48,119 nucleotides of DNA from Thermoleophilia bacterium (lineage in GTDB: Bacteria; Actinomycetota; Thermoleophilia; Gaiellales; Gaiellaceae): assembly GCA_029865325.1 (NCBI GenBank), contig JAOUHF010000006.1, forward strand, positions 1-48,119, written 5' to 3'. Shown in pieces: positions 1 to 48,119 of the stretch. The first letter of the stretch is position 1; each line of letters begins with the position of its first letter. The translations under genes were made by a program, and so were the position numbers. The notes beneath the pieces are model-generated. The model had not been told where the DNA came from. It was given only the letters and a program-made list of their open reading frames with translations, and ran no database searches.

Positions 1-1
1 C

Positions 2-1132
2 TCCGTCCCTTACGCGGACGGAGCGCTCTTACCTCTGACCGCGGTTCTCACTGCGTTCGGCCTCGCCTCGATCTACCGTCTCGATCCGGACGACGGGGGG
101 CGCCAGGCGGTGTGGGTCGCAGTCGGCGTGGCCGTCCTCGCGGGTGCGCTGATCTGGCTTCGGCACGACTACCGGATCCTCGAGTCGTACCGCTATATCT
201 TCGGCGTCACGGCGATCGCCCTGCTGCTTCTTCCGTCCGTGCCCGGGATCGGCGAGCGGGTAAACGGAGTGCGGCTGTGGGTCGATGTCGGACCGCTTCA
301 GTTCCAACCGGGCGAGCTCGCAAAGATCTTCTTGATCATCTTCCTCGCTGGCTACCTGCGGGAGAAGCGGGAAGTGTTGGCACAGGGCCGACTCAAGGAC
401 TTCGGGCCGCTGTTCGTGATCTGGGGCGCGGCGATGCTCGTCATCGTCCAAACGAACGACCTGGGCAGCGCGCTCCTCAACTTCGGGATCTTCCTCGCGA
501 TGCTCTACGTCGCAACCGGACGCGCGCTTTACGTCGCGGCCGGGATCGCGCTCTTCGTGGGTGGCGCGGCCGTTCTCTACAACGCGCTCCAGCACGTCCA
601 GGATCGCGTCACGATCTGGCTCAGCCCGTGGACCGACGAGCGCGTGTACTGCGCGCTGAACGGAGAGCTCGAGCTCCGTCAGGACTGCGCCTCGTATCAG
701 CTCGTCAAGAGCCTCTACTCCATCGCCAACGGCGGGTTCGGCGGAACGGGGCTCGGTGAGGGCACCTTCGCCTCCACGGATGGAACGCAGCTCATTCCCT
801 ACCTCCGCACGGACTTCATCTACTCGGCCATCGCGCAGGAGCTCGGTCTCATCGGCGCGGCCGCGCTTCTGCTCGTGTACATGCTCTTCGTCGTCCGCGG
901 GATGCGCGTGTCGCTCCAAGCGCAGGACGGGTTCTCGAAGCTCGCGGCAGCCGGCCTGACCTTCGGCTTCGCCCTGCAGACGTTCATCATCGTCGGAGGC
1001 GTCCTTCGGGTCGTGCCGCTGACGGGCATCACGCTTCCCTTCGTGTCCTACGGAGGGAGCAGCATCGTGGCCAACTTCCTACTGCTCGGGGGCCTCTTGC
1101 TCATCTCCAATCGAGCGAACGCGCCGCGATGA
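2..1132 (+). CDS. rodA: RodA/FtsW/SpoVE-family peptidoglycan glycosyltransferase (5' end cut by window edge)
   Basis: SEDS-family polytopic membrane protein that polymerises lipid II into glycan strands. The frame is open from base 2, so the true start lies left of the window; the GTG at 110 is internal. Visible family marks are many hydrophobic segments, the extracytoplasmic stretch PGIGERVNGVRLWVDVG, the block QPGELAKIFLIIFLAGYL and the C-terminal LPFVSYGGSS. The last codons overlap the start of the next gene, a class B PBP, by 4 bases (ATGA). The rodA-pbpA-pknB order matches the actinobacterial growth and division cluster, so RodA is more likely than FtsW, although sequence alone does not separate them. 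Confidence 0.93.
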   Translation, partial: SVPYADGALLPLTAVLTAFGLASIYRLDPDDGGRQAVWVAVGVAVLAGALIWLRHDYRILESYRYIFGVTAIALLLLPSVPGIGERVNGVRLWVDVGPLQFQPGELAKIFLIIFLAGYLREKREVLAQGRLKDFGPLFVIWGAAMLVIVQTNDLGSALLNFGIFLAMLYVATGRALYVAAGIALFVGGAAVLYNALQHVQDRVTIWLSPWTDERVYCALNGELELRQDCASYQLVKSLYSIANGGFGGTGLGEGTFASTDGTQLIPYLRTDFIYSAIAQELGLIGAAALLLVYMLFVVRGMRVSLQAQDGFSKLAAAGLTFGFALQTFIIVGGVLRVVPLTGITLPFVSYGGSSIVANFLLLGGLLLISNRANAPR

Positions 1133-2616
1133 ACGCACGGATCGGCAAGCTCACGTTCGTCGCGCTCGGTCTCATCGGCGCGCTGGTCGTGATGACGACC
1201 TACTGGCAGACGTGGGCGGCAGCGAGCCTCGCGGACCGCCAGGACAATGCGATCAAGCGGGTCGCGGAATTCTCGATCGATCGCGGGCTGATCTTCGCTT
1301 TCGAGCCGCGCAGGCGCCTTGCCCGAAACGTCGAGCGCGAGATCGATGGCAAGACGCTTTTCTTCCGCCGCTATCCGTACGGTCCGCTCGCAGCGCACGT
1401 TGTCGGGTACTCGACCGTCGAGCGGTCGCGGACCGGGCTCGAGCGGTCGCTCAACGACTACTTGACGGCGTCGAACGCGGACCTCTCGACGCTCGTGGAC
1501 AAAGCCCTCGACGAACTGAGAGGGAAGCCCGTCCAGGGCAACAACGTGGTCACGAGCCTCGACCTCGACGCGCAGGCGGTCGCCCTAGAGGAACTCGGAA
1601 CGACGTGCGGCGCCGTCGTTGCGCTCGATCCCAGGAGCGGAGAGGTCAAGGTGATGGCGTCCACGCCTGGCTTCGACCCGAATCTCGTCGAGGAGAGCTA
1701 CGAGGCGATCTCGCGGGCCACCGCCGACTGCACACCTGCTGCGCCGCTTCTCAACCGTGCGAGCGCCGGGCTCTACGTTCCGGGATCGACCTTCAAGGTC
1801 ATCACCGCGTCGGCCGCGCTCGAGTCCGGGAAATACGGCCCGGAGGCGCCCTTCGTCGACCCCGGCTACTGCACGGTGTACGGAAAGCGGGTCAACAACT
1901 TCGACACGACACGCCCCTTCGGGACGATCGATCTCACAAATGCGCTTGCGAACTCGGTCAACTCCGTGTTCTGCAAGATCGGCCTCAAGCTGGGAGCAAA
2001 GGAGATCCTCGACACGGCCAAACGCTTCGGCTTCTATGAGCGGCCGCCACTCGAGACACCGCTTGACGAGCGCCTGCCCAGCGGGCTCTATCGCAGCGGG
2101 CAGCTCTACTACCCGCGGCTCGACTCCGATGTCGACGCCGGCCGGATGGCGTTCGGTCAGGAGCGAATGCTCGTGACCCCGCTGCAGATGGCAATGGTCG
2201 CAGGCGCGATCGGGTTCGACGGCAAGCTGATGGAGCCACACGTCGTCAGCCGGATCGTCGCTCCGGGGGGCAAGGTGATCGAGCGGGGCCGCCCGCACCT
2301 GATCAGGCGCGCCGTGAGTGAGAAGACGGCCGATTCCGTCGCAGCGATGATGCGACTCGCCGTCGAACGTGGCACGGGAACCGCCGCGCAGGTCCCCGGG
2401 TACTCGGTGGGCGGCAAGACGGGAACGGGGGAGACCGGCGTCCCCGGGGCGAACACGACGTGGTTCATCGCGTTCGTCGGCGTCGACGACGAGAGCCCGC
2501 CCGAGCTCGCGATCGCCGTCGTTCTCCAGAACCAGAGCGGGACGGGCGGCGGGACGGCGGCACCGATCGCACGAGCCGTCATGCAGGCAATCCTGCAGGA
2601 CACGGAGAATCCCTAA
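1129..2616 (+). CDS. pbpA: Class B penicillin-binding protein (D,D-transpeptidase), PbpA-like
   Basis: Peptidoglycan cross-linking transpeptidase, 495 residues, held by one N-terminal membrane anchor (about residues 7-28) with the catalytic domain outside the cell. The three penicillin-binding motifs are complete: SxxK at S220-T-F-K223, SxN at S276-V-N278 and KTG at K430-T-G432. ATG 1129 overlaps the rodA stop, so the two are translationally coupled, as expected for a SEDS/bPBP pair that works as one synthase. The dimerisation region between anchor and catalytic domain is short, as in PbpA rather than FtsI. No PASTA repeat follows the transpeptidase domain. Confidence 0.93.
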   Translation: MNARIGKLTFVALGLIGALVVMTTYWQTWAAASLADRQDNAIKRVAEFSIDRGLIFAFEPRRRLARNVEREIDGKTLFFRRYPYGPLAAHVVGYSTVERSRTGLERSLNDYLTASNADLSTLVDKALDELRGKPVQGNNVVTSLDLDAQAVALEELGTTCGAVVALDPRSGEVKVMASTPGFDPNLVEESYEAISRATADCTPAAPLLNRASAGLYVPGSTFKVITASAALESGKYGPEAPFVDPGYCTVYGKRVNNFDTTRPFGTIDLTNALANSVNSVFCKIGLKLGAKEILDTAKRFGFYERPPLETPLDERLPSGLYRSGQLYYPRLDSDVDAGRMAFGQERMLVTPLQMAMVAGAIGFDGKLMEPHVVSRIVAPGGKVIERGRPHLIRRAVSEKTADSVAAMMRLAVERGTGTAAQVPGYSVGGKTGTGETGVPGANTTWFIAFVGVDDESPPELAIAVVLQNQSGTGGGTAAPIARAVMQAILQDTENP

Positions 2617-2628
2617 CCTCTAGACCGC

Positions 2629-4518
2629 ATGGCAACTCAAGACACCCTCTCCGGAACCCTCTTTGCCGGGCGCTATCGCATTTCGCGGAAGCTCGGTGGC
2701 GGCGGCATGGCCGACGTCTATCTCGCGGAGGACCAGGAGCTCGGCCGTCGGGTCGCCATCAAGATGCTGCACGCACGCTATGCAAACGACGAGCAGTTCG
2801 TCGAGCGGTTCCGCCGCGAGGCGACACACGCTGCCGGGCTCTCGCATCCGAACATCGTCTCGATCTTCGACCGCGGGGAGGCCGACGGCTCCTACTTCAT
2901 CGTCATGGAGTACGTCGAGGGAAGGACGCTGAAGGAGCTGATCCGCTCGCGCGGCGACTGCCCCGTCCCGGTGGCGATCGCCTACACGCGCCAGATTCTT
3001 GCTGGGCTGCGCTACGCGCACCGTAACGGAGTCATCCACCGCGACATCAAGCCTCACAACGTCATCGTCGACCCCGAGGGCGTCATCAAGGTGACCGACT
3101 TCGGCATCGCACGCGCGGGAGTGAGCCAGATGACCGAGGAAGGGGCGATCATCGGCACGGCGCAGTACCTGTCGCCCGAGCAGGCGCGCGGGGCGCCGGT
3201 CGACCAGACCTCCGATCTCTACTCCACCGGCATCGTGCTCTTCGAGCTCTTGACCGGAGAGGTTCCGTTTACGGGCGACAGCCCGGTCGAGATCGCCATG
3301 AAGCACCTCTCCGAGGTCCCGCCGATCCCGTCCGAGCTTCGCCCGGACGTGCCGGACGATCTCGACCTCGTTGTCGTGCGGGCGTTGGCCAAGGAACCCG
3401 CCGACCGCTACAAGTCCGCCGCCGCGATGGACGCTGACCTCGAGACGGTCGCGCGCGGCGGTCGGGTGGCTGCCGAGACGGCGGACGCCGCGACCTTGGT
3501 TCTGTCCGGAGAGCGGGGCGTCGAGGCAACGGCAGTCACGCAGGCGACGCGGCGGGGACCACCGCAGTACGAGCCCCCCTCGCGCAGCCGGCCGATCTGG
3601 CCGTGGCTCCTCGGAATCGGCGCGCTGCTAGCGATGCTCGTAGGCGGCTGGTTCCTCTACGACTCGATCCAGAGCCAGCTGAAAGATGCCGAGACGGTCG
3701 CGGTCCCCTACGTCGTCGGCCTCCAGCAGGCGCAGGCCGTGAACCTGATCACCGAGAAGGGCCTCGTGCCTCGCGTACGGCCAGTGTCGAACTCGGATGT
3801 CGAGGAGGGAGTCGTCTTCGCGCAGAACCCGACAGAGGGCACCCGGGTCGACAAGGAAACGGTCATCCTCATCGACATCTCGTCGGGCAAACCCGAGGTG
3901 ACTATCCCGAGCGTCGTCGGACAGAGCGTCGAGGACGCCGTCGCGGAGCTCACACAAGCTGGGCTCAACGCGCGGGTCGTCGAGGTCAATTCCGACAGGG
4001 ACGAAGGCACTGTGACCGCTCAGTCCCCGAGCGCCGGCACGGTCGTCGTCGAGGGAACCCAGGTTCGGATCAACGTCTCGCGCGGCCCCAAGCCCCTCTC
4101 GGTCCCCAACGTCATCGGCTTGCCGTACGACCAGGCAGCCGCTGAGCTGCAGCGCGTCGGCTTCGGCGTTGCCCGCGTCGATGTCGCCTCCGACCTCGCC
4201 GCGGGCATCGTGACCGACCAGGATCCCAACGGCGGATCGGAGAGCTCGAAGGGCTCGACGGTCACGCTCTCGGTCTCCAGGGGGCCGGTGACGTCGGCCG
4301 TTCCGGACGTGACGACCCAGGACGTGGCTATCGCCCAGACGACCCTCGAGGCATCGGGATTCCGTACCCGCGTCGTCCTGGAAGACACGGACGATCCGAA
4401 CTTCGACGGCATCGTGATCTCCCAGGATCCCGTCGGTGGAACGCAGGCGAAGCTGAACTCCTTGATCACGCTCTTCGTCGGACGCTTCGTAGCGGAGACG
4501 ACGACGACCGCGCCGTGA
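2629..4518 (+). CDS. pknB: Ser/Thr protein kinase with four PASTA repeats (PknB-like)
   Basis: Transmembrane Hanks-type kinase of 629 residues that senses peptidoglycan fragments and phosphorylates division and wall-synthesis proteins. The kinase domain covers about residues 15-275: Gly-rich loop LGGGGMADVY, ATP lysine K45, catalytic HRDIKPHN with D139, DFG with D157, and an activation loop ending GTAQYLSPEQA. A single membrane helix lies at about 324-345, followed by four extracellular PASTA repeats of about 65 residues, separated by SRGP-type linkers. It follows rodA-pbpA closely and overlaps ddl by 4 bases, placing kinase and wall targets in one operon. No partner PP2C phosphatase or FHA gene is visible; these usually lie upstream of rodA, outside the window. 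Confidence 0.95.
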   Translation: MATQDTLSGTLFAGRYRISRKLGGGGMADVYLAEDQELGRRVAIKMLHARYANDEQFVERFRREATHAAGLSHPNIVSIFDRGEADGSYFIVMEYVEGRTLKELIRSRGDCPVPVAIAYTRQILAGLRYAHRNGVIHRDIKPHNVIVDPEGVIKVTDFGIARAGVSQMTEEGAIIGTAQYLSPEQARGAPVDQTSDLYSTGIVLFELLTGEVPFTGDSPVEIAMKHLSEVPPIPSELRPDVPDDLDLVVVRALAKEPADRYKSAAAMDADLETVARGGRVAAETADAATLVLSGERGVEATAVTQATRRGPPQYEPPSRSRPIWPWLLGIGALLAMLVGGWFLYDSIQSQLKDAETVAVPYVVGLQQAQAVNLITEKGLVPRVRPVSNSDVEEGVVFAQNPTEGTRVDKETVILIDISSGKPEVTIPSVVGQSVEDAVAELTQAGLNARVVEVNSDRDEGTVTAQSPSAGTVVVEGTQVRINVSRGPKPLSVPNVIGLPYDQAAAELQRVGFGVARVDVASDLAAGIVTDQDPNGGSESSKGSTVTLSVSRGPVTSAVPDVTTQDVAIAQTTLEASGFRTRVVLEDTDDPNFDGIVISQDPVGGTQAKLNSLITLFVGRFVAETTTTAP

Positions 4519-5540
4519 ACCGTCGCGTCCGCGTCGCCGTCATCGCGGGCGGACGCTCGAGCGAGCACGCGATCTCCATCGCATCGGCCCAGTCCGTGAT
4601 CGAGGCGCTCGATCCTGAACGCTACGAGACCACGGTGATCGAGATCGGGCGGGACGGCAAGTGGGAGCTCGCCACGGCGCGACAGAGCCTTTCCTCAGCG
4701 GAGCAGGAGCACACGGCTCAGACGCTCCCGGTGGTCGCGGACAGAGCGCCCGCTGCGACCCTGGCGGAGGTCGACGTCGTGCTCCCGGTCCTCCACGGCC
4801 CGTTCGGCGAGGACGGCACCGTCCAGGGGCTGCTCGAGCTCGCGGGTGTGCCCTACGTCGGGTCAGGCGTTGCGGCGTCCGCGCTGTGTATGGACAAGGA
4901 CCTCTGCAAGGCCGTCCTCCGCGATCGCGGGATTCCTGTCGCGCGAAACGTGACCCTCCGTGAGGGAGACGCACCCGAGCACTCCTTCTCGTACCCCGTC
5001 TTCGTAAAGCCCGCACGCCTCGGATCATCAGTCGGCATCTCGAAGGCGCACGACGAGGTCGAGCTCGAGGCGGCTGTCGCGCTCGCGCGACGCCACGACG
5101 ACAAGGTGCTGATCGAAGAGTGCGTCGCGGGGACCGAAGTCGAGTGCGGCGTGCTCGGGAGCCGAGACCCTGTTGCTTCGGTCGTGGGTGAGATCGTCGC
5201 CCACGCTGAGTGGTACGACTTCTCGGCGAAGTACGACGAGGGCGGGATGGAGCTCGTGATCCCAGCGCGGATCGCGCCCGACATCGATCAGCGAGTTCGC
5301 GACCTCGCAGTCGAGTCGTTCGTCGCGACCGAGTGCGAAGGGATGGCGCGCATCGACTTCTTCGTCAGGCCGGACGGAGAGGTCGTCGTGAACGAGATCA
5401 ACACGATTCCCGGATTCACGTCTACGAGCGTCTACGCGAAGCTCTTCGAGGCGTCCGGAATCACGTACGCCGCGCTGCTCGATAGACTCATCGACCTCGC
5501 GCTCGAGCGACACGAGCGCAAATCGCACCTCGATTACTAG
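4515..5540 (+). CDS. ddl: D-alanine--D-alanine ligase
   Basis: ATP-grasp enzyme that makes D-Ala-D-Ala for the peptidoglycan stem peptide in the cytoplasm; 341 residues, normal length. Marks include N-terminal AVIAGGRSSEHAIS, VLHGPFGEDG, the ATP-grasp loop KPARLGSSVGI and the Mg-binding VNEINTIPGF. The GTG start at 4515 overlaps the pknB stop (GTGA). The stop TAG at 5538-5540 interlocks with the stop of the convergent cyclase gene (shared CTAG), so there is no room for a terminator between them. Confidence 0.95.
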   Translation: MNRRVRVAVIAGGRSSEHAISIASAQSVIEALDPERYETTVIEIGRDGKWELATARQSLSSAEQEHTAQTLPVVADRAPAATLAEVDVVLPVLHGPFGEDGTVQGLLELAGVPYVGSGVAASALCMDKDLCKAVLRDRGIPVARNVTLREGDAPEHSFSYPVFVKPARLGSSVGISKAHDEVELEAAVALARRHDDKVLIEECVAGTEVECGVLGSRDPVASVVGEIVAHAEWYDFSAKYDEGGMELVIPARIAPDIDQRVRDLAVESFVATECEGMARIDFFVRPDGEVVVNEINTIPGFTSTSVYAKLFEASGITYAALLDRLIDLALERHERKSHLDY

Positions 5541-8500
5541 ATTCCTGCGAGCAACCGCTCTGTCTGGGAGCGATGCCACTCGAGGCCGAGCCCGTGAAAG
5601 CGCTCGTCGGCGCGAACGAGGAGTTCGTCGTCCCTGCGTGCGGCACCGAGTGCGCGCAGCGCAAACGGCTCCATCATCGTTCCCACCTGGGCCAGCGTCG
5701 GGGCCTCGCGCTCGATCAGATCGTGCCGTCCCAGGGCGACGAGGGCATCGAGTCGGGCCGAGAACACGGCGGGCCCAAAGACAAAAGCTCTCTCCACGGG
5801 TAGCTCCAGGAGAACCGCGGCCGCGCTCGGATCGCCGCGCTCGAGCGCAATCCGGAGCCTGGGCTCGCTCAGGTACGACTCCCAGCCTTCACCCGCCAGC
5901 CTCGACGCGTCCCGTTCGAGCTCGGCTGCTCGCCCGTCGTCGGCGAGGCATAGATGCGCGAGCGCGCAAAGCAGGAGGTCGCGGGGGTTTCGGACGCACG
6001 GCGTGGAGAGATTCGCTGCCACGAGGTTCCAGACCTGCTCCGTCTCCGCGGCGAGAGTCGCCCAGTCGCCCAGCGCATCGGCGAGCTCGAGCCGAAGCGA
6101 GACTGCGTGTACGCGATGGTGGGGTGACAGCCGGCGGGCGAGCTCCCAATGAAGATCCGCCAGCCGCCGTGACTCGGTGAAGTGTCCGATACCTGACGCG
6201 ACCCCAACGCCGCACTCATACGCCTCGCAGCGGTGATCTGGGTCGTCGATCACCGCCAGGAGCTCGAGTCTCCGCTCACTCCACGTGGCCGCTTCCTGGA
6301 GCCTTCGGTGCTCGAACGCCGATTGGCTGCGCGCGCCAAATGCATAGGAGCGGAGCTCCGGGCTGTCAAGATCCTCGACCAGCTCAGCTACCTGTCGCAA
6401 CACGACATCCGACGTGTCGAGCGGTTCGGCGTTGAAGCGCGCGAGGAGAGCCCGTACCTGCGCCTCCGTGCCCTCGGCCGCGAGCTCCAGCGCTTTCTCA
6501 GCCCACTCCGCGATGAGATGTCGGTTGAGCCGAATCGACCACATCGCCGACCTGATCGACGCCTGAAACGCAAGAAACGCGTACGCATCGGCTCGTTCGG
6601 CGTCGTCTAGCGGGCCGTCGATCGCTTCCAGCAGGGCGACACGCATCGCCTCGCCGTCGTACCGGAGCGCCTGGGCTTCACCCACCTGCCGCCACATCCG
6701 AGCTCGCTCGAGGGCGTCGTCCGAAAGCTCGAGCGCACGCATGAAGAGATCGACAGCCTCGTCCATCTCGTACCGCCCCCGCGCGAGCTCGCCCGCACGG
6801 CGAAGCCAGTGCACGGCCCGGGCACGCAGCCGCTGGAGCTCTGACGCGTCGTTGGCCCAAACGAGATCGACGTCCTCAGGCTTGACTGCCTCCGAATAGT
6901 GGTAGGCAAGCAAAGAGGCGTGCTCGTCCTTCCCAAGAACACCTGTTTCGAGCCAGTCGGCGAGCACGGCGTGGAGCCGTCCGCGCCGCGCCTTCGGAAT
7001 ACTGGCGTAGGCGACCTCACGCGTGAGCGCGTGCTTGACGGCGTACTCGCGATCGCCCGCGATCATCGACCCTCGGTTGCTCCGGATGAGATCACGCTCC
7101 TCGAGCAGGTCGAAGTCCGGCTCCTCGCCGTCCAGAAGATGAACGACGGAGGACGTCCAGAACACGCGTCCCACGACGGCTCCGGCCTGCAGCGCCGCCT
7201 TCTCGGTGTCCGGAAGCCGGTCGATGCGGGCGGCGAGCACCGCGTGCACGGTGTCGGGCATCGTGAAGTCCACCTGCTCCGCACCGAGCACCCACGCGCC
7301 GTCCCGCTTCTCGAGCACACCAGCGTCGGCGAGCTCACCGACGAGCTCCTCGAGGAAGAACGGGTTGCCTTCGGCTCTTTCGATCACGAGCTCGCGAAGC
7401 TCGGCCGGGAGAACCGCGGGAAGCATCTCGTCGAGCATCCGAGATGCCTCTCGTGCCGGGAGGGGATCGAGCCACATGACGGTCGCGTTTCGTCTACCGG
7501 CTCCCCAGCCGGGCCGGTGATCCTGGAGCTCCGGGCGCCCGGTCGCAAGCATCACGACCGGAGCCCGCGCATCGGCCACGATCCGCTCGAGCAGGTCGAG
7601 GAGGTCGTCCTCGGCCCAGTGGATGTCCTCGACCAACACGACGGCAGGCCTTTCCGAAGCAAGCTCGTCCACGAAGGCGACCACGGCCTCGTGCAATCGC
7701 TCGCGTGCGTCCAGGGGGTGGAGCTCGCCAGCGACGTCGAGGCCAAGGGCAAGGCCGAGGATCTCGCGACCCTCGAGCTTCCTCAGAGCCTCATCCGGCC
7801 GATCGCTGTCACGGAGCCCCAGGTGCTCCTTCAGCAACTCGCCGAGCGGCCAGTAGGTGATCCCGTCGCCGTACGGGAGGCAACGCCCCGTGCGTCGGAC
7901 GGGGACAGACTCCTCCTCGGCAAGGATTTCCCACAACTCGCGGACGAGGCGTGTCTTCCCGACTCCCGGCTCCCCGACGATGGTGACGAGGTGCGGCTCG
8001 GCGTTGGCCGCAGCCCGCCGGTAGGTCGCTCGAAGCAGCTCGAGCTCAGTGTCACGACCGACAAATACGCGGTCGAGGCCCCCAACGCCTCGCGGGCGAA
8101 TGAGGGAAAGTGCGTGGAGGACGGGTCGGCAGTCGACTCCTCCAGCCTTTCCCTTTGCCTCGATGGTTCGAAGGTCGCCGAACTCGAAGGCGCCGCTCGC
8201 CGCGGCGACGGTGCGCTCGCCGGCGAGGACTCCCCCTGGGTCCGAGGCCTTCTGAAGCCGGTCGCACACGTTGACGGCATCACCCGCGATGAAAAGGCCG
8301 CCGCCCCGTGCCTCGCCCACCACGGCTTCTCCTGTGTTCACGCCGACTCGCAGCTCGACCGCGCCCTCGAACAGGTCGCGGAGCCGGCGTTGCATCGCGA
8401 GCGCGGCGTGTAGAGCACGCTCCGCGTGGTCCTCGAGCGCAACGGGCGCCCCGAAGACCGCCATTACCCCGTCCCCGGCGAACTTCTCGACCGTGCCGCC

Positions 8501-8659
8501 GGTGCGCTCGATCTCCTCCGCGATGGCTTCGTAGAACCGCTCGAGGCGAATCCGTACGCGCTCGGGATCCTCGTCGCTCGCAAGGGCCGTCGAGCCGACG
8601 AGGTCGGCGAACACGACAGTAACGAGCTTCCGCTCTTCCCTGGTGGACACGTCCTGCAA
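5537..8659 (-). CDS. Class III adenylate/guanylate cyclase - AAA ATPase - TPR-like regulatory protein
   Basis: Large cytoplasmic protein of 1040 residues. The N-terminal cyclase domain (about 10-185) keeps both metal aspartates, D19 in FADLVGST and D63 in KFAGDGVMAVFG, so catalysis is plausible. A P-loop ATPase follows, with Walker A GEPGVGKT (K235) and Walker B AVVLVEDIHWAEDD. The C-terminal 450 residues are helical and TPR/MalT-like, rich in Ala, Leu and Arg. No DNA-binding LuxR helix-turn-helix is seen at the C-terminus, unlike many MalT-like regulators. The listed start is TTG; GTG at 8650 is an alternative. Its ligand cannot be read from the sequence. Confidence 0.85.
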   Translation of the reverse strand: MQDVSTREERKLVTVVFADLVGSTALASDEDPERVRIRLERFYEAIAEEIERTGGTVEKFAGDGVMAVFGAPVALEDHAERALHAALAMQRRLRDLFEGAVELRVGVNTGEAVVGEARGGGLFIAGDAVNVCDRLQKASDPGGVLAGERTVAAASGAFEFGDLRTIEAKGKAGGVDCRPVLHALSLIRPRGVGGLDRVFVGRDTELELLRATYRRAAANAEPHLVTIVGEPGVGKTRLVRELWEILAEEESVPVRRTGRCLPYGDGITYWPLGELLKEHLGLRDSDRPDEALRKLEGREILGLALGLDVAGELHPLDARERLHEAVVAFVDELASERPAVVLVEDIHWAEDDLLDLLERIVADARAPVVMLATGRPELQDHRPGWGAGRRNATVMWLDPLPAREASRMLDEMLPAVLPAELRELVIERAEGNPFFLEELVGELADAGVLEKRDGAWVLGAEQVDFTMPDTVHAVLAARIDRLPDTEKAALQAGAVVGRVFWTSSVVHLLDGEEPDFDLLEERDLIRSNRGSMIAGDREYAVKHALTREVAYASIPKARRGRLHAVLADWLETGVLGKDEHASLLAYHYSEAVKPEDVDLVWANDASELQRLRARAVHWLRRAGELARGRYEMDEAVDLFMRALELSDDALERARMWRQVGEAQALRYDGEAMRVALLEAIDGPLDDAERADAYAFLAFQASIRSAMWSIRLNRHLIAEWAEKALELAAEGTEAQVRALLARFNAEPLDTSDVVLRQVAELVEDLDSPELRSYAFGARSQSAFEHRRLQEAATWSERRLELLAVIDDPDHRCEAYECGVGVASGIGHFTESRRLADLHWELARRLSPHHRVHAVSLRLELADALGDWATLAAETEQVWNLVAANLSTPCVRNPRDLLLCALAHLCLADDGRAAELERDASRLAGEGWESYLSEPRLRIALERGDPSAAAVLLELPVERAFVFGPAVFSARLDALVALGRHDLIEREAPTLAQVGTMMEPFALRALGAARRDDELLVRADERFHGLGLEWHRSQTERLLAGI

Positions 8660-8684
8660 GTCTCGCCGAGCGGCGCCGTGTCCG

Positions 8685-9922
8685 CTACTGAAGGACGGCC
8701 GAGAGGGCCTCCTCCCAGGCGGCGAGGCCCTCGTCGAGCTCGGCGTCGGCGATCGTCAGTGGGCAAAGCACGCGAATGCAGTTCCCGTGCACGCCCGCCT
8801 TCAGGAGAATGAGCCCACGCTGAAGTGCCTCGTCGACAACGGCATCCGTCAGCTCAGGAGCCGGCGTCTTCGATTCATGGCGAGCATGGCTCCCATCCCT
8901 CGAACGTCCCCGATCTGCGGCCAGCGGCGCTGCCAGTCGAGCATCCTCATGCGGATCGCGTCGCCGACGAGCCCAGCTCGGACAACGAGCCCTTCCTCCT
9001 CGAAAACGTCGAGAACCGCACGGCGGCGGCCAGCGCGACCGGGTTCCCGATGAACGTGCCGCCAATAGCTCCCGCGTGCGGGTCGTCCATGATCCCGGCA
9101 CGACCGACGACTCCAGAGAGCGGGATCCCGCCGGCGATGGACTTGGCGAGGATGAGGAGATCGACCTCGACATCGAAGTGCTCCATCGCGAACATCCGCG
9201 CCGTCCGACCGAACCCCGTCTGCACCTCGTCTGCGACGAGGACGATCCCGTGCTCGTCGCAGATGCGCCGCAACCCGTGTGCGAACTCTGGCGGCGCCGG
9301 GATGAAGCCGCGTTCGCCCTGCTGGGGCTCGAACACGATTGCGGCGATGTGGTCCGCGGGCACGTGGGTCATGAACATCCGCTCGAGCAAGGCCAAGGCC
9401 GAGTCGACATCAGGACCGCGATACGCGTTCGGATACGGCGCCCGGTAGACCTCCGGCGCGAACGGACCGAGGCCCTTCTTGTACGGACGACTCCGTGGCG
9501 TCCGGTGTAGAGCCGGGCGAGCTTGACCGCGTTCTCGACCGCCTCGGCGCCCGCATTGAAGAACGCGCTCCGTGTCTCTCCGGCAATGGGGACGCAGGCG
9601 CCGAGACGCTCCGCAAGCGCGATGTAGCCCTCGTACGCGACGACCGTGAAGTCCGTGTGGAGAAAACGTTCCGACTGCTCCACGATCTCTTCCACGACCC
9701 GGGATGATTGTGTCCGACGTTCGCGACGCCCACGCCGCCGACGAAATCCACGAAGGTGTTGCCGTCGACGTCGGTGCTCGTGGGTCCACGAGCTTCTGCT
9801 GCAGCGATCGGCGCATGCACGATCAGCGGGCGCGCCACAGCATGTCGCTCCCGCTCGAGGATCACGCGAGCGCGCGGCGCTGAAATTTCCGTGCGGAGCT
9901 CGATCACGCGGGTCGCGGCCAC
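8685..9922 (-). pseudogene. gabT: Decayed 4-aminobutyrate (class III, PLP-dependent) aminotransferase
   Basis: Homology to GabT runs the whole length but jumps between frames. The N-terminus VDGNTFVDFVGGVGVANVGH is followed near 9699 by a one-base loss (HP then RVVEEIV in another frame). Near 9495 a block of roughly 20 residues is missing, including the conserved FHGRT region, with a frame change between YTGRHGV and RPYKKGLGPF. Further one-base losses occur near 9023 (GNPVALAAAV to VLDVFEEEG) and 8879 (GAMLAM to ESKTPAPELT). The PLP lysine region LILAKSIAGGIPLSG survives. Neighbouring genes are intact, so true decay is more likely than poor sequence, but several single-base losses fall in short repeats of one base and could be errors. 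Confidence 0.85.
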
Positions 9923-9962
9923 GCGCGGCGGCCTATCCGAGGGCGCTGTCGGCTCTTACGAC

Positions 9963-10238
9963 TCAGTACGCGGCGTAACGCCGCTTCGCGGCCTTCGCAC
10001 TCGCGGACATGATGTCCACGGCCACGGCGAGGCCGATCAGGATCCACTCCGCCCCTTCGACGCCGCCGACCGGAGACCAGAGCAGTGCGTACATGATCCC
10101 TGTCCAAGGCATGAAGATCAGCAACAGGAGCGGCCAGATGAACGAGCCGAATGCAAGATCGACCCGGTCGCCGAAGATCCACATCAGCGCAAACGCGACT
10201 CGTGGTGCGAAGAGTGCGAGAAGGAAGATCAGGCACAT
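9963..10238 (-). CDS. Small integral membrane protein, unknown function
   Basis: 91-residue hydrophobic protein. Two or three membrane segments are visible: about residues 2-20 (LIFLLALFAPRVAFALMWIF), 28-53 (FGSFIWPLLLLIFMPWTGIM) and 65-78 (AEWILIGLAVAVDI), ending in a basic tail KAAKRRYAAY. The APRVA and PWTGIMY-type segments recall a small conserved membrane protein seen in actinobacteria of this kind; the function is not known. It lies just upstream of the aminotransferase pseudogene on the same strand and is divergent from pdxH, with 55 bases between the two starts. Confidence 0.7.
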   Translation of the reverse strand: MCLIFLLALFAPRVAFALMWIFGDRVDLAFGSFIWPLLLLIFMPWTGIMYALLWSPVGGVEGAEWILIGLAVAVDIMSASAKAAKRRYAAY

Positions 10239-10275
10239 GGTCGGGCAGTTTCACTGGTGCGCGGAGTCAAGTCAA

Positions 10276-10281
10276 TAGGCT
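10276..10281 (+). promoter_or_regulatory. Putative -10 box of pdxH
   Basis: TAGGCT lies 12 bases before the pdxH ATG. It matches the TAG-N-CT boxes seen before several other genes here and would give a very short 5' leader. No clear -35 box is visible. Confidence 0.4.
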
Positions 10282-10293
10282 CCCGTCGCTTCG

Positions 10294-10884
10294 ATGGACG
10301 AGCACGACCTCGCCAACGACCCGATCGCCCAGCTGCAGGCCTGGCTCGCAGAGGCGCGAGAGGCCGTATCGCAAGCTGAAGCGATGACTCTCGCGACAGC
10401 GGACTCGAGCGGCCGCCCATCCGCGCGAGTCGTGCTCCTGCGCGGAATCGACGAACTCGGTTTGACCTTCTTCACGAATCGCACCTCGCGCAAGGGCGAA
10501 GAGCTGCGCGAGAATCCGCGGGCTGCGGTCGTGTTCCACTGGTGGGAGCTTGGTAGGCAGGTCCGCGTCGAGGGGGCGGTAGAGGAGGTCGACGCGGCTG
10601 AGTCAGCGGCCTACTGGGCGAGTCGACCGCGCGCGAGCCAGATCGCCGGTTGGGCCTCGCCGCAGTCCCAGCCTCTCGCGGCGCGCGATGAGCTTGAAGC
10701 GCGAGTCGCCGGCGCCGAGCAGCGCTTCCACGGAAGCGCTGTCCCGCGACCGACGTTTTGGGGGGGCTACCGCCTGGTGCCTGACAGCATCGAGTTCTGG
10801 GCGCATCGGGACAACCGACTTCACGACCGCGTTCGCTTCATCCGCTCCGGGGCCGGCTGGCGGCGAGAGCGGCTCAGCCCGTGA
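10294..10884 (+). CDS. pdxH: Pyridoxamine/pyridoxine 5'-phosphate oxidase
   Basis: FMN-dependent oxidase that makes pyridoxal 5'-phosphate from PNP or PMP; 196 residues, slightly shorter than the E. coli enzyme. Family blocks are present in order: RVVLLRGIDELGLTFFTN (FMN binding), GEELRENPRAAVVFHWW, RQVRVEGAVEEV, YWASRPRASQIAGWASPQSQ and the C-terminal FWGGYRLVPDSIEFW. The reading frame ends 6-7 bases before copy A of the dispersed double-hairpin element and faces the convergent glycoside hydrolase gene. Confidence 0.93.
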   Translation: MDEHDLANDPIAQLQAWLAEAREAVSQAEAMTLATADSSGRPSARVVLLRGIDELGLTFFTNRTSRKGEELRENPRAAVVFHWWELGRQVRVEGAVEEVDAAESAAYWASRPRASQIAGWASPQSQPLAARDELEARVAGAEQRFHGSAVPRPTFWGGYRLVPDSIEFWAHRDNRLHDRVRFIRSGAGWRRERLSP

Positions 10885-10885
10885 T

Positions 10886-10944
10886 GCGCAAGACGGGAAT
10901 CCGCCGGCGCAGATTCCGGCCACGCGAAAATCCCTGACGGCGGC
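10886..10944 (+). repeat. Dispersed 3'-UTR double-hairpin element, copy A
   Basis: Shares the core GCAAGAC-GGAATC-cgccggcgca-GATTCC and the tail ATCCCTGA-GGCGGC with copies at 15673, 27604 and 45612. The GGAATC/GATTCC arms form a hairpin. The second GCGGCCGC hairpin seen in copies B and C is degenerate here. It lies between the convergent ends of pdxH and the glycoside hydrolase gene, 6 bases from the stop of the latter. Confidence 0.75.
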
Positions 10945-10950
10945 GTCGCA

Positions 10951-12126
10951 CTACGGAGGATCGAGGGCGCCGTCGGTGTACACGCCCTCCGCGTTCCAGA
11001 GCATGAACCCCTTCGCGCCCGCCCGGCGAGCGGCATCGATCTGTGCACGCACCTGCTCGATCTCGAAGGGCGTGGTAAAGCTGAAGTCCTGCACCCAAGG
11101 CACCACGAGGACGTCCGAGCCCCGAAGCGTCGTCGAGAACCTTCCCAGCGCGCGAGAAACCGTCTCTCCGGGCGCTTGGCTCGGATCGGCAATCCCGAGC
11201 TCGCCGGGTCCGAAGAGCGACGGGTAGGTCATGGCGTACAGCGTGTCGACGTGCGGCGCCATGAGCTTGGGAAGCTGCCCGATTCCAAGGTCTCGAGCCG
11301 CTGCGAGCCCGAAAACCGCCGCCGAGATGCGAACGTCGTAGCGGTCGAGCCGGCGCACGGCATAGCGGAGGAACGCAGGCACAGCTTCTCGCTTCGTCAG
11401 CGCGCCGCGATTCCGATACACGGCGCTCTCGACGTCTCCGTCGGACGGAAACCGCACATAGTCGAACATGATCTCGTCGAAGCCGGCCCGTGCCGCGGCC
11501 GCCGCGATGTCGACGTTGTACTCCCAGACGCGCTTGTCGTATGGGTTCGTCCACCCGAGCCCCGCGGAGTCGCGCCACACGGAGCCGTCCGAACGACGTA
11601 TCGCGAGGTCGGGCCGCGCGCCGGACAGGAACGGATCTTCGAAGACCACGACGCGCCCAACCAGATAGACGTTACGCTCGTCGGCAAGTTGCGCGACAGC
11701 CCCCGGCGAGAAGAAATCTCGCGTGGCGCCGATCTTTGCGGCGAGCGGCATCCCTCGCGACGCAAACCCGACCTGGCCGTTCTCGTCCTTGACGTCGAGC
11801 TCGAGCGCCGTGAGGCCGGCGCGCTCGAGATCGAGGTACTCGTCGAGCTTGCCCGGCAGCGATGCAAGCCCCATCGAGACATGGACGCCTCTGATCTCGA
11901 CCGGGAGCGCTCGCGGTCCAGTTGACGTTGCGAGCGCGACATCCGCGCGCTCGGCAGCGCGCGGGGGAGCGCTGCCTGTGCTCACGAACTCGGCCCCAGC
12001 GCCCACCAGTGCGACGCTCGCCAGCGCGGCACCAACCGCAGCGCCACGACGCAGGCGCTTCCTGCGCCTCGCCGCAGCCCGACGCCCGCGAAACCGCTCG
12101 TTCGGGTCGATCGGTGGGAACAGCAT
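10951..12126 (-). CDS. Putative glycoside hydrolase (COG1306 / DUF4015 type)
   Basis: TIM-barrel-like protein of about 391 residues. After a basic N-terminus rich in Arg there is one hydrophobic anchor (GAAVGAALASVALVGAGAEF), then the DUF4015 blocks RGVHVSMGLASLPGKLDEY, GLTALELDVKDENGQVGF, WTNPYDKRVWEYNVDIA, AGFDEIMFDYVRFPSDGD, VDTLYAMTYPSLFGPGELG and a C-terminal GAKGFMLWNAEG. The FDYVRFP strand carries the likely catalytic Asp. Its substrate is unknown; family members are often exported wall or polysaccharide enzymes. I prefer ATG 12126. GTG 12168 would add 14 residues with a CGHC motif, with no clear Shine-Dalgarno for any candidate. Divergent from dcd, with an operator-like palindrome between. 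Confidence 0.82.
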   Translation of the reverse strand: MLFPPIDPNERFRGRRAAARRRKRLRRGAAVGAALASVALVGAGAEFVSTGSAPPRAAERADVALATSTGPRALPVEIRGVHVSMGLASLPGKLDEYLDLERAGLTALELDVKDENGQVGFASRGMPLAAKIGATRDFFSPGAVAQLADERNVYLVGRVVVFEDPFLSGARPDLAIRRSDGSVWRDSAGLGWTNPYDKRVWEYNVDIAAAAARAGFDEIMFDYVRFPSDGDVESAVYRNRGALTKREAVPAFLRYAVRRLDRYDVRISAAVFGLAAARDLGIGQLPKLMAPHVDTLYAMTYPSLFGPGELGIADPSQAPGETVSRALGRFSTTLRGSDVLVVPWVQDFSFTTPFEIEQVRAQIDAARRAGAKGFMLWNAEGVYTDGALDPP

Positions 12127-12188
12127 CGACACCGGAGCGTGGACCATATCGCAGTGACCGCAGCGCACCTGCGAGAGCGAGTGTTCGT

Positions 12189-12207
12189 TTGTGACAATTT
12201 GTCACAA
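12189..12207. promoter_or_regulatory. Perfect 9-1-9 palindromic operator-like site
   Basis: TTGTGACAATTTGTCACAA is a perfect 9-base inverted repeat around one central base. It sits in the divergent spacer between the glycoside hydrolase gene and dcd, 25 bases upstream of the dcd -10 box. The half sites TGTGA/TCACA resemble those of CRP/FNR-family proteins but are 7 rather than 6 bases apart. It is AT-richer than everything around it. Confidence 0.6.
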
Positions 12208-12231
12208 GGCGTGGCGACCCGATCGTCCATC

Positions 12232-12237
12232 TAGGAT
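12232..12237 (+). promoter_or_regulatory. Putative -10 box of dcd
   Basis: TAGGAT ends 6 bases before the GTG start of dcd. No Shine-Dalgarno lies in this gap, so a leaderless mRNA is likely. Confidence 0.45.
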
Positions 12238-12243
12238 CGCCGG

Positions 12244-12810
12244 GTGGTCCTTTCCGACCGAACGATCCGCCGACTCATCGCCGAGGGACGCATAGGGATC
12301 GAACCGTACGACCCCGGGCTCATGCAGCCGTCGAGTCTCGATGTGCGCGTCGACCGCTACTTCCGCGTCTTCCGCAACTCCCGCTATCCGTTTATCGACG
12401 TCAGGGCGCAGCAGGAGGAGCTGACCGAGCTCGTCGAGGTGACCGGCGACGAGGCGTTCATCCTCCACCCTGGCGAGTTCGTGCTCGGCTCGACGCTCGA
12501 GCGCGTGACTCTGCCGGACGACCTGGTCGCCCGCCTGGAGGGGAAATCGAGCTTAGGAAGACTAGGGCTCCTCATTCACTCGACCGCCGGCTTCATCGAT
12601 CCTGGCTGGGACGGACACGTCACTCTCGAGCTGTCGAACGTCGCAAACCTTCCGATCACGATCTATCCGGAGATGAAAATCGGCCAGATCTCGTTCGTCC
12701 AGCTCACGGAGCCGGCCGAGCGGCCGTACGGCTCGGAGGGGATCGGCTCGAAGTACCAGGGTCAGCGCGGCCCCACGCCGAGTCGTTACTGGCAAAACTT
12801 CGATCCTTGA
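12244..12810 (+). CDS. dcd: dCTP deaminase (possibly bifunctional)
   Basis: Trimeric enzyme that converts dCTP to dUTP (dUMP in the bifunctional form) for thymidylate synthesis; 188 residues, full length. It opens with [19 protein letters not shown], followed by [43 protein letters not shown], the conserved [14 protein letters not shown] and the C-terminal [14 protein letters not shown]. The GTG start is set by the family N-terminus. The stop lies one base from the stop of the convergent marR gene. Confidence 0.95.
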
Positions 12811-12811
12811 G

Positions 12812-13288
12812 CTATACGGGAGGCTCGCAGCCGATAGCGTCGGCTTCGGCAAGACGGGCGAGGAACGCGCTCAGCTCGCCGAGTTCGCCGTCGTCGAAGC
12901 GTGCCGCGAAGAAGGCGTCGATCTGCGGGAGGTGACTCTCGGAAGCCTCGCGCAACTTCGCCAGGCCTGACTCCGTGAGCACCGCGTAGACCACACGCCG
13001 ATCCGTATCGCACGAGCCGCGCTCGACGAAACCGCTCCGCTCGAGACCGTCGAGGAGCCGCGTGACGCCCGACGCCGTCAAGAGCACCTCGTCGGCGAGG
13101 TCGACCCGACGCAGGCATCTGTCCGGTGCCCAGGCAAGATGAAGCAGTACGTCGTAGTCCGCTCCGGTGAGGCCGTGGTCGGCGATCAATTGAGCGTTCA
13201 ACTGCCGTCTCGCATTCCTGTAACCACGCAGCAGCGCGACGAACGACCGGATACCTAAAGATTGCTCGCTCAATACTTGACTAGGCAT
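12812..13288 (-). CDS. MarR-family transcriptional regulator
   Basis: Winged-helix dimer of 158 residues. The N-terminal dimerisation helix precedes the helix-turn-helix, about residues 38-100 (LTGADYDVLLHL, VDLADEVLLTASGVTRLLDGL, wing CDTDRRVVYAVLTESG). An acidic helical C-terminus completes the dimer interface. It is divergent from a YceI / FMN-reductase pair, so it probably represses that unit and itself through sites in the 59-base spacer. A ligand cannot be inferred. Start ATG 13288 follows a purine-rich AGAAGAAC. Confidence 0.9.
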   Translation of the reverse strand: MPSQVLSEQSLGIRSFVALLRGYRNARRQLNAQLIADHGLTGADYDVLLHLAWAPDRCLRRVDLADEVLLTASGVTRLLDGLERSGFVERGSCDTDRRVVYAVLTESGLAKLREASESHLPQIDAFFAARFDDGELGELSAFLARLAEADAIGCEPPV

Positions 13289-13347
13289 GTTCTTCTGGCT
13301 ATTGTTGCTTGCGCACTCAATAGTAGCGGACGCAAAGGAGAGAGTCC
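13289..13347. promoter_or_regulatory. Divergent marR-yceI control region
   Basis: This 59-base spacer is AT-richer than the genes beside it. CTATTG (13299-13304) and CAATAG (13318-13323) form an inverted repeat with 13 bases between the arms, and a further CAATA lies at 13271. These are candidate MarR operator halves. AAAGGAGAGA at 13335-13344 is the Shine-Dalgarno of yceI. Confidence 0.45.
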
Positions 13348-13905
13348 ATGTCCATCCTCGCAGAGACCTCGGCCACCGTCATCCCCGCAGGAACGTGGTC
13401 GATCGACCCGGCCCACTCGGCGGTCGAGTTCCACATCAAACACCTCGGGCTTACCACGGTGAAGGGCCGCGCACCAGTCGTGAGCGGCGCCATCGAGGGT
13501 GGCGCGGAGCCGTCGATCTACGGGACGGTCGCCGCCGCCAGCATTACGACGTTCGACGAGAATCGCGACGGGCACCTGCAAGCGCCCGAGTTCTTCGACA
13601 CGGAGCGGTACCCCGAGCTCAGCTTCCGGTCGACTGAGATCGACTTCGTCGGTGACGACCTTCTGGTCGAGGGCGATCTCACGGTCAAGGGCATCACCCG
13701 GCCGGTGACGCTTCGGGGAGCCTTCGCCGGCAGCGGCGCCGACGCCTGGGGGAGCGATCGCATCGGCATCGAGCTCGAAGCGACGGTCGACAGAACGGAT
13801 TGGGAGCTCAACTGGAATGCCCCGCTCCCGGGCGGTGGCTTCCTCCTTCCCAACGACGTGAAGCTCACCGCGACATTCTCGGCGGTCAGGACAGGCCGAG
13901 CGTGA
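13348..13905 (+). CDS. YceI-family lipocalin-like protein (cytoplasmic form)
   Basis: Beta-barrel protein of 185 residues that in structural relatives binds isoprenoid or other amphipathic molecules. Family blocks are WSIDPAHSAVEFHIKHLGLTT, an acid-rich loop ITTFDENRDGHLQAPEFF, YPELSFRSTEI, GDLTVKGITRPVTL and ELNWNAPLPGGGFLLPNDVK. There is no signal peptide, unlike E. coli YceI, so it probably acts inside the cell. A strong Shine-Dalgarno supports ATG 13348. Coupled (GTGA) to the FMN reductase downstream and divergent from marR, a common redox-stress arrangement. Confidence 0.93.
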   Translation: MSILAETSATVIPAGTWSIDPAHSAVEFHIKHLGLTTVKGRAPVVSGAIEGGAEPSIYGTVAAASITTFDENRDGHLQAPEFFDTERYPELSFRSTEIDFVGDDLLVEGDLTVKGITRPVTLRGAFAGSGADAWGSDRIGIELEATVDRTDWELNWNAPLPGGGFLLPNDVKLTATFSAVRTGRA

Positions 13906-14456
13906 AGCTCCTCGCCATATCGGGCAGCCTCCGGGCGGGGTCGTATAACACGGCCCTCGCCCGGGCAGCTCGCGACCTCGCGCCCGACGGCGTGGAGGTC
14001 GAGCTCTACGACGACCTCGGCGCTCTCCCTCCGTTTGACGCGGACACGGACGGGGTCGACGAGCCCGTCGCGGTGGCTGACTTGCGACGGCGCATAGCTG
14101 CCGCGGACATGGTTCTCTTCGTCACTCCCGAGTACAACGGCTCGGTCCCCGGAGTTCTCAAGAACGCCGTGGATTGGGCGTCACGACCGCATCGCGAAGC
14201 CGCGCTTGCTGGAAAGACGGTCGCAGTGGCCGGCGCCACGCCGGGGCAGTACGGGGCGATGTGGGCGCAGCAGGATCTGCGGCGCGTGCTCGGCATCGCC
14301 GGTGCGCGCGTCATCGCCGGCGAGGTGGCGGTGCCGCGTGCGCACGAGGCGTTCGACGCCGAAGGCCGGCTCTCGAGCACTGTGATCGCCGAGCGTCTTC
14401 GAGATCACCTCGAGGCTCTCGTCGAGCACGCTCTGCCGACCGTGCTCGCAGCCTGA
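13902..14456 (+). CDS. NAD(P)H-dependent FMN reductase (flavodoxin-like fold)
   Basis: 184-residue cytoplasmic flavoprotein. The N-terminus LLAISGSLRAGSYNTALAR binds the FMN phosphate, PEYNGSVPGVLKNAVDW is the family signature, and GATPGQYGAMWAQQDLR follows. The GTG at 13902 overlaps the yceI stop (GTGA); the frame is open further upstream inside yceI, but that part has no homology. It probably reduces flavin or quinone-like substrates for the MarR-controlled response. An 11-bp stem terminator follows within 10 bases. Confidence 0.92.
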   Translation: MKLLAISGSLRAGSYNTALARAARDLAPDGVEVELYDDLGALPPFDADTDGVDEPVAVADLRRRIAAADMVLFVTPEYNGSVPGVLKNAVDWASRPHREAALAGKTVAVAGATPGQYGAMWAQQDLRRVLGIAGARVIAGEVAVPRAHEAFDAEGRLSSTVIAERLRDHLEALVEHALPTVLAA

Positions 14457-14465
14457 GAGAAACGC

Positions 14466-14492
14466 CGAGGGGCCGCACTACGCGGCCCCTCG
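14466..14492. terminator. Bidirectional stem-loop terminator
   Basis: CGAGGGGCCGC, loop ACTAC, GCGGCCCCTCG: perfect 11-bp arms. It starts 9 bases after the FMN reductase stop and also closes the minus-strand region coming from the O-methyltransferase. No long T-tract is present, which is usual in high-GC genomes. Confidence 0.75.
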
Positions 14493-14752
14493 AGACGGAT
14501 ACCAGCGATGGATTAGTAGAGGCGCTTCCGGCACTCCTCTCGCGAAGAGACGAGTGCAGCGCGAAACGCGAGCCCCCTACGCTGGCTAAGCGCTTCCCGG
14601 TGGTCCCGGGGGCACGCCTCTACCCGCTGGTACCTCCACTGCCCGTACTGTCATCACTCAAGCCGGACCACCTCCTTTCCGCGGTATCGCCAGCATACGC
14701 ACTTCGGGCGGATGGATGCATCCCGGCGATCACCCCGGTCTCGTCTGCAAGG
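14493..14752. other. Intergenic region with no full-size gene
   Basis: About 260 bases between the FMN-reductase terminator and the O-methyltransferase stop. Besides the mini-ORF locus it can fold locally on the minus strand: GCACTC(...)GAGTGC around an inner CTCT-TCG-CGAGAG at about 14528-14555, enclosed by CCAGCG/CGCTGG halves near 14585 and 14505. A small structured RNA is possible but matches no family I can name. Confidence 0.35.
14586..14680 (-). other. Mini-ORF locus with extended Shine-Dalgarno
   Basis: Read on the minus strand, AAAGGAGGTG (14678-14669) matches the 16S anti-Shine-Dalgarno over 10 bases. Nine bases after its AGGAGG core comes TTG 14661, opening a 13-codon ORF (MSDDSTGSGGTSG, stop at 14620). 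ATG 14654 in another frame opens a 22-codon Pro/Gly-rich ORF (MTVRAVEVPAGRG..., stop at 14586). It lies downstream of the O-methyltransferase and upstream of the stem-loop at 14466. The strength of the ribosome site next to no normal gene suggests a translated small peptide or a leader. I do not recognise either peptide. Confidence 0.35.
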
Positions 14753-15340
14753 TCAGCCGAGCACGACGGAGATCTCGAGGCCGCGGTCGAGTGGCACGGT
14801 GACGCTCGAGAGCGTCGCGTCCGCCTGCCGTGCTGCCGAGTACGCGGCAAGCGTCTCCACATGCGAGAGGACGTTGTCCGCAACGACCAGCCCGCCGGGC
14901 TCGAGGAGTGGCCGAGCAAGAGCGAAGAGTCGCTCATAGTCGTCCTTCTCGGCGTCGAGGAAGACGAGGTCGAAGGTGTCCTCCGTTGCCGTGAGGGTCG
15001 CAAACGCATCGCCCGCGATCAGCTCCGCCCACTCGTCGAGACCGGCTGCAGTGACATTTTCCCGCCAGGCCGTGCACTTCACCGGATCGTGCTCGAGCGA
15101 GAGAACCCGGCCGCCGAGTAGCCGAGCCCCGGAGGCCAGCCAGATGGAGGAGTAACCGCGAGACGCTCCGATCTCGAGCACCTCGATTCCGTCCTGTGAC
15201 GCGGCGAGGGCGAAGAGAAACCGTCCTGTCGTGGGCGCAATCTGACGCGAGCGCTGCGCACCCGGGACCCCGGCATCGCGCTCGGCCAAGTCTTCCTCTT
15301 CCAAGCGCGCGAGAACAGTCCGCACGCGCTCGTCGAGCAT
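14753..15340 (-). CDS. O-methyltransferase, class I SAM-dependent (COMT/CCoAMT-like family 3)
   Basis: 195-residue cytoplasmic enzyme. The SAM-binding motif is VLEIGASRGYSSIWLA, the acidic end of strand beta 2 is VLSLEHDP, and the metal-dependent family signature FDLVFLDAEKDDYERL is followed by GGLVVADNVLSHV. The last two give the Asp/Asn ligands for a divalent cation seen in catechol-type methyltransferases. The ATG at 15340 overlaps the Rieske gene stop (TGATG), so both are translated from one mRNA. The acceptor substrate is unknown. Confidence 0.9.
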   Translation of the reverse strand: MLDERVRTVLARLEEEDLAERDAGVPGAQRSRQIAPTTGRFLFALAASQDGIEVLEIGASRGYSSIWLASGARLLGGRVLSLEHDPVKCTAWRENVTAAGLDEWAELIAGDAFATLTATEDTFDLVFLDAEKDDYERLFALARPLLEPGGLVVADNVLSHVETLAAYSAARQADATLSSVTVPLDRGLEISVVLG

Positions 15341-15660
15341 CAGTCTGGAACCTCCAGCACGATGACGCCGTCCTCACGTACGGATACCGGATACGTAGGG
15401 ACAGACTCGAACGCGGGAAGCGTCATCGGGATGCCCGTCTGCAGATCGAAGCGCGCCCCGTGGCGAGGGCAGACGACGATGCAGAGCTCAGGCTCCCAAT
15501 CTCCTTCACAGAGGGGCCCGTCGTCGTGCGAACAACGATCCTCGATCGCGTAGAGGGCACCGGCGCAGTTGAAGACGCCGATCGTGAGGGCGCCGGCCGG
15601 GACGAGCCGCATCGACCCGGGCGGAAGCTCCTCGACCGAGCCGACCTCGATCTCCGCCAC
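15340..15660 (-). CDS. Rieske [2Fe-2S] ferredoxin-like protein
   Basis: Small soluble Rieske protein of about 106 residues. Both cluster loops are intact: CSHDDGPL (C-x-H) and CPRHGARFD (C-x2-H). This is the size of NirD- or dioxygenase-type ferredoxins that pass electrons to an oxygenase or reductase, none of which lies nearby. I start at GTG 15660. TTG 15678 is in frame, but it lies inside the repeat element and adds only six unconserved residues. Position after sufU suggests it is matured by the same Suf machinery. Confidence 0.87.
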   Translation of the reverse strand: MAEIEVGSVEELPPGSMRLVPAGALTIGVFNCAGALYAIEDRCSHDDGPLCEGDWEPELCIVVCPRHGARFDLQTGIPMTLPAFESVPTYPVSVREDGVIVLEVPD

Positions 15661-15672
15661 TACTCGTACCCC

Positions 15673-15746
15673 GCGCAAGACCGGAATCCGCTAGCGCAGA
15701 TTCCGGTCGCGCACACATCCCTGAAGGCGGCCGCATAGCGGCCGCG
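15673..15746 (+). repeat. Dispersed 3'-UTR double-hairpin element, copy B (best copy)
   Basis: Most complete copy. GACCGGAATC (15679-15688) and GATTCCGGTC (15699-15708) form a 10-bp stem whose loop contains the palindrome CGCTAGCG. CCCTGAAGGC follows, then a second hairpin GCGGCCGC-ATA-GCGGCCGC (15728-15746). It lies 28 bases after the sufU stop codon, in the orientation opposite to sufU. Confidence 0.8.
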
Positions 15747-15774
15747 ATGTTCGCGTTCTACCGGATGCAATGGT

Positions 15775-16209
15775 TCACTCGAGCACCAGGTCGCGCGACG
15801 CCGTGCCCCACTCCTCGGGAAGCGGCGTTCCTTTCGCCTTGTGCAACGCCAGCTTCAGGACGCCGAGCCCGAGGATCGCGCATTTCAGCCGAACCGGCGT
15901 CAGGGGAATGCCGAGCTCGTCGAGGAGCTCCTGGGACGGCATCGCTGCTACTTGCTGCGCAGTTCGGCCCTTCACGAGGTCGCTGAGCATCGACGTCGCC
16001 GCCTGGCTGATCGCGCAGCCGCGGCCGTCGAATCCGACCTCGTCGATGACGTCGCCGTCTCCAAAGCGCACGGTCACCGCGAGCTCGTCTCCGCAGAGCG
16101 GGTTCTGACCCTCGGCGTGAGCGTCGGCTGGATCCAGCAGCCCGTGGTTTCGCGGGTTCTTGTAGTGGTCCAGGATGAGCTCGCGATAGAGCTGATCGAA
16201 CTCGCTCAT
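15775..16209 (-). CDS. sufU: Fe-S cluster assembly scaffold / sulfur acceptor SufU
   Basis: 144-residue partner of SufS that accepts persulfide sulfur. It begins MSEFDQLYRELILDHYKNPR and has the three conserved cysteines C39 (CGDE, with D41), C65 (GRGCAIS) and C110 (RLKCAILG). ATG 16209 lies 2 bases after the sufS stop; the frame is open further upstream but carries no SufU homology. The 45-residue gap between C65 and C110 is shorter than in B. subtilis SufU, which has an insertion there, and is closer to IscU spacing. Confidence 0.93.
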   Translation of the reverse strand: MSEFDQLYRELILDHYKNPRNHGLLDPADAHAEGQNPLCGDELAVTVRFGDGDVIDEVGFDGRGCAISQAATSMLSDLVKGRTAQQVAAMPSQELLDELGIPLTPVRLKCAILGLGVLKLALHKAKGTPLPEEWGTASRDLVLE

Positions 16210-16211
16210 CG

Positions 16212-17456
16212 CTACCCGAGGCTCGTCTTGGCTTTCACGAGGCCTTCGACCAGCCGGTCGACCTCTTCCTGGATCGAGTAGAGGTAGAAGCTCGCGCGGA
16301 TCGTCGCGCTCACCCCGAGCTTCGTCATTAGGGGTTGCGTGCAGTGATGGCCGGCGCGCACGGCGACACCCTCCCAGTCGAGCACTTGGGCGACATCGTG
16401 CGGATGGACACCCTCGACGTTCAGGGAGACGATCCCAGCGCGCCGCTCGGGCGGAGGCCCGTACGTGTCGATCCAAGGAAGCTCTCCGAGGCGTCCCAGC
16501 GTGTACTCGAGGAGCCCGCGCTCGTGCTGCTCGATTGCGCCGAGCCCGACCTCGGAAACGTAGTCGATCGCGGCTCCGAACCCGACCGCCTCGGCAATCG
16601 CGGGCGTCCCGGCCTCGAACTTGTAGGGAAGCTCATTCCACGTCGTGCGCTCGGCGGAAACCGAGCGGATCATCTCGCCGCCGAGGTTGAAGGGCGACAT
16701 CGCCTCGAGCAGCTCGCGGCGCCCCCACAGTGCGCCGATGCCGCTCGGGCCGCACATCTTGTGGGAGGAGAGCGCCAGGAACTCGCAATCGAGAGCCTGC
16801 ACGTCGAGGTGGCGGTGAGGAGCGGCCTGCGCGGCGTCGACAACCATGATGGCGCCGCGCTCGTGTGCCCAGGCCGCGAGAGCCTGTACAGGATTGACGG
16901 TCCCGAGCGTATTCGACACGAGGTTCGACGCGACGACCTTCACATTCCCTTGGCGCTCGATCTCGTCGAGGGCGTCGAGGCGAAGCTCACCACCTTCGTC
17001 GATGGGGATGACGCAGAACGTGGCACCGGTTCGCCCTGCGGCGTACTGCCACGGGACGAAGCTCGAGTGGTGCTCCAGATCGGTGACGACGACCACATCG
17101 CCCTCTTCTAGGTTGTCGAGCCCCCAGGCGTACGCAACGAGATTGAGCGCCTCCGTGGCGCTCCGGGTGAAGATCACCTCGCGCTCGGACGGCGCGTTGA
17201 CATATGACGCGACCTTGCGGCGCGCGCCTTCGTAGCCAGTGGTCGCGCGCTCGGCAAGGCGATACACGCCGCGATGCACGTTGGCGTACGAGTGCTCGTA
17301 GAAGTCGCGCATCGCATCGAGCACTTGGCGCGGCTTCTGCGTCGAAGCGGCGGAGTCGAGGTAGGCCACGGGCTTTCCGTTGACAAGCTCTTCGAACACC
17401 GCGAAGTCCGTCCGCAGACGCTCGGCGTCGAGCTTCGAATGTGTCGCGACGGCCAC
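16212..17456 (-). CDS. sufS: Cysteine desulfurase SufS
   Basis: PLP-dependent enzyme that takes sulfur from cysteine for Fe-S assembly; 414 residues from GTG 17456. The PLP lysine lies in SSHKMCGPSGIGALWG, the cofactor Asp/Gln pair in VVDAAQAAPH, and the active cysteine C372 in RAGHHCTQPLM, the SufS (group II) form. The upstream-open frame to 17582 would overlap the LON-domain gene and has no homology, so GTG 17456 (VAVATHSKLDAERLRTDF) is chosen. It precedes sufU directly, the standard SufS-SufU pair. Confidence 0.94.
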   Translation of the reverse strand: MAVATHSKLDAERLRTDFAVFEELVNGKPVAYLDSAASTQKPRQVLDAMRDFYEHSYANVHRGVYRLAERATTGYEGARRKVASYVNAPSEREVIFTRSATEALNLVAYAWGLDNLEEGDVVVVTDLEHHSSFVPWQYAAGRTGATFCVIPIDEGGELRLDALDEIERQGNVKVVASNLVSNTLGTVNPVQALAAWAHERGAIMVVDAAQAAPHRHLDVQALDCEFLALSSHKMCGPSGIGALWGRRELLEAMSPFNLGGEMIRSVSAERTTWNELPYKFEAGTPAIAEAVGFGAAIDYVSEVGLGAIEQHERGLLEYTLGRLGELPWIDTYGPPPERRAGIVSLNVEGVHPHDVAQVLDWEGVAVRAGHHCTQPLMTKLGVSATIRASFYLYSIQEEVDRLVEGLVKAKTSLG

Positions 17457-17484
17457 GAGCGCATGGTACCCCTGGCCACGCGAC

Positions 17485-18096
17485 TCACCCCAGATGGACT
17501 CGGCCGTTCGTCGCCGCTCGCTCGGCAGCGCCCCGAACGCGCCGAGCCGTGGCGATCGCGTGCTCGAGCAGATCGCACACACGAGCCATGCGGCTCCGCT
17601 CGGACACGTCCCTCAGGAGCTCGAGCTTGTCCACAGGCGGGAGCTCGACTCGCCCAGCGAGAACGAAGGAGAGCCGCACGGCATCCGCCTCGGGCAGGTC
17701 GACATCGCTTCCCGTGAGCTCGCGCAAGCGATCGAAGAGATCGAGCGCCCGTTCGATCGACTTCGCCTCGGCGGGGTCCTTCTCGTCCTCGACGGGCACC
17801 ACCTCGCCCGTGTAAAAGCTCCGTCCGGCCGTGAGTTCGAGGAGCCTGAACCGATCCCCGCCTTCGACAAGGATGTCCATGCGTCCGTCCACCATTCGAG
17901 CGAGCACTTCGGTGACGCTTGCGCGTGTTCCGACGTCACGAAGTCCGTCATCGTCCGCGTAGACGAGCCCGAATTCGTTGCCCGAGTCGAGGCACTCGCC
18001 GATGAGCTCCCGATACCGCTCTTCGAAGATGTGCAGCGGAACCCGCTCGGTTGGGAGTAGCACCAGCGGCAGCGGGAAGAGCCCGAGCTCGGTCAT
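17485..18096 (-). CDS. LON N-terminal (substrate-binding) domain protein
   Basis: 203-residue stand-alone LON-N (PUA-like) domain without the ATPase or protease parts. Marks are LGLFPLPLVLLPTERVPLHIFEERYRELI at the N-terminus, GDRFRLLEL in the middle, and a helical C-terminus. ATG 18096 overlaps the stop of the upstream methyltransferase (ATGA), so the longer GTG 18120 start is unlikely. Proteins of this type (COG2802) have no firm function; roles as an adaptor or in substrate recognition are proposed from the Lon protease domain. Confidence 0.88.
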   Translation of the reverse strand: MTELGLFPLPLVLLPTERVPLHIFEERYRELIGECLDSGNEFGLVYADDDGLRDVGTRASVTEVLARMVDGRMDILVEGGDRFRLLELTAGRSFYTGEVVPVEDEKDPAEAKSIERALDLFDRLRELTGSDVDLPEADAVRLSFVLAGRVELPPVDKLELLRDVSERSRMARVCDLLEHAIATARRVRGAAERAATNGRVHLG

Positions 18097-18743
18097 ACCG
18101 CACGCCGCAATGTCGCCCACTGCCAGAGCCTGCTTCCATCACCCTCCCGAACGTGAACCCCCTCGGCCTCGGCCGCAGCGAACAGCTCCGCCGGCCGATG
18201 AACGAAAACTCTGAACGGGCTGCGCATGATCCAGAGACTCGCGTTCAGCATGCGTACCCCCGCTCTGATCCAGAAGACATCGCGCGGAAAGCTGAGCACG
18301 AGCGCTTGTCGAGCAAGTCTCCCAGCCGCGGCGGCGAGAGCGACCCCGTCGGGCGAACAGCACACGACGCGGTTGAGGACGACGACGTCGGCCGGCTCGA
18401 CACGGTCAGGCTCCTCGAGAATGTCCACGATGTGAAACGCAGTTCGTGCTTCGTGGCCCTTCTCGCGGGCGAGCTCGCGCGCATACGGCTCATACGACGA
18501 GACGAGCTCGATGATCTCGCCCTCCCCGGCGCCGGCGTCGAGGAGCTCCGCCTGAATGCGACCGATGCCGCCGCCGATCTCCAGTACACGCAAGCCGTCG
18601 ATCGTGCCCGTCGCGGAAGCGCTCGCGACCATCTGACGCTCCAAGGCGTCGAGCCCCTTTCGCCGGTATGTCTCGAGACTCCGGCGCGCAACGCTCGGCT
18701 TGAAAAACTGCTCGCACGACCCGGCGCGGCAACAGCTCGTCAC
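18093..18743 (-). CDS. SAM-dependent methyltransferase with N-terminal Cys cluster
   Basis: About 216 residues. An N-terminal CC-x3-C motif precedes KPSVARRSLETYRRKGLDALERQ, then the SAM motif VLEIGGGIGRIQAELL, DVVVLNRVVCCSPDG and LVLSFPRD. This arrangement is that of an actinobacterial methyltransferase family related to Mg-protoporphyrin O-methyltransferases; the substrate is unknown. A TATCGT box at 18756-18751 favours GTG 18743 (7-base gap, leaderless) over GTG 18752, which overlaps the box. It is coupled to the LON-N gene and separated from GYD by a strong terminator. Confidence 0.82.
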   Translation of the reverse strand: MTSCCRAGSCEQFFKPSVARRSLETYRRKGLDALERQMVASASATGTIDGLRVLEIGGGIGRIQAELLDAGAGEGEIIELVSSYEPYARELAREKGHEARTAFHIVDILEEPDRVEPADVVVLNRVVCCSPDGVALAAAAGRLARQALVLSFPRDVFWIRAGVRMLNASLWIMRSPFRVFVHRPAELFAAAEAEGVHVREGDGSRLWQWATLRRAV

Positions 18744-18756
18744 GCCGGCCACGATA

Positions 18757-18786
18757 CAAGGCTGCCCCCGGGTGGGGGCAGCCTTG
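18757..18786 (-). terminator. Stem-loop terminator after the GYD gene
   Basis: CAAGGCTGCCCCC, loop GGGT, GGGGGCAGCCTTG: perfect 13-bp arms with a 4-base loop. It lies 23 bases after the GYD stop and just before the methyltransferase promoter, so it splits the long minus-strand gene row into two transcription units. Confidence 0.85.
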
Positions 18787-18809
18787 GTGCGCGTATGCGG
18801 CAGTTCAGC

Positions 18810-19094
18810 TCAGACGAGCGCCTTGAAGAAGACGTCCACCTTCTCGGCGGGGAACGTCTCGGTCTTCACGACCTCGAGCATCCCGATCTTGGCGAGCACG
18901 CGGAACGCGGTCTCGTTGTCCGGATACTTGACGATCGCGAGGAAGTCCCACGGCCCCATTACCGCGTAAACGTCCTCGAGCAGACCGCCTTCTTCCTCGA
19001 TGATCGCAGTGATCTTCTCGAGGTACTTGGGGGCCTCGTGGAGCTTCTCCTGGCCCTCGTCGGTGAGCTGAATCAGCCCGACGTACGTGAACAC
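18810..19094 (-). CDS. GYD domain protein
   Basis: 94-residue alpha/beta protein. FTYVGLIQLTDEGQEKLHEA, then KYLEKITAIIEEEGGLLEDV, VMGPWDFLAIVKYPDNETAF and KTETFPAEKV follow the GYD (PF08734) ferredoxin-like pattern, with GPWD where the family name motif GYD lies. Function is unknown; the fold resembles Lrp/AsnC ligand domains but there is no DNA-binding part. A very strong AAGGAGGTG precedes GTG 19094 by 6 bases, suggesting high expression. A terminator follows. Confidence 0.87.
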   Translation of the reverse strand: MFTYVGLIQLTDEGQEKLHEAPKYLEKITAIIEEEGGLLEDVYAVMGPWDFLAIVKYPDNETAFRVLAKIGMLEVVKTETFPAEKVDVFFKALV

Positions 19095-19182
19095 GCCACA
19101 CCTCCTTGTGGGTGGTCAGGTTCAGCGGCCAGCGTCTCAAACGCGCGGCAACGCAGCATCGGGGAACTCCCTGATCTCTGGA

Positions 19183-19581
19183 TCAGGACGCTCGTTCGAG
19201 ATCGAGCGCGCACGAGTTGATGCAGTAGCGCTGGCCCGTCGGCTGGGGCCCGTCGTCGAAGAGGTGGCCGAGATGGCCACCGCACGACGCGCACATCACC
19301 TCGGTGCGAATCATCCCGTAGCTCGTGTCCGTTTCCGTGATGACGCTGTCGAGTGCCGACGGTTCGAAGAAGCTCGGCCAGCCGGAGCCCGACTCGAACT
19401 TCGTGTCCGAGCGGAAGAGCTCCGCGCCGCAGCCGGCGCAACGGTAGATACCGGACGCGTGCTCGTCCCAGAATGCCCCTGTGAAGGCCCGTTCCGTGCC
19501 CTTGCGTCGCAAGATCTCGTACTGCTCGTGAGTGAGCCGGGCGCGCCACTCCTCCTCGCTGAGCTGCATCTTGGTCTTCAT
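19183..19581 (-). CDS. msrB: Peptide-methionine (R)-S-oxide reductase
   Basis: 132-residue repair enzyme that reduces methionine-R-sulfoxide in proteins. It has the zinc pairs CAGC and CASC, the block [23 protein letters not shown] and the catalytic cysteine in RYCINSCAL. Resolving cysteine use is not clear from the sequence. A TACCCT box ending 6 bases before ATG 19581 suggests its own leaderless transcript. Its place next to suf genes fits an oxidative-stress theme. Confidence 0.95.
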
Positions 19582-19604
19582 GAGCCGAGGGTACCGCTTC
19601 GAGC

Positions 19605-20243
19605 TCAGAGCACGACGAGTGAGAGGGCGATGAACTGCGTCGCGGCCGCTGCTACGACGAGCAAATGGAAGATCTCGTGGAAGCCGAGCGTGGCCGGAAA
19701 GGGATTCGGCCAGGTGGTGGCATACGCGAGCGCGCCGACGCTATAGAGAACGCCGCCGACGATCACCAGCACCGCAGCCGCGACACCCAGCGCCGGAAAG
19801 AGCTGGGGAATCAGGATGAGACCGACCCACCCGACTGCGAGGTAGGCTACAGCCGAGAGCCAGCGTGGCGCATCGATCCAGACCAGGTTCAGGGCGATCC
19901 CGAGCATCGCCCCTGCCCAGACCGTGACGAGACCCACGACGCGAGCGGTCCCGCCGAACGCGACCAACGAAAACGCGGTGTAGGTGCCGGCGATGAAGAC
20001 GAAGATCATCGCGTGGTCGAGCCGGCGAGCGCGAAGCCGCGCGGTCGAGCTCCGCCACGGAAAGCGGTGGTAGAGGGCGCTGGCACCGAACATCGCGGCG
20101 AGCGCGGCGGCGTAGACCCAGACCGCGAAACGCTCGAGGTAGCCATCGGCGAAGACGACGAGAGCCGTGCCGGCAAAGACGGCGGCGACCAACGCGTACT
20201 GGTGAAAGACGCCACGCAGGCGAGGCACCGGCACCTGCTCCAT
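19605..20243 (-). CDS. Hemolysin III / PAQR-family membrane protein
   Basis: 212-residue protein with about seven membrane helices. The metal-site motifs of the family are present: SALYHR near helix 2, [17 protein letters not shown], and [10 protein letters not shown] near the C-terminus. These His and Asp residues form the hydrolase-like zinc site of the PAQR/CREST superfamily. Despite the name, haemolysis is not its expected job; bacterial members affect membrane lipid homeostasis. It lies between sufD and msrB on the same strand. Confidence 0.92.
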
Positions 20244-20266
20244 CGCTCGATTCTGCCCGATCGAGG

Positions 20267-21436
20267 CTATGTCTGCGGGATGCGAGCTTCCAAGGCGGCC
20301 GCAAGCGCATCGCGCACGGGCTCGAGCTCGACCCGGTCGAGGACGTCTTGGAAGAAGCCCCGCACGATCAGCCGTTCCGCCTCGGCGCGCGAGAGCCCAC
20401 GGGCCATCAAGTAGAAGAGCTGCTCCCGATCGACCTGCCCAAGCGTTGCGCCATGGGTGCAGCGAACGTCGTTCGCCATGATCTCGAGCCCGGGAATGGA
20501 ATCCGCATGCGCGGTCTTCGAGAGCAGGAGATTGCGGTTCTCCTGGTACGCGTTGGTCTTCTGGGCACCTTCTTCGACGCGGATCATCCCGCGCCAGACC
20601 GCGCGGGCGGTGTCGCGGAGCGCGCCTTTGAACGCGAAGTCCGAGGTGGTGTTTGGCGCAATGTGCTCCTGGAACGTGTCGTAGTCGAGGTGCTGCGTGC
20701 CGTCGGCGAAGTACGCACCCGTCACCCGAGACGTGGCACCCGGTCCCACGAGGTCGTTCTGAATCCGCACCTTCCCGTTTCCGGAGCCGAAGCCGCCGGC
20801 TACCCAGTCGAGCTCGGCGTCGCGGCCGACGCTTGCGTGGTGGGAGGCGAAGTGCCAGGTTCCACGCGAGAGGTTCTGGACGGAGACGTACTCAACCTTC
20901 GCGCCCTGCTCGACGACGATCTCGACGGCGGCGTTCGAGTACGCCGACAGCTCCGGCGTCGCCGACGTGTACTCCTCGACGAGCGTGAAGCGGCTTTCTG
21001 GCTCGGCAACGATCAGCAGTCGCCAGAAGAGCGATCCGCCATCTACGGAGTTCGCGACGCGCACGTACAACGGCTTGTCCAGAACAACCCCTCGCGGCAC
21101 GCGCACGAGCAGGCCGTGCTCCCACAACGCCGCGTTGTGCGCGGCGAACTTCTCGTCCGTTCCGACGAGCGAGTACAGAAGCTCGTCATCGGCCGAGAGC
21201 AGTTCGAAGCGAATTCCATCCGGAGCCCGATCGATCTCGATCCCGGCCTCACCGACTCGGGCGCTGCCCGCAACGTCGAGCTCGAGCATCGACGGCGCAG
21301 ACGAGATCTCCGCTGCCCCGTTGGCGTTCCATGAGTCCGGGTCGAATCCCTTGAGGTCCGTGAACCGCCAGTGCTCGTCTTTGGTCGACGGTAGCGGGAG
21401 CGCCTGGTAGCGCTCGAGGAGCTCAGCTCTGTTCAC
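20267..21436 (-). CDS. sufD: Fe-S cluster assembly protein SufD
   Basis: 389-residue beta-helix protein that pairs with SufB and SufC in the SufBC2D scaffold. It contains EHWRFTDLKGFDPDSW near the N-terminus, the SufBD core VTGAYFADGTQHLDYDTF and HIAPNTTSDFAFKGALRD, then QENRNLLLSKTAHADSIPGL and the C-terminal MARGLSRAEAERLIVRGF. GTG 21436 overlaps the end of the first VOC gene by 14 bases; the frame is open upstream but unrelated. It is separated from sufB by two VOC genes. Confidence 0.94.
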   Translation of the reverse strand: MNRAELLERYQALPLPSTKDEHWRFTDLKGFDPDSWNANGAAEISSAPSMLELDVAGSARVGEAGIEIDRAPDGIRFELLSADDELLYSLVGTDEKFAAHNAALWEHGLLVRVPRGVVLDKPLYVRVANSVDGGSLFWRLLIVAEPESRFTLVEEYTSATPELSAYSNAAVEIVVEQGAKVEYVSVQNLSRGTWHFASHHASVGRDAELDWVAGGFGSGNGKVRIQNDLVGPGATSRVTGAYFADGTQHLDYDTFQEHIAPNTTSDFAFKGALRDTARAVWRGMIRVEEGAQKTNAYQENRNLLLSKTAHADSIPGLEIMANDVRCTHGATLGQVDREQLFYLMARGLSRAEAERLIVRGFFQDVLDRVELEPVRDALAAALEARIPQT

Positions 21437-21794
21437 GCTGCCCCCTCGGCGCGTAACGCCGGTGGAGGATGACGATGTTGCCGTCGGGATCCTTGACGAA
21501 GCCCATATGGCAGACACCCGTGTCCTCGACTCCCATAACCTCGGCGCCAGCGGCACGGGCCTCCTCCACCGCTGCCTCGACGTCCGCCACACGCAATGCG
21601 ATCCCAGCAGCGTTCGGCTGAAAGGGCTCGTCCTCTCCCTCGGGAGCCCAGAAGGAGAGCGTGACGTTCGGCGCTTCGACCTCGCCCTCGGAGTACTCGC
21701 TCTCCGGCAGTCCCATGATGTCCCGATAGAAGGCCACTGCACGTGCGACGTCCCGCGTCGCGACGGACACGAAGTCGACCTGCTCGACCTGCAT
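21423..21794 (-). CDS. VOC (glyoxalase/bleomycin-resistance fold) protein 1
   Basis: 123-residue single VOC module. It begins VEQVDFVSVATRDVARAVAFY, has ALRVADVEAAVEEARAAGAE in the second half, and ends CHMGFVKDPDGNIVILHRRY. It closely resembles its neighbour (shared CHM-F-KDPDGN and HRRYAP), so the pair arose by duplication or they form a heterodimer. The ATG shares bases with the upstream stop (TGATG). Substrate unknown; its position inside the suf operon suggests a role tied to Fe-S assembly or thiol metabolites. Confidence 0.87.
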   Translation of the reverse strand: MQVEQVDFVSVATRDVARAVAFYRDIMGLPESEYSEGEVEAPNVTLSFWAPEGEDEPFQPNAAGIALRVADVEAAVEEARAAGAEVMGVEDTGVCHMGFVKDPDGNIVILHRRYAPRGQREQS

Positions 21795-22183
21795 CAAGGC
21801 GTCGAGCCGTCGGCGTACGGGGCGTAGCGGCGATGGATCATCAGGCCGTTCCCGTCCGGGTCTTTGAAGAACGCCATGTGGCAGACGCCCGAGTCGAACG
21901 TCTCGCCCTCGAACACGACTCCGGCTTCCTCCAGCTTTGCACGCGCCTCGGCGACGTCCGGGACGCGGAACGAGATCTCGCCCATCGGCAGGGCTTTGAA
22001 CTCCATCCCCATCGACTCGGGCGCGTAGAGCGCGAGCGTGACGTTGCTCGTCTCGAACTCCGGGAAACTCTCGTGGGAGCTCGGGTTCCGAGGGATCCCG
22101 AGCGTCTCGCCGTAGAACGTCACCGCCCGCTCCGCATCACGGGTCGGTATGGCAACGAAATCCACGCGCTGGATGTCGATCAC
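21794..22183 (-). CDS. VOC (glyoxalase/bleomycin-resistance fold) protein 2
   Basis: 129-residue VOC protein: [61 protein letters not shown]. It carries an extra loop [16 protein letters not shown] between strands, compared with its partner. GTG 22183 overlaps the sufB stop (GTGA), so it is translationally coupled to sufB. No catalytic activity can be assigned: the first-strand metal ligand usual in glyoxalase I is not evident (DFVAIPT). Confidence 0.87.
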
Positions 22184-23601
22184 CCGACCGAGCCCTCCAT
22201 CTGCAGCTGAATGAGGCGGTTCATCTCGACCGCGTACTCGAGCGGGAGCTCCTTAGTGATCGGCTCGACGAAGCCCGACACGATCATCCCGGACGCCTCG
22301 CCCTCGGAGAGGCCGCGACTCATGAGGTAGAAGAGCTGCTCTTCGCCGATCTTCGAGACGGTCGCCTCGTGGCCGAGATCGACGTCACTCTCGTCGACCT
22401 GGATGTACGGGTAGGTGTCCGAGCGCGACTCCTCGTCGAGGATGAGCGCGTCGCAGACGACCTTCGACTTGGAGCCGACAGCGCCCTTCGCCACCTGCAG
22501 CAGGCCGCGGTAGCCAGCGCGGCCCCCGTCCTTCGAGATCGACTTCGACGTGATGACGGAGGTTGTATGTGGTGCGACGTGGACGACCTTTCCGCCCGCA
22601 TCCTGGTGCTGGCCCTTGCCGCCGAACGCGATCGACAACACCTCGCCGTGCGCTCGCTCGCCCATGAGCCAGATCGCCGGGTACTTCATGGTCACTTTCG
22701 AACCGAGGTTCCCGTCGACCCACTCCATGGTTGCGTCCTCGTAGGCGACAGCGCGCTTGGTCACGAGGTTGTAGACGTTGTTCGACCAGTTCTGAATGGT
22801 TGTATAGCGGCAGCGCCCACCGCGCCTGACGATGATCTCGACCACCGCGGAGTGCAGCGAGTCCGAGGAGTAGATCGGGGCCGTGCAGCCCTCGACGTAG
22901 TGCACGTAGGCGTCCTCGTCGACGATGATCAGCGTGCGCTCGAACTGGCCCATGTTCTCCGCGTTGATGCGGAAGTAGGCCTGGAGCGGCATCTCGATCC
23001 TGACACCGGGCGGGACGTAGATGAAGGAGCCGCCCGACCACACGGCCGAGTTGAGCGCGGCAAACTTGTTGTCGTTCTGCGGGATGATCGTCCCCATGTG
23101 CTGCTTGACGATGTCCTCGTGCTCACGCAGAGCCGTGTCCATGTCGAGGAAGATCACGCCCTTCGCCTCGAGATCGGCCTGGAGCTTGTGGTACACGACT
23201 TCGGACTCGTACTGCGCGCCGACGCCGGCGAGGTACTTCTTCTCCGCCTCGGGAATGCCGAGCTTGTCCCAGGTGTCGAGGATCTCGGCCGGGAGGTCCT
23301 CCCAGCGATCCGCCTGCTTCTCGGTGGGCTTGATGTAGTAGTAGATGTTCTCGAAGTCGATCCCCGACAGATCAGCGCCCCAATTGGGCATGGGGCGAGC
23401 GAAGAAGTAGTCGAGCGACTTGTGACGGAACTCCCGCATCCAAGCGGGCTCGTTCTTGTGCTCGGCGATCGCCTCGACGACCTCGTGCGAGATGCCTCGG
23501 CCCGACTTGAAGAAGTAATCCTTCGCGGCGTCGGGGTTCGAGAACCCGTACTTGTATTCGGAGCGGATGTCGCGGACGACTTCGGTCTCGTGCGTGCTCA
23601 T
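22180..23601 (-). CDS. sufB: Fe-S cluster assembly protein SufB
   Basis: 473-residue scaffold subunit on which the cluster forms. Strong family blocks are [113 protein letters not shown] and [20 protein letters not shown]. No intein or insertion is present. ATG 23601 overlaps the sufC stop (ATGA) after GGAGGTGACGC. Confidence 0.97.
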
Positions 23602-24377
23602 GCGTCACCTCCGACGCCGGCGGGTATGAAAGCCTCGTAGCCCTTCGCCTCGAGCTTGTGGGCGAGCTCCGGACCTCCCTCGGCCACGATACGCCCATCG
23701 ACGAACACGTGCACGAAATCGGGCGTGACGTAGTTGAGGATTCGCTGGTAGTGCGTGATCACGAGCGCGCCCATCTCCGGGCCGACGAGCGCGTTGACGC
23801 CATTCGCAACGATCTTGAGTGCATCGATGTCGAGGCCGGAGTCGGTCTCGTCGAGTACAGCGATCCGCGGTTTCAGCATCGCCATCTGCAGGATCTCGAC
23901 GCGCTTCTTCTCGCCGCCTGAGAATCCATCGTTCAGATAGCGCGACGCGAGCTCACGTGGCACTTTCAGCTCTTCCATCGCCGCCAGCAGCTCCGTGCGG
24001 AACTCGGGAATCGGCACCGGATTCTCCTCGCCGCCGTTTGCCGCCTTGCGCTGGGCGTTGATCGCGGTTCGGAGGAAGCTCGTTACGGTGACGCCTGGAA
24101 TGGCGTGCGGGTACTGGAATGCAAGGAAGAGGCCGCGTTGTGCGCGCTCGTCTGCGCCGAGCTCGGAAACATCCTGTCCGTCGAGAAGGATCTGGCCTTC
24201 GGTGATCTCGTATGCCGGATGACCCATGAGGGCGTAGGCAAGCGTGGACTTACCCGACCCGTTCGGCCCCATGATCGCGTGCTTCTCGTTGGAGGCAACG
24301 ACGAGATCGACACCCTTGACGATCTCGGTGCCGTCTTCCAGAGCAACATGCAGATTCTTGATCTCGAGTTGAGCCAT
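23598..24377 (-). CDS. sufC: Fe-S assembly ATPase SufC
   Basis: 259-residue ABC-type ATPase that drives the SufBC2D complex. Walker A is [10 protein letters not shown], the Q-loop [11 protein letters not shown], the signature [12 protein letters not shown] and Walker [13 protein letters not shown]; SufC-type [19 protein letters not shown] follows. It is the first gene of the suf operon; no Rrf2/IscR or SufR-type regulator lies upstream. The 101-base spacer to the divergent tatA must hold both promoters. Confidence 0.96.
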
Positions 24378-24466
24378 ACGAAAAGGATCTCGCTTACCGT
24401 GGACCGGCAGTAGGTGTCCCGCCTGCTCGCATGGTAGCCGGACCTGGTTCAGCGTCGGCGCGGTGG

Positions 24467-24472
24467 TATCGT
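24467..24472 (+). promoter_or_regulatory. Putative -10 box of tatA
   Basis: TATCGT ends 6 bases before ATG 24479 and there is no Shine-Dalgarno in the gap, consistent with a leaderless tatA transcript. Confidence 0.35.
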
Positions 24473-24478
24473 GCGTCC

Positions 24479-24742
24479 ATGCCCTTCGGCATCTCGGTCT
24501 GGGAGCTCATGATCCTCCTTGTCGTGCTGCTCCTCATCTTCGGCGCCAAGCGACTACCGGAGATGGGACGCTCACTCGGCAAGGGAATGCGTGAGTTCAA
24601 GGACTCGGTCACGGGCGTGGAGGAAGCGGTGACCATCACCGAACCGACCCCGAAGCCCGTAGAGCTCGCAGCCGCTACCTCCGAACCGGAAGCGCCGGCG
24701 AGCGCGTCCGAGGCGGAGGCCGAGCGGGAAACCGTCCGCTAG
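24479..24742 (+). CDS. tatA: Sec-independent protein translocase TatA
   Basis: 87-residue twin-arginine translocase pore subunit. It has one N-terminal membrane helix (ISVWELMILLVVLLLIFGAK), the hinge RLPEMGRSLGKGMREFKDSV forming the amphipathic helix, and an acidic, Ala/Pro-rich tail. ATG 24479 is chosen because the family starts right at the helix; the open frame to 24431 adds no conserved residues. tatC follows after 12 bases. No tatB is present, as is common in Gram-positive minimal systems. Confidence 0.93.
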   Translation: MPFGISVWELMILLVVLLLIFGAKRLPEMGRSLGKGMREFKDSVTGVEEAVTITEPTPKPVELAAATSEPEAPASASEAEAERETVR

Positions 24743-24754
24743 GAACCCTCTCCG

Positions 24755-25534
24755 ATGGTGCGTCGGTGGCTACCGCGCCGTCTCCTCCACGGCGAGGAGG
24801 CAACACTCGTCGAGCACCTCGACGAGCTCCGAACGAGGCTCATCGTCGTGCTCCTTGCGTTCGTGCCGGCGTTCCTGTTGGCGTTCGCCTTCCACGAGCA
24901 GATCATGGAATGGCTAACCGGGCCACTTTCGGACGACAAGAAGCTCGTGACGCTCGGCGTCACCGAGCCGTTCACCACGTCGGTCAAGGTCAGCTTGATC
25001 GCTGGCCTCGCACTCGCGCTTCCCATCGTGCTCTGGCAGATCTGGGGGTTTCTCTCGCCTGCCGTCCAGCCGCACTTCCAGCGCATCGTGCTCGTCTTCG
25101 TCGTGATCGCGACCGCACTGTTCGCGACCGGAGTGGCCTTCATGTACTACGTGGTGCTCCCTCGTGCGCTCGACTTCCTCACGTCATACGACGACGACCT
25201 CTACGACATCCAGATTCGCGCGAGCTACTACTACAACTTCGCGGCGGTGACTCTCGTGGCAGGGGGTATTGCGTTCCTCATGCCGATCTTCGTCCTGGCG
25301 CTCGTCCGCCTTCGCGTACTGACCTCGGACCGTCTGCGCAGCAACCGGCAGATCGCGTTCGTGGTGCTGCTCGTGTTCGCGATCTTGCTCCCGACCGTCG
25401 ATCCCGTCTCGCTCGCGTTCGAGGTGGTTCCGCTCCTCCTTCTGTTCGAGCTCTCGATCTGGATGAGCGTCTTCATGGAGCGGCGCTGGCGACGCGGCTG
25501 GGGCGAGGAGTACGCCGAGGCCGGCCCCTCGTGA
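24755..25534 (+). CDS. tatC: Twin-arginine translocase subunit TatC
   Basis: 259-residue receptor subunit with six membrane helices that binds twin-arginine signal peptides. Marks are the N-terminal LVEHLDELRTRLIV, VTEPFTTSVKVSL, PIVLWQIWGFLSPAVQPHF and LLPTVDPVSLAFEVVPLLLLFEL. The stop overlaps the start of the amidohydrolase (GTGA), which is thereby coupled to the translocase. Likely cargo includes cofactor-bearing exported proteins. Confidence 0.95.
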   Translation: MVRRWLPRRLLHGEEATLVEHLDELRTRLIVVLLAFVPAFLLAFAFHEQIMEWLTGPLSDDKKLVTLGVTEPFTTSVKVSLIAGLALALPIVLWQIWGFLSPAVQPHFQRIVLVFVVIATALFATGVAFMYYVVLPRALDFLTSYDDDLYDIQIRASYYYNFAAVTLVAGGIAFLMPIFVLALVRLRVLTSDRLRSNRQIAFVVLLVFAILLPTVDPVSLAFEVVPLLLLFELSIWMSVFMERRWRRGWGEEYAEAGPS

Positions 25535-26826
25535 AAGTCCTGTCTGCGAACTGGGTGGTCCCAGTGGAGGGACCGCCAATCCGTGATGGCGCCGTTGCGA
25601 TCGAAGATGGGACGATCGTTGCAGTCGGACCAGCCGCGCAGCTCGGCGCAGGCGAGCGCTACCGTGACGCGGTAATCCTCCCTGGCTTCGTAAACGCACA
25701 TAGCCACCTCGAGTACGCGGTCTACGCGGGTTTCGGCGACGGGCTTCCGTTCTCCGACTGGATCGGTCTGCACGTCCAGCGCAAGCGGCAAATCGACCTG
25801 AAGGACGCGGAGGCGATCGCGCGATTCGGTGCGCTCGAGTGCCTGCGTTCTGGGATCACGACAGTCGGAGACTGCAGCTTCAGCGGCGCTGCCGCGACCG
25901 GCTGCGCCGACCTCGGGCTGCGCGCGACGATCTACCTCGAGGTGTTCGGAGAGACGCCCGACGTCTTGTCCGACCGCTTCGACCCCATGCTCGAGCGCAT
26001 CTCCGACACGCTGTCCGACACGATACGGGTGGGGGTCTCACCGCACGCCCCGTACACATGCTCGCTTGCACTCTACGACGCGTGCGCCGCACTCGGGATG
26101 CCGACCGCAACGCACCTCGCCGAGAGCGAAGCGGAGACCAACTTCCTCCAGACAGGCTCGGGAGCGTGGGAGGCCTTTGCGGACATGCTCGTCGAGCCCC
26201 CCGGGACGACGGGCGTACGCGCGCTCGCCGAGGAAGGCGTGCTCGGGCCTAACCTGCTCGCCGCCCACTGCGTCCAGGTAGACGAGGAGGAGATCGCGCT
26301 GCTGGCCGAGCACGACGTCGCGGTCGCCCACTGCCCCCGCTCGAACGCGCTTCTCGGGTGCGGCATCGCACCGCTGACGGCTCTGCGCGCTGCTGGAATC
26401 CGGGTCTGCATCGCCACCGACAGCCCCGCTTCGACGCCCTCGTTCGACATGTTCGACGAGATGCGGGCCGCAATCTCCGGTGCACGGGCACGTGAGCGTC
26501 GCCCCGACGCACTCACTGCAGCGGATGCGCTCGAGCTTGCGACGCTCGGAGGTGCGCGCGCCCTCGGCCTCGCCAACGAGCTCGGCTCGCTCCTCCCTGG
26601 AAAGAGCGCCGATCTGACAGTCTTGTCGCTCGCCGAAACGTCATTCATCCCATGGGAAGATCCGGTTACGGCGGCGGTTCTCGGAGGCTCCCCCCAACAC
26701 GTCGTCGCTACTCTCGTGTCCGGTGAAACGCGGTATGAGAAGGGAGGGAAGACATGGCTCGAGCTGATCGACGCAGCGCACAGCGCCCGCGGCCGGCTTC
26801 TGTCACACGCAAACCCGACGTCGTGA
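25531..26826 (+). CDS. Amidohydrolase, aminodeoxyfutalosine deaminase-like
   Basis: 431-residue metal-dependent hydrolase. Metal ligands are visible in PGFVNAHSHLEYAV, SPHAPYTCSLALYDAC, HLAESEAETNFL, AAHCVQVDEEE and ATDSPAS. The HLAESEAE-x-NFL and SPHAPYT blocks are those of the MqnX/SAH-deaminase branch, so deamination of 6-amino-6-deoxyfutalosine in the alternative menaquinone pathway is possible. A neighbouring mqn gene would be needed to support this and none is in the window. GTG 25531 is set by the overlap with tatC; the frame is open into tatC but without homology. Confidence 0.85.
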   Translation: MKVLSANWVVPVEGPPIRDGAVAIEDGTIVAVGPAAQLGAGERYRDAVILPGFVNAHSHLEYAVYAGFGDGLPFSDWIGLHVQRKRQIDLKDAEAIARFGALECLRSGITTVGDCSFSGAAATGCADLGLRATIYLEVFGETPDVLSDRFDPMLERISDTLSDTIRVGVSPHAPYTCSLALYDACAALGMPTATHLAESEAETNFLQTGSGAWEAFADMLVEPPGTTGVRALAEEGVLGPNLLAAHCVQVDEEEIALLAEHDVAVAHCPRSNALLGCGIAPLTALRAAGIRVCIATDSPASTPSFDMFDEMRAAISGARARERRPDALTAADALELATLGGARALGLANELGSLLPGKSADLTVLSLAETSFIPWEDPVTAAVLGGSPQHVVATLVSGETRYEKGGKTWLELIDAAHSARGRLLSHANPTS

Positions 26827-27584
26827 TCGAGGACACCATGTTCTTCCCGCGTCTTCGCCGGCACGCGAAGTGGATGTTTCTGTTCCTCGCCGTCGCGTTC
26901 GGGCTCGGCTTCGTGGGATTCGGGGTCGGAGCCGGAGGTGTTGGCGTCGGCGACGTCTTCAGGGGGCAGGGTGGAGGGAGTGGCGTGCCCTCGATCTCCA
27001 AGTCCGAACAGCGCGTCCTCGACAACCCGAAGGATGCGCAGGCATTCCGCGATCTCGCCACCGCTCACCAGGCGGCCGGAAACACCGATGACGCAATCGA
27101 AGCTCTCGAGAACTTCGTCGCGCTGCGGCCACGCAACGCCGACGTCTTGCGCGAGCTCGCCGGTTTGTACCTCGCAAAAGCGAGCGAGGCGCAGCAGCGC
27201 GGCCAGATTGCCGACTACCGAGCCGCCTTTTTGGCGCCGGGGACTGCAGTGGCAGGCGCGATCCAGCTCGGCGGCAGGCCGGTCGATCCGGACCCGATCT
27301 CACAGGCGGTCAGCGGGCAGATCACCGGGGACAGCTCTGCGGCGTACTTCGAGGCGCAGCAGGCATCGGCGAACGCCGTCGACACGTATCGGCGGATCAC
27401 CGTGGTGCTGCCGAAGGATCCGAGCGTTCAGCTCGAGCTGGCACAGGCTGCTCAGAGTGCGGGGGACACGGCAACCGTGATCGCCGCGTACGAAGCGTTC
27501 CTGAAGATCGCGCCGGACGATCCGACTGCGGTCGAGGTACGGCGTCTTCTGAAGCAGCTCCGTCAGTTCGGCCAGACCGGCTGA
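26754..27584 (+). CDS. TPR-containing membrane-anchored protein
   Basis: 276-residue protein. A basic N-terminus is followed by one membrane helix (about residues 40-60, WMFLFLAVAFGLGFVGFGVG), a Gly-rich linker and TPR-like helices: QAFRDLATAHQAAGNTDDAI at about 96-115, ADVLRELAGLYLAKASEAQQ, and SVQLELAQAAQSAGDTATVI near the C-terminus. ATG 26754 follows a good GGGAGGGAA site but overlaps the amidohydrolase by 73 bases; GTG 26823 (GTGA overlap) is the alternative. It probably scaffolds other envelope proteins. Copy C of the 3' element follows 19 bases after the stop. Confidence 0.82.
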   Translation: MARADRRSAQRPRPASVTRKPDVVIEDTMFFPRLRRHAKWMFLFLAVAFGLGFVGFGVGAGGVGVGDVFRGQGGGSGVPSISKSEQRVLDNPKDAQAFRDLATAHQAAGNTDDAIEALENFVALRPRNADVLRELAGLYLAKASEAQQRGQIADYRAAFLAPGTAVAGAIQLGGRPVDPDPISQAVSGQITGDSSAAYFEAQQASANAVDTYRRITVVLPKDPSVQLELAQAAQSAGDTATVIAAYEAFLKIAPDDPTAVEVRRLLKQLRQFGQTG

Positions 27585-27603
27585 GAGAGACTTCGAATTG
27601 CCG

Positions 27604-27674
27604 GCGGCCGCTAAGCGGCCGCCTTCAGGACTTCGCAAGACCGAGATACCGCGCTAGCGGATCCCGGTCCTGCG
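27604..27674 (-). repeat. Dispersed 3'-UTR double-hairpin element, copy C
   Basis: In gene sense it opens with the hairpin GCGGCCGC-TAA-GCGGCCGC, then CTTCAGGA, then the GACCGAGAT / GGATCCCGGTC stem around CGCTAGCG. It is inverted on the map relative to copies A, B and D, but the same way round relative to the gene whose stop precedes it (the TPR gene). Confidence 0.75.
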
Positions 27675-27683
27675 CCAGGTGGT

Positions 27684-27689
27684 TAGACT
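27684..27689 (+). promoter_or_regulatory. Putative -10 box of the cytochrome c gene
   Basis: TAGACT ends 8 bases before GTG 27698, with only C-rich sequence between, so the transcript probably starts at or next to the start codon. It is the same hexamer as the one before tRNA-Lys. Confidence 0.5.
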
Positions 27690-27697
27690 CGCCCCCT

Positions 27698-28375
27698 GTG
27701 AGGCTCGCCGTACTCGTGACCGCCGCGTGGGCGGCCCTCCTCTCGCTCGCGCTGACCGGGTGCGGCACCGGCGGGTATACGAGCGCGGGAAGCCAGGGAG
27801 CCGGTAAGAAGCTCTTCATCACGGCGTGTGGTGGATGTCACACACTCGCCGACGCGGGGACGGCTGGAACGATTGGCCCGAACCTCGATGACGCGTTCGC
27901 ACAGGCGCGCGAAGCGGGCATGACATCCGCCACCTTCACGCAGGTTGTCGCAAATCAGATCCGCTTCCCGATCACGGCGACCTCGACCGGCGCGCCGGGG
28001 ATGCCAGCCGCCGACACGACCCTGCCCTCATGCGACGACGTCGAGGGAGATGCGTTCTGTGTCGACGATCAAGATCAGGCGGTAAGCGACGTCGCGGTCT
28101 ACGTCGGCGCCGTCGCGGGGACGGGCGTCACCGCAGAGAAGCAGACGGACGGGAAGTCGATCTTCACGACTACCTGCGGCGGGTGTCACACCCTGGCGGA
28201 CGCCGGAACGGCCGGAACGGTCGGTCCGAACCTCGACGGCGCGAAGCCCTCGAAGGAGCTCGTCGTCGACCGCGTGACGAATGGGAAGGGTGTGATGCCG
28301 CCTTTCGGCGCTTCGCTCGACGCCGCCCAGATCCAGGCCGTCGCCGACTACGTCTCGTCGACCGCCGGCAAGTAG
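27698..28375 (+). CDS. Diheme cytochrome c lipoprotein (internally duplicated)
   Basis: 225-residue exported protein. A hydrophobic signal ends in the lipobox LALTGC (C22), so it is lipid-anchored outside the membrane. Two class I haem sites, CGGCHTLADAGTAGT at C44-C47-H48 and again at C160-C163-H164, lie in two tandem cytochrome domains. Candidate axial methionines are in the first (PGMPAAD) and second (GVMPPFG) domains. Between the domains are two further cysteines (PSC, AFC). It faces the cytochrome oxidase operon and is a good candidate electron donor to CtaC. Confidence 0.92.
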   Translation: MRLAVLVTAAWAALLSLALTGCGTGGYTSAGSQGAGKKLFITACGGCHTLADAGTAGTIGPNLDDAFAQAREAGMTSATFTQVVANQIRFPITATSTGAPGMPAADTTLPSCDDVEGDAFCVDDQDQAVSDVAVYVGAVAGTGVTAEKQTDGKSIFTTTCGGCHTLADAGTAGTVGPNLDGAKPSKELVVDRVTNGKGVMPPFGASLDAAQIQAVADYVSSTAGK

Positions 28376-28397
28376 CGCGAGTCGCCTCGCGCCGGGA

Positions 28398-29039
28398 TCA
28401 GCTCCCGGCTTCCGCCTCGAGGTCGACGACCACGTGCTCGACGGGCACGTCGTACCGGACCCGGACCGAGTCGACAACCCCGCGCTCGTGCCAGCTCGAG
28501 TTGCCGGCCGGGTGGGTCGCGATCACGATCTCGTCCGGATGGAACGTTCGCACTGCATCCTCGATGGCGACGAGCGGGTCGGTGTCTCCCACCTCGCCGC
28601 GGGCATCGATCCCGACCGAGGCGAGTCTGGCGAGCATCTCGTCGAGCCGCTGCTGGGCGGCTGCCCGAGCCGGATCCTCGTCGGACGCCCACGCCTTGAG
28701 GCCCGTCGTCAACGCGGGGCACACGACGAGGAAGGACGTCTTCACCGAGAGCGCCCGCGTGCTGATCGCGCCCAGGAGCTCGTCGTGCCCGATGGTCTCG
28801 TTCGCGACGACGAGGACGCGACGTTCCTCGGGTCCACCCACGTGCTCGATGTGCTGGGGCTTCGGGCCGGGCCCACGTTGACGGAGGTAGACCCCAACCG
28901 CGGCCGCCGACAGCCCGAGCCAGACGATGACACCAAGGATTGTGCTGATCAGGGAGGCGACGACGATGAGCGCGAATGCACCGATCGTGATCAGCAGGAA
29001 GCGGAAAGCCGCGGCTTCGCTACGAAACGGGTTCTCCAC
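28398..29039 (-). CDS. Membrane protein with C-terminal UspA-like domain
   Basis: 213 residues. Two membrane helices (about 14-32 and 34-52) anchor a cytoplasmic alpha/beta domain that begins RRVLVVANET at residues 73-82 and has DEIVIATHPAGNSSW and VPVEHVVVD towards the end. These motifs recur twice in the soluble gene at 29663, so one operon carries three copies of the domain. The ATP-binding glycines of classic UspA (G-x2-G-x9-G-S/T) are not seen. It is the last gene of the cytochrome oxidase row, 15 bases after ctaE. Starts at GTG. Confidence 0.78.
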   Translation of the reverse strand: MENPFRSEAAAFRFLLITIGAFALIVVASLISTILGVIVWLGLSAAAVGVYLRQRGPGPKPQHIEHVGGPEERRVLVVANETIGHDELLGAISTRALSVKTSFLVVCPALTTGLKAWASDEDPARAAAQQRLDEMLARLASVGIDARGEVGDTDPLVAIEDAVRTFHPDEIVIATHPAGNSSWHERGVVDSVRVRYDVPVEHVVVDLEAEAGS

Positions 29040-29054
29040 AGCAGCTGCGCTCCT

Positions 29055-29666
29055 TTAGAGGAGGTAGACCGTCGCGTACACGACGATCCACATGACGTCG
29101 ACGAAGTGCCAGTAGATCCCGGGTAGCTCGACGCCGTGGTGGTGCTCCGGCGAGAAGTGTCCCCGCGAGCCGCGGATGATCACCATCAAGAGCAGGCTGA
29201 GCCCAACCGCCACGTGCGCGCCATGGAGGCCGGTGAGCCCGAAGAAGACCGATGCGAAAGCGCCGTCGCCCGTGTTGAACCCAACGTTCAGATACTCGAC
29301 GACCTGCGTCGTGAGAAACGCGAGACCCATGACGAATGTCAGCACCATCCCGGCTAGGAAACCAGCGCGCTGGCCACGCTTGATCGACTGCAGAGCCCAG
29401 TGCATCGTGAAGCTCGAGGTGACGAGGATCGCCGTGTTGACGCCGGCCACGAACACCGGGAAGTGGTACGGCTCCGGCGGCCACTCGGCGGGCGCACTCG
29501 GGTTGACGACCCTGACGAAGAAGTACGCGGCGAAGAACGAGCCGAAGAGCATGATCTCCGACCCGATGAAGAGAAGCATCCCGAGCGTGCGCGCGTCGAC
29601 GCGCGAGCTTTGATTCGCCTCCGGCGGTCCGTGATGATCGTGCAGCACCTCGGCGTGTGCGCTCAA
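29055..29666 (-). CDS. ctaE: Cytochrome c oxidase subunit III
   Basis: 203-residue membrane subunit with about five helices, the short actinobacterial form. Blocks are GMLLFIGSEIMLFGSFFAAY, FTMHWALQSIKRGQR, FFGLTGLHGAHVAVGL and GIYWHFVDVMWIVVYATVYLL. TTG 29666 is chosen because it overlaps the upstream stop (TTGA) and follows GGAGG by 7 bases; the frame is open further upstream inside the Usp-like gene but unrelated. Confidence 0.94.
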   Translation of the reverse strand: MSAHAEVLHDHHGPPEANQSSRVDARTLGMLLFIGSEIMLFGSFFAAYFFVRVVNPSAPAEWPPEPYHFPVFVAGVNTAILVTSSFTMHWALQSIKRGQRAGFLAGMVLTFVMGLAFLTTQVVEYLNVGFNTGDGAFASVFFGLTGLHGAHVAVGLSLLLMVIIRGSRGHFSPEHHHGVELPGIYWHFVDVMWIVVYATVYLL

Positions 29667-30499
29667 ACGGCCACCTCCTCTCGGGACTCGGTGACGACAT
29701 GGTCGACCGGCAGCCCGCTCTCCGAACGGAGCCGCCCGACGAGGTCGCGCCGGAGCCACCCCGACCGCTCCCCTGGGAAAGTCGAGACGATGATCTCGTC
29801 CGTACGCTCGTCCTCGACCGCCTCCATCGCTGCGACGAATGGATCCGGATGGGCGATCTGTCCGTGGACATCGAGTCCTTCGGAGCGAAGGATCGCGAGT
29901 GCCGAACGCAGCCGCTGCTCGGCCTCCGGGTGCTCGCCGCGCGCCGGATCGCCTTGAGGGCAGACGATCAGAAAACTGGCGGCTCCTTCGCGGGCCCTCG
30001 CGCGAAGGCGGTCGAGGAGCTGTTCCCCGAGCACGGTCTCGTTCGCGACGACGAGCACGTTGACGCCCGCGCGGCCGACGACCTCGGAGACGACATGCTC
30101 TACCGGCCTCCCGCCCGCCGCCTTCCGAACCTCGTCGAGGAGGTCCTTGCGTAGCCAACCCGACTTCGTCTCGGGATGAGTCGAGACGATGATCTCGTCG
30201 ATCTCCTCCGAGGCGAGTACGTCCTTGATCGCCGCGAGCGGCTCGTCGTCGAAAACGCCGCCATGAGCCGCGACTCCCGATGCACGAAGAGCCCCGAGCG
30301 TCCGGTCGAGCCTGCGCCCCGCCGCGGCACGGCGGGAGTCGCGATACACGACGTAGCCCTCGCGAGGCTGCGTGACCGGTGCGACGACTGCGACGCGGAT
30401 CGGCCCGCGCTCGGCACGGCGGCGGACGGCATCCACGAGCTCCGTGCCGACCAGCGTCTCGTTGGCCACTACGAGAACTGAGGTCACCTGCTCGGTCAT
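29663..30499 (-). CDS. Tandem UspA-like two-domain protein in the cytochrome oxidase operon
   Basis: 278 residues with two copies of one alpha/beta domain. VLVVANET is at residues 8-15 and again at 148-155. Each copy ends with EIDEIIVSTHPETKSGWLRK then GRPVEHVVSE, or TDEIIVSTFPGERSGWLRR then GLPVDHVVTE. No membrane segment. ATG 30499 overlaps the ctaD stop (ATGA) and the stop overlaps ctaE, so it is coupled to both oxidase subunits. Function unknown; a regulatory or assembly role for the oxidase is an inference from position. Confidence 0.8.
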   Translation of the reverse strand: MTEQVTSVLVVANETLVGTELVDAVRRRAERGPIRVAVVAPVTQPREGYVVYRDSRRAAAGRRLDRTLGALRASGVAAHGGVFDDEPLAAIKDVLASEEIDEIIVSTHPETKSGWLRKDLLDEVRKAAGGRPVEHVVSEVVGRAGVNVLVVANETVLGEQLLDRLRARAREGAASFLIVCPQGDPARGEHPEAEQRLRSALAILRSEGLDVHGQIAHPDPFVAAMEAVEDERTDEIIVSTFPGERSGWLRRDLVGRLRSESGLPVDHVVTESREEVAV

Positions 30500-32439
30500 G
30501 CGTGAACCTCCTCGGCTTCCTTGGCCGGGCTCATGACTGCATGTCGAGCACCGGGCACGCCGTACTCGTACGGACCGCCGACGACCTGCGGGATCTCGTC
30601 GAAGTTGAAGATCGGCGGTGGCGACGAGACCTGCCACTCGAGCGTGTGCGCCCGCCAGGGGTTGGCGTCCGCGATCGGGCCGTTAGCCCAGCTCGTGATC
30701 ATGTTGTAGACGAACACGATGAACGAGGCGCCAAGGACGAACGATGCGATCGAGATCACGAAGTTGAGGTCACCGAACGCAGAGTCGTAGTCGAACACGC
30801 GCCGCGGCATGCCCCGCAGGCCGACGTAGTGCATCGGGAAGAACGTCGCGTTGAAGCTCACAAACGTCAGCCAGAAGTGCCACTTCCCGAGCCGCTCGTT
30901 GTACATGCGGCCGGTCATCTTCGGGAACCAGTAGTAGATCCCCGCGAAGATCGTGAAGACGGAGCCGCCGAAGAGCACGTAGTGGATGTGGGCGACGATG
31001 AAGTACGTATCCGAGGCAGCGATGTCGATGGGTACTGAGCCGAGGTAGATCCCGGAAAGCCCCCCGATGACAAACATCGTCAGGAAGCCGAGCGCGAACA
31101 GCATCGGCGTATTCAGGTGGATGCGCCCGCGCCAGAGGGTCGCAGTCCACGAGAACACCTTGATCCCCGTCGGGATCGCGATCAGCAAGGTCGTGATCAT
31201 CATGGGCACGCGCAGCCAATCGGCCATGCCCGCGACAAACATGTGGTGTGCCCACACGGAGAAGCCGAGGACGAGGATCCCCATGAGCGAGAGCGCCATC
31301 AGGCGATACCCGAAGATCGGCTTGCGCGACATGGACGAGATCACCTCGGAGACGATCCCGAAGCCGGGCAGCATCATGATGTAGACGGCCGGGTGACTGT
31401 AGAACCAGAAGATGTGCTGGTACCCGAGCACATAGCCGCCGCCCTCGGGCGTGAAGAAGCTCGTGTGCATGATCCGGTCGAACATGACGAAGAACTGCGA
31501 ACCGGCGATGAACGGCGTCGCGATGACGACGAGCAGTGAGGTCGTGAAGTTCGCCCAGACGAGGAGCGGCATGCGCCAGAACGTCATGCCGGGAGCGCGC
31601 ATGGTGATAATCGTCACGAGGAAGTTGAGCGCGGTCAGAATGCTCGAGGCCCCGGCCCACTGCACGCCCATGTTGAAAAAGGTCTGGCCCAGCGGTTGGC
31701 CCTCGGCGAGCGGGGCGTAACCGGTCCAACCGGCACCGAACGCGCCGCCGGGAGCGATGAAGCTCGCCAGGAACATGACTCCGGCGATCGGAAGCAGCCA
31801 GAACGAGAGCGCATTCAGCCGCGGGAACGCCATGTCCGGGGCGCCGAGCATGAGCGGGACGGCGAAGTTCGCGAGCCCTGCGAACGCCGGGATGATGAAG
31901 AGAAAAATCATCAAGGTCGCGTGCATCGAGACGAGACCGTTGAACGTCTGCGAATCCACGAACTGGAGCCCCGGCTGCGCGAGCTCTGCTCGGAAGAACA
32001 TCGCCATGAGCCCGCCGATCGTGAAGAAAACGAACGTGGTGACGAGGTACTGGACCCCGATCACCTTGTGGTCGGTGTTGACCCGGAAGTAGTCCCTCCA
32101 GGTGCGGGCTCCGTGCCCCGAGTGGTCCTCCGGGCGCGTCGGGCGACCGGAGATGTAGTGCAGCCAGTAGTCGAACGCACCGATGCCACCGAGGAAGCCG
32201 ATCGGAGTCGCCACCATTCCGCCGACGACGAGGATCACCTCGGTCAACCAGTAGGGCTCCCAGCCCCACCATCGCCGGAGCGCGAGGACGAGAAGCGTGC
32301 CGAGGACAAAGCCGACGCCGGCCATCCACCCGCCACGTACCAGTCCGGGACCGAAGAAGAACTTCCACGTCGAGCCGTGCGGCGGCTCGAAGTGAGGCGG
32401 GTACTCGGCGTGCGGTGTATCGGAGTGCGAAACCGTCAC
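30496..32439 (-). CDS. ctaD: Cytochrome c oxidase subunit I, A2-type haem-copper oxidase
   Basis: 647-residue catalytic subunit holding two haems and CuB. Ligand motifs are MHATLMIFLFIIP, YSHPAVY (residues 347-353, with the His-Tyr pair), VWAHHMFVAGM and AHIHYVLFGG. The D-channel glutamate of A1-type enzymes (GHPEVY) is replaced by Ala, while Tyr-Ser precedes HP; this is the A2-type signature. About 100 extra N-terminal residues carry two further membrane helices before the usual first block (NTDHKVIGVQYLV). GTG 32439 overlaps the ctaC stop. Confidence 0.95.
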   Translation of the reverse strand: MTVSHSDTPHAEYPPHFEPPHGSTWKFFFGPGLVRGGWMAGVGFVLGTLLVLALRRWWGWEPYWLTEVILVVGGMVATPIGFLGGIGAFDYWLHYISGRPTRPEDHSGHGARTWRDYFRVNTDHKVIGVQYLVTTFVFFTIGGLMAMFFRAELAQPGLQFVDSQTFNGLVSMHATLMIFLFIIPAFAGLANFAVPLMLGAPDMAFPRLNALSFWLLPIAGVMFLASFIAPGGAFGAGWTGYAPLAEGQPLGQTFFNMGVQWAGASSILTALNFLVTIITMRAPGMTFWRMPLLVWANFTTSLLVVIATPFIAGSQFFVMFDRIMHTSFFTPEGGGYVLGYQHIFWFYSHPAVYIMMLPGFGIVSEVISSMSRKPIFGYRLMALSLMGILVLGFSVWAHHMFVAGMADWLRVPMMITTLLIAIPTGIKVFSWTATLWRGRIHLNTPMLFALGFLTMFVIGGLSGIYLGSVPIDIAASDTYFIVAHIHYVLFGGSVFTIFAGIYYWFPKMTGRMYNERLGKWHFWLTFVSFNATFFPMHYVGLRGMPRRVFDYDSAFGDLNFVISIASFVLGASFIVFVYNMITSWANGPIADANPWRAHTLEWQVSSPPPIFNFDEIPQVVGGPYEYGVPGARHAVMSPAKEAEEVHA

Positions 32440-33140
32440 GCCCTCTTCTCCTTAACCCATTCGTCGAACTCGGCCCGCGTCACGACGCGCGCCTTCGCAC
32501 GCATCGTCGCGTGCCCGAGGCCGCAGAGCTCAGCACACACGACCGCGAACTCACCAGTGCGCGTTGGCGTGACGAGAATCGACGTCTCGATGCCGGGCAC
32601 GGCGTCCATCTTCTGGCCGAAGTTCGGCACCCAGAAGGAGTGGATGACGTCCACCGCCTCCATCGTGAACCGCGCTTCGCGGTTCACGGGCAGCACGAGC
32701 TCGCCGGTCGTGAAGTCCCCGTAGTCGCTGTACTCGAACTTCCAGGCGAACTGCTGCCCAATCGCCTTCACCTCGAGCGGGCGGTTCCCGGCCTCGCCGT
32801 TCTGGGACAGCACGACGGCGCTCACGATCCCCAGCGCGATGACGAGGATCGCGGGAACCGCGGTCCACGCGATCTCGAGGCCCGTGTTGCCGTGGATCGG
32901 CGGGCCGTCCAGGTCGTCGTCGTCGGGGACGCGCCAGGTCCACACCGAATAGACGACCACGGCGGCAACCACCGAGAAGATCACGATCGACATGATCGTG
33001 GCGAACCAGTAGATGTCCTGAATCCGATCGAACTCCTCGCTCGCGGAGGTCGGAAGCCACTGGAACAGGACGGCGACGAGCGTGACGAGCACGCCAATCA
33101 CGACGCCGATCGCGACCAGCTGGACGATCCCCTTGCGCAC
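32436..33140 (-). CDS. ctaC: Cytochrome c oxidase subunit II
   Basis: 234 residues. Two membrane helices (about 5-27 and 47-69) precede an exported cupredoxin domain. The CuA site is complete: VIHSFWVPNFGQKMD (first His), then CAELCGLGHATM (C-x3-C-x3-H-x2-M). The cytochrome c donor docks here; no haem is fused to the C-terminus, unlike some caa3 oxidases, which fits the separate diheme cytochrome next to the operon. First gene of the operon; GTG start behind a TAGGCT box. Confidence 0.95.
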   Translation of the reverse strand: MRKGIVQLVAIGVVIGVLVTLVAVLFQWLPTSASEEFDRIQDIYWFATIMSIVIFSVVAAVVVYSVWTWRVPDDDDLDGPPIHGNTGLEIAWTAVPAILVIALGIVSAVVLSQNGEAGNRPLEVKAIGQQFAWKFEYSDYGDFTTGELVLPVNREARFTMEAVDVIHSFWVPNFGQKMDAVPGIETSILVTPTRTGEFAVVCAELCGLGHATMRAKARVVTRAEFDEWVKEKRA

Positions 33141-33148
33141 CGGGGGCG

Positions 33149-33154
33149 AGCCTA
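33149..33154 (-). promoter_or_regulatory. Putative -10 box of the cytochrome oxidase operon
   Basis: On the minus strand TAGGCT ends 8 bases before GTG 33140 of ctaC, with only C/G between. It is the same box and spacing as at the cytochrome c and wecB genes. Confidence 0.5.
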
Positions 33155-33221
33155 CTTCAAGCGCCAGCCGTCGTGGGGCGGAACCGAGCCGTGCTCTTGA
33201 TCGCCTGCGTCCGTCGCGCTT

Positions 33222-33293
33222 GGGGGGTCTCGAGTCCGAGCGCCGGGCGGGATCCTCACTCGAACGGGGGGTCTAGATCCCCCGGTGGGGGGG
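33222..33293 (+). other. G-run cluster upstream of ctaC
   Basis: Within 72 bases the plus strand has runs of 6, 3, 3, 6 and 7 G, with repeated GGGGGTCT words and short palindromes such as GGGGGTCTAGATCCCCC. It could form a G-quadruplex or strong hairpins. It lies in the 207-base divergent gap between the oxidase operon and the Gly-rich gene; no gene was found in this gap. Confidence 0.5.
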
Positions 33294-33347
33294 TCTCCCA
33301 GGTTCTGAATGCCTCGATCGTGTGAAAGCACGGTTTTCTGTGGCCCA

Positions 33348-34202
33348 ATGAGCAATCTCGCGACACCTAACGACTGGACAGCTGCCGGCACCGCCGAGGC
33401 AGTCTCACTGCCTCGCCGTCATCTCGTCGCGATCGCGATCCTGATGTGCGTGCCACTTCCGGTGCTTTCGCTCGCAGCGACGGTGCTCCCGCTGCCGCAG
33501 ATGCTCGAACGTGCCGCTGCGACATTCGCGGCTCTCACGGAGCCCGCGCTCGGTGGCGACGGATCCCTCATTCGGGAACGCACAGTCGCGGTCGCTTCGG
33601 TCGAGATCCAGTACGAGCCACAGGAACAGCGTGCTGCGAGTGCAGCAGGCGCACAGTCAGCACAGGCCCATGGAGAGTCCGCGCACAACGCACCGGCGCA
33701 GAGGCCGTCCGCATCCACGAAGACAGGCACCGTCACCGGCTGGGCGGATGCAGCGCCCCTCGATCCTGCTGATAACCCGGACGACGAGCCAGCTGACACC
33801 GGTACGACCGGTTCGGGAGAGGCAGGCACCTCCGAGGCGGCACCCGGCGATCAAGCGCCTGGCCCGACCCCCAAGCCCGAGCCTCCTACCGCCACCACTC
33901 CCGTGCCGAATCAGGGCGGAGGTGGCGGGGGCTCGACCGGGTCCGGAGGTACAGGCGGCGTGAAGGGCACGGGCGGGTCCGGAGGTACAGGCGGTGTGAA
34001 GGGCACGGGCGGGTCCGGAGGTACAGGAAGCTCGACGGGCCAAGGGGGCGGCTCTCAGAAGCCTCCCGTGGACGGCGGTACTCCTTCAGACCCGGGCAGC
34101 GGCGCAACCTCTCCTGGACCGGGGAATGGTTCACCCGGAGGCGGTTCGGGCTCTCCACAGGCTGGCAGCGGTGGTCCGAAGGGTGGCAGCGGGCGGCCGT
34201 GA
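33348..34202 (+). CDS. Gly/Ser/Pro-rich membrane-anchored or secreted protein, unknown
   Basis: 284 residues from ATG 33348. A hydrophobic segment near residues 25-50 (HLVAIAILMCVPLPVLSLAA) is followed by about 230 residues of low complexity: an Ala/Gln/Ser part, a Pro/Thr/Asp part and a Gly/Ser-rich C-terminus with 12-residue repeats GSGGTGGVKGTG. No folded domain is recognised. The stop shares its A with the start of the GGDEF-EAL gene, so the two are co-translated. It could be a surface or matrix component linked to c-di-GMP control, but this is only inferred from position. Confidence 0.65.
   Translation: MSNLATPNDWTAAGTAEAVSLPRRHLVAIAILMCVPLPVLSLAATVLPLPQMLERAAATFAALTEPALGGDGSLIRERTVAVASVEIQYEPQEQRAASAAGAQSAQAHGESAHNAPAQRPSASTKTGTVTGWADAAPLDPADNPDDEPADTGTTGSGEAGTSEAAPGDQAPGPTPKPEPPTATTPVPNQGGGGGGSTGSGGTGGVKGTGGSGGTGGVKGTGGSGGTGSSTGQGGGSQKPPVDGGTPSDPGSGATSPGPGNGSPGGGSGSPQAGSGGPKGGSGRP
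33939..34027 (+). repeat. 36-bp in-frame tandem repeat (about 2.5 copies)
   Basis: Units start at 33939, 33975 and (partial) 34011 with GGGTCCGGAGGTACAGG. The two full units differ at a single base (GGCGGCG versus GGCGGTG). The repeat encodes the Gly-rich 12-mer of the surrounding gene and is likely to vary in copy number. Confidence 0.85.
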
Positions 34203-36178
34203 TGGCTCAAGCGCTCGGGGCAAGAGGGGAAAAATCAGCTCTGTTCGCTACGGAGCGTCCGCCCAAGCTGGTTCTTCGCTTTGCCGTCGTGCTTTCGCTC
34301 GCACTGGCGCTCGCCTCGGCCCTGATCCTGATCGTCGTTCATCACTTTGCCCTCTCGCAGGCCGAGCGCGCGGCGGCGAGACACGCGGGCCTCGTGGCGT
34401 CCAGCGTCCTCCAGCGCGAAGTGACACAGAGCGACCTCAAACGCCCGGTGCCTTCGAACCGCCGACACGAGCTCGATGCTCTCCTGCGAACGTACGGTCT
34501 CACGAAGGACATCCAAGCGCTCTCCCTCGTTCGCCGTGACGGCCTCGTCACGTACTCGACGGACCACGAGGCGATCGGGACGACCATCTCAGGTGCGCTT
34601 GCAGCCGAAGCTGCGACAGGGACGATAGTGAGCCACGTGCCGGCGGCGGGCGCTAACGGCGCAGCGACCGATGGCAAGACACTGGAGACCTATGCTCCGG
34701 TCGGACCCGACACGCGCGGCGGAGCGGCACTGATCGCACAGTCCTACAAACCGATAGCCCACTCTGCGCGCTCCCTGCAGCTCCGCGTCGGCGCGGTCCT
34801 CGAAGGCCTTCTCATCGTCCTCTTCGCCCTGCTCGTCCCGCTGCTCGTCCGCGTGACGCGACGTATTCAACGACAGATCACGCGCATTCATCAGCAGGCC
34901 TTCTACGACGAGCTGACGGGTCTGCCGAATAGAACGCATTTCTTCGAACGACTGGGTCTCGCGATCTCTCGTGCGACCGACGAGGAGATCCTGCTGGCCG
35001 TGCTCCTCGTCGATCTCAACCGCTTCCGCGAGATCAACGACACGCTCGGGCACGAGGCGGGAGACGTCGTTCTCGTCGAGGCCGCCCGCCGGCTGCAAGT
35101 CGTGGCCGGCGATGAGCGACTGCTGGCCCGCCTTGGGGGTGACGACTTCGTTTTCGCCGCCGAGTTCGGGACAGTGGCGGAGGCAATGGATTTCGCCGAG
35201 CACATCCGTGCCGCAATCGAGCCTCAGATCCATACGGAGGGCATACAGCTTGCAGTCGACGCGACCGTCGGGGTCGCGTTCTATCCCGTCGACGGCGACG
35301 ACGCCCACACGCTCGTCAAGCATGCCGAAGTGGCGACGTATACAGCGAAGGAGTGGCGAAGCGGTGTACTCGGGTACAGCCCGGCTGTCGATCCGCACGA
35401 TCCGGAGCAGCTGAAGCTGACGGCCGCACTGCGTGAGGCTGCAGACGAAGGCCAGATTCGACTCCACTACCAGCCGAAGATCGATCTGACGACGAACGCG
35501 ATCGCAGGCTTCGAGGCACTGGCGTACTGGGATCACCCAATCCGCGGCCTTCTACCACCGGGAGCTTTCATCCCCATCGCCGAGCGGACCGGCGCTGTCC
35601 GTCACGTAACACGTGCCGTACTTCAAGCCGCCGTCGAGCAGTTGCGCGACTGGTCCGAGACCGAGCTCACGGTCGCGGTCAACTTGACGGCTATCGACCT
35701 TCTGGACGCGGACCTGCTCGTTCGAATCAAAGGTCTCCTCGACGAGCACGGGGTTGGACCGGGCCGCCTCTGCGTCGAGCTCACAGAGAGCACCGTCATG
35801 GCCGATCCCGACAGAGCACGGTTGATCCTCGCCGCCATCGCCGACGCCGGTGTTCGCGTCTCGATCGACGACTTCGGCACTGGGCATTCGTCGCTCTCGT
35901 ACCTGAAGGACCTGCCCGTTCAGGAAGTGAAGATCGACCGCAGCTTCATCGCGGACATGTCGGTGTCTCGTAACAGCCGCATGATCGCCAAGGCGACAAT
36001 CCAACTCGTCCACAGCCTGGGTCTTGAGGTCGTCGCGGAGGGGGTAGAGGACGCGAACGTACACAGCGAGCTGCGTGGACTCGGCTGCGACTACGCGCAG
36101 GGGTACCTTTACGGCAAGCCGCAGCCGCTCGCGGCGGTCGCGGAGCTCCTCGCAGACGGGGCCCGCGAGGCCGCGTAG
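34202..36178 (+). CDS. GGDEF-EAL protein with altered catalytic motifs
   Basis: 658 residues. Two membrane helices (about 26-45 and 198-220) enclose an extracytoplasmic sensor region, followed by GGDEF (about 235-390) and EAL (about 400-650) domains. The GGDEF box reads GGDDF (312-316), losing the glutamate. The EAL box reads EALAY (438-442), where the usual R of E-x-L-x-R is Y. Other EAL residues remain: ELTES, DDFGTGHSSL, KIDRSF, AEGVE and QGYLYGKP. It may still be a phosphodiesterase, or a c-di-GMP receptor. GTG 34199 is an alternative start. Confidence 0.9.
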   Translation: MAQALGARGEKSALFATERPPKLVLRFAVVLSLALALASALILIVVHHFALSQAERAAARHAGLVASSVLQREVTQSDLKRPVPSNRRHELDALLRTYGLTKDIQALSLVRRDGLVTYSTDHEAIGTTISGALAAEAATGTIVSHVPAAGANGAATDGKTLETYAPVGPDTRGGAALIAQSYKPIAHSARSLQLRVGAVLEGLLIVLFALLVPLLVRVTRRIQRQITRIHQQAFYDELTGLPNRTHFFERLGLAISRATDEEILLAVLLVDLNRFREINDTLGHEAGDVVLVEAARRLQVVAGDERLLARLGGDDFVFAAEFGTVAEAMDFAEHIRAAIEPQIHTEGIQLAVDATVGVAFYPVDGDDAHTLVKHAEVATYTAKEWRSGVLGYSPAVDPHDPEQLKLTAALREAADEGQIRLHYQPKIDLTTNAIAGFEALAYWDHPIRGLLPPGAFIPIAERTGAVRHVTRAVLQAAVEQLRDWSETELTVAVNLTAIDLLDADLLVRIKGLLDEHGVGPGRLCVELTESTVMADPDRARLILAAIADAGVRVSIDDFGTGHSSLSYLKDLPVQEVKIDRSFIADMSVSRNSRMIAKATIQLVHSLGLEVVAEGVEDANVHSELRGLGCDYAQGYLYGKPQPLAAVAELLADGAREAA

Positions 36179-36265
36179 CAGCATCGATTCGCTCGCCATG
36201 AATGGGCTTCGACGACGAGCCGTCGCAGACCCGTCGTCGGCAAGGGGCGAACGCTGCGCGGTGGC

Positions 36266-36271
36266 TAGACT
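36266..36271 (+). promoter_or_regulatory. -10 box of tRNA-Lys
   Basis: TAGACT ends 10 bases before the mature 5' end of the tRNA, the distance expected for a promoter with a short 5' trailer. Because a tRNA has no start codon bias, it supports reading the same hexamer elsewhere as a genuine -10 box. Confidence 0.55.
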
Positions 36272-36281
36272 TGGCCGTCCC

Positions 36282-36354
36282 GGGCCGTTAGCTCAGTTGG
36301 TAGAGCAGGGGACTCTTAATCCCAAGGTCGAAGGTTCGAATCCTTCACGGCCCA
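36282..36354 (+). tRNA. tRNA-Lys (anticodon CTT)
   Basis: 73 bases: acceptor GGGCCGT pairs with ACGGCCC, D-arm GCTC-AGTTGGTA-GAGC, anticodon loop CTCTTAA with anticodon CTT, T-arm GAAGG-TTCGAAT-CCTTC, and discriminator A. CCA is not encoded. The outermost anticodon stem pair looks mismatched (G-A). The 3' end is followed by a small patch of accessory-looking genes. Confidence 0.97.
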
Positions 36355-36361
36355 CTCTCGC

Positions 36362-36383
36362 AAGCCCTGGAAACGGGGCTTTT
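36362..36383 (+). terminator. Rho-independent terminator after tRNA-Lys
   Basis: AAGCCC, loop TGGAAACG, GGGCTT followed by TTCCTTT. It starts 8 bases after the tRNA end. Confidence 0.75.
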
Positions 36384-36682
36384 CCTTTGGTGGCGCCACT
36401 CGACGCCTAGCGGGGAGCTGCCCTTGGTTCGACGCGCTACGCCAAAGGGTTTCTCGGGCGTACCCCAGGTCTCGACGATGACCTGAACGGACTCGGCGCG
36501 TTCCTCGAGGCTCGGCGCCACTCGTATCCGGTCCTGAGTCTCTGGAACCCCTCCACCCAGCCACAGTAACCGCGTCCGGCATCATCCACCCCTAACGGCA
36601 CTTCCGCGCCCACGCCCGTTGGGTGTGCGTCGGACCTGCTTCCGGATGGTCGGTCTCCCGCCACGTGCGTTCGAAGGCTTGT
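36384..36682. other. Gene-free stretch between tRNA-Lys and dodecin
   Basis: No convincing gene. On the minus strand a frame without a clear start runs from near 36570 to the tRNA 3' end and looks protein-like in part (DRIRVAPSLEERAESVQVIV, then ETWGTPEKPFGVARR). It is bounded upstream by TGA. It may be the tail of a truncated gene. No tRNA 3'-end duplication marking an att site was found. Confidence 0.4.
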
Positions 36683-36898
36683 TCAGTCCCCGGTGTCGTA
36701 CTTGAAGGAGATTGCGAGCCGGACGCGGTAACTGCTGATGGTTCCGTTCTCGATCGTGACGTCTTCTCGCACAACCTCAGCAACTCGTAGGTCGCGGACC
36801 GAGCGAGCCGCTGTTTCGACGGCGTTCCGCGCAGCTGCTTCCCACGACTCGCTGCTCGTGCCGATCACCTCGGTAACGCGGTAGACACTGTCGCTCAT
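36683..36898 (-). CDS. Dodecin-family flavin-binding protein
   Basis: 71-residue protein of the dodecin fold: SDSVYRVTEVIGTSSESWEA, ARNAVETAARSVRDLRVAEV and the last strand SYRVRLAISFKYD. Dodecins form 12-subunit shells that bind and buffer flavins. GGGAGG lies 8 bases before ATG 36898. The usual flavin-stacking tryptophan is at W19. The open frame continues upstream without homology. Confidence 0.9.
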   Translation of the reverse strand: MSDSVYRVTEVIGTSSESWEAAARNAVETAARSVRDLRVAEVVREDVTIENGTISSYRVRLAISFKYDTGD

Positions 36899-36999
36899 CT
36901 CCAATCCCTCCCGGGGTCGACGGGGCAAGAGGTAGAGCATGACAACCTCGGCTGGTTCCCGCAGCCTTCTCCGGCCATAGCGCCGGGTTAGGCAATCGA

Positions 37000-37080
37000 G
37001 ACGTTCATCGCCGCGAGGACACCGAGCGGTTCGTCGAGGAGGTTCGGGGCGACGATCCCGACCTCGCGAGCTACCTGCGG
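37000..37080 (+). pseudogene. Relic of a small acidic protein gene
   Basis: In frame from 37000 the DNA reads DVHRREDTERFVEEVRGDDP followed by DLASYLR, a clear coding-like segment with no start codon before it and unrelated sequence after it. It recalls small hypothetical proteins of this lineage containing ERF-EEVRGDDP-LA. A second, shorter match (ARGDDPDLA) lies near 37464-37490. Probably remains of an old gene. Confidence 0.35.
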
Positions 37081-37124
37081 TCGAGAGCGAGCGCAATTGA
37101 ACGGCGCCGGGGCGGCGGGCGTAA

Positions 37125-37337
37125 CTACGGCATCGGCTCGACGGCCACCGGCTCAGCAGTGAAGGTGGCGCCCCGCCAGCTCACTGCATTAGGACCCAAC
37201 CTCACGATCTCGGTGCCTCGATACCCCATATCAGCCAGGTATTCGATCACTGCCTCCGCGGGCGACCACGCTCTCCGAACCCCGGTCACCCGCCTGCCCG
37301 AGTAGACGGAGTAACTAAGTCTCCGGTCAGACGCCAT
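37125..37337 (-). CDS. Small hypothetical protein
   Basis: 70 residues from ATG 37337: SDRRLSYSVYSGRRVTGVRR, then AWSPAEAVIEYLADMGYRGTE and IVRLGPNAVSWRGATFTAEPV. The pattern of short strands around one helix (EAVIEYLADMGY) looks like a folded small domain. No family recognised. It lies in the small-gene patch downstream of tRNA-Lys, on the same strand as dodecin. Confidence 0.5.
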   Translation of the reverse strand: MASDRRLSYSVYSGRRVTGVRRAWSPAEAVIEYLADMGYRGTEIVRLGPNAVSWRGATFTAEPVAVEPMP

Positions 37338-37531
37338 TTGATGCCTCCGTGTGGGTGTTCTTCTTGCCGCAGTCCCACAAAGATCGGGACGCACTGAATA
37401 TAGGGACGAGCGTGCGGATCCTCATGCTCCTGTCGGGTACAGCCAGTCCCTCGTTCGGGATAGCTCGGGGTGACGACCCTGACCTCGCGATCAGCGGGAG
37501 CGGGTTCCCTATCCGCCCTACTATCGGGCCA

Positions 37532-37663
37532 TTATCCGTTTGCCGAGAGAAGCGAGCCGGAGCCGACCTTCTTGGCCGCGCGCTTCTCGCCGCGGCGCTC
37601 CTTGAGCGTCCTCTGCGGCTTCTTCTTCAACTGCTTCTTCGGCTTGTCGGCGCTCTTACTCAT
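37532..37663 (-). CDS. Very small Lys/Arg-rich protein
   Basis: 43 residues, about 40% Lys and Arg: MSKSADKPKKQLKKKPQRTL, then KERRGEKRAAKKVGSGSLLS and ANG. GGAGG lies 7 bases before ATG 37663, which also overlaps the stop of the gene upstream (ATGA), so translation is well supported. The charge suggests binding to nucleic acid or ribosomes; no family is recognised. Confidence 0.6.
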   Translation of the reverse strand: MSKSADKPKKQLKKKPQRTLKERRGEKRAAKKVGSGSLLSANG

Positions 37664-37854
37664 TGATGACCTCCGCGGGTCGGAGCACGTCGCCAGGTCA
37701 CTATGACATGTCCGTTCGGGTCCTCGGCCGCCCTCGCGACAATCCAGTTACCACCGCTTCGCCTCAAGGTGTCTCCGACCTTCGGAACCTTGGCGGTGAG
37801 GGCAAGCTCCCACGCCCCATCGGGGTAGCGAACGGTCACGAAAGGTGAGGACAT
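37660..37854 (-). CDS. Small hypothetical protein coupled to the Lys-rich gene
   Basis: 64 residues from ATG 37854: SSPFVTVRYPDGAWELALTA, KVPKVGDTLRRSGGNWIVAR, then AAEDPNGHVIVTWRRA. It looks like a small beta-barrel domain. It ends by overlapping the Lys-rich gene (ATGA), so the pair is a two-gene unit. No family recognised. Confidence 0.55.
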   Translation of the reverse strand: MSSPFVTVRYPDGAWELALTAKVPKVGDTLRRSGGNWIVARAAEDPNGHVIVTWRRAPTRGGHQ

Positions 37855-38004
37855 GGTCTCTCTTTTCCGCGCGTCCAGGCGCAATGGCTCAGGAATCGGC
37901 TCACGACGAGAGGAGGAGCTGTTGGAGTACCTCCAGTGTACTGCGGAGGTAAAGCGCGCGACAAGGACGACCGCGCTCGAGGGCCTGTTGCCGTGCGCCG
38001 AAGC

Positions 38005-38250
38005 TCAGTGGTCCGCGGGCCGCGAAAGCCGCGCTGCACGCTTCCGCCGATTCTCGACTGCGACTGCCCGGCGAGCAAGCTCTGCCGGAGTGGAACGAGC
38101 TTCGGAGCTGGCGTGTCGCTTGTCCCATGTCACGCGCTCCGCGTCCGTCATCTCGCGAATCACGAGCTGCCCGGACGCAACCTGCTCGCGTACGTGCTCG
38201 AGCTTCGCCTGGCGCGCCTCCTGATCTCGTTCCCGACTTGTCTTCGCCAC
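38005..38250 (-). CDS. Small charged helical hypothetical protein
   Basis: 81 residues from GTG 38250, almost wholly helical and charged: KTSRERDQEARQAKLEHVRE, QVASGQLVIREMTDAERVTW, then ARSTPAELARRAVAVENRRK. Possibly a coiled-coil DNA- or RNA-associated protein. No family recognised. The 150 bases between it and the 37660 gene hold no gene that I can support. Confidence 0.5.
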   Translation of the reverse strand: MAKTSRERDQEARQAKLEHVREQVASGQLVIREMTDAERVTWDKRHASSEARSTPAELARRAVAVENRRKRAARLSRPADH

Positions 38251-38369
38251 CGTCGAAGTCTACCTTCTCTAATGGTTGTCACGACAGCAAAGCCACTGCA
38301 AATTCCGCGTTTTCTCGAGCCCTGAGCGCCTTTGGGGAGGGGCTAGCCCCCTCGAACGGGTTTCCTCCG

Positions 38370-38375
38370 TAGGCT
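38370..38375 (+). promoter_or_regulatory. Putative -10 box of the nucleotide-sugar operon
   Basis: TAGGCT ends 7 bases before ATG 38383. A palindromic GAGGGGCTAGCCCCCTC-type hairpin (about 38336-38352) lies just upstream and may end transcription coming from the left or overlap the -35 region. Confidence 0.45.
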
Positions 38376-38382
38376 TGGAAGC

Positions 38383-39426
38383 ATGAAGGTCTTCACCGTC
38401 GTCGGGAATCGCCCACAGTTCATCAAGGCTGCGCCGCTTTCCGTGGCCCTCGGCGCAGCGGGCGTCGACGAGGTGGTACTCCACACGGGGCAGCATTACG
38501 ACCGCGAGCTCTCCGGCGTGTTCTTCGAGGAACTGCGGCTCCGCGAGCCGCAGTTCCAACTCGATCTCCAGTCCGCCGATCCGGCAGAGATGGAGCCGGC
38601 GATCGCTGCTCACATTCGCAGCGAGGCGCCCGACCTCGTCCTCGTCTACGGCGACACCAACTCCACCGTAGCGGGCGCCCGCGCCGCCGCCGCCTCGTCG
38701 ATCCCGCTCGCCCATGTCGAGGCCGGACTTCGCAGCGGAGACCTCTCGATGCCCGAAGAGCACAACCGAATCGAGACGGACCGGATCGCATGGCTTCTCT
38801 TCTGCCCGGACGACCGGTCTCGGACGACCCTGAACGCGGAAGGCGTGCTCGGGCGCATCTACGTGGTGGGAGACGTCATGTCCGATGCCAGCCGGCAGTT
38901 CGCGCCCATCGCACGTGCGCGATTCCCGATCCCGTTCGAGCCCAAGAGCTACATCGTCGCTACCGTGCATCGGCAGGCAAACGTCGCGCAGCCGCGGCTC
39001 GGCCGGATCGTCGACGGTCTGAACCGAATCGAAGAGCGCATCATCTTCCCCGCCCACCCCCGGACGCGATCGCGCATGGAGGAGACCGGACTCGCGCTCG
39101 CCGAGCACGTACGTATCGTCGACCCCCTGAGCTACCTCGAGCTGGCCGCACTCGCATCCCAGGCTCGCGTGATCGTCACGGACTCCGGTGGACTGCAGAA
39201 GGAGGCGTACTGGTACCGCGTCCCCTGTGTCACTCTCCGACCTTCGACCGAGTGGGTGGACACGGTTACGCTCGGCGCGAACGTGCTCGTCGATGACGAT
39301 CCCGCGGCTCTGGTGGAGGCGGTCGCAAACGCGGTCATGCCTTCGTGGCTGCCGGTGCTCTACGGCGACGGGCACGCGTCCGAGCGGATCGCCCAGGTGT
39401 TGGTCGCTACGATCCCCGGCCGATGA
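38383..39426 (+). CDS. wecB: UDP-N-acetylglucosamine 2-epimerase (non-hydrolysing)
   Basis: 347-residue cytoplasmic enzyme that interconverts UDP-GlcNAc and UDP-ManNAc. Blocks are KVFTVVGNRPQFIKAAPLSV, LHTGQHYDRELSGVFFEEL, LVYGDTNSTVAGA, HVEAGLRSGDLSMPEEHNR, ATVHRQANV, PAHPRTRSRM, VTDSGGLQKEAYWYRVPCVT and LRPSTEWVDT. It is slightly shorter than E. coli WecB. The stop overlaps the next gene (ATGA). First gene of a four-gene sugar operon. Confidence 0.95.
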   Translation: MKVFTVVGNRPQFIKAAPLSVALGAAGVDEVVLHTGQHYDRELSGVFFEELRLREPQFQLDLQSADPAEMEPAIAAHIRSEAPDLVLVYGDTNSTVAGARAAAASSIPLAHVEAGLRSGDLSMPEEHNRIETDRIAWLLFCPDDRSRTTLNAEGVLGRIYVVGDVMSDASRQFAPIARARFPIPFEPKSYIVATVHRQANVAQPRLGRIVDGLNRIEERIIFPAHPRTRSRMEETGLALAEHVRIVDPLSYLELAALASQARVIVTDSGGLQKEAYWYRVPCVTLRPSTEWVDTVTLGANVLVDDDPAALVEAVANAVMPSWLPVLYGDGHASERIAQVLVATIPGR

Positions 39427-40694
39427 GCCGAGATGTCGCAATCGTCGGGGCCGGCTACGTCGGCCTCCCACTCGCACGCGTGTTCGCGGACGCGGGCAAG
39501 CGCGTGCTGCTCGTCGACGTCGACGCGGATCGGGTCGCGCAGCTGAACCGCGGCGAGAGCTACATAGAGGACGTCCCATCGGAGACGCTCTCGCCGCTTG
39601 TCGCGGATGGTCTGATCGCGGCGACGACCGACTACGACGAGCTCCGCGACGCTGATGCGATCCTCGTCGCGCTGCCGACGCCCCTGTCGCGCCAGCGCGA
39701 GCCAGACCTGAGGATCCTCGTCTCCGCGGCGGAGCAGATCGCCACACGCCTTCGGCCGGGACACCTCGTCGTCCTCGAGTCGACGACGTATCCGGGGACG
39801 ACACGCGAGCAGGTGCTCCCGGTGCTCGAGATGGGAAGCGGCCTCCGAGCGGGACACGACTTCCACCTCGCGTTCTCCCCCGAGCGAGTCGACCCCGGCC
39901 GTGAGGACTGGACGACGAAGACCGTCACGAAGGTCGTCGGGGGTATCGACGAAGGATCCACGGCTGCAGCTGTAGCGCTCTACTCGTCCGCGATTGACGT
40001 CGTCCACGCCGTCTCGTCGCCGGAAGCGGCCGAGCTCACGAAGCTCCTCGAGAACATCTTTCGCTCGGTCAACATCGCGCTGGTCAACGAGCTCGCGCAG
40101 CTGTGCGACCGGATGAACATCGACGTCTGGGAGGTCATCGACGCGGCGGCAACCAAGCCGTTCGGCTTCATGCCGTTCAAACCCGGACCCGGCCTGGGCG
40201 GGCACTGCATTCCGATCGATCCCTTCTACCTCACCTGGAAGGCGCGCGAGTACGGCTTCTACACCGAGTTCATCGAGCTCGCCGGAAAGGTCAACGAGTC
40301 GATGCCGTACTACTGCCGATCCGTTGTCTCGCAGGCTTTGAACCACGCTCGGCAGCGCTCGCTTAAGGGCTCCCGGATCCTCGTCTTGGGTGTGGCGTAC
40401 AAGCCCGACATCTCGGACACGCGAGAGTCGCCAGCAGTGAAGTTGATCAGCCTGCTCACGAACGCCGGCGCCGAGGTCGGCTACCACGACCCGCACGTTC
40501 CGTCGTTCACGGAGAACGGGGTCGAGATGAGCTCGTCGCCACTCGAAGCAGGCGCCTACGACTGCGTCGTCGTCGTGACGAACCACTCGGGCATCGACTA
40601 TGAGCGGCTCGTCGAAGATGCGAACCTCGTCGTAGACCTCAGGAACGCGACGGGGAAGACCGGGAAACATTCAGACAAGGTCTGGAAGCTGTGA
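39423..40694 (+). CDS. UDP-N-acetylhexosamine 6-dehydrogenase (WecC/WbpA-type)
   Basis: 423-residue NAD-dependent dehydrogenase that oxidises C6 of a UDP-sugar to the uronate. It has the N-terminal GAGYVGLPLARVFADAGKRV, VALPTPLSRQREPDLRIL, ESTTYPGTTREQVLPVLE, FSPERVDPG, the helix EAAELTKLLENIFRSVNIAL, FKPGPGLGGHCIPIDPFYL with the catalytic cysteine, and the C-terminal GVAYKPDISDTRESPAVKL. After WecB the product would be UDP-ManNAcA; a GlcNAc-specific WbpA role is also possible because WbpB- and WbpD-like genes follow. ATG 39423 is set by overlap with wecB. Confidence 0.93.
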   Translation: MSRDVAIVGAGYVGLPLARVFADAGKRVLLVDVDADRVAQLNRGESYIEDVPSETLSPLVADGLIAATTDYDELRDADAILVALPTPLSRQREPDLRILVSAAEQIATRLRPGHLVVLESTTYPGTTREQVLPVLEMGSGLRAGHDFHLAFSPERVDPGREDWTTKTVTKVVGGIDEGSTAAAVALYSSAIDVVHAVSSPEAAELTKLLENIFRSVNIALVNELAQLCDRMNIDVWEVIDAAATKPFGFMPFKPGPGLGGHCIPIDPFYLTWKAREYGFYTEFIELAGKVNESMPYYCRSVVSQALNHARQRSLKGSRILVLGVAYKPDISDTRESPAVKLISLLTNAGAEVGYHDPHVPSFTENGVEMSSSPLEAGAYDCVVVVTNHSGIDYERLVEDANLVVDLRNATGKTGKHSDKVWKL

Positions 40695-41659
40695 CGCGGA
40701 TCGGCGTTGCAGGCTTGGGGCACTGGGGGCCGAATCTCGCCCGCAACTTCTCGGAGCTTGCAGAACTCACGTGGCTCTGTGATTCCGAGCCCGAGCGACG
40801 CGACATCGCGTCGCGCTACACGCAGGCGAAGTTCACGAGCTCGTTCGACGAGATGCTGGAAGACCCCAACCTCGATGCGGTTGTCGTCGCAACGCCCGTC
40901 CCGACGCACTTCGACCTCGCGCGCCGGGCGCTCGAGGCCGGCAAGCACGTGCTCGTGGAGAAGCCGCCCGCAATGAAGGGCCACGAGATGGACGAGCTCG
41001 TGGCACTCGCGAGTGAGCGGGACCTCGTACTCATGCCCGGGCACCTGCTCCTCTACCACCCCGGCGTTCGGCGTGTGAAGGACATGATCGCGGCCGGAGA
41101 GCTCGGTGACGTGCTCTGCGTCTACGGAAACAGGCAGAACCTGGGAATCATCCGCTCGAACGAGAACGCGCTCTGGTCGCTAGGGGTCCACGACCTGTCG
41201 GTGATCCTCTACCTCCTCGACGAGGACCCCGCAGAGGCAAATGCCTTCGGCCGCGACTTCCTCACGAGCGGAGTCGAAGACGTGGTGTTCTGCTACCTCC
41301 GCTTCCCGTCGGGGAAGATCGCGCACATGCACCTCTCCTGGCTCGACCCGCACAAGATGCGGAAGATCACTGTCGTCGGGACGGAGAAGATGGTCGTCTT
41401 CGACGACATGGAGCTCGAGCGCAAGGTAACCGTGTACGAGAAGGCGCCCTGGCGTCCGTCCGACCGCTATGGCGAGTGGCAGACGCGGACCGGCGACATC
41501 TTCAGCCCGCGGATAGCCAGCGACGAGCCGCTCAAGCTCGAGTGCATCGAGTTCCTGAGGCTCGTCTCGGGCGAGGGCGACCGCCAGAAAGTGGCGACCG
41601 ACGGCGCCCGCGTCGTGCGCGCGCTCGACATGCTCACCACATCACTGCATGGCGGCTGA
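40691..41659 (+). CDS. Gfo/Idh/MocA-family oxidoreductase (WbpB-like)
   Basis: 322 residues. Rossmann motif GVAGLGHWGPNLARN, the dinucleotide-side VVVATPVPTHFDLARRAL, catalytic EKPPAMKGHEMDELV, MPGHLLLYHPGVRRVKD, and ALWSLGVHDLSVILYLL with the conserved His. This matches UDP-N-acetyl-2-amino-2-deoxyglucuronate 3-dehydrogenases, which make the 3-keto sugar for later amination. GTG 40691 overlaps the upstream stop; its end overlaps the acetyltransferase by 11 bases. Confidence 0.9.
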   Translation: MTRIGVAGLGHWGPNLARNFSELAELTWLCDSEPERRDIASRYTQAKFTSSFDEMLEDPNLDAVVVATPVPTHFDLARRALEAGKHVLVEKPPAMKGHEMDELVALASERDLVLMPGHLLLYHPGVRRVKDMIAAGELGDVLCVYGNRQNLGIIRSNENALWSLGVHDLSVILYLLDEDPAEANAFGRDFLTSGVEDVVFCYLRFPSGKIAHMHLSWLDPHKMRKITVVGTEKMVVFDDMELERKVTVYEKAPWRPSDRYGEWQTRTGDIFSPRIASDEPLKLECIEFLRLVSGEGDRQKVATDGARVVRALDMLTTSLHGG

Positions 41660-42290
41660 GGTCCACCCGACTGCGACGGTGTACCCGGGGACGATCCTGG
41701 GTGACGGAGTGAAGGTGCTCGAGAACGCCGTCGTCGGCAAGCAGCCTGCCCTGTCGCCTCGGTCCACCGCAAGACGTGAACCCCTTCCCCCCACGGAGCT
41801 CGGTGACGGCACGATCGTCTCGAGTAGCGCGATCGTCTTCGCCGGCTCGCAGATCGGCGCCCGCGTCATCCTCGGCGACCAGTCGTGTGTGCGCGAGCGC
41901 GTCACGATCGGGGACGATGTCGTCCTCGGCCGTGGCTCGCTCGTCGAGAACGACACGACGATTGGAGCGATGACGAGGGTCCAGGCCAACGCATACATCA
42001 CGGCCTATTCGACTCTCGAAGAGCACGTGTTCATCGCACCTTGCGTCGTCACCACGAACGACAACTTCATGGGCCGAACCGAGAGGCGCCACGAGCTGAT
42101 GAAGGGCCCGACGATCCGACGCGGCGCGCGGATCGGAGGAGGCGCAGTCCTCTGCCCGGGGATCGAGATCGGGGAGGAGGCGTTCGTGGGAGCGGGGGCG
42201 GTCGTCACGAAGGACGTTCCGCCTCGGGTCATCGTCGTCGGGAACCCCGCGCGCGTGCTGCGCGGTGTCTCCGAGGACGAGCTTCTGTAG
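41649..42290 (+). CDS. Hexapeptide-repeat N-acetyltransferase (WbpD-like)
   Basis: 213-residue left-handed beta-helix acyltransferase. Hexapeptide turns run from VHPTATVYPGTILGDGVKVL through IVFAGSQIGARVILGDQSCV to GIEIGEEAFVGAGAVVTKDV, then VVGNPARVLRG. TTNDNFMGRT carries the region where WbpD-type enzymes have catalytic residues. It would acetylate the 3-amino group of a UDP-2-acetamido-3-amino uronate. No aminotransferase of the WbpE type is in this operon. It ends 6 bases from the convergent subtilase gene. Confidence 0.88.
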   Translation: MAAEVHPTATVYPGTILGDGVKVLENAVVGKQPALSPRSTARREPLPPTELGDGTIVSSSAIVFAGSQIGARVILGDQSCVRERVTIGDDVVLGRGSLVENDTTIGAMTRVQANAYITAYSTLEEHVFIAPCVVTTNDNFMGRTERRHELMKGPTIRRGARIGGGAVLCPGIEIGEEAFVGAGAVVTKDVPPRVIVVGNPARVLRGVSEDELL

Positions 42291-42296
42291 CGCAGG

Positions 42297-43937
42297 TCAC
42301 GCCTTGATGATCGTCAGCCGGTAGCGCGTGAGGCCTGGGCTCGACATCCGGACCTGCACGAAGTACGTACCCGCTGAGCCCGCGCGGTACGACAGGTACT
42401 GCCGCGACCCTGTTCGTGCCGAGACGCGCGCACGGAAGCGGAGGTTCCCGACGCTCTCGATCGAGCGCGCCTGGGGAAGCCAGAACGCAAGGCTCAGATC
42501 GACGCTCGTGTTGGATCCCGTGAGCCCGAGATAGACGGGCTGGTTCTTCTTGAGCCGGATTGCATAGACATCGTCCTGGTCGTCCCAGAAGTCGACCGTC
42601 GCCTTGATACGGCGACGCGAGCCGGAGGCCGGGTACGCGCGGGGCCCGGCGTCGTCGTTCGCCTCGTAGTAGTCGCGCGCTGGCAAGCGCTTGGACAGAG
42701 CAGAGATCGCGGCGGCCACGTCGAGCCGGCCCCACCCCGAGTCCGCGTCGCGGCCAACGGCGCAGGAGTCACACCCCGTTGCTTCGCTCAGATCCACGGC
42801 CGTGCTACGGAGGATCGCAGACACCTGCTCGGGTCGAAGTTGGGGGCGAAGGCTGAGGAGAACGGCTGCCGCAGAGCTCACGAGCGGCGCGGCGAACGAC
42901 GTTCCTTGGGTCTCTCGATACTCCTGGGACCCACAGCTCGAATAGCCCTGTTCAGCGCACGCGGGGAATCGGGCGGTGAGAGTCCGCGGCAGGATCGAGA
43001 TGATCTGCAGTCCGGGCGCGGCGATGTCGTTGAAGATCCGGTCGCGGTTCGAGAAGTCGGGCACACCGCCGGTGTCGTTCGTGGCGCTGACACCCAGGAC
43101 GTGCGGAAGGGCCGCCGGGTAGCTCGCGTACTTCCCCGGCGCCTGCCCCTCGGGGCTGTTCCCGACGGCGGCCACCACGACGGCGCCGTTGGAGACTGCG
43201 TAGGCGATGGCATCGGCCTCGAGCCGGGAGTACGTGTCGCGGCTCGGATCGAGTGGGTCGCGAACGCCGCCGAGGCTCATGTTGATCACACGCGCGCCGT
43301 TCTCGACTGCCCAGCGAATCGCCTTGGCTTCCGCCTCGATCGGGATCGCACGGGAGCGAGTGACGACCTTCGCGACGAGGAGCTCGGCAGATGGAGCGAG
43401 ACCGGCAATCCCGATTCCGTTGTCCACGCCCGCCGCAATGAGCCCGGCGACGAACGTCCCGTGCCCGAGGGTGTCCTGCCTTGCGGAGCCGCCAACGAAG
43501 CTCTTCGCGCCGAGCACCTTCCGGGCGAGCTCGGGATGACCCGTATCCACGCCGGAGTCGATCACCGCGACGGGTATCGGCTCGAACGCCGGAAGGGTCA
43601 GCCACGATGCGTAGAAGCCGCTCTGGGTCAGGTACCACTGCTTCGAGACGAGCGGATCCGTAGGCGTGAGGGCGAGCCGTCGCGTGACGAGCGGCTCGAC
43701 GTACCGAATGCCACGGATGCCTCGGAGCGCGCGGCCCGCGGGGAGCTCGACGAGGAGTGCAGGGATGGGCGCGAGGCTCTCCGCTCGAGAACCGGTCCGT
43801 CGCTGGATGGCGTCGATGACCGCAGACCTGTCGGCGCCGCGCTGAAGGCCGACTGCAACGCGGGCCGCGTCCGCGCCGGCTGGGGCTGCCAGCCACAGAG
43901 CCGACGCCACCGCGACGACAAGCGCCAAACGAATCAT
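42297..43937 (-). CDS. Secreted subtilisin-like (S8) serine protease
   Basis: 546 residues. A signal peptide (LALVVAVASALWLAAPAGADA) is followed by an inhibitor-like prodomain (about 27-85), the S8 domain with triad D127 (VIDSGVDTGHPEL), H159 (HGTFVAG) and S347 (GTSFAAP), and a C-terminal beta-rich P/PPC-like domain from about residue 440. Two cysteine pairs (CAEQGYSSC, CDSCAV) may form disulfides. ATG 43937 overlaps the SpoIID stop, so the two exported proteins are co-produced. Probably a surface or spore-like wall-processing protease. Confidence 0.93.
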   Translation of the reverse strand: MIRLALVVAVASALWLAAPAGADAARVAVGLQRGADRSAVIDAIQRRTGSRAESLAPIPALLVELPAGRALRGIRGIRYVEPLVTRRLALTPTDPLVSKQWYLTQSGFYASWLTLPAFEPIPVAVIDSGVDTGHPELARKVLGAKSFVGGSARQDTLGHGTFVAGLIAAGVDNGIGIAGLAPSAELLVAKVVTRSRAIPIEAEAKAIRWAVENGARVINMSLGGVRDPLDPSRDTYSRLEADAIAYAVSNGAVVVAAVGNSPEGQAPGKYASYPAALPHVLGVSATNDTGGVPDFSNRDRIFNDIAAPGLQIISILPRTLTARFPACAEQGYSSCGSQEYRETQGTSFAAPLVSSAAAVLLSLRPQLRPEQVSAILRSTAVDLSEATGCDSCAVGRDADSGWGRLDVAAAISALSKRLPARDYYEANDDAGPRAYPASGSRRRIKATVDFWDDQDDVYAIRLKKNQPVYLGLTGSNTSVDLSLAFWLPQARSIESVGNLRFRARVSARTGSRQYLSYRAGSAGTYFVQVRMSSPGLTRYRLTIIKA

Positions 43938-45538
43938 CCGGTCACTGCCAACGTTGGCGATACTCCGGCAGCGAGACCTCCGGTGGCCGCGATACGGGCT
44001 CGATAGCTCCCGGGCGCGAGCGTGAGCTCGGCTCGAAAAGCACCGCTGCTATCCACCGTTGCCTGCCCCACGCGGATCCAGCTCGAGCCGCTCCTCTGCT
44101 CGAGCGAGACGGCGGCGCCGGCAAGCTTGGGACGAACAGTTCCGGTGACTGCGCCGGGCTCGGCCGCACGTACGAGCCGCAACCGAGGAGTGACCTTCAC
44201 GAGCAACGCCGGCGAAGCCGCGCTCGCGACCTCGATCCGGTAGCGCGTGGTTCGAACCGCCTTCACGGTGGCCGTGACGCTCCCGTTGGCCTCTGGCGCC
44301 AGCATGCCCGCCTGCGTCCACACGGCTCCGTCGGCGGACGATGCGAGGAGAGGCGATTCGAGGCCGCGGCTGAGCCCGCGTAGCCGAACGCTCGATCCGA
44401 ACACGAGTGGCCCGCTCGGACGATCGAGTCGGAGGATTCCGATCGTGAGCCAGGTGGAGCGGAGCCCCAGCGCGGTGCGCAGGAGCGATGCAGGCACCGC
44501 CTCCGATCCGGTCGTCGTCACGACGGTCAGCGAGCGAAGGCGGCCGGACGGGGTCGTGGTACCCGTTGCATCGAGGACGCGTGCGCCGACGCCGAGCTTC
44601 GCCTGAACCGTGCGAGCTCCGAGGAGGACCGGCCCCCAACGATGGTAGGGCGAGAGCTTGTCCCATGGGTCCGGCCGAGACACGAGGTATGGGATGGCAG
44701 CTCCGAAGACGTCGGCCGCGCTCGCCGTCTTCCCGCCCGACGTCGAGAAGTACAGCGTGGATGCAACCTTGCCGCCATAGAGCGCGACTTCGCCTGCCGT
44801 CGACCGCACGGCCTCCGTTGCCGCGGGCTTCTCACCGGCAACGCCGAGGTAGACCTGGCTGCGAACGTCCGCGTAGAGGTCGAAGGGCTTCCCTTTGACC
44901 AGGTTCGCGAGCGCGTACGAGCGCGCCGCGACCGCCTGCGCGCGGAGCGCATCGAGCGGCCACGAGCTGGGCATCTCGCCCGGGACGACCCCTTGGAGGT
45001 AGCTCCCGAGGCCAGTGAAGTTCACCACCCGCAGATACCCACCCTGTGCGCTGACCTGGAGGCTCCCTCGATATAGACGACCATCGAGGGAAAGCGGCGT
45101 CGCCTTTCCGGGCCGTACGACCAGTGGGGACACGGCGACTACCAGCCCCTCCAGAGTCGGCAGCTCGAGATTCGAGCGGAGCGTGAGCGGGCCTGCGGGA
45201 AGCTTGTAGATCTCCCCGGTTGCGTCACGGATCGTGAACGGGACCGTCGAGGCGACAGTGACTGCCCGCCGGCCCTCGGCCAGGAGCACGCGAACTTCCT
45301 TCGTGGGGGCGAGGCCGAGCTCAATCCCCGTGTAGTAGTGGCGAAGGATCTCGTCGTAGCTGTAACCCGCCTTCGCCATGCCGTACGCCCCGTACTGGCT
45401 CATGCCCACGCCGTGGCCGTAGCCCTTTCCGGAGACGACGAACAACGCCTCGCCAGGAGTCGCGGCCGGTGGAGCAGGCTGCGCCGACGCGGTCGCAGCG
45501 ACCACGGTAGACATCAGAAGGGCCAATACAAGACGCAC
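43934..45538 (-). CDS. SpoIID/LytB-domain protein (peptidoglycan lytic transglycosylase or amidase enhancer)
   Basis: 534-residue exported protein with an N-terminal signal (LVLALLMSTVVAATASAQPA). The SpoIID domain (about 33-330) has VSGKGYGHGVGMSQYGAYGM, GSYLQGVVPGEMPSSWPLDA, RAQAVAARSYALANL and TLYFSTSGGKTASAADVF. Two or more Ig-like modules follow. The conserved E of PGEMPS is the expected catalytic residue. Outside sporulating Firmicutes these proteins remodel peptidoglycan in the wall. GTG start; TAGCCT lies 10 bases upstream. Confidence 0.92.
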   Translation of the reverse strand: MRLVLALLMSTVVAATASAQPAPPAATPGEALFVVSGKGYGHGVGMSQYGAYGMAKAGYSYDEILRHYYTGIELGLAPTKEVRVLLAEGRRAVTVASTVPFTIRDATGEIYKLPAGPLTLRSNLELPTLEGLVVAVSPLVVRPGKATPLSLDGRLYRGSLQVSAQGGYLRVVNFTGLGSYLQGVVPGEMPSSWPLDALRAQAVAARSYALANLVKGKPFDLYADVRSQVYLGVAGEKPAATEAVRSTAGEVALYGGKVASTLYFSTSGGKTASAADVFGAAIPYLVSRPDPWDKLSPYHRWGPVLLGARTVQAKLGVGARVLDATGTTTPSGRLRSLTVVTTTGSEAVPASLLRTALGLRSTWLTIGILRLDRPSGPLVFGSSVRLRGLSRGLESPLLASSADGAVWTQAGMLAPEANGSVTATVKAVRTTRYRIEVASAASPALLVKVTPRLRLVRAAEPGAVTGTVRPKLAGAAVSLEQRSGSSWIRVGQATVDSSGAFRAELTLAPGSYRARIAATGGLAAGVSPTLAVTG

Positions 45539-45548
45539 GGACAGGATC

Positions 45549-45554
45549 AGGCTA
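45549..45554 (-). promoter_or_regulatory. Putative -10 box of the SpoIID-subtilase unit
   Basis: On the minus strand TAGCCT ends 10 bases before GTG 45538, giving a leader of only a few bases. Confidence 0.35.
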
Positions 45555-45611
45555 GCTCCGCAGGGTTAACTCTTTGTGTTCTCGGCAGCTTGGCGAAGGC
45601 CTTGAGCGCTG

Positions 45612-45668
45612 AGCAAGGCCGGAATCCGCTCGCGCCGATTCCGATCGCGCGGAATACCCCTGAAGGCA
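45612..45668 (+). repeat. Dispersed 3'-UTR double-hairpin element, copy D
   Basis: AGCAAGGCCGGAATCCGCT, then CGCGCCGATTCCGATCGCGC, then ACCCCTGAAGGC. The first stem (GGCCGGAATC/GATTCCGATC) is kept; the GCGGCCGC hairpin is lost. It lies 48 bases after the rfbB stop, opposite in direction to rfbB, as copies A-C are to their genes. Confidence 0.7.
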
Positions 45669-45716
45669 CCCACTTCGCGTGCGCGCGTGCGCGCTCAACA
45701 AGCCTCCTGCGCCGAG

Positions 45717-46718
45717 CTACGCGCGCCAGGAGGTCTCGACGACGGGCGCGCGTCCCTTGAGCGGCTCCCACCAAGCTCTGTTGGCCTCGTACCAGGCGAC
45801 CGTGTCGGCGAGACCCTGCTCCCAGCCGTGTGTCGGGGCCCACCCCAGCTCAGCGCGAATCTTGCCTGCGTCGAGCAGGTAGCGCCGGTCGTGGCCGGGG
45901 CGATCGGGAACGATCGTCTTGAGGGTCGACGGCTTGCCTGTAAGCCCGAGGACAAGATCCGCGATCTCTTCGATCGTCGCCTCGAGACCCGAACCAACGT
46001 TGTACGTCTCTCCCTCGCGCCCCTTCCGCAACACGAGATCGATGGCCTCGCAGTGGTCGAGCACGTGCAGCCACTCCCGCCTGTTCTGCGTCGAGGCGTA
46101 CATCGGGAGCGGCTGCTCGTCGAGCGCGTTTGTCGTGAAGAGAGGGATGATCTTCTCGGGGAACTGGTAGGCGCCGTAGTTGTTCGAGCAGTTGGTGATC
46201 GTTACGGGGAGACCGAAGGTCTCGAAGTACGCGCGCACGGCATGGTCGGCGCCCGCCTTTGACGCGTTGTAGGGCGTGCGTGGGCGGTAGGGAGACTCCT
46301 CCGTGAACAGCTCGTCCGTATCGAGAGCGAGATCTCCGTACACCTCGCAGGTCGAAACGTGATGGAAGCGCTCGACCCCAGTTGCGCGCGCGGCATCGAG
46401 AAGCGTCTGGGTTCCAAGGACGTTGGTGCGGAAGAACCTCGTCGGGTCGACGACAGCCAGGCTGTTGTGCGACTCGGCGGCGAAGTTCACGACGACGCCG
46501 ATCCGCTCCTCGCGCAGCGTGGCCTCTGCAAGATCGCGATCGCAGATATCAGCTTGGACGAAGACGATCCTGTCCTCGACGTCACCGAGGCTTGCGCGAT
46601 TTCCCGCGTATGTCAGGAGGTCGTAGACGACGACATGGTCTTCGGGGTACCGCTCGATCCAGTAGTGCACGAAGTTCGAGCCGATGAACCCGGCTCCGCC
46701 GGTGATCAGGAGGCGCAT
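45717..46718 (-). CDS. rfbB: dTDP-glucose 4,6-dehydratase
   Basis: 333-residue NAD-dependent enzyme, second step of dTDP-rhamnose synthesis. The Rossmann motif is LLITGGAGFIGSNFVHYW; FAAESHNSLAVVDPTRFFRT, STCEVYGDLAL, the catalytic YNASKAGADHAVRAY and NNYGAYQFPEKIIPLFTTNA follow, then NRREWLHVLDHCEAI and NVGSGLEATI. ATG 46718 is chosen from the Rossmann start; open frame upstream is a shadow of rfbD. It has its own leaderless-type TAGCCT box between the rfbD stop and its start. Confidence 0.95.
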   Translation of the reverse strand: MRLLITGGAGFIGSNFVHYWIERYPEDHVVVYDLLTYAGNRASLGDVEDRIVFVQADICDRDLAEATLREERIGVVVNFAAESHNSLAVVDPTRFFRTNVLGTQTLLDAARATGVERFHHVSTCEVYGDLALDTDELFTEESPYRPRTPYNASKAGADHAVRAYFETFGLPVTITNCSNNYGAYQFPEKIIPLFTTNALDEQPLPMYASTQNRREWLHVLDHCEAIDLVLRKGREGETYNVGSGLEATIEEIADLVLGLTGKPSTLKTIVPDRPGHDRRYLLDAGKIRAELGWAPTHGWEQGLADTVAWYEANRAWWEPLKGRAPVVETSWRA

Positions 46719-46725
46719 ACCGCGA

Positions 46726-46731
46726 AGGCTA
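46726..46731 (-). promoter_or_regulatory. Putative -10 box of rfbB
   Basis: On the minus strand TAGCCT ends 7 bases before ATG 46718 and overlaps the last bases of rfbD. It would let rfbB be transcribed apart from rfbCD. Confidence 0.4.
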
Positions 46732-47628
46732 GCGGCCGGGGTCAGGTCTTCCACGTTCCACTCGAGTGGAACGTGGAAGACCTGACCCCATCTCCGCGAG
46801 GCAGTCGCGCAACCCCTGGCGCCAGTGCGGAAGCGTCGGCGCTCCGACTCGCTCGCTTCGCAAGACCGCATACGTTGGACGTGGCGCGGGGCGTCCGAGC
46901 TCCTCGGTCGAGATCCGGCGCACCTTGCAGTCGAGGCCCGCGTCGGAGAAGACCGCCTCGGCGAGATCGGCCCACGTGCAGTCGCCCTGGGCGGCGAGGT
47001 GCCAGACGCCGCGTGGCCGACCCGTGTCGACGAGCTCGCGCACCGCCTGCGCCAGGTGGCCGACGTAGGTGGGACAGCCCCGTTGGTCATCGACGACCGC
47101 TACCTCGTCGCGCTCGACGCCGAGCCCAAGCATCGTCCGAACGAAGTTGTGACCCGTCGGACCGAAGAGCCACGAGGTTCGGACGATCCACGCGTCCGGG
47201 CCTGCAGCGGCCTCACTGTGGAGCTTCGTCCGCCCGTACGCAGAGAGGGGGTTGACACCGTCGGACTCGACATACGGCTCCCGTTTCCGACCGTCGAACA
47301 CGTAGTCGGTGGAGAACGCGACCAGGGGAACACCGAGCGAGGCTACGTTGGCCGTGCCGGCGATGTTCGCGGACGCAGCGGCGTGTGGATCGGCCTCTGC
47401 TCTGTCGACGTCCGTCCAGGCCGCCGCGTGCAGAACGAGATCGAAGCCACCTTGTGACACGTTGTCACTCGGCGGGTCAGCGACGTCCCACTCAGCGCGC
47501 GTCAGCGCGACGACGTCGTCGCCCGCGAACTCCTGCTGGAGCGCACGGCCGAGTAGGCCGCCCGCGCCTGTGATCAGGATTCGACGGCGGCGTCCCGCGC
47601 GGACAGAATCGGGTTGCTCGAGCTCCAT
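46729..47628 (-). CDS. rfbD: dTDP-4-dehydrorhamnose reductase
   Basis: 299-residue NAD(P)H-dependent reductase, last step of dTDP-L-rhamnose synthesis. It has RILITGAGGLLGRALQQEF, HAAAWTDVDRAEADPHAA, VAFSTDYVFDGRK, the catalytic YGRTKLHSEAA, RTSWLFGPTGHNFVRTML and DDQRGCPTYVGHLAQAVREL. ATG 47628 overlaps rfbC by 55 bases; no nearer start codon precedes the Rossmann motif. The last residues (about 280-297, GSGLPRSTRVERGRPDPG) are not conserved and are encoded by a 52-bp palindrome. Confidence 0.93.
   Translation of the reverse strand: MELEQPDSVRAGRRRRILITGAGGLLGRALQQEFAGDDVVALTRAEWDVADPPSDNVSQGGFDLVLHAAAWTDVDRAEADPHAAASANIAGTANVASLGVPLVAFSTDYVFDGRKREPYVESDGVNPLSAYGRTKLHSEAAAGPDAWIVRTSWLFGPTGHNFVRTMLGLGVERDEVAVVDDQRGCPTYVGHLAQAVRELVDTGRPRGVWHLAAQGDCTWADLAEAVFSDAGLDCKVRRISTEELGRPAPRPTYAVLRSERVGAPTLPHWRQGLRDCLAEMGSGLPRSTRVERGRPDPGR
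46738..46789. repeat. Perfect 52-bp palindrome at the 3' end of rfbD
   Basis: Arms of 26 bases, GGGGTCAGGTCTTCCACGTT then CCACTC, meet with no loop at CTCGAG. It is inside the rfbD reading frame and ends 9 bases before its last base. The end word GGGGTCAGGTCTT is like the ends of small palindromic elements spread by REP-associated transposases in other bacteria. No transposase is in the window. It could also act as a terminator of rfbD. Confidence 0.85.
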
Positions 47629-48041
47629 AGGTGTGCGACGCGCGGGTCGTTCCAGGGAACCGTGTGCTCGTCAGGATCGCCGGGGTCGTACTCGACCGTG
47701 ACGTGGTAGCAGAAGATGATGTCCGTCAACGCCTCGAACCCGTGGGCATGGTGGCCGGGAATGTAGACGGCTACAGGGTTCTCCTCGCCGATGTCCTCGG
47801 TGAACGTCTCTCCCGTCGCGCGGTCGAGCACCACGACGCGCGCCGTGCCACTGAGACACGCGAAGAGGTCGTTCTGGCCGCGTTCGTGGTAGTGCAGCCC
47901 GCGGACGACTCCGGCGTGGGAAAACGAGACGTTCGTCTGTGCCATTCGCATTGGGAGCACGCTGTCGCGCCGGAGCTCCAGAAACCAGCCGCGGTCGTCC
48001 TCGTACGCACGAAGCGGGATCCGCGCCAGTCCCTCGATCAC
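47574..48041 (-). CDS. rfbC: dTDP-4-dehydrorhamnose 3,5-epimerase-like cupin protein
   Basis: 155-residue cupin, shorter than typical RmlC (about 180). It has DDRGWFLELRRDSVLPMRMA, SFSHAGVVRGLHYHERGQND, LSGTARVVVLDRATGETF, VYIPGHHAHGFEAL and YDPGDPDEHTVPWNDPRV. The RGLHYH and GHAHGF-type blocks fit RmlC; a related 3- or 5-only epimerase is possible. GTG 48041 overlaps the stop of the gene upstream (GTGA). Confidence 0.88.
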   Translation of the reverse strand: MIEGLARIPLRAYEDDRGWFLELRRDSVLPMRMAQTNVSFSHAGVVRGLHYHERGQNDLFACLSGTARVVVLDRATGETFTEDIGEENPVAVYIPGHHAHGFEALTDIIFCYHVTVEYDPGDPDEHTVPWNDPRVAHLWSSSNPILSARDAAVES

Positions 48042-48119
48042 GCCGGAGCTCGTTTGTTCGCGCCTGTCTCGTCGATCCTGCGGCCGATGTCCGCGAGGTG
48101 CTTCCAGTGCTTTCCGGCG
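48038..48119 (-). CDS. C-terminal end of an unidentified gene (cut by window edge)
   Basis: The last 26 codons of a frame that enters from the right: AGKHWKHLADIGRRIDETGA then NKRAPA and stop. The stop overlaps the rfbC start (GTGA), so it belongs to the same operon. By position it could be rfbA or a glycosyltransferase, but these residues do not identify it. Confidence 0.55.
   Translation of the reverse strand, partial: AGKHWKHLADIGRRIDETGANKRAPA

Follow-up and report, generated by a model that had tools for sequence, protein, structure and literature searches.

A dispersed double-hairpin repeat next to stop codons in Gaiellaceae, probably a small mobile palindrome

Described bacterial repeats that resemble the one reported here include the REPs (GTAG and CGTC classes, REPINs and BIMEs among them). 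These are dispersed palindromes, most of them less than 20 bp from the 3′ end of a co-directional or convergent gene. Their termini can supply stop codons, some copies lie in frame within genes, and the CGTC class has no dedicated transposase (PMC3733652). Our element shares the dispersal, the placement, the stop codons and the in-frame copies. REPs, however, are hairpins of 20–40 bp, often arranged as head-to-head dimers and bearing an unpaired tag (PMC3733652), whereas our element is untagged, has two unlike hairpins joined by a linker and was inserted as a unit of about 105 bp.

The Rickettsia palindromic elements (RPE) measure 105–146 bp and, like ours, occur both between genes and in frame within conserved genes, but 12-bp terminal inverted repeats are listed for them (PMC2229807). 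The likeness is one of description; copies of our element within genes are rare (4 of 172 loci), and its host phylum is unrelated. The Caulobacter CIR are intergenic and about 110 bp long, with two stem-loop arms and a linker, a design that our element repeats. CIR differ in having GANTC at or in the terminal loop and stops in all six frames, and are not reported within genes (PMC2229807). In our element several frames are open, and GANTC, present in 135 of the 172 loci, lies inside paired stem 2 and is not exposed at the terminal loop. A link to CcrM through GANTC was rejected, the CcrM-type RAMA domain being found in only 1 of 11 genomes of the genus. Finally, Yersinia YPAL/RU-2 resembles our element in its internal inverted repeats, the lack of terminal TA, the existence of empty and filled sites and a possible effect on the upstream mRNA, but is about 168 bp long and has target duplications of 3–26 bp (PMC2229807), while no clear duplication was found for our element.

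We read the family as new and its kind as already known from the mobile stop-proximal palindromes of other bacteria. Such stop-hugging elements are now extended to a little-studied actinobacterial class. Narrow literature searches returned nothing joining Gaiellales with palindromic repeat, or Thermoleophilia with miniature inverted-repeat, which is no proof that the repeat is undescribed.

The four copies and their family

The window (the whole stretch of 48,119 nucleotides analysed) holds four copies of what a sequence-only reading had described as a double hairpin just after a stop codon. All four are present where it placed them, and its distances from the preceding stop (6, 28, 19 and 48) match ORFs that end at 10951, 15775, 27584 and 45717. 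The full form that it gave is seen in copies 2 and 3, where both hairpins are intact, but not in copies 1 and 4, where the first has decayed; these two fold no better than shuffled sequence. The features are listed below; bit scores are those of training rows of the covariance model, and z compares folding with shuffled sequence.

10294..10884, plus strand: gene of the pyridoxamine 5′-phosphate oxidase family, convergent, abutting copy 1 on the 3′ side of the element
10885..10959, minus strand: copy 1, first hairpin decayed, second present; between convergent genes; 59.5 bits, z −0.81
10951..12168, minus strand: ORF upstream of copy 1 in the element's sense, DUF4015 putative glycosyl hydrolase
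15672..15747, minus strand: copy 2, both hairpins of the core intact, following the sufU/NifU_N gene; 91.5 bits, z −5.54
15673..15714, minus strand: stem 2 of copy 2, 13-bp GACCGGAATCTGC/GCGGATTCCGGTC, loop GCTA, short GC-rich foot
15727..15745, minus strand: stem 1 of copy 2, GCGGCCGC-TAT-GCGGCCGC
15748..15774, minus strand: leader of copy 2, from the sufU stop to the core; belongs to the insertion, as comparison with empty junctions shows
15775..16476, minus strand: ORF upstream of copy 2, NifU_N (sufU)
26754..27584, plus strand: ORF upstream of copy 3, TPR repeats
27602..27676, plus strand: copy 3, full two-hairpin core, flanked by the TPR gene and a cytochrome c gene; 63.4 bits, z −5.27
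45610..45686, minus strand: copy 4, first hairpin decayed, after the GDP_Man_Dehyd/Epimerase (rfbB-like) gene; 66.8 bits, z −0.75
45717..47090, minus strand: ORF upstream of copy 4, GDP_Man_Dehyd/Epimerase

The core of the family is 76 nt long. It contains two hairpins that differ from each other, one of 8 bp and the other of up to 17 bp, always in the same order, and a conserved linker connects them (consensus CTTCAGGGATNTTC). The inserted unit is longer than had been described: it adds about 105 bp net, mostly 101–118 bp, made up of the core and a weakly conserved leader of about 28 nt.

The covariance model was trained on the window's genus. The four window copies are among its 35 training rows, and their E values (1e-9 to 4e-16) therefore hold by construction. 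Independent support for the reality of the repeat comes from many further copies and from covariation of the stems. A search of the genome and its relatives with such a model, proposed in the sequence-only reading as a check, recovered a dispersed family. The window genome has at least 38 matches at E 1.2e-4 or better, training copies included, from the scoring of 150 among 3589 first-look candidates. All 11 genomes searched in the genus, its own included, have matches, from at least 1 to at least 85 per genome in assemblies that are 53–97% complete. The order-wide search gave matches in at least 23 of 129 genomes and at least 6 of 42 genera, all in one family, Gaiellaceae. In the genus and order searches the count for each genome is a minimum, with 150 or 37 candidates scored in each. 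A pattern search had first pointed to restriction to the genus, which the six genera of the model search exclude. The only pattern match in another family (L026, in G035) is a mere 10.8-bit nhmmer alignment. Among the matches listed from Rfam 15 (E up to 5), none overlaps a copy.

The stems covary strongly. Both sides have changed at 16 of 25 base pairs, against a shuffle mean of 6.0, so that the compensatory changes to which the sequence-only reading had pointed as a test are abundant. With at least 38 matches in the genome and covariation reached by 0 of 500 shuffles, the presence of the repeat exceeds chance.

Insertion and placement

All four window copies are absent at the matching junctions of a relative assembled as a single contig (G007). 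Its gaps measure 12, 52, 60 and 161 vs. 126, 115, 121 and 259 in the window genome, and cmsearch of the four junction stretches found no copy. The comparison is weakest for copy 4, whose right flank has an identity of just 67% and leaves 150 nt unaligned. At sufU, all eight relatives in which both flanks were recovered have an empty junction (gap −4 to 22 nt vs. 111–126 nt in the window genome); G008 and G009 yielded no such junction and are outside the eight. Six clean empty/filled cases occur elsewhere (#26, #80, #116, #131, #154 and #162; 3 to 10 nt vs. 107–113 nt), and the remaining comparisons are looser (e.g., 24–55 vs. 119–156). Since the junctions are empty in relatives, the window copies are insertions. 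Related species that share junctions with and without the element, including those of essential operons (rplO-secY), offer a natural experiment. Within a genome, no near-identical dispersed pair was sampled (best core identity 0.84 to 0.94 in eight genomes), so nothing points to very recent movement.

Placement was scored at 172 independent loci, comprising the best-listed matches and 20 stretches chosen from a peptide-search list, a sample in which strong copies are therefore over-represented. Between co-directional genes 65 copies are sense and 36 antisense; 41 lie between convergent and 8 between divergent genes, 4 are in frame within genes and 18 are undecided. These orientation counts leave out matches below 40 bits and 18 edge loci. 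Genes were called by codon usage, a method that missed at least the RmlD ORF at 46729–47628. At one locus (L126) the copy was called within an antisense ORF and the call was overridden by hand, and at four (L053, L102, L165 and L318) an antisense gene call overlaps the element.

The single polarity relative to the gene that the sequence-only reading had noted does not extend to the genome: 36 antisense copies among the 101 co-directional loci rule out a fixed polarity and leave a sense bias (65:36, p = 0.005, uncorrected for multiple tests). Random orientation or copies inside genes had been offered as grounds for rejecting that reading; the outcome was mixed, with orientation biased and not fixed, copies inside genes few (4 of 172 loci) and compensatory changes abundant. 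The apparent polarity in the window is a small-sample effect. Only three of the four copies are informative on polarity, because copy 1 sits between convergent genes. A small sample in a compact genome can mimic a fixed gene orientation.

The recurrent feature is closeness to stop codons, at either end of the element. At least one gene ends towards the element in 142 of the 150 classified intergenic loci, and the stop codon of the upstream gene is often supplied by the leader or the junction. Divergent gaps hold 8 of the 150 copies but make up 109 of the 768 gaps counted over 800 kb of G007; the median co-directional gap there is 4 nt. The Yersinia element YPAL/RU-2 is, reportedly, also located after genes (De Gregorio, in 2006, is said to have placed it there).

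Short non-coding copies that are dispersed, together with orthologous sites that are filled in one genome and empty in another, place the repeat among non-autonomous small mobile repeats in the broad REP/MITE sense. We consider it probable that the repeat is a short non-autonomous mobile palindrome of this kind, and read it as tolerated mainly at gene 3′ ends. Of the interpretations first put forward, a mobile element at gene ends is supported by the empty junctions, the differences in copy number and the stop-proximal placement; fixed polarity is rejected, and a terminator function is not supported. An enzyme encoded elsewhere would move the element, perhaps by recognizing a folded single strand; we infer this because terminal inverted repeats and clear target duplications are lacking and hairpins lie near both ends. 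The persistence of copies chiefly at gene 3′ ends would reflect the scarcity of other free space in these genomes and the purging of insertions from promoters.

Function, targeting and the mobilizing enzyme

A rather unlikely alternative is that the repeat acts in cis as an RNA element, in the 3′ UTR or at the gene junction, and is selected for protection of the upstream mRNA's 3′ end or for processing, mobility being merely its origin. The strong covariation and the sense bias argue for it. So does an excess of G-U over A-C on the sense strand (42:19) in a sequence-based alignment whose unpaired sites are little asymmetric (C>T 19/210, G>A 12/175), but in a second alignment the excess (83:17) is confounded by an excess of C>T at unpaired sites (77/612 vs. 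24/510). At seven shared junctions, two-sided changes affect 10 pairs, where 2.7 were expected, and breakage affects 17, where 37 were expected, a result seen in 0 of 2000 simulations, though these junctions are not proven single insertions. This test drew on 7 of 14 pairs; of the other seven, three more came from the L054/L100 site, two were L153/L001 pairs and arrays had produced the remaining two. Antisense copies at over a third of the co-directional loci, a copy number that runs from 1 to 85 across relatives (lower bounds) and decay of hairpin 1 in two of the four window copies speak against an RNA element. Against the reading as a mobile palindrome, the sense bias and the excess of compensatory change at shared sites could reflect a selected function beyond parasitism; the lack of a linked transposase, of target duplications clearly above chance and of near-identical copies also counts against it.

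A wider reading, which we hold to be unlikely, is of a mobile bipartite hairpin whose fold would be kept by sense-strand selection after insertion and which would act as a gene-junction module: it would give the upstream gene its stop, shield the end of that gene's mRNA whichever way the element points and, in one frame, add a neutral peptide that bridges or extends genes. If true, RPE/YPAL would have a counterpart outside the Proteobacteria, one whose RNA role could be measured.

The insertion machinery might instead target stop codons, for example through a target containing CTA/TAG, with no sieving by selection. Stops that face the 3′ end of the element are mostly 0–10 nt away (no farther than 12 nt at 68 of 77 loci), and TAG is enriched among them (38/68 vs. 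141/398, p = 0.002, one of three tests, uncorrected). Duplications are suggested at single sites, namely sufU (CGAGT), L033 (CTAGGA), L144 (GCTAAGGG) and L053 (14 bp). However, many empty gaps measure just a few nt, so that any insertion into them would lie near a stop. TAG is not enriched on the 5′ side (35/92, p = 0.63; both sides pooled, 71/154, p = 0.025, uncorrected), and four copies are intragenic. Nor are target duplications clearly above chance overall: a shared word of 6 or more occurs in 13 of 122 cases vs. a permuted mean of 9.4 ± 3.0, and the mean shared word is 4.33 vs. 4.16 ± 0.09 when permuted (array members and copies below 60 bits left out). We judge such targeting decidedly unlikely.

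It is quite improbable that the repeat belongs to the REPs in the strict sense and owes its movement to a resident RAYT (TnpA-REP). Hairpins, 3′-end placement and the lack of terminal inverted repeats would suit a REP, and RAYT-like proteins do occur in several of these genomes, the window genome among them (G000:C162:16360): PF01797 (RAYT/IS200-type) has 10 matches in nine stretches from 6 of the 11 genomes of the genus. Yet those nine stretches, some from incomplete genomes, contain no copies, and on that ground a RAYT-linked REP was rejected. In the consensus, neither stem foot bears an unpaired GTAG/GTGG tag, and the features of the CGTC class (CGTC tag, a stem of 8–9 bp opening with A-T pairs, a loop of 4–5 nt and a CCA tail) are absent. 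PF01797 has no match in G001, G002, G003, G006 and G008, of which G002, G003 and G008 carry 49–54 element matches (lower bounds), although these three genomes are incomplete (53–69%). The consensus also lacks the terminal inverted repeats of a classical MITE, the leader and the TTGCGC end not being complementary, and no transposase linked to the element was found. The spread from 1 to 85 matches within one genus (lower bounds) makes good ground for seeking the mobilizing enzyme of untagged repeats.

An ordinary set of intrinsic terminators, for which stable GC-rich hairpins directly after stop codons would speak, is highly improbable, given that a terminator scan of 10001–28000 lists no such site at copies 1–3, that 49 of the 65 sense copies in co-directional gaps are within 50 nt of the next start codon (copy 2 lies 11 nt from the next called start, and one sense copy sits between rplO and secY), that orthologous junctions do without the element, and that no T-run follows TTGCGC in 113 copies.

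Reading frames and copies inside genes

Reading frames were compared in 110 anchored copies of at least 60 bits, 31 more being set aside for want of an anchor match. On the sense strand two frames are open in most copies (97 and 99 of the 110), and so are two on the antisense strand (96 and 101). All three phases occur in the length from the anchor to the end (66, 23 and 21 copies). On these grounds a coding element was rejected as the general reading. Peptide searches matched the gene frame and the other open sense frame in similar numbers (e.g., 22 vs. 21 in the window genome, 57 vs. 56 in G009), so the open frame in these searches is not evidence of coding. Since a sense frame is open through most copies, occasional in-frame survival inside a gene is possible. 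The intragenic copies, as with RPE in conserved protein genes, are in frame; all four lie on the strand of the host gene and use one frame. Lhr helicase and Gfo/Idh genes are among the hosts. Two of them are N-terminal and could be start-codon artefacts, and in two of the in-gene copies Pfam domains match on either side of the insert.

Insertion of a two-hairpin element

The element is inserted DNA. At the junction after sufU, where copy 2 lies, the aligned flanks stand 111-126 nt apart in the window genome and -4 to 22 nt apart in G001, G002, G003, G004, G005, G006, G007 and G010, all members of the same genus; the junction is empty in the eight of eight relatives with both flanks recovered (G008 and G009 yielded no such junction). 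In G007, a single contig, the junctions of all four window copies lack the element, measuring 12, 52, 60 and 161 nt vs. 126, 115, 121 and 259 nt, copy 4 being the weakest of these alignments. The covariance model found no copy in the matching G007 stretches. Clean empty and filled pairs from other genomes measure 5 vs. 112 (#26), 5 vs. 109 (#80), 10 vs. 112 (#116), 3 vs. 113 (#131), 5 vs. 113 (#154) and 3 vs. 107 nt (#162); the remaining comparisons are looser. Across the sufU site and these clean pairs, the insertion adds 101-118 bp. Of the readings proposed from sequence alone, a mobile element is supported by the empty orthologous junctions.

The four copies lie where that reading had placed them and share one core:

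10885..10959 (-), copy 1, between two convergent genes and abutting both gene ends
15672..15747 (-), copy 2, after sufU
27602..27676 (+), copy 3
45610..45686 (-), copy 4

In the sense of the upstream gene, the core consensus has a first hairpin, GCGGCCGC-GAA-GCGGMCGC, a linker, CTTCAGGGATNTTC, and a second hairpin, GCGC-GACCGGAATCCGC-(GCTA or similar)-GCGGATTCCGGTC-TT-GCGC, whose stem is longer than first described (as many as 17 bp, interrupted by a two-base bulge). Folding is much more stable than in shuffled sequences for copies 2 and 3 (z -5.54 and -5.27). Owing to the decay of their first hairpin, copies 1 and 4 show no such advantage (z -0.81 and -0.75). On its 5' side the core is preceded by a weakly conserved leader of about 28 nt, which is also part of the inserted unit; allowing up to two mismatches, the motif TGATGTGAAA was matched in 17 of 122 leaders vs. 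1, 0 and 0 in control windows. Words shared between the flanks, as in target duplication, were not clearly above permutation. Among the listed Rfam matches, none overlaps any copy. At 46738-46789, both strands gave sub-threshold Rfam matches to unrelated microRNA precursors, a sign of a strong inverted repeat in or close to an RmlD-like ORF.

The family was collected by a pattern search and then by a covariance model trained on 35 copies, including the four in the window, and applied to the order and to motif-bearing stretches of a second sequence collection. The window genome (a 2.59-Mb draft of 192 contigs) has at least 71 matches at E <=1, the weakest including partial antisense echoes, and 38 at E <=1.2e-4. 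Within the genus, each of the 11 genomes searched carries the element, with at least 85, 81, 54, 52, 49, 45, 40, 24, 16, 4 and 1 matches (E <=0.01). Order-wide, at E 1e-5 and with stricter filters, it is found in 23 of 129 genomes and 6 of 42 genera, in one family only. Motif-bearing records of the second collection include one 'Gaiellaceae bacterium' MAG (Gaiellaceae is a family in Actinomycetota, Thermoleophilia) and two 'Thermoleophilia bacterium' MAGs, the latter scoring 65-88 bits (L363, L369, L332); the coordinates of L363 are those of G081:C263, from a genome of another genus.

Direct tandem arrays of up to six copies also occur (L015, 1824-2281; L126, 1780-2277; L127; L019; L163), with units of, for example, 77-80, 94-105, 114 or 125 bp. 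Six of 20 arrays have a spacing of 104-105 bp; the other spacings range over 56-143 bp, apart from one of 272. Between secY and the gene for ribosomal protein L15 (L009 1868-2071, window-genome contig C155), two tandem copies create an open frame of 67 codons; its ATG overlaps with the stop of L15 (ATGA), and its TAG immediately precedes the secY ATG. In a longer variant, L013 (about 1976-2111, -) and L014 (1215-1380, +), the first hairpin and CCTTCAGGGA run on into extra GCGAAGC-type hairpins, followed in L013 by a stem-2-like end; the window genome has two instances of this joining pattern, the 10 other genomes of the genus none.

Stem covariation and the folding strand

The stems carry compensatory changes. 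In a MAFFT alignment made without fitting to structure, 90.5% of cells are paired in the consensus stems, and both sides changed at 16 of 25 pairs vs. a shuffled mean of 6.0 (0 of 500 shuffles as high). Shifting the partner by 1-3 columns abolishes the pairing (31-40% paired). G-U exceeds A-C in the sense strand, 42:19, which would be expected of one strand folding, whether as RNA or as single-stranded DNA. The ratio in a larger alignment is 83:17, but unpaired sites there also have an excess of C>T. At seven junctions filled in two species (7 of 14 available pairs), both-side changes numbered 10 vs. 2.7 expected and broken pairs 17 vs. 37, with 0 of 2000 simulations as extreme. We do not rely on this result because element identity there is 0.65-0.89 and, of the four pairs whose genomes were compared, two are above the 95th percentile for random copies and two are not; such copies may have arisen by independent insertion or gene conversion.

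Placement at gene ends

The element occurs in both orientations and prefers gene ends. Matches of >=40 bits (196) were reduced to 172 independent loci, a sample rich in strong copies, and placed with a simple codon-usage gene caller.

Placement of 172 loci relative to genes
Sense, between co-directional genes: 65
Antisense, between co-directional genes: 36
Convergent gaps: 41
Divergent gaps: 8
Within a gene: 4
Undecided, at edges: 18

A single polarity relative to genes had been claimed from the four window copies. The sense excess is significant (65 vs. 36, p = 0.005, uncorrected) but far from a rule: orientation is biased, not fixed, and 4 of 172 loci lie inside genes. Copy 1, being flanked by convergent genes, is uninformative on polarity. 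Over 800 kb of G007, the 768 gaps comprise 109 divergent, 109 convergent and 550 co-directional ones, the last with a median of 4 nt.

In 68 of 77 loci, a stop that faces the 3' end of the element lies no more than 12 nt away. On the 5' side, 91 of 106 loci have the facing stop no more than 45 nt from the core, so that many of these stops lie inside the leader, which then supplies the stop. Such nearness requires no targeting, since empty gaps are often only a few nt wide. The excess of TAG among 3'-facing stops (38/68 vs. 141/398, p = 0.002) is only a hint of target preference; 5'-facing stops show no such excess (35/92).

A terminator role, also proposed earlier, is unlikely because 49 of the 65 sense co-directional copies have the next start codon no more than 50 nt away and, in a terminator scan, copies 1-3 have no T-tract. 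A terminator-like 13-bp hairpin with a T-rich tail, at 14465-14493 (-), is unrelated to the element.

In the four intragenic loci the core is in-frame, always in one strand and frame, and encodes a peptide like AAAKRTPSGIFARPESALADSGLAH.

Intragenic copies
L032: Lhr-type helicase; insert between DEAD and Helicase_C domains
L152: Gfo/Idh/MocA oxidoreductase; insert within one domain match
L020: GMP synthase; insert near N-terminus
L058: kynureninase-like enzyme; insert near N-terminus

Insertion into these genes rests on the domain matches, because the DNA examined yielded no close orthologue that runs uninterrupted across the insertion point; the two N-terminal cases may be start-codon artefacts. 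None of 23 further matches, on 20 stretches from a peptide-search list, lies inside a called gene, and intergenic copies do not keep the reading frame.

Relation to known mobile repeats

The element behaves like the small mobile repeats REP, RPE, CIR and YPAL. REPs, as described in PMC3733652, adjoin gene 3' ends within 20 bp, often supply the stop codon, are sometimes intragenic, and include one class without a transposase. PMC2229807 describes RPE as 105-146 bp long and in-frame within genes, CIR as about 110 bp, with two arms, a linker and GANTC, and YPAL as having filled and empty sites. The literature consulted also includes PMC8266576, PMC6006769, PMC10969869 and PMC2759123. Of the 172 loci here, 135 have GANTC too (against a background of 0.18-0.28 per 76 nt), but it sits within stem 2. 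As a link to CIR it was rejected on this ground and because a RAMA (CcrM-type) domain is found in only one of 11 genus genomes (G009); we read the motif as a by-product of stem sequence. Its frequency is slightly above that obtained with stem pairs resampled independently: GANTC-bearing rows are 94 of 102 vs. 89.2 +/- 2.0 (8/500) and total sites 169 vs. 152 +/- 3.7 (0/500). Since the behaviour fits, yet the tests for a tag, terminal repeats and a transposase, taken from the named subgroups, came out negative, we call it a new family within this known kind.

The element would be moved in trans by an enzyme that may work on single-stranded DNA. Candidates were sought in the PF01797 (Y1-type transposase) class, which has matches in 6 of 11 genus genomes; no element copy lies near these genes in the nine stretches that hold their 10 matches, and the same is reported for CGTC REPs (PMC3733652). 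The Y1 (RAYT-like) genes across the genus are several and diverse (G000:C162:16360-16650; L118-L125).
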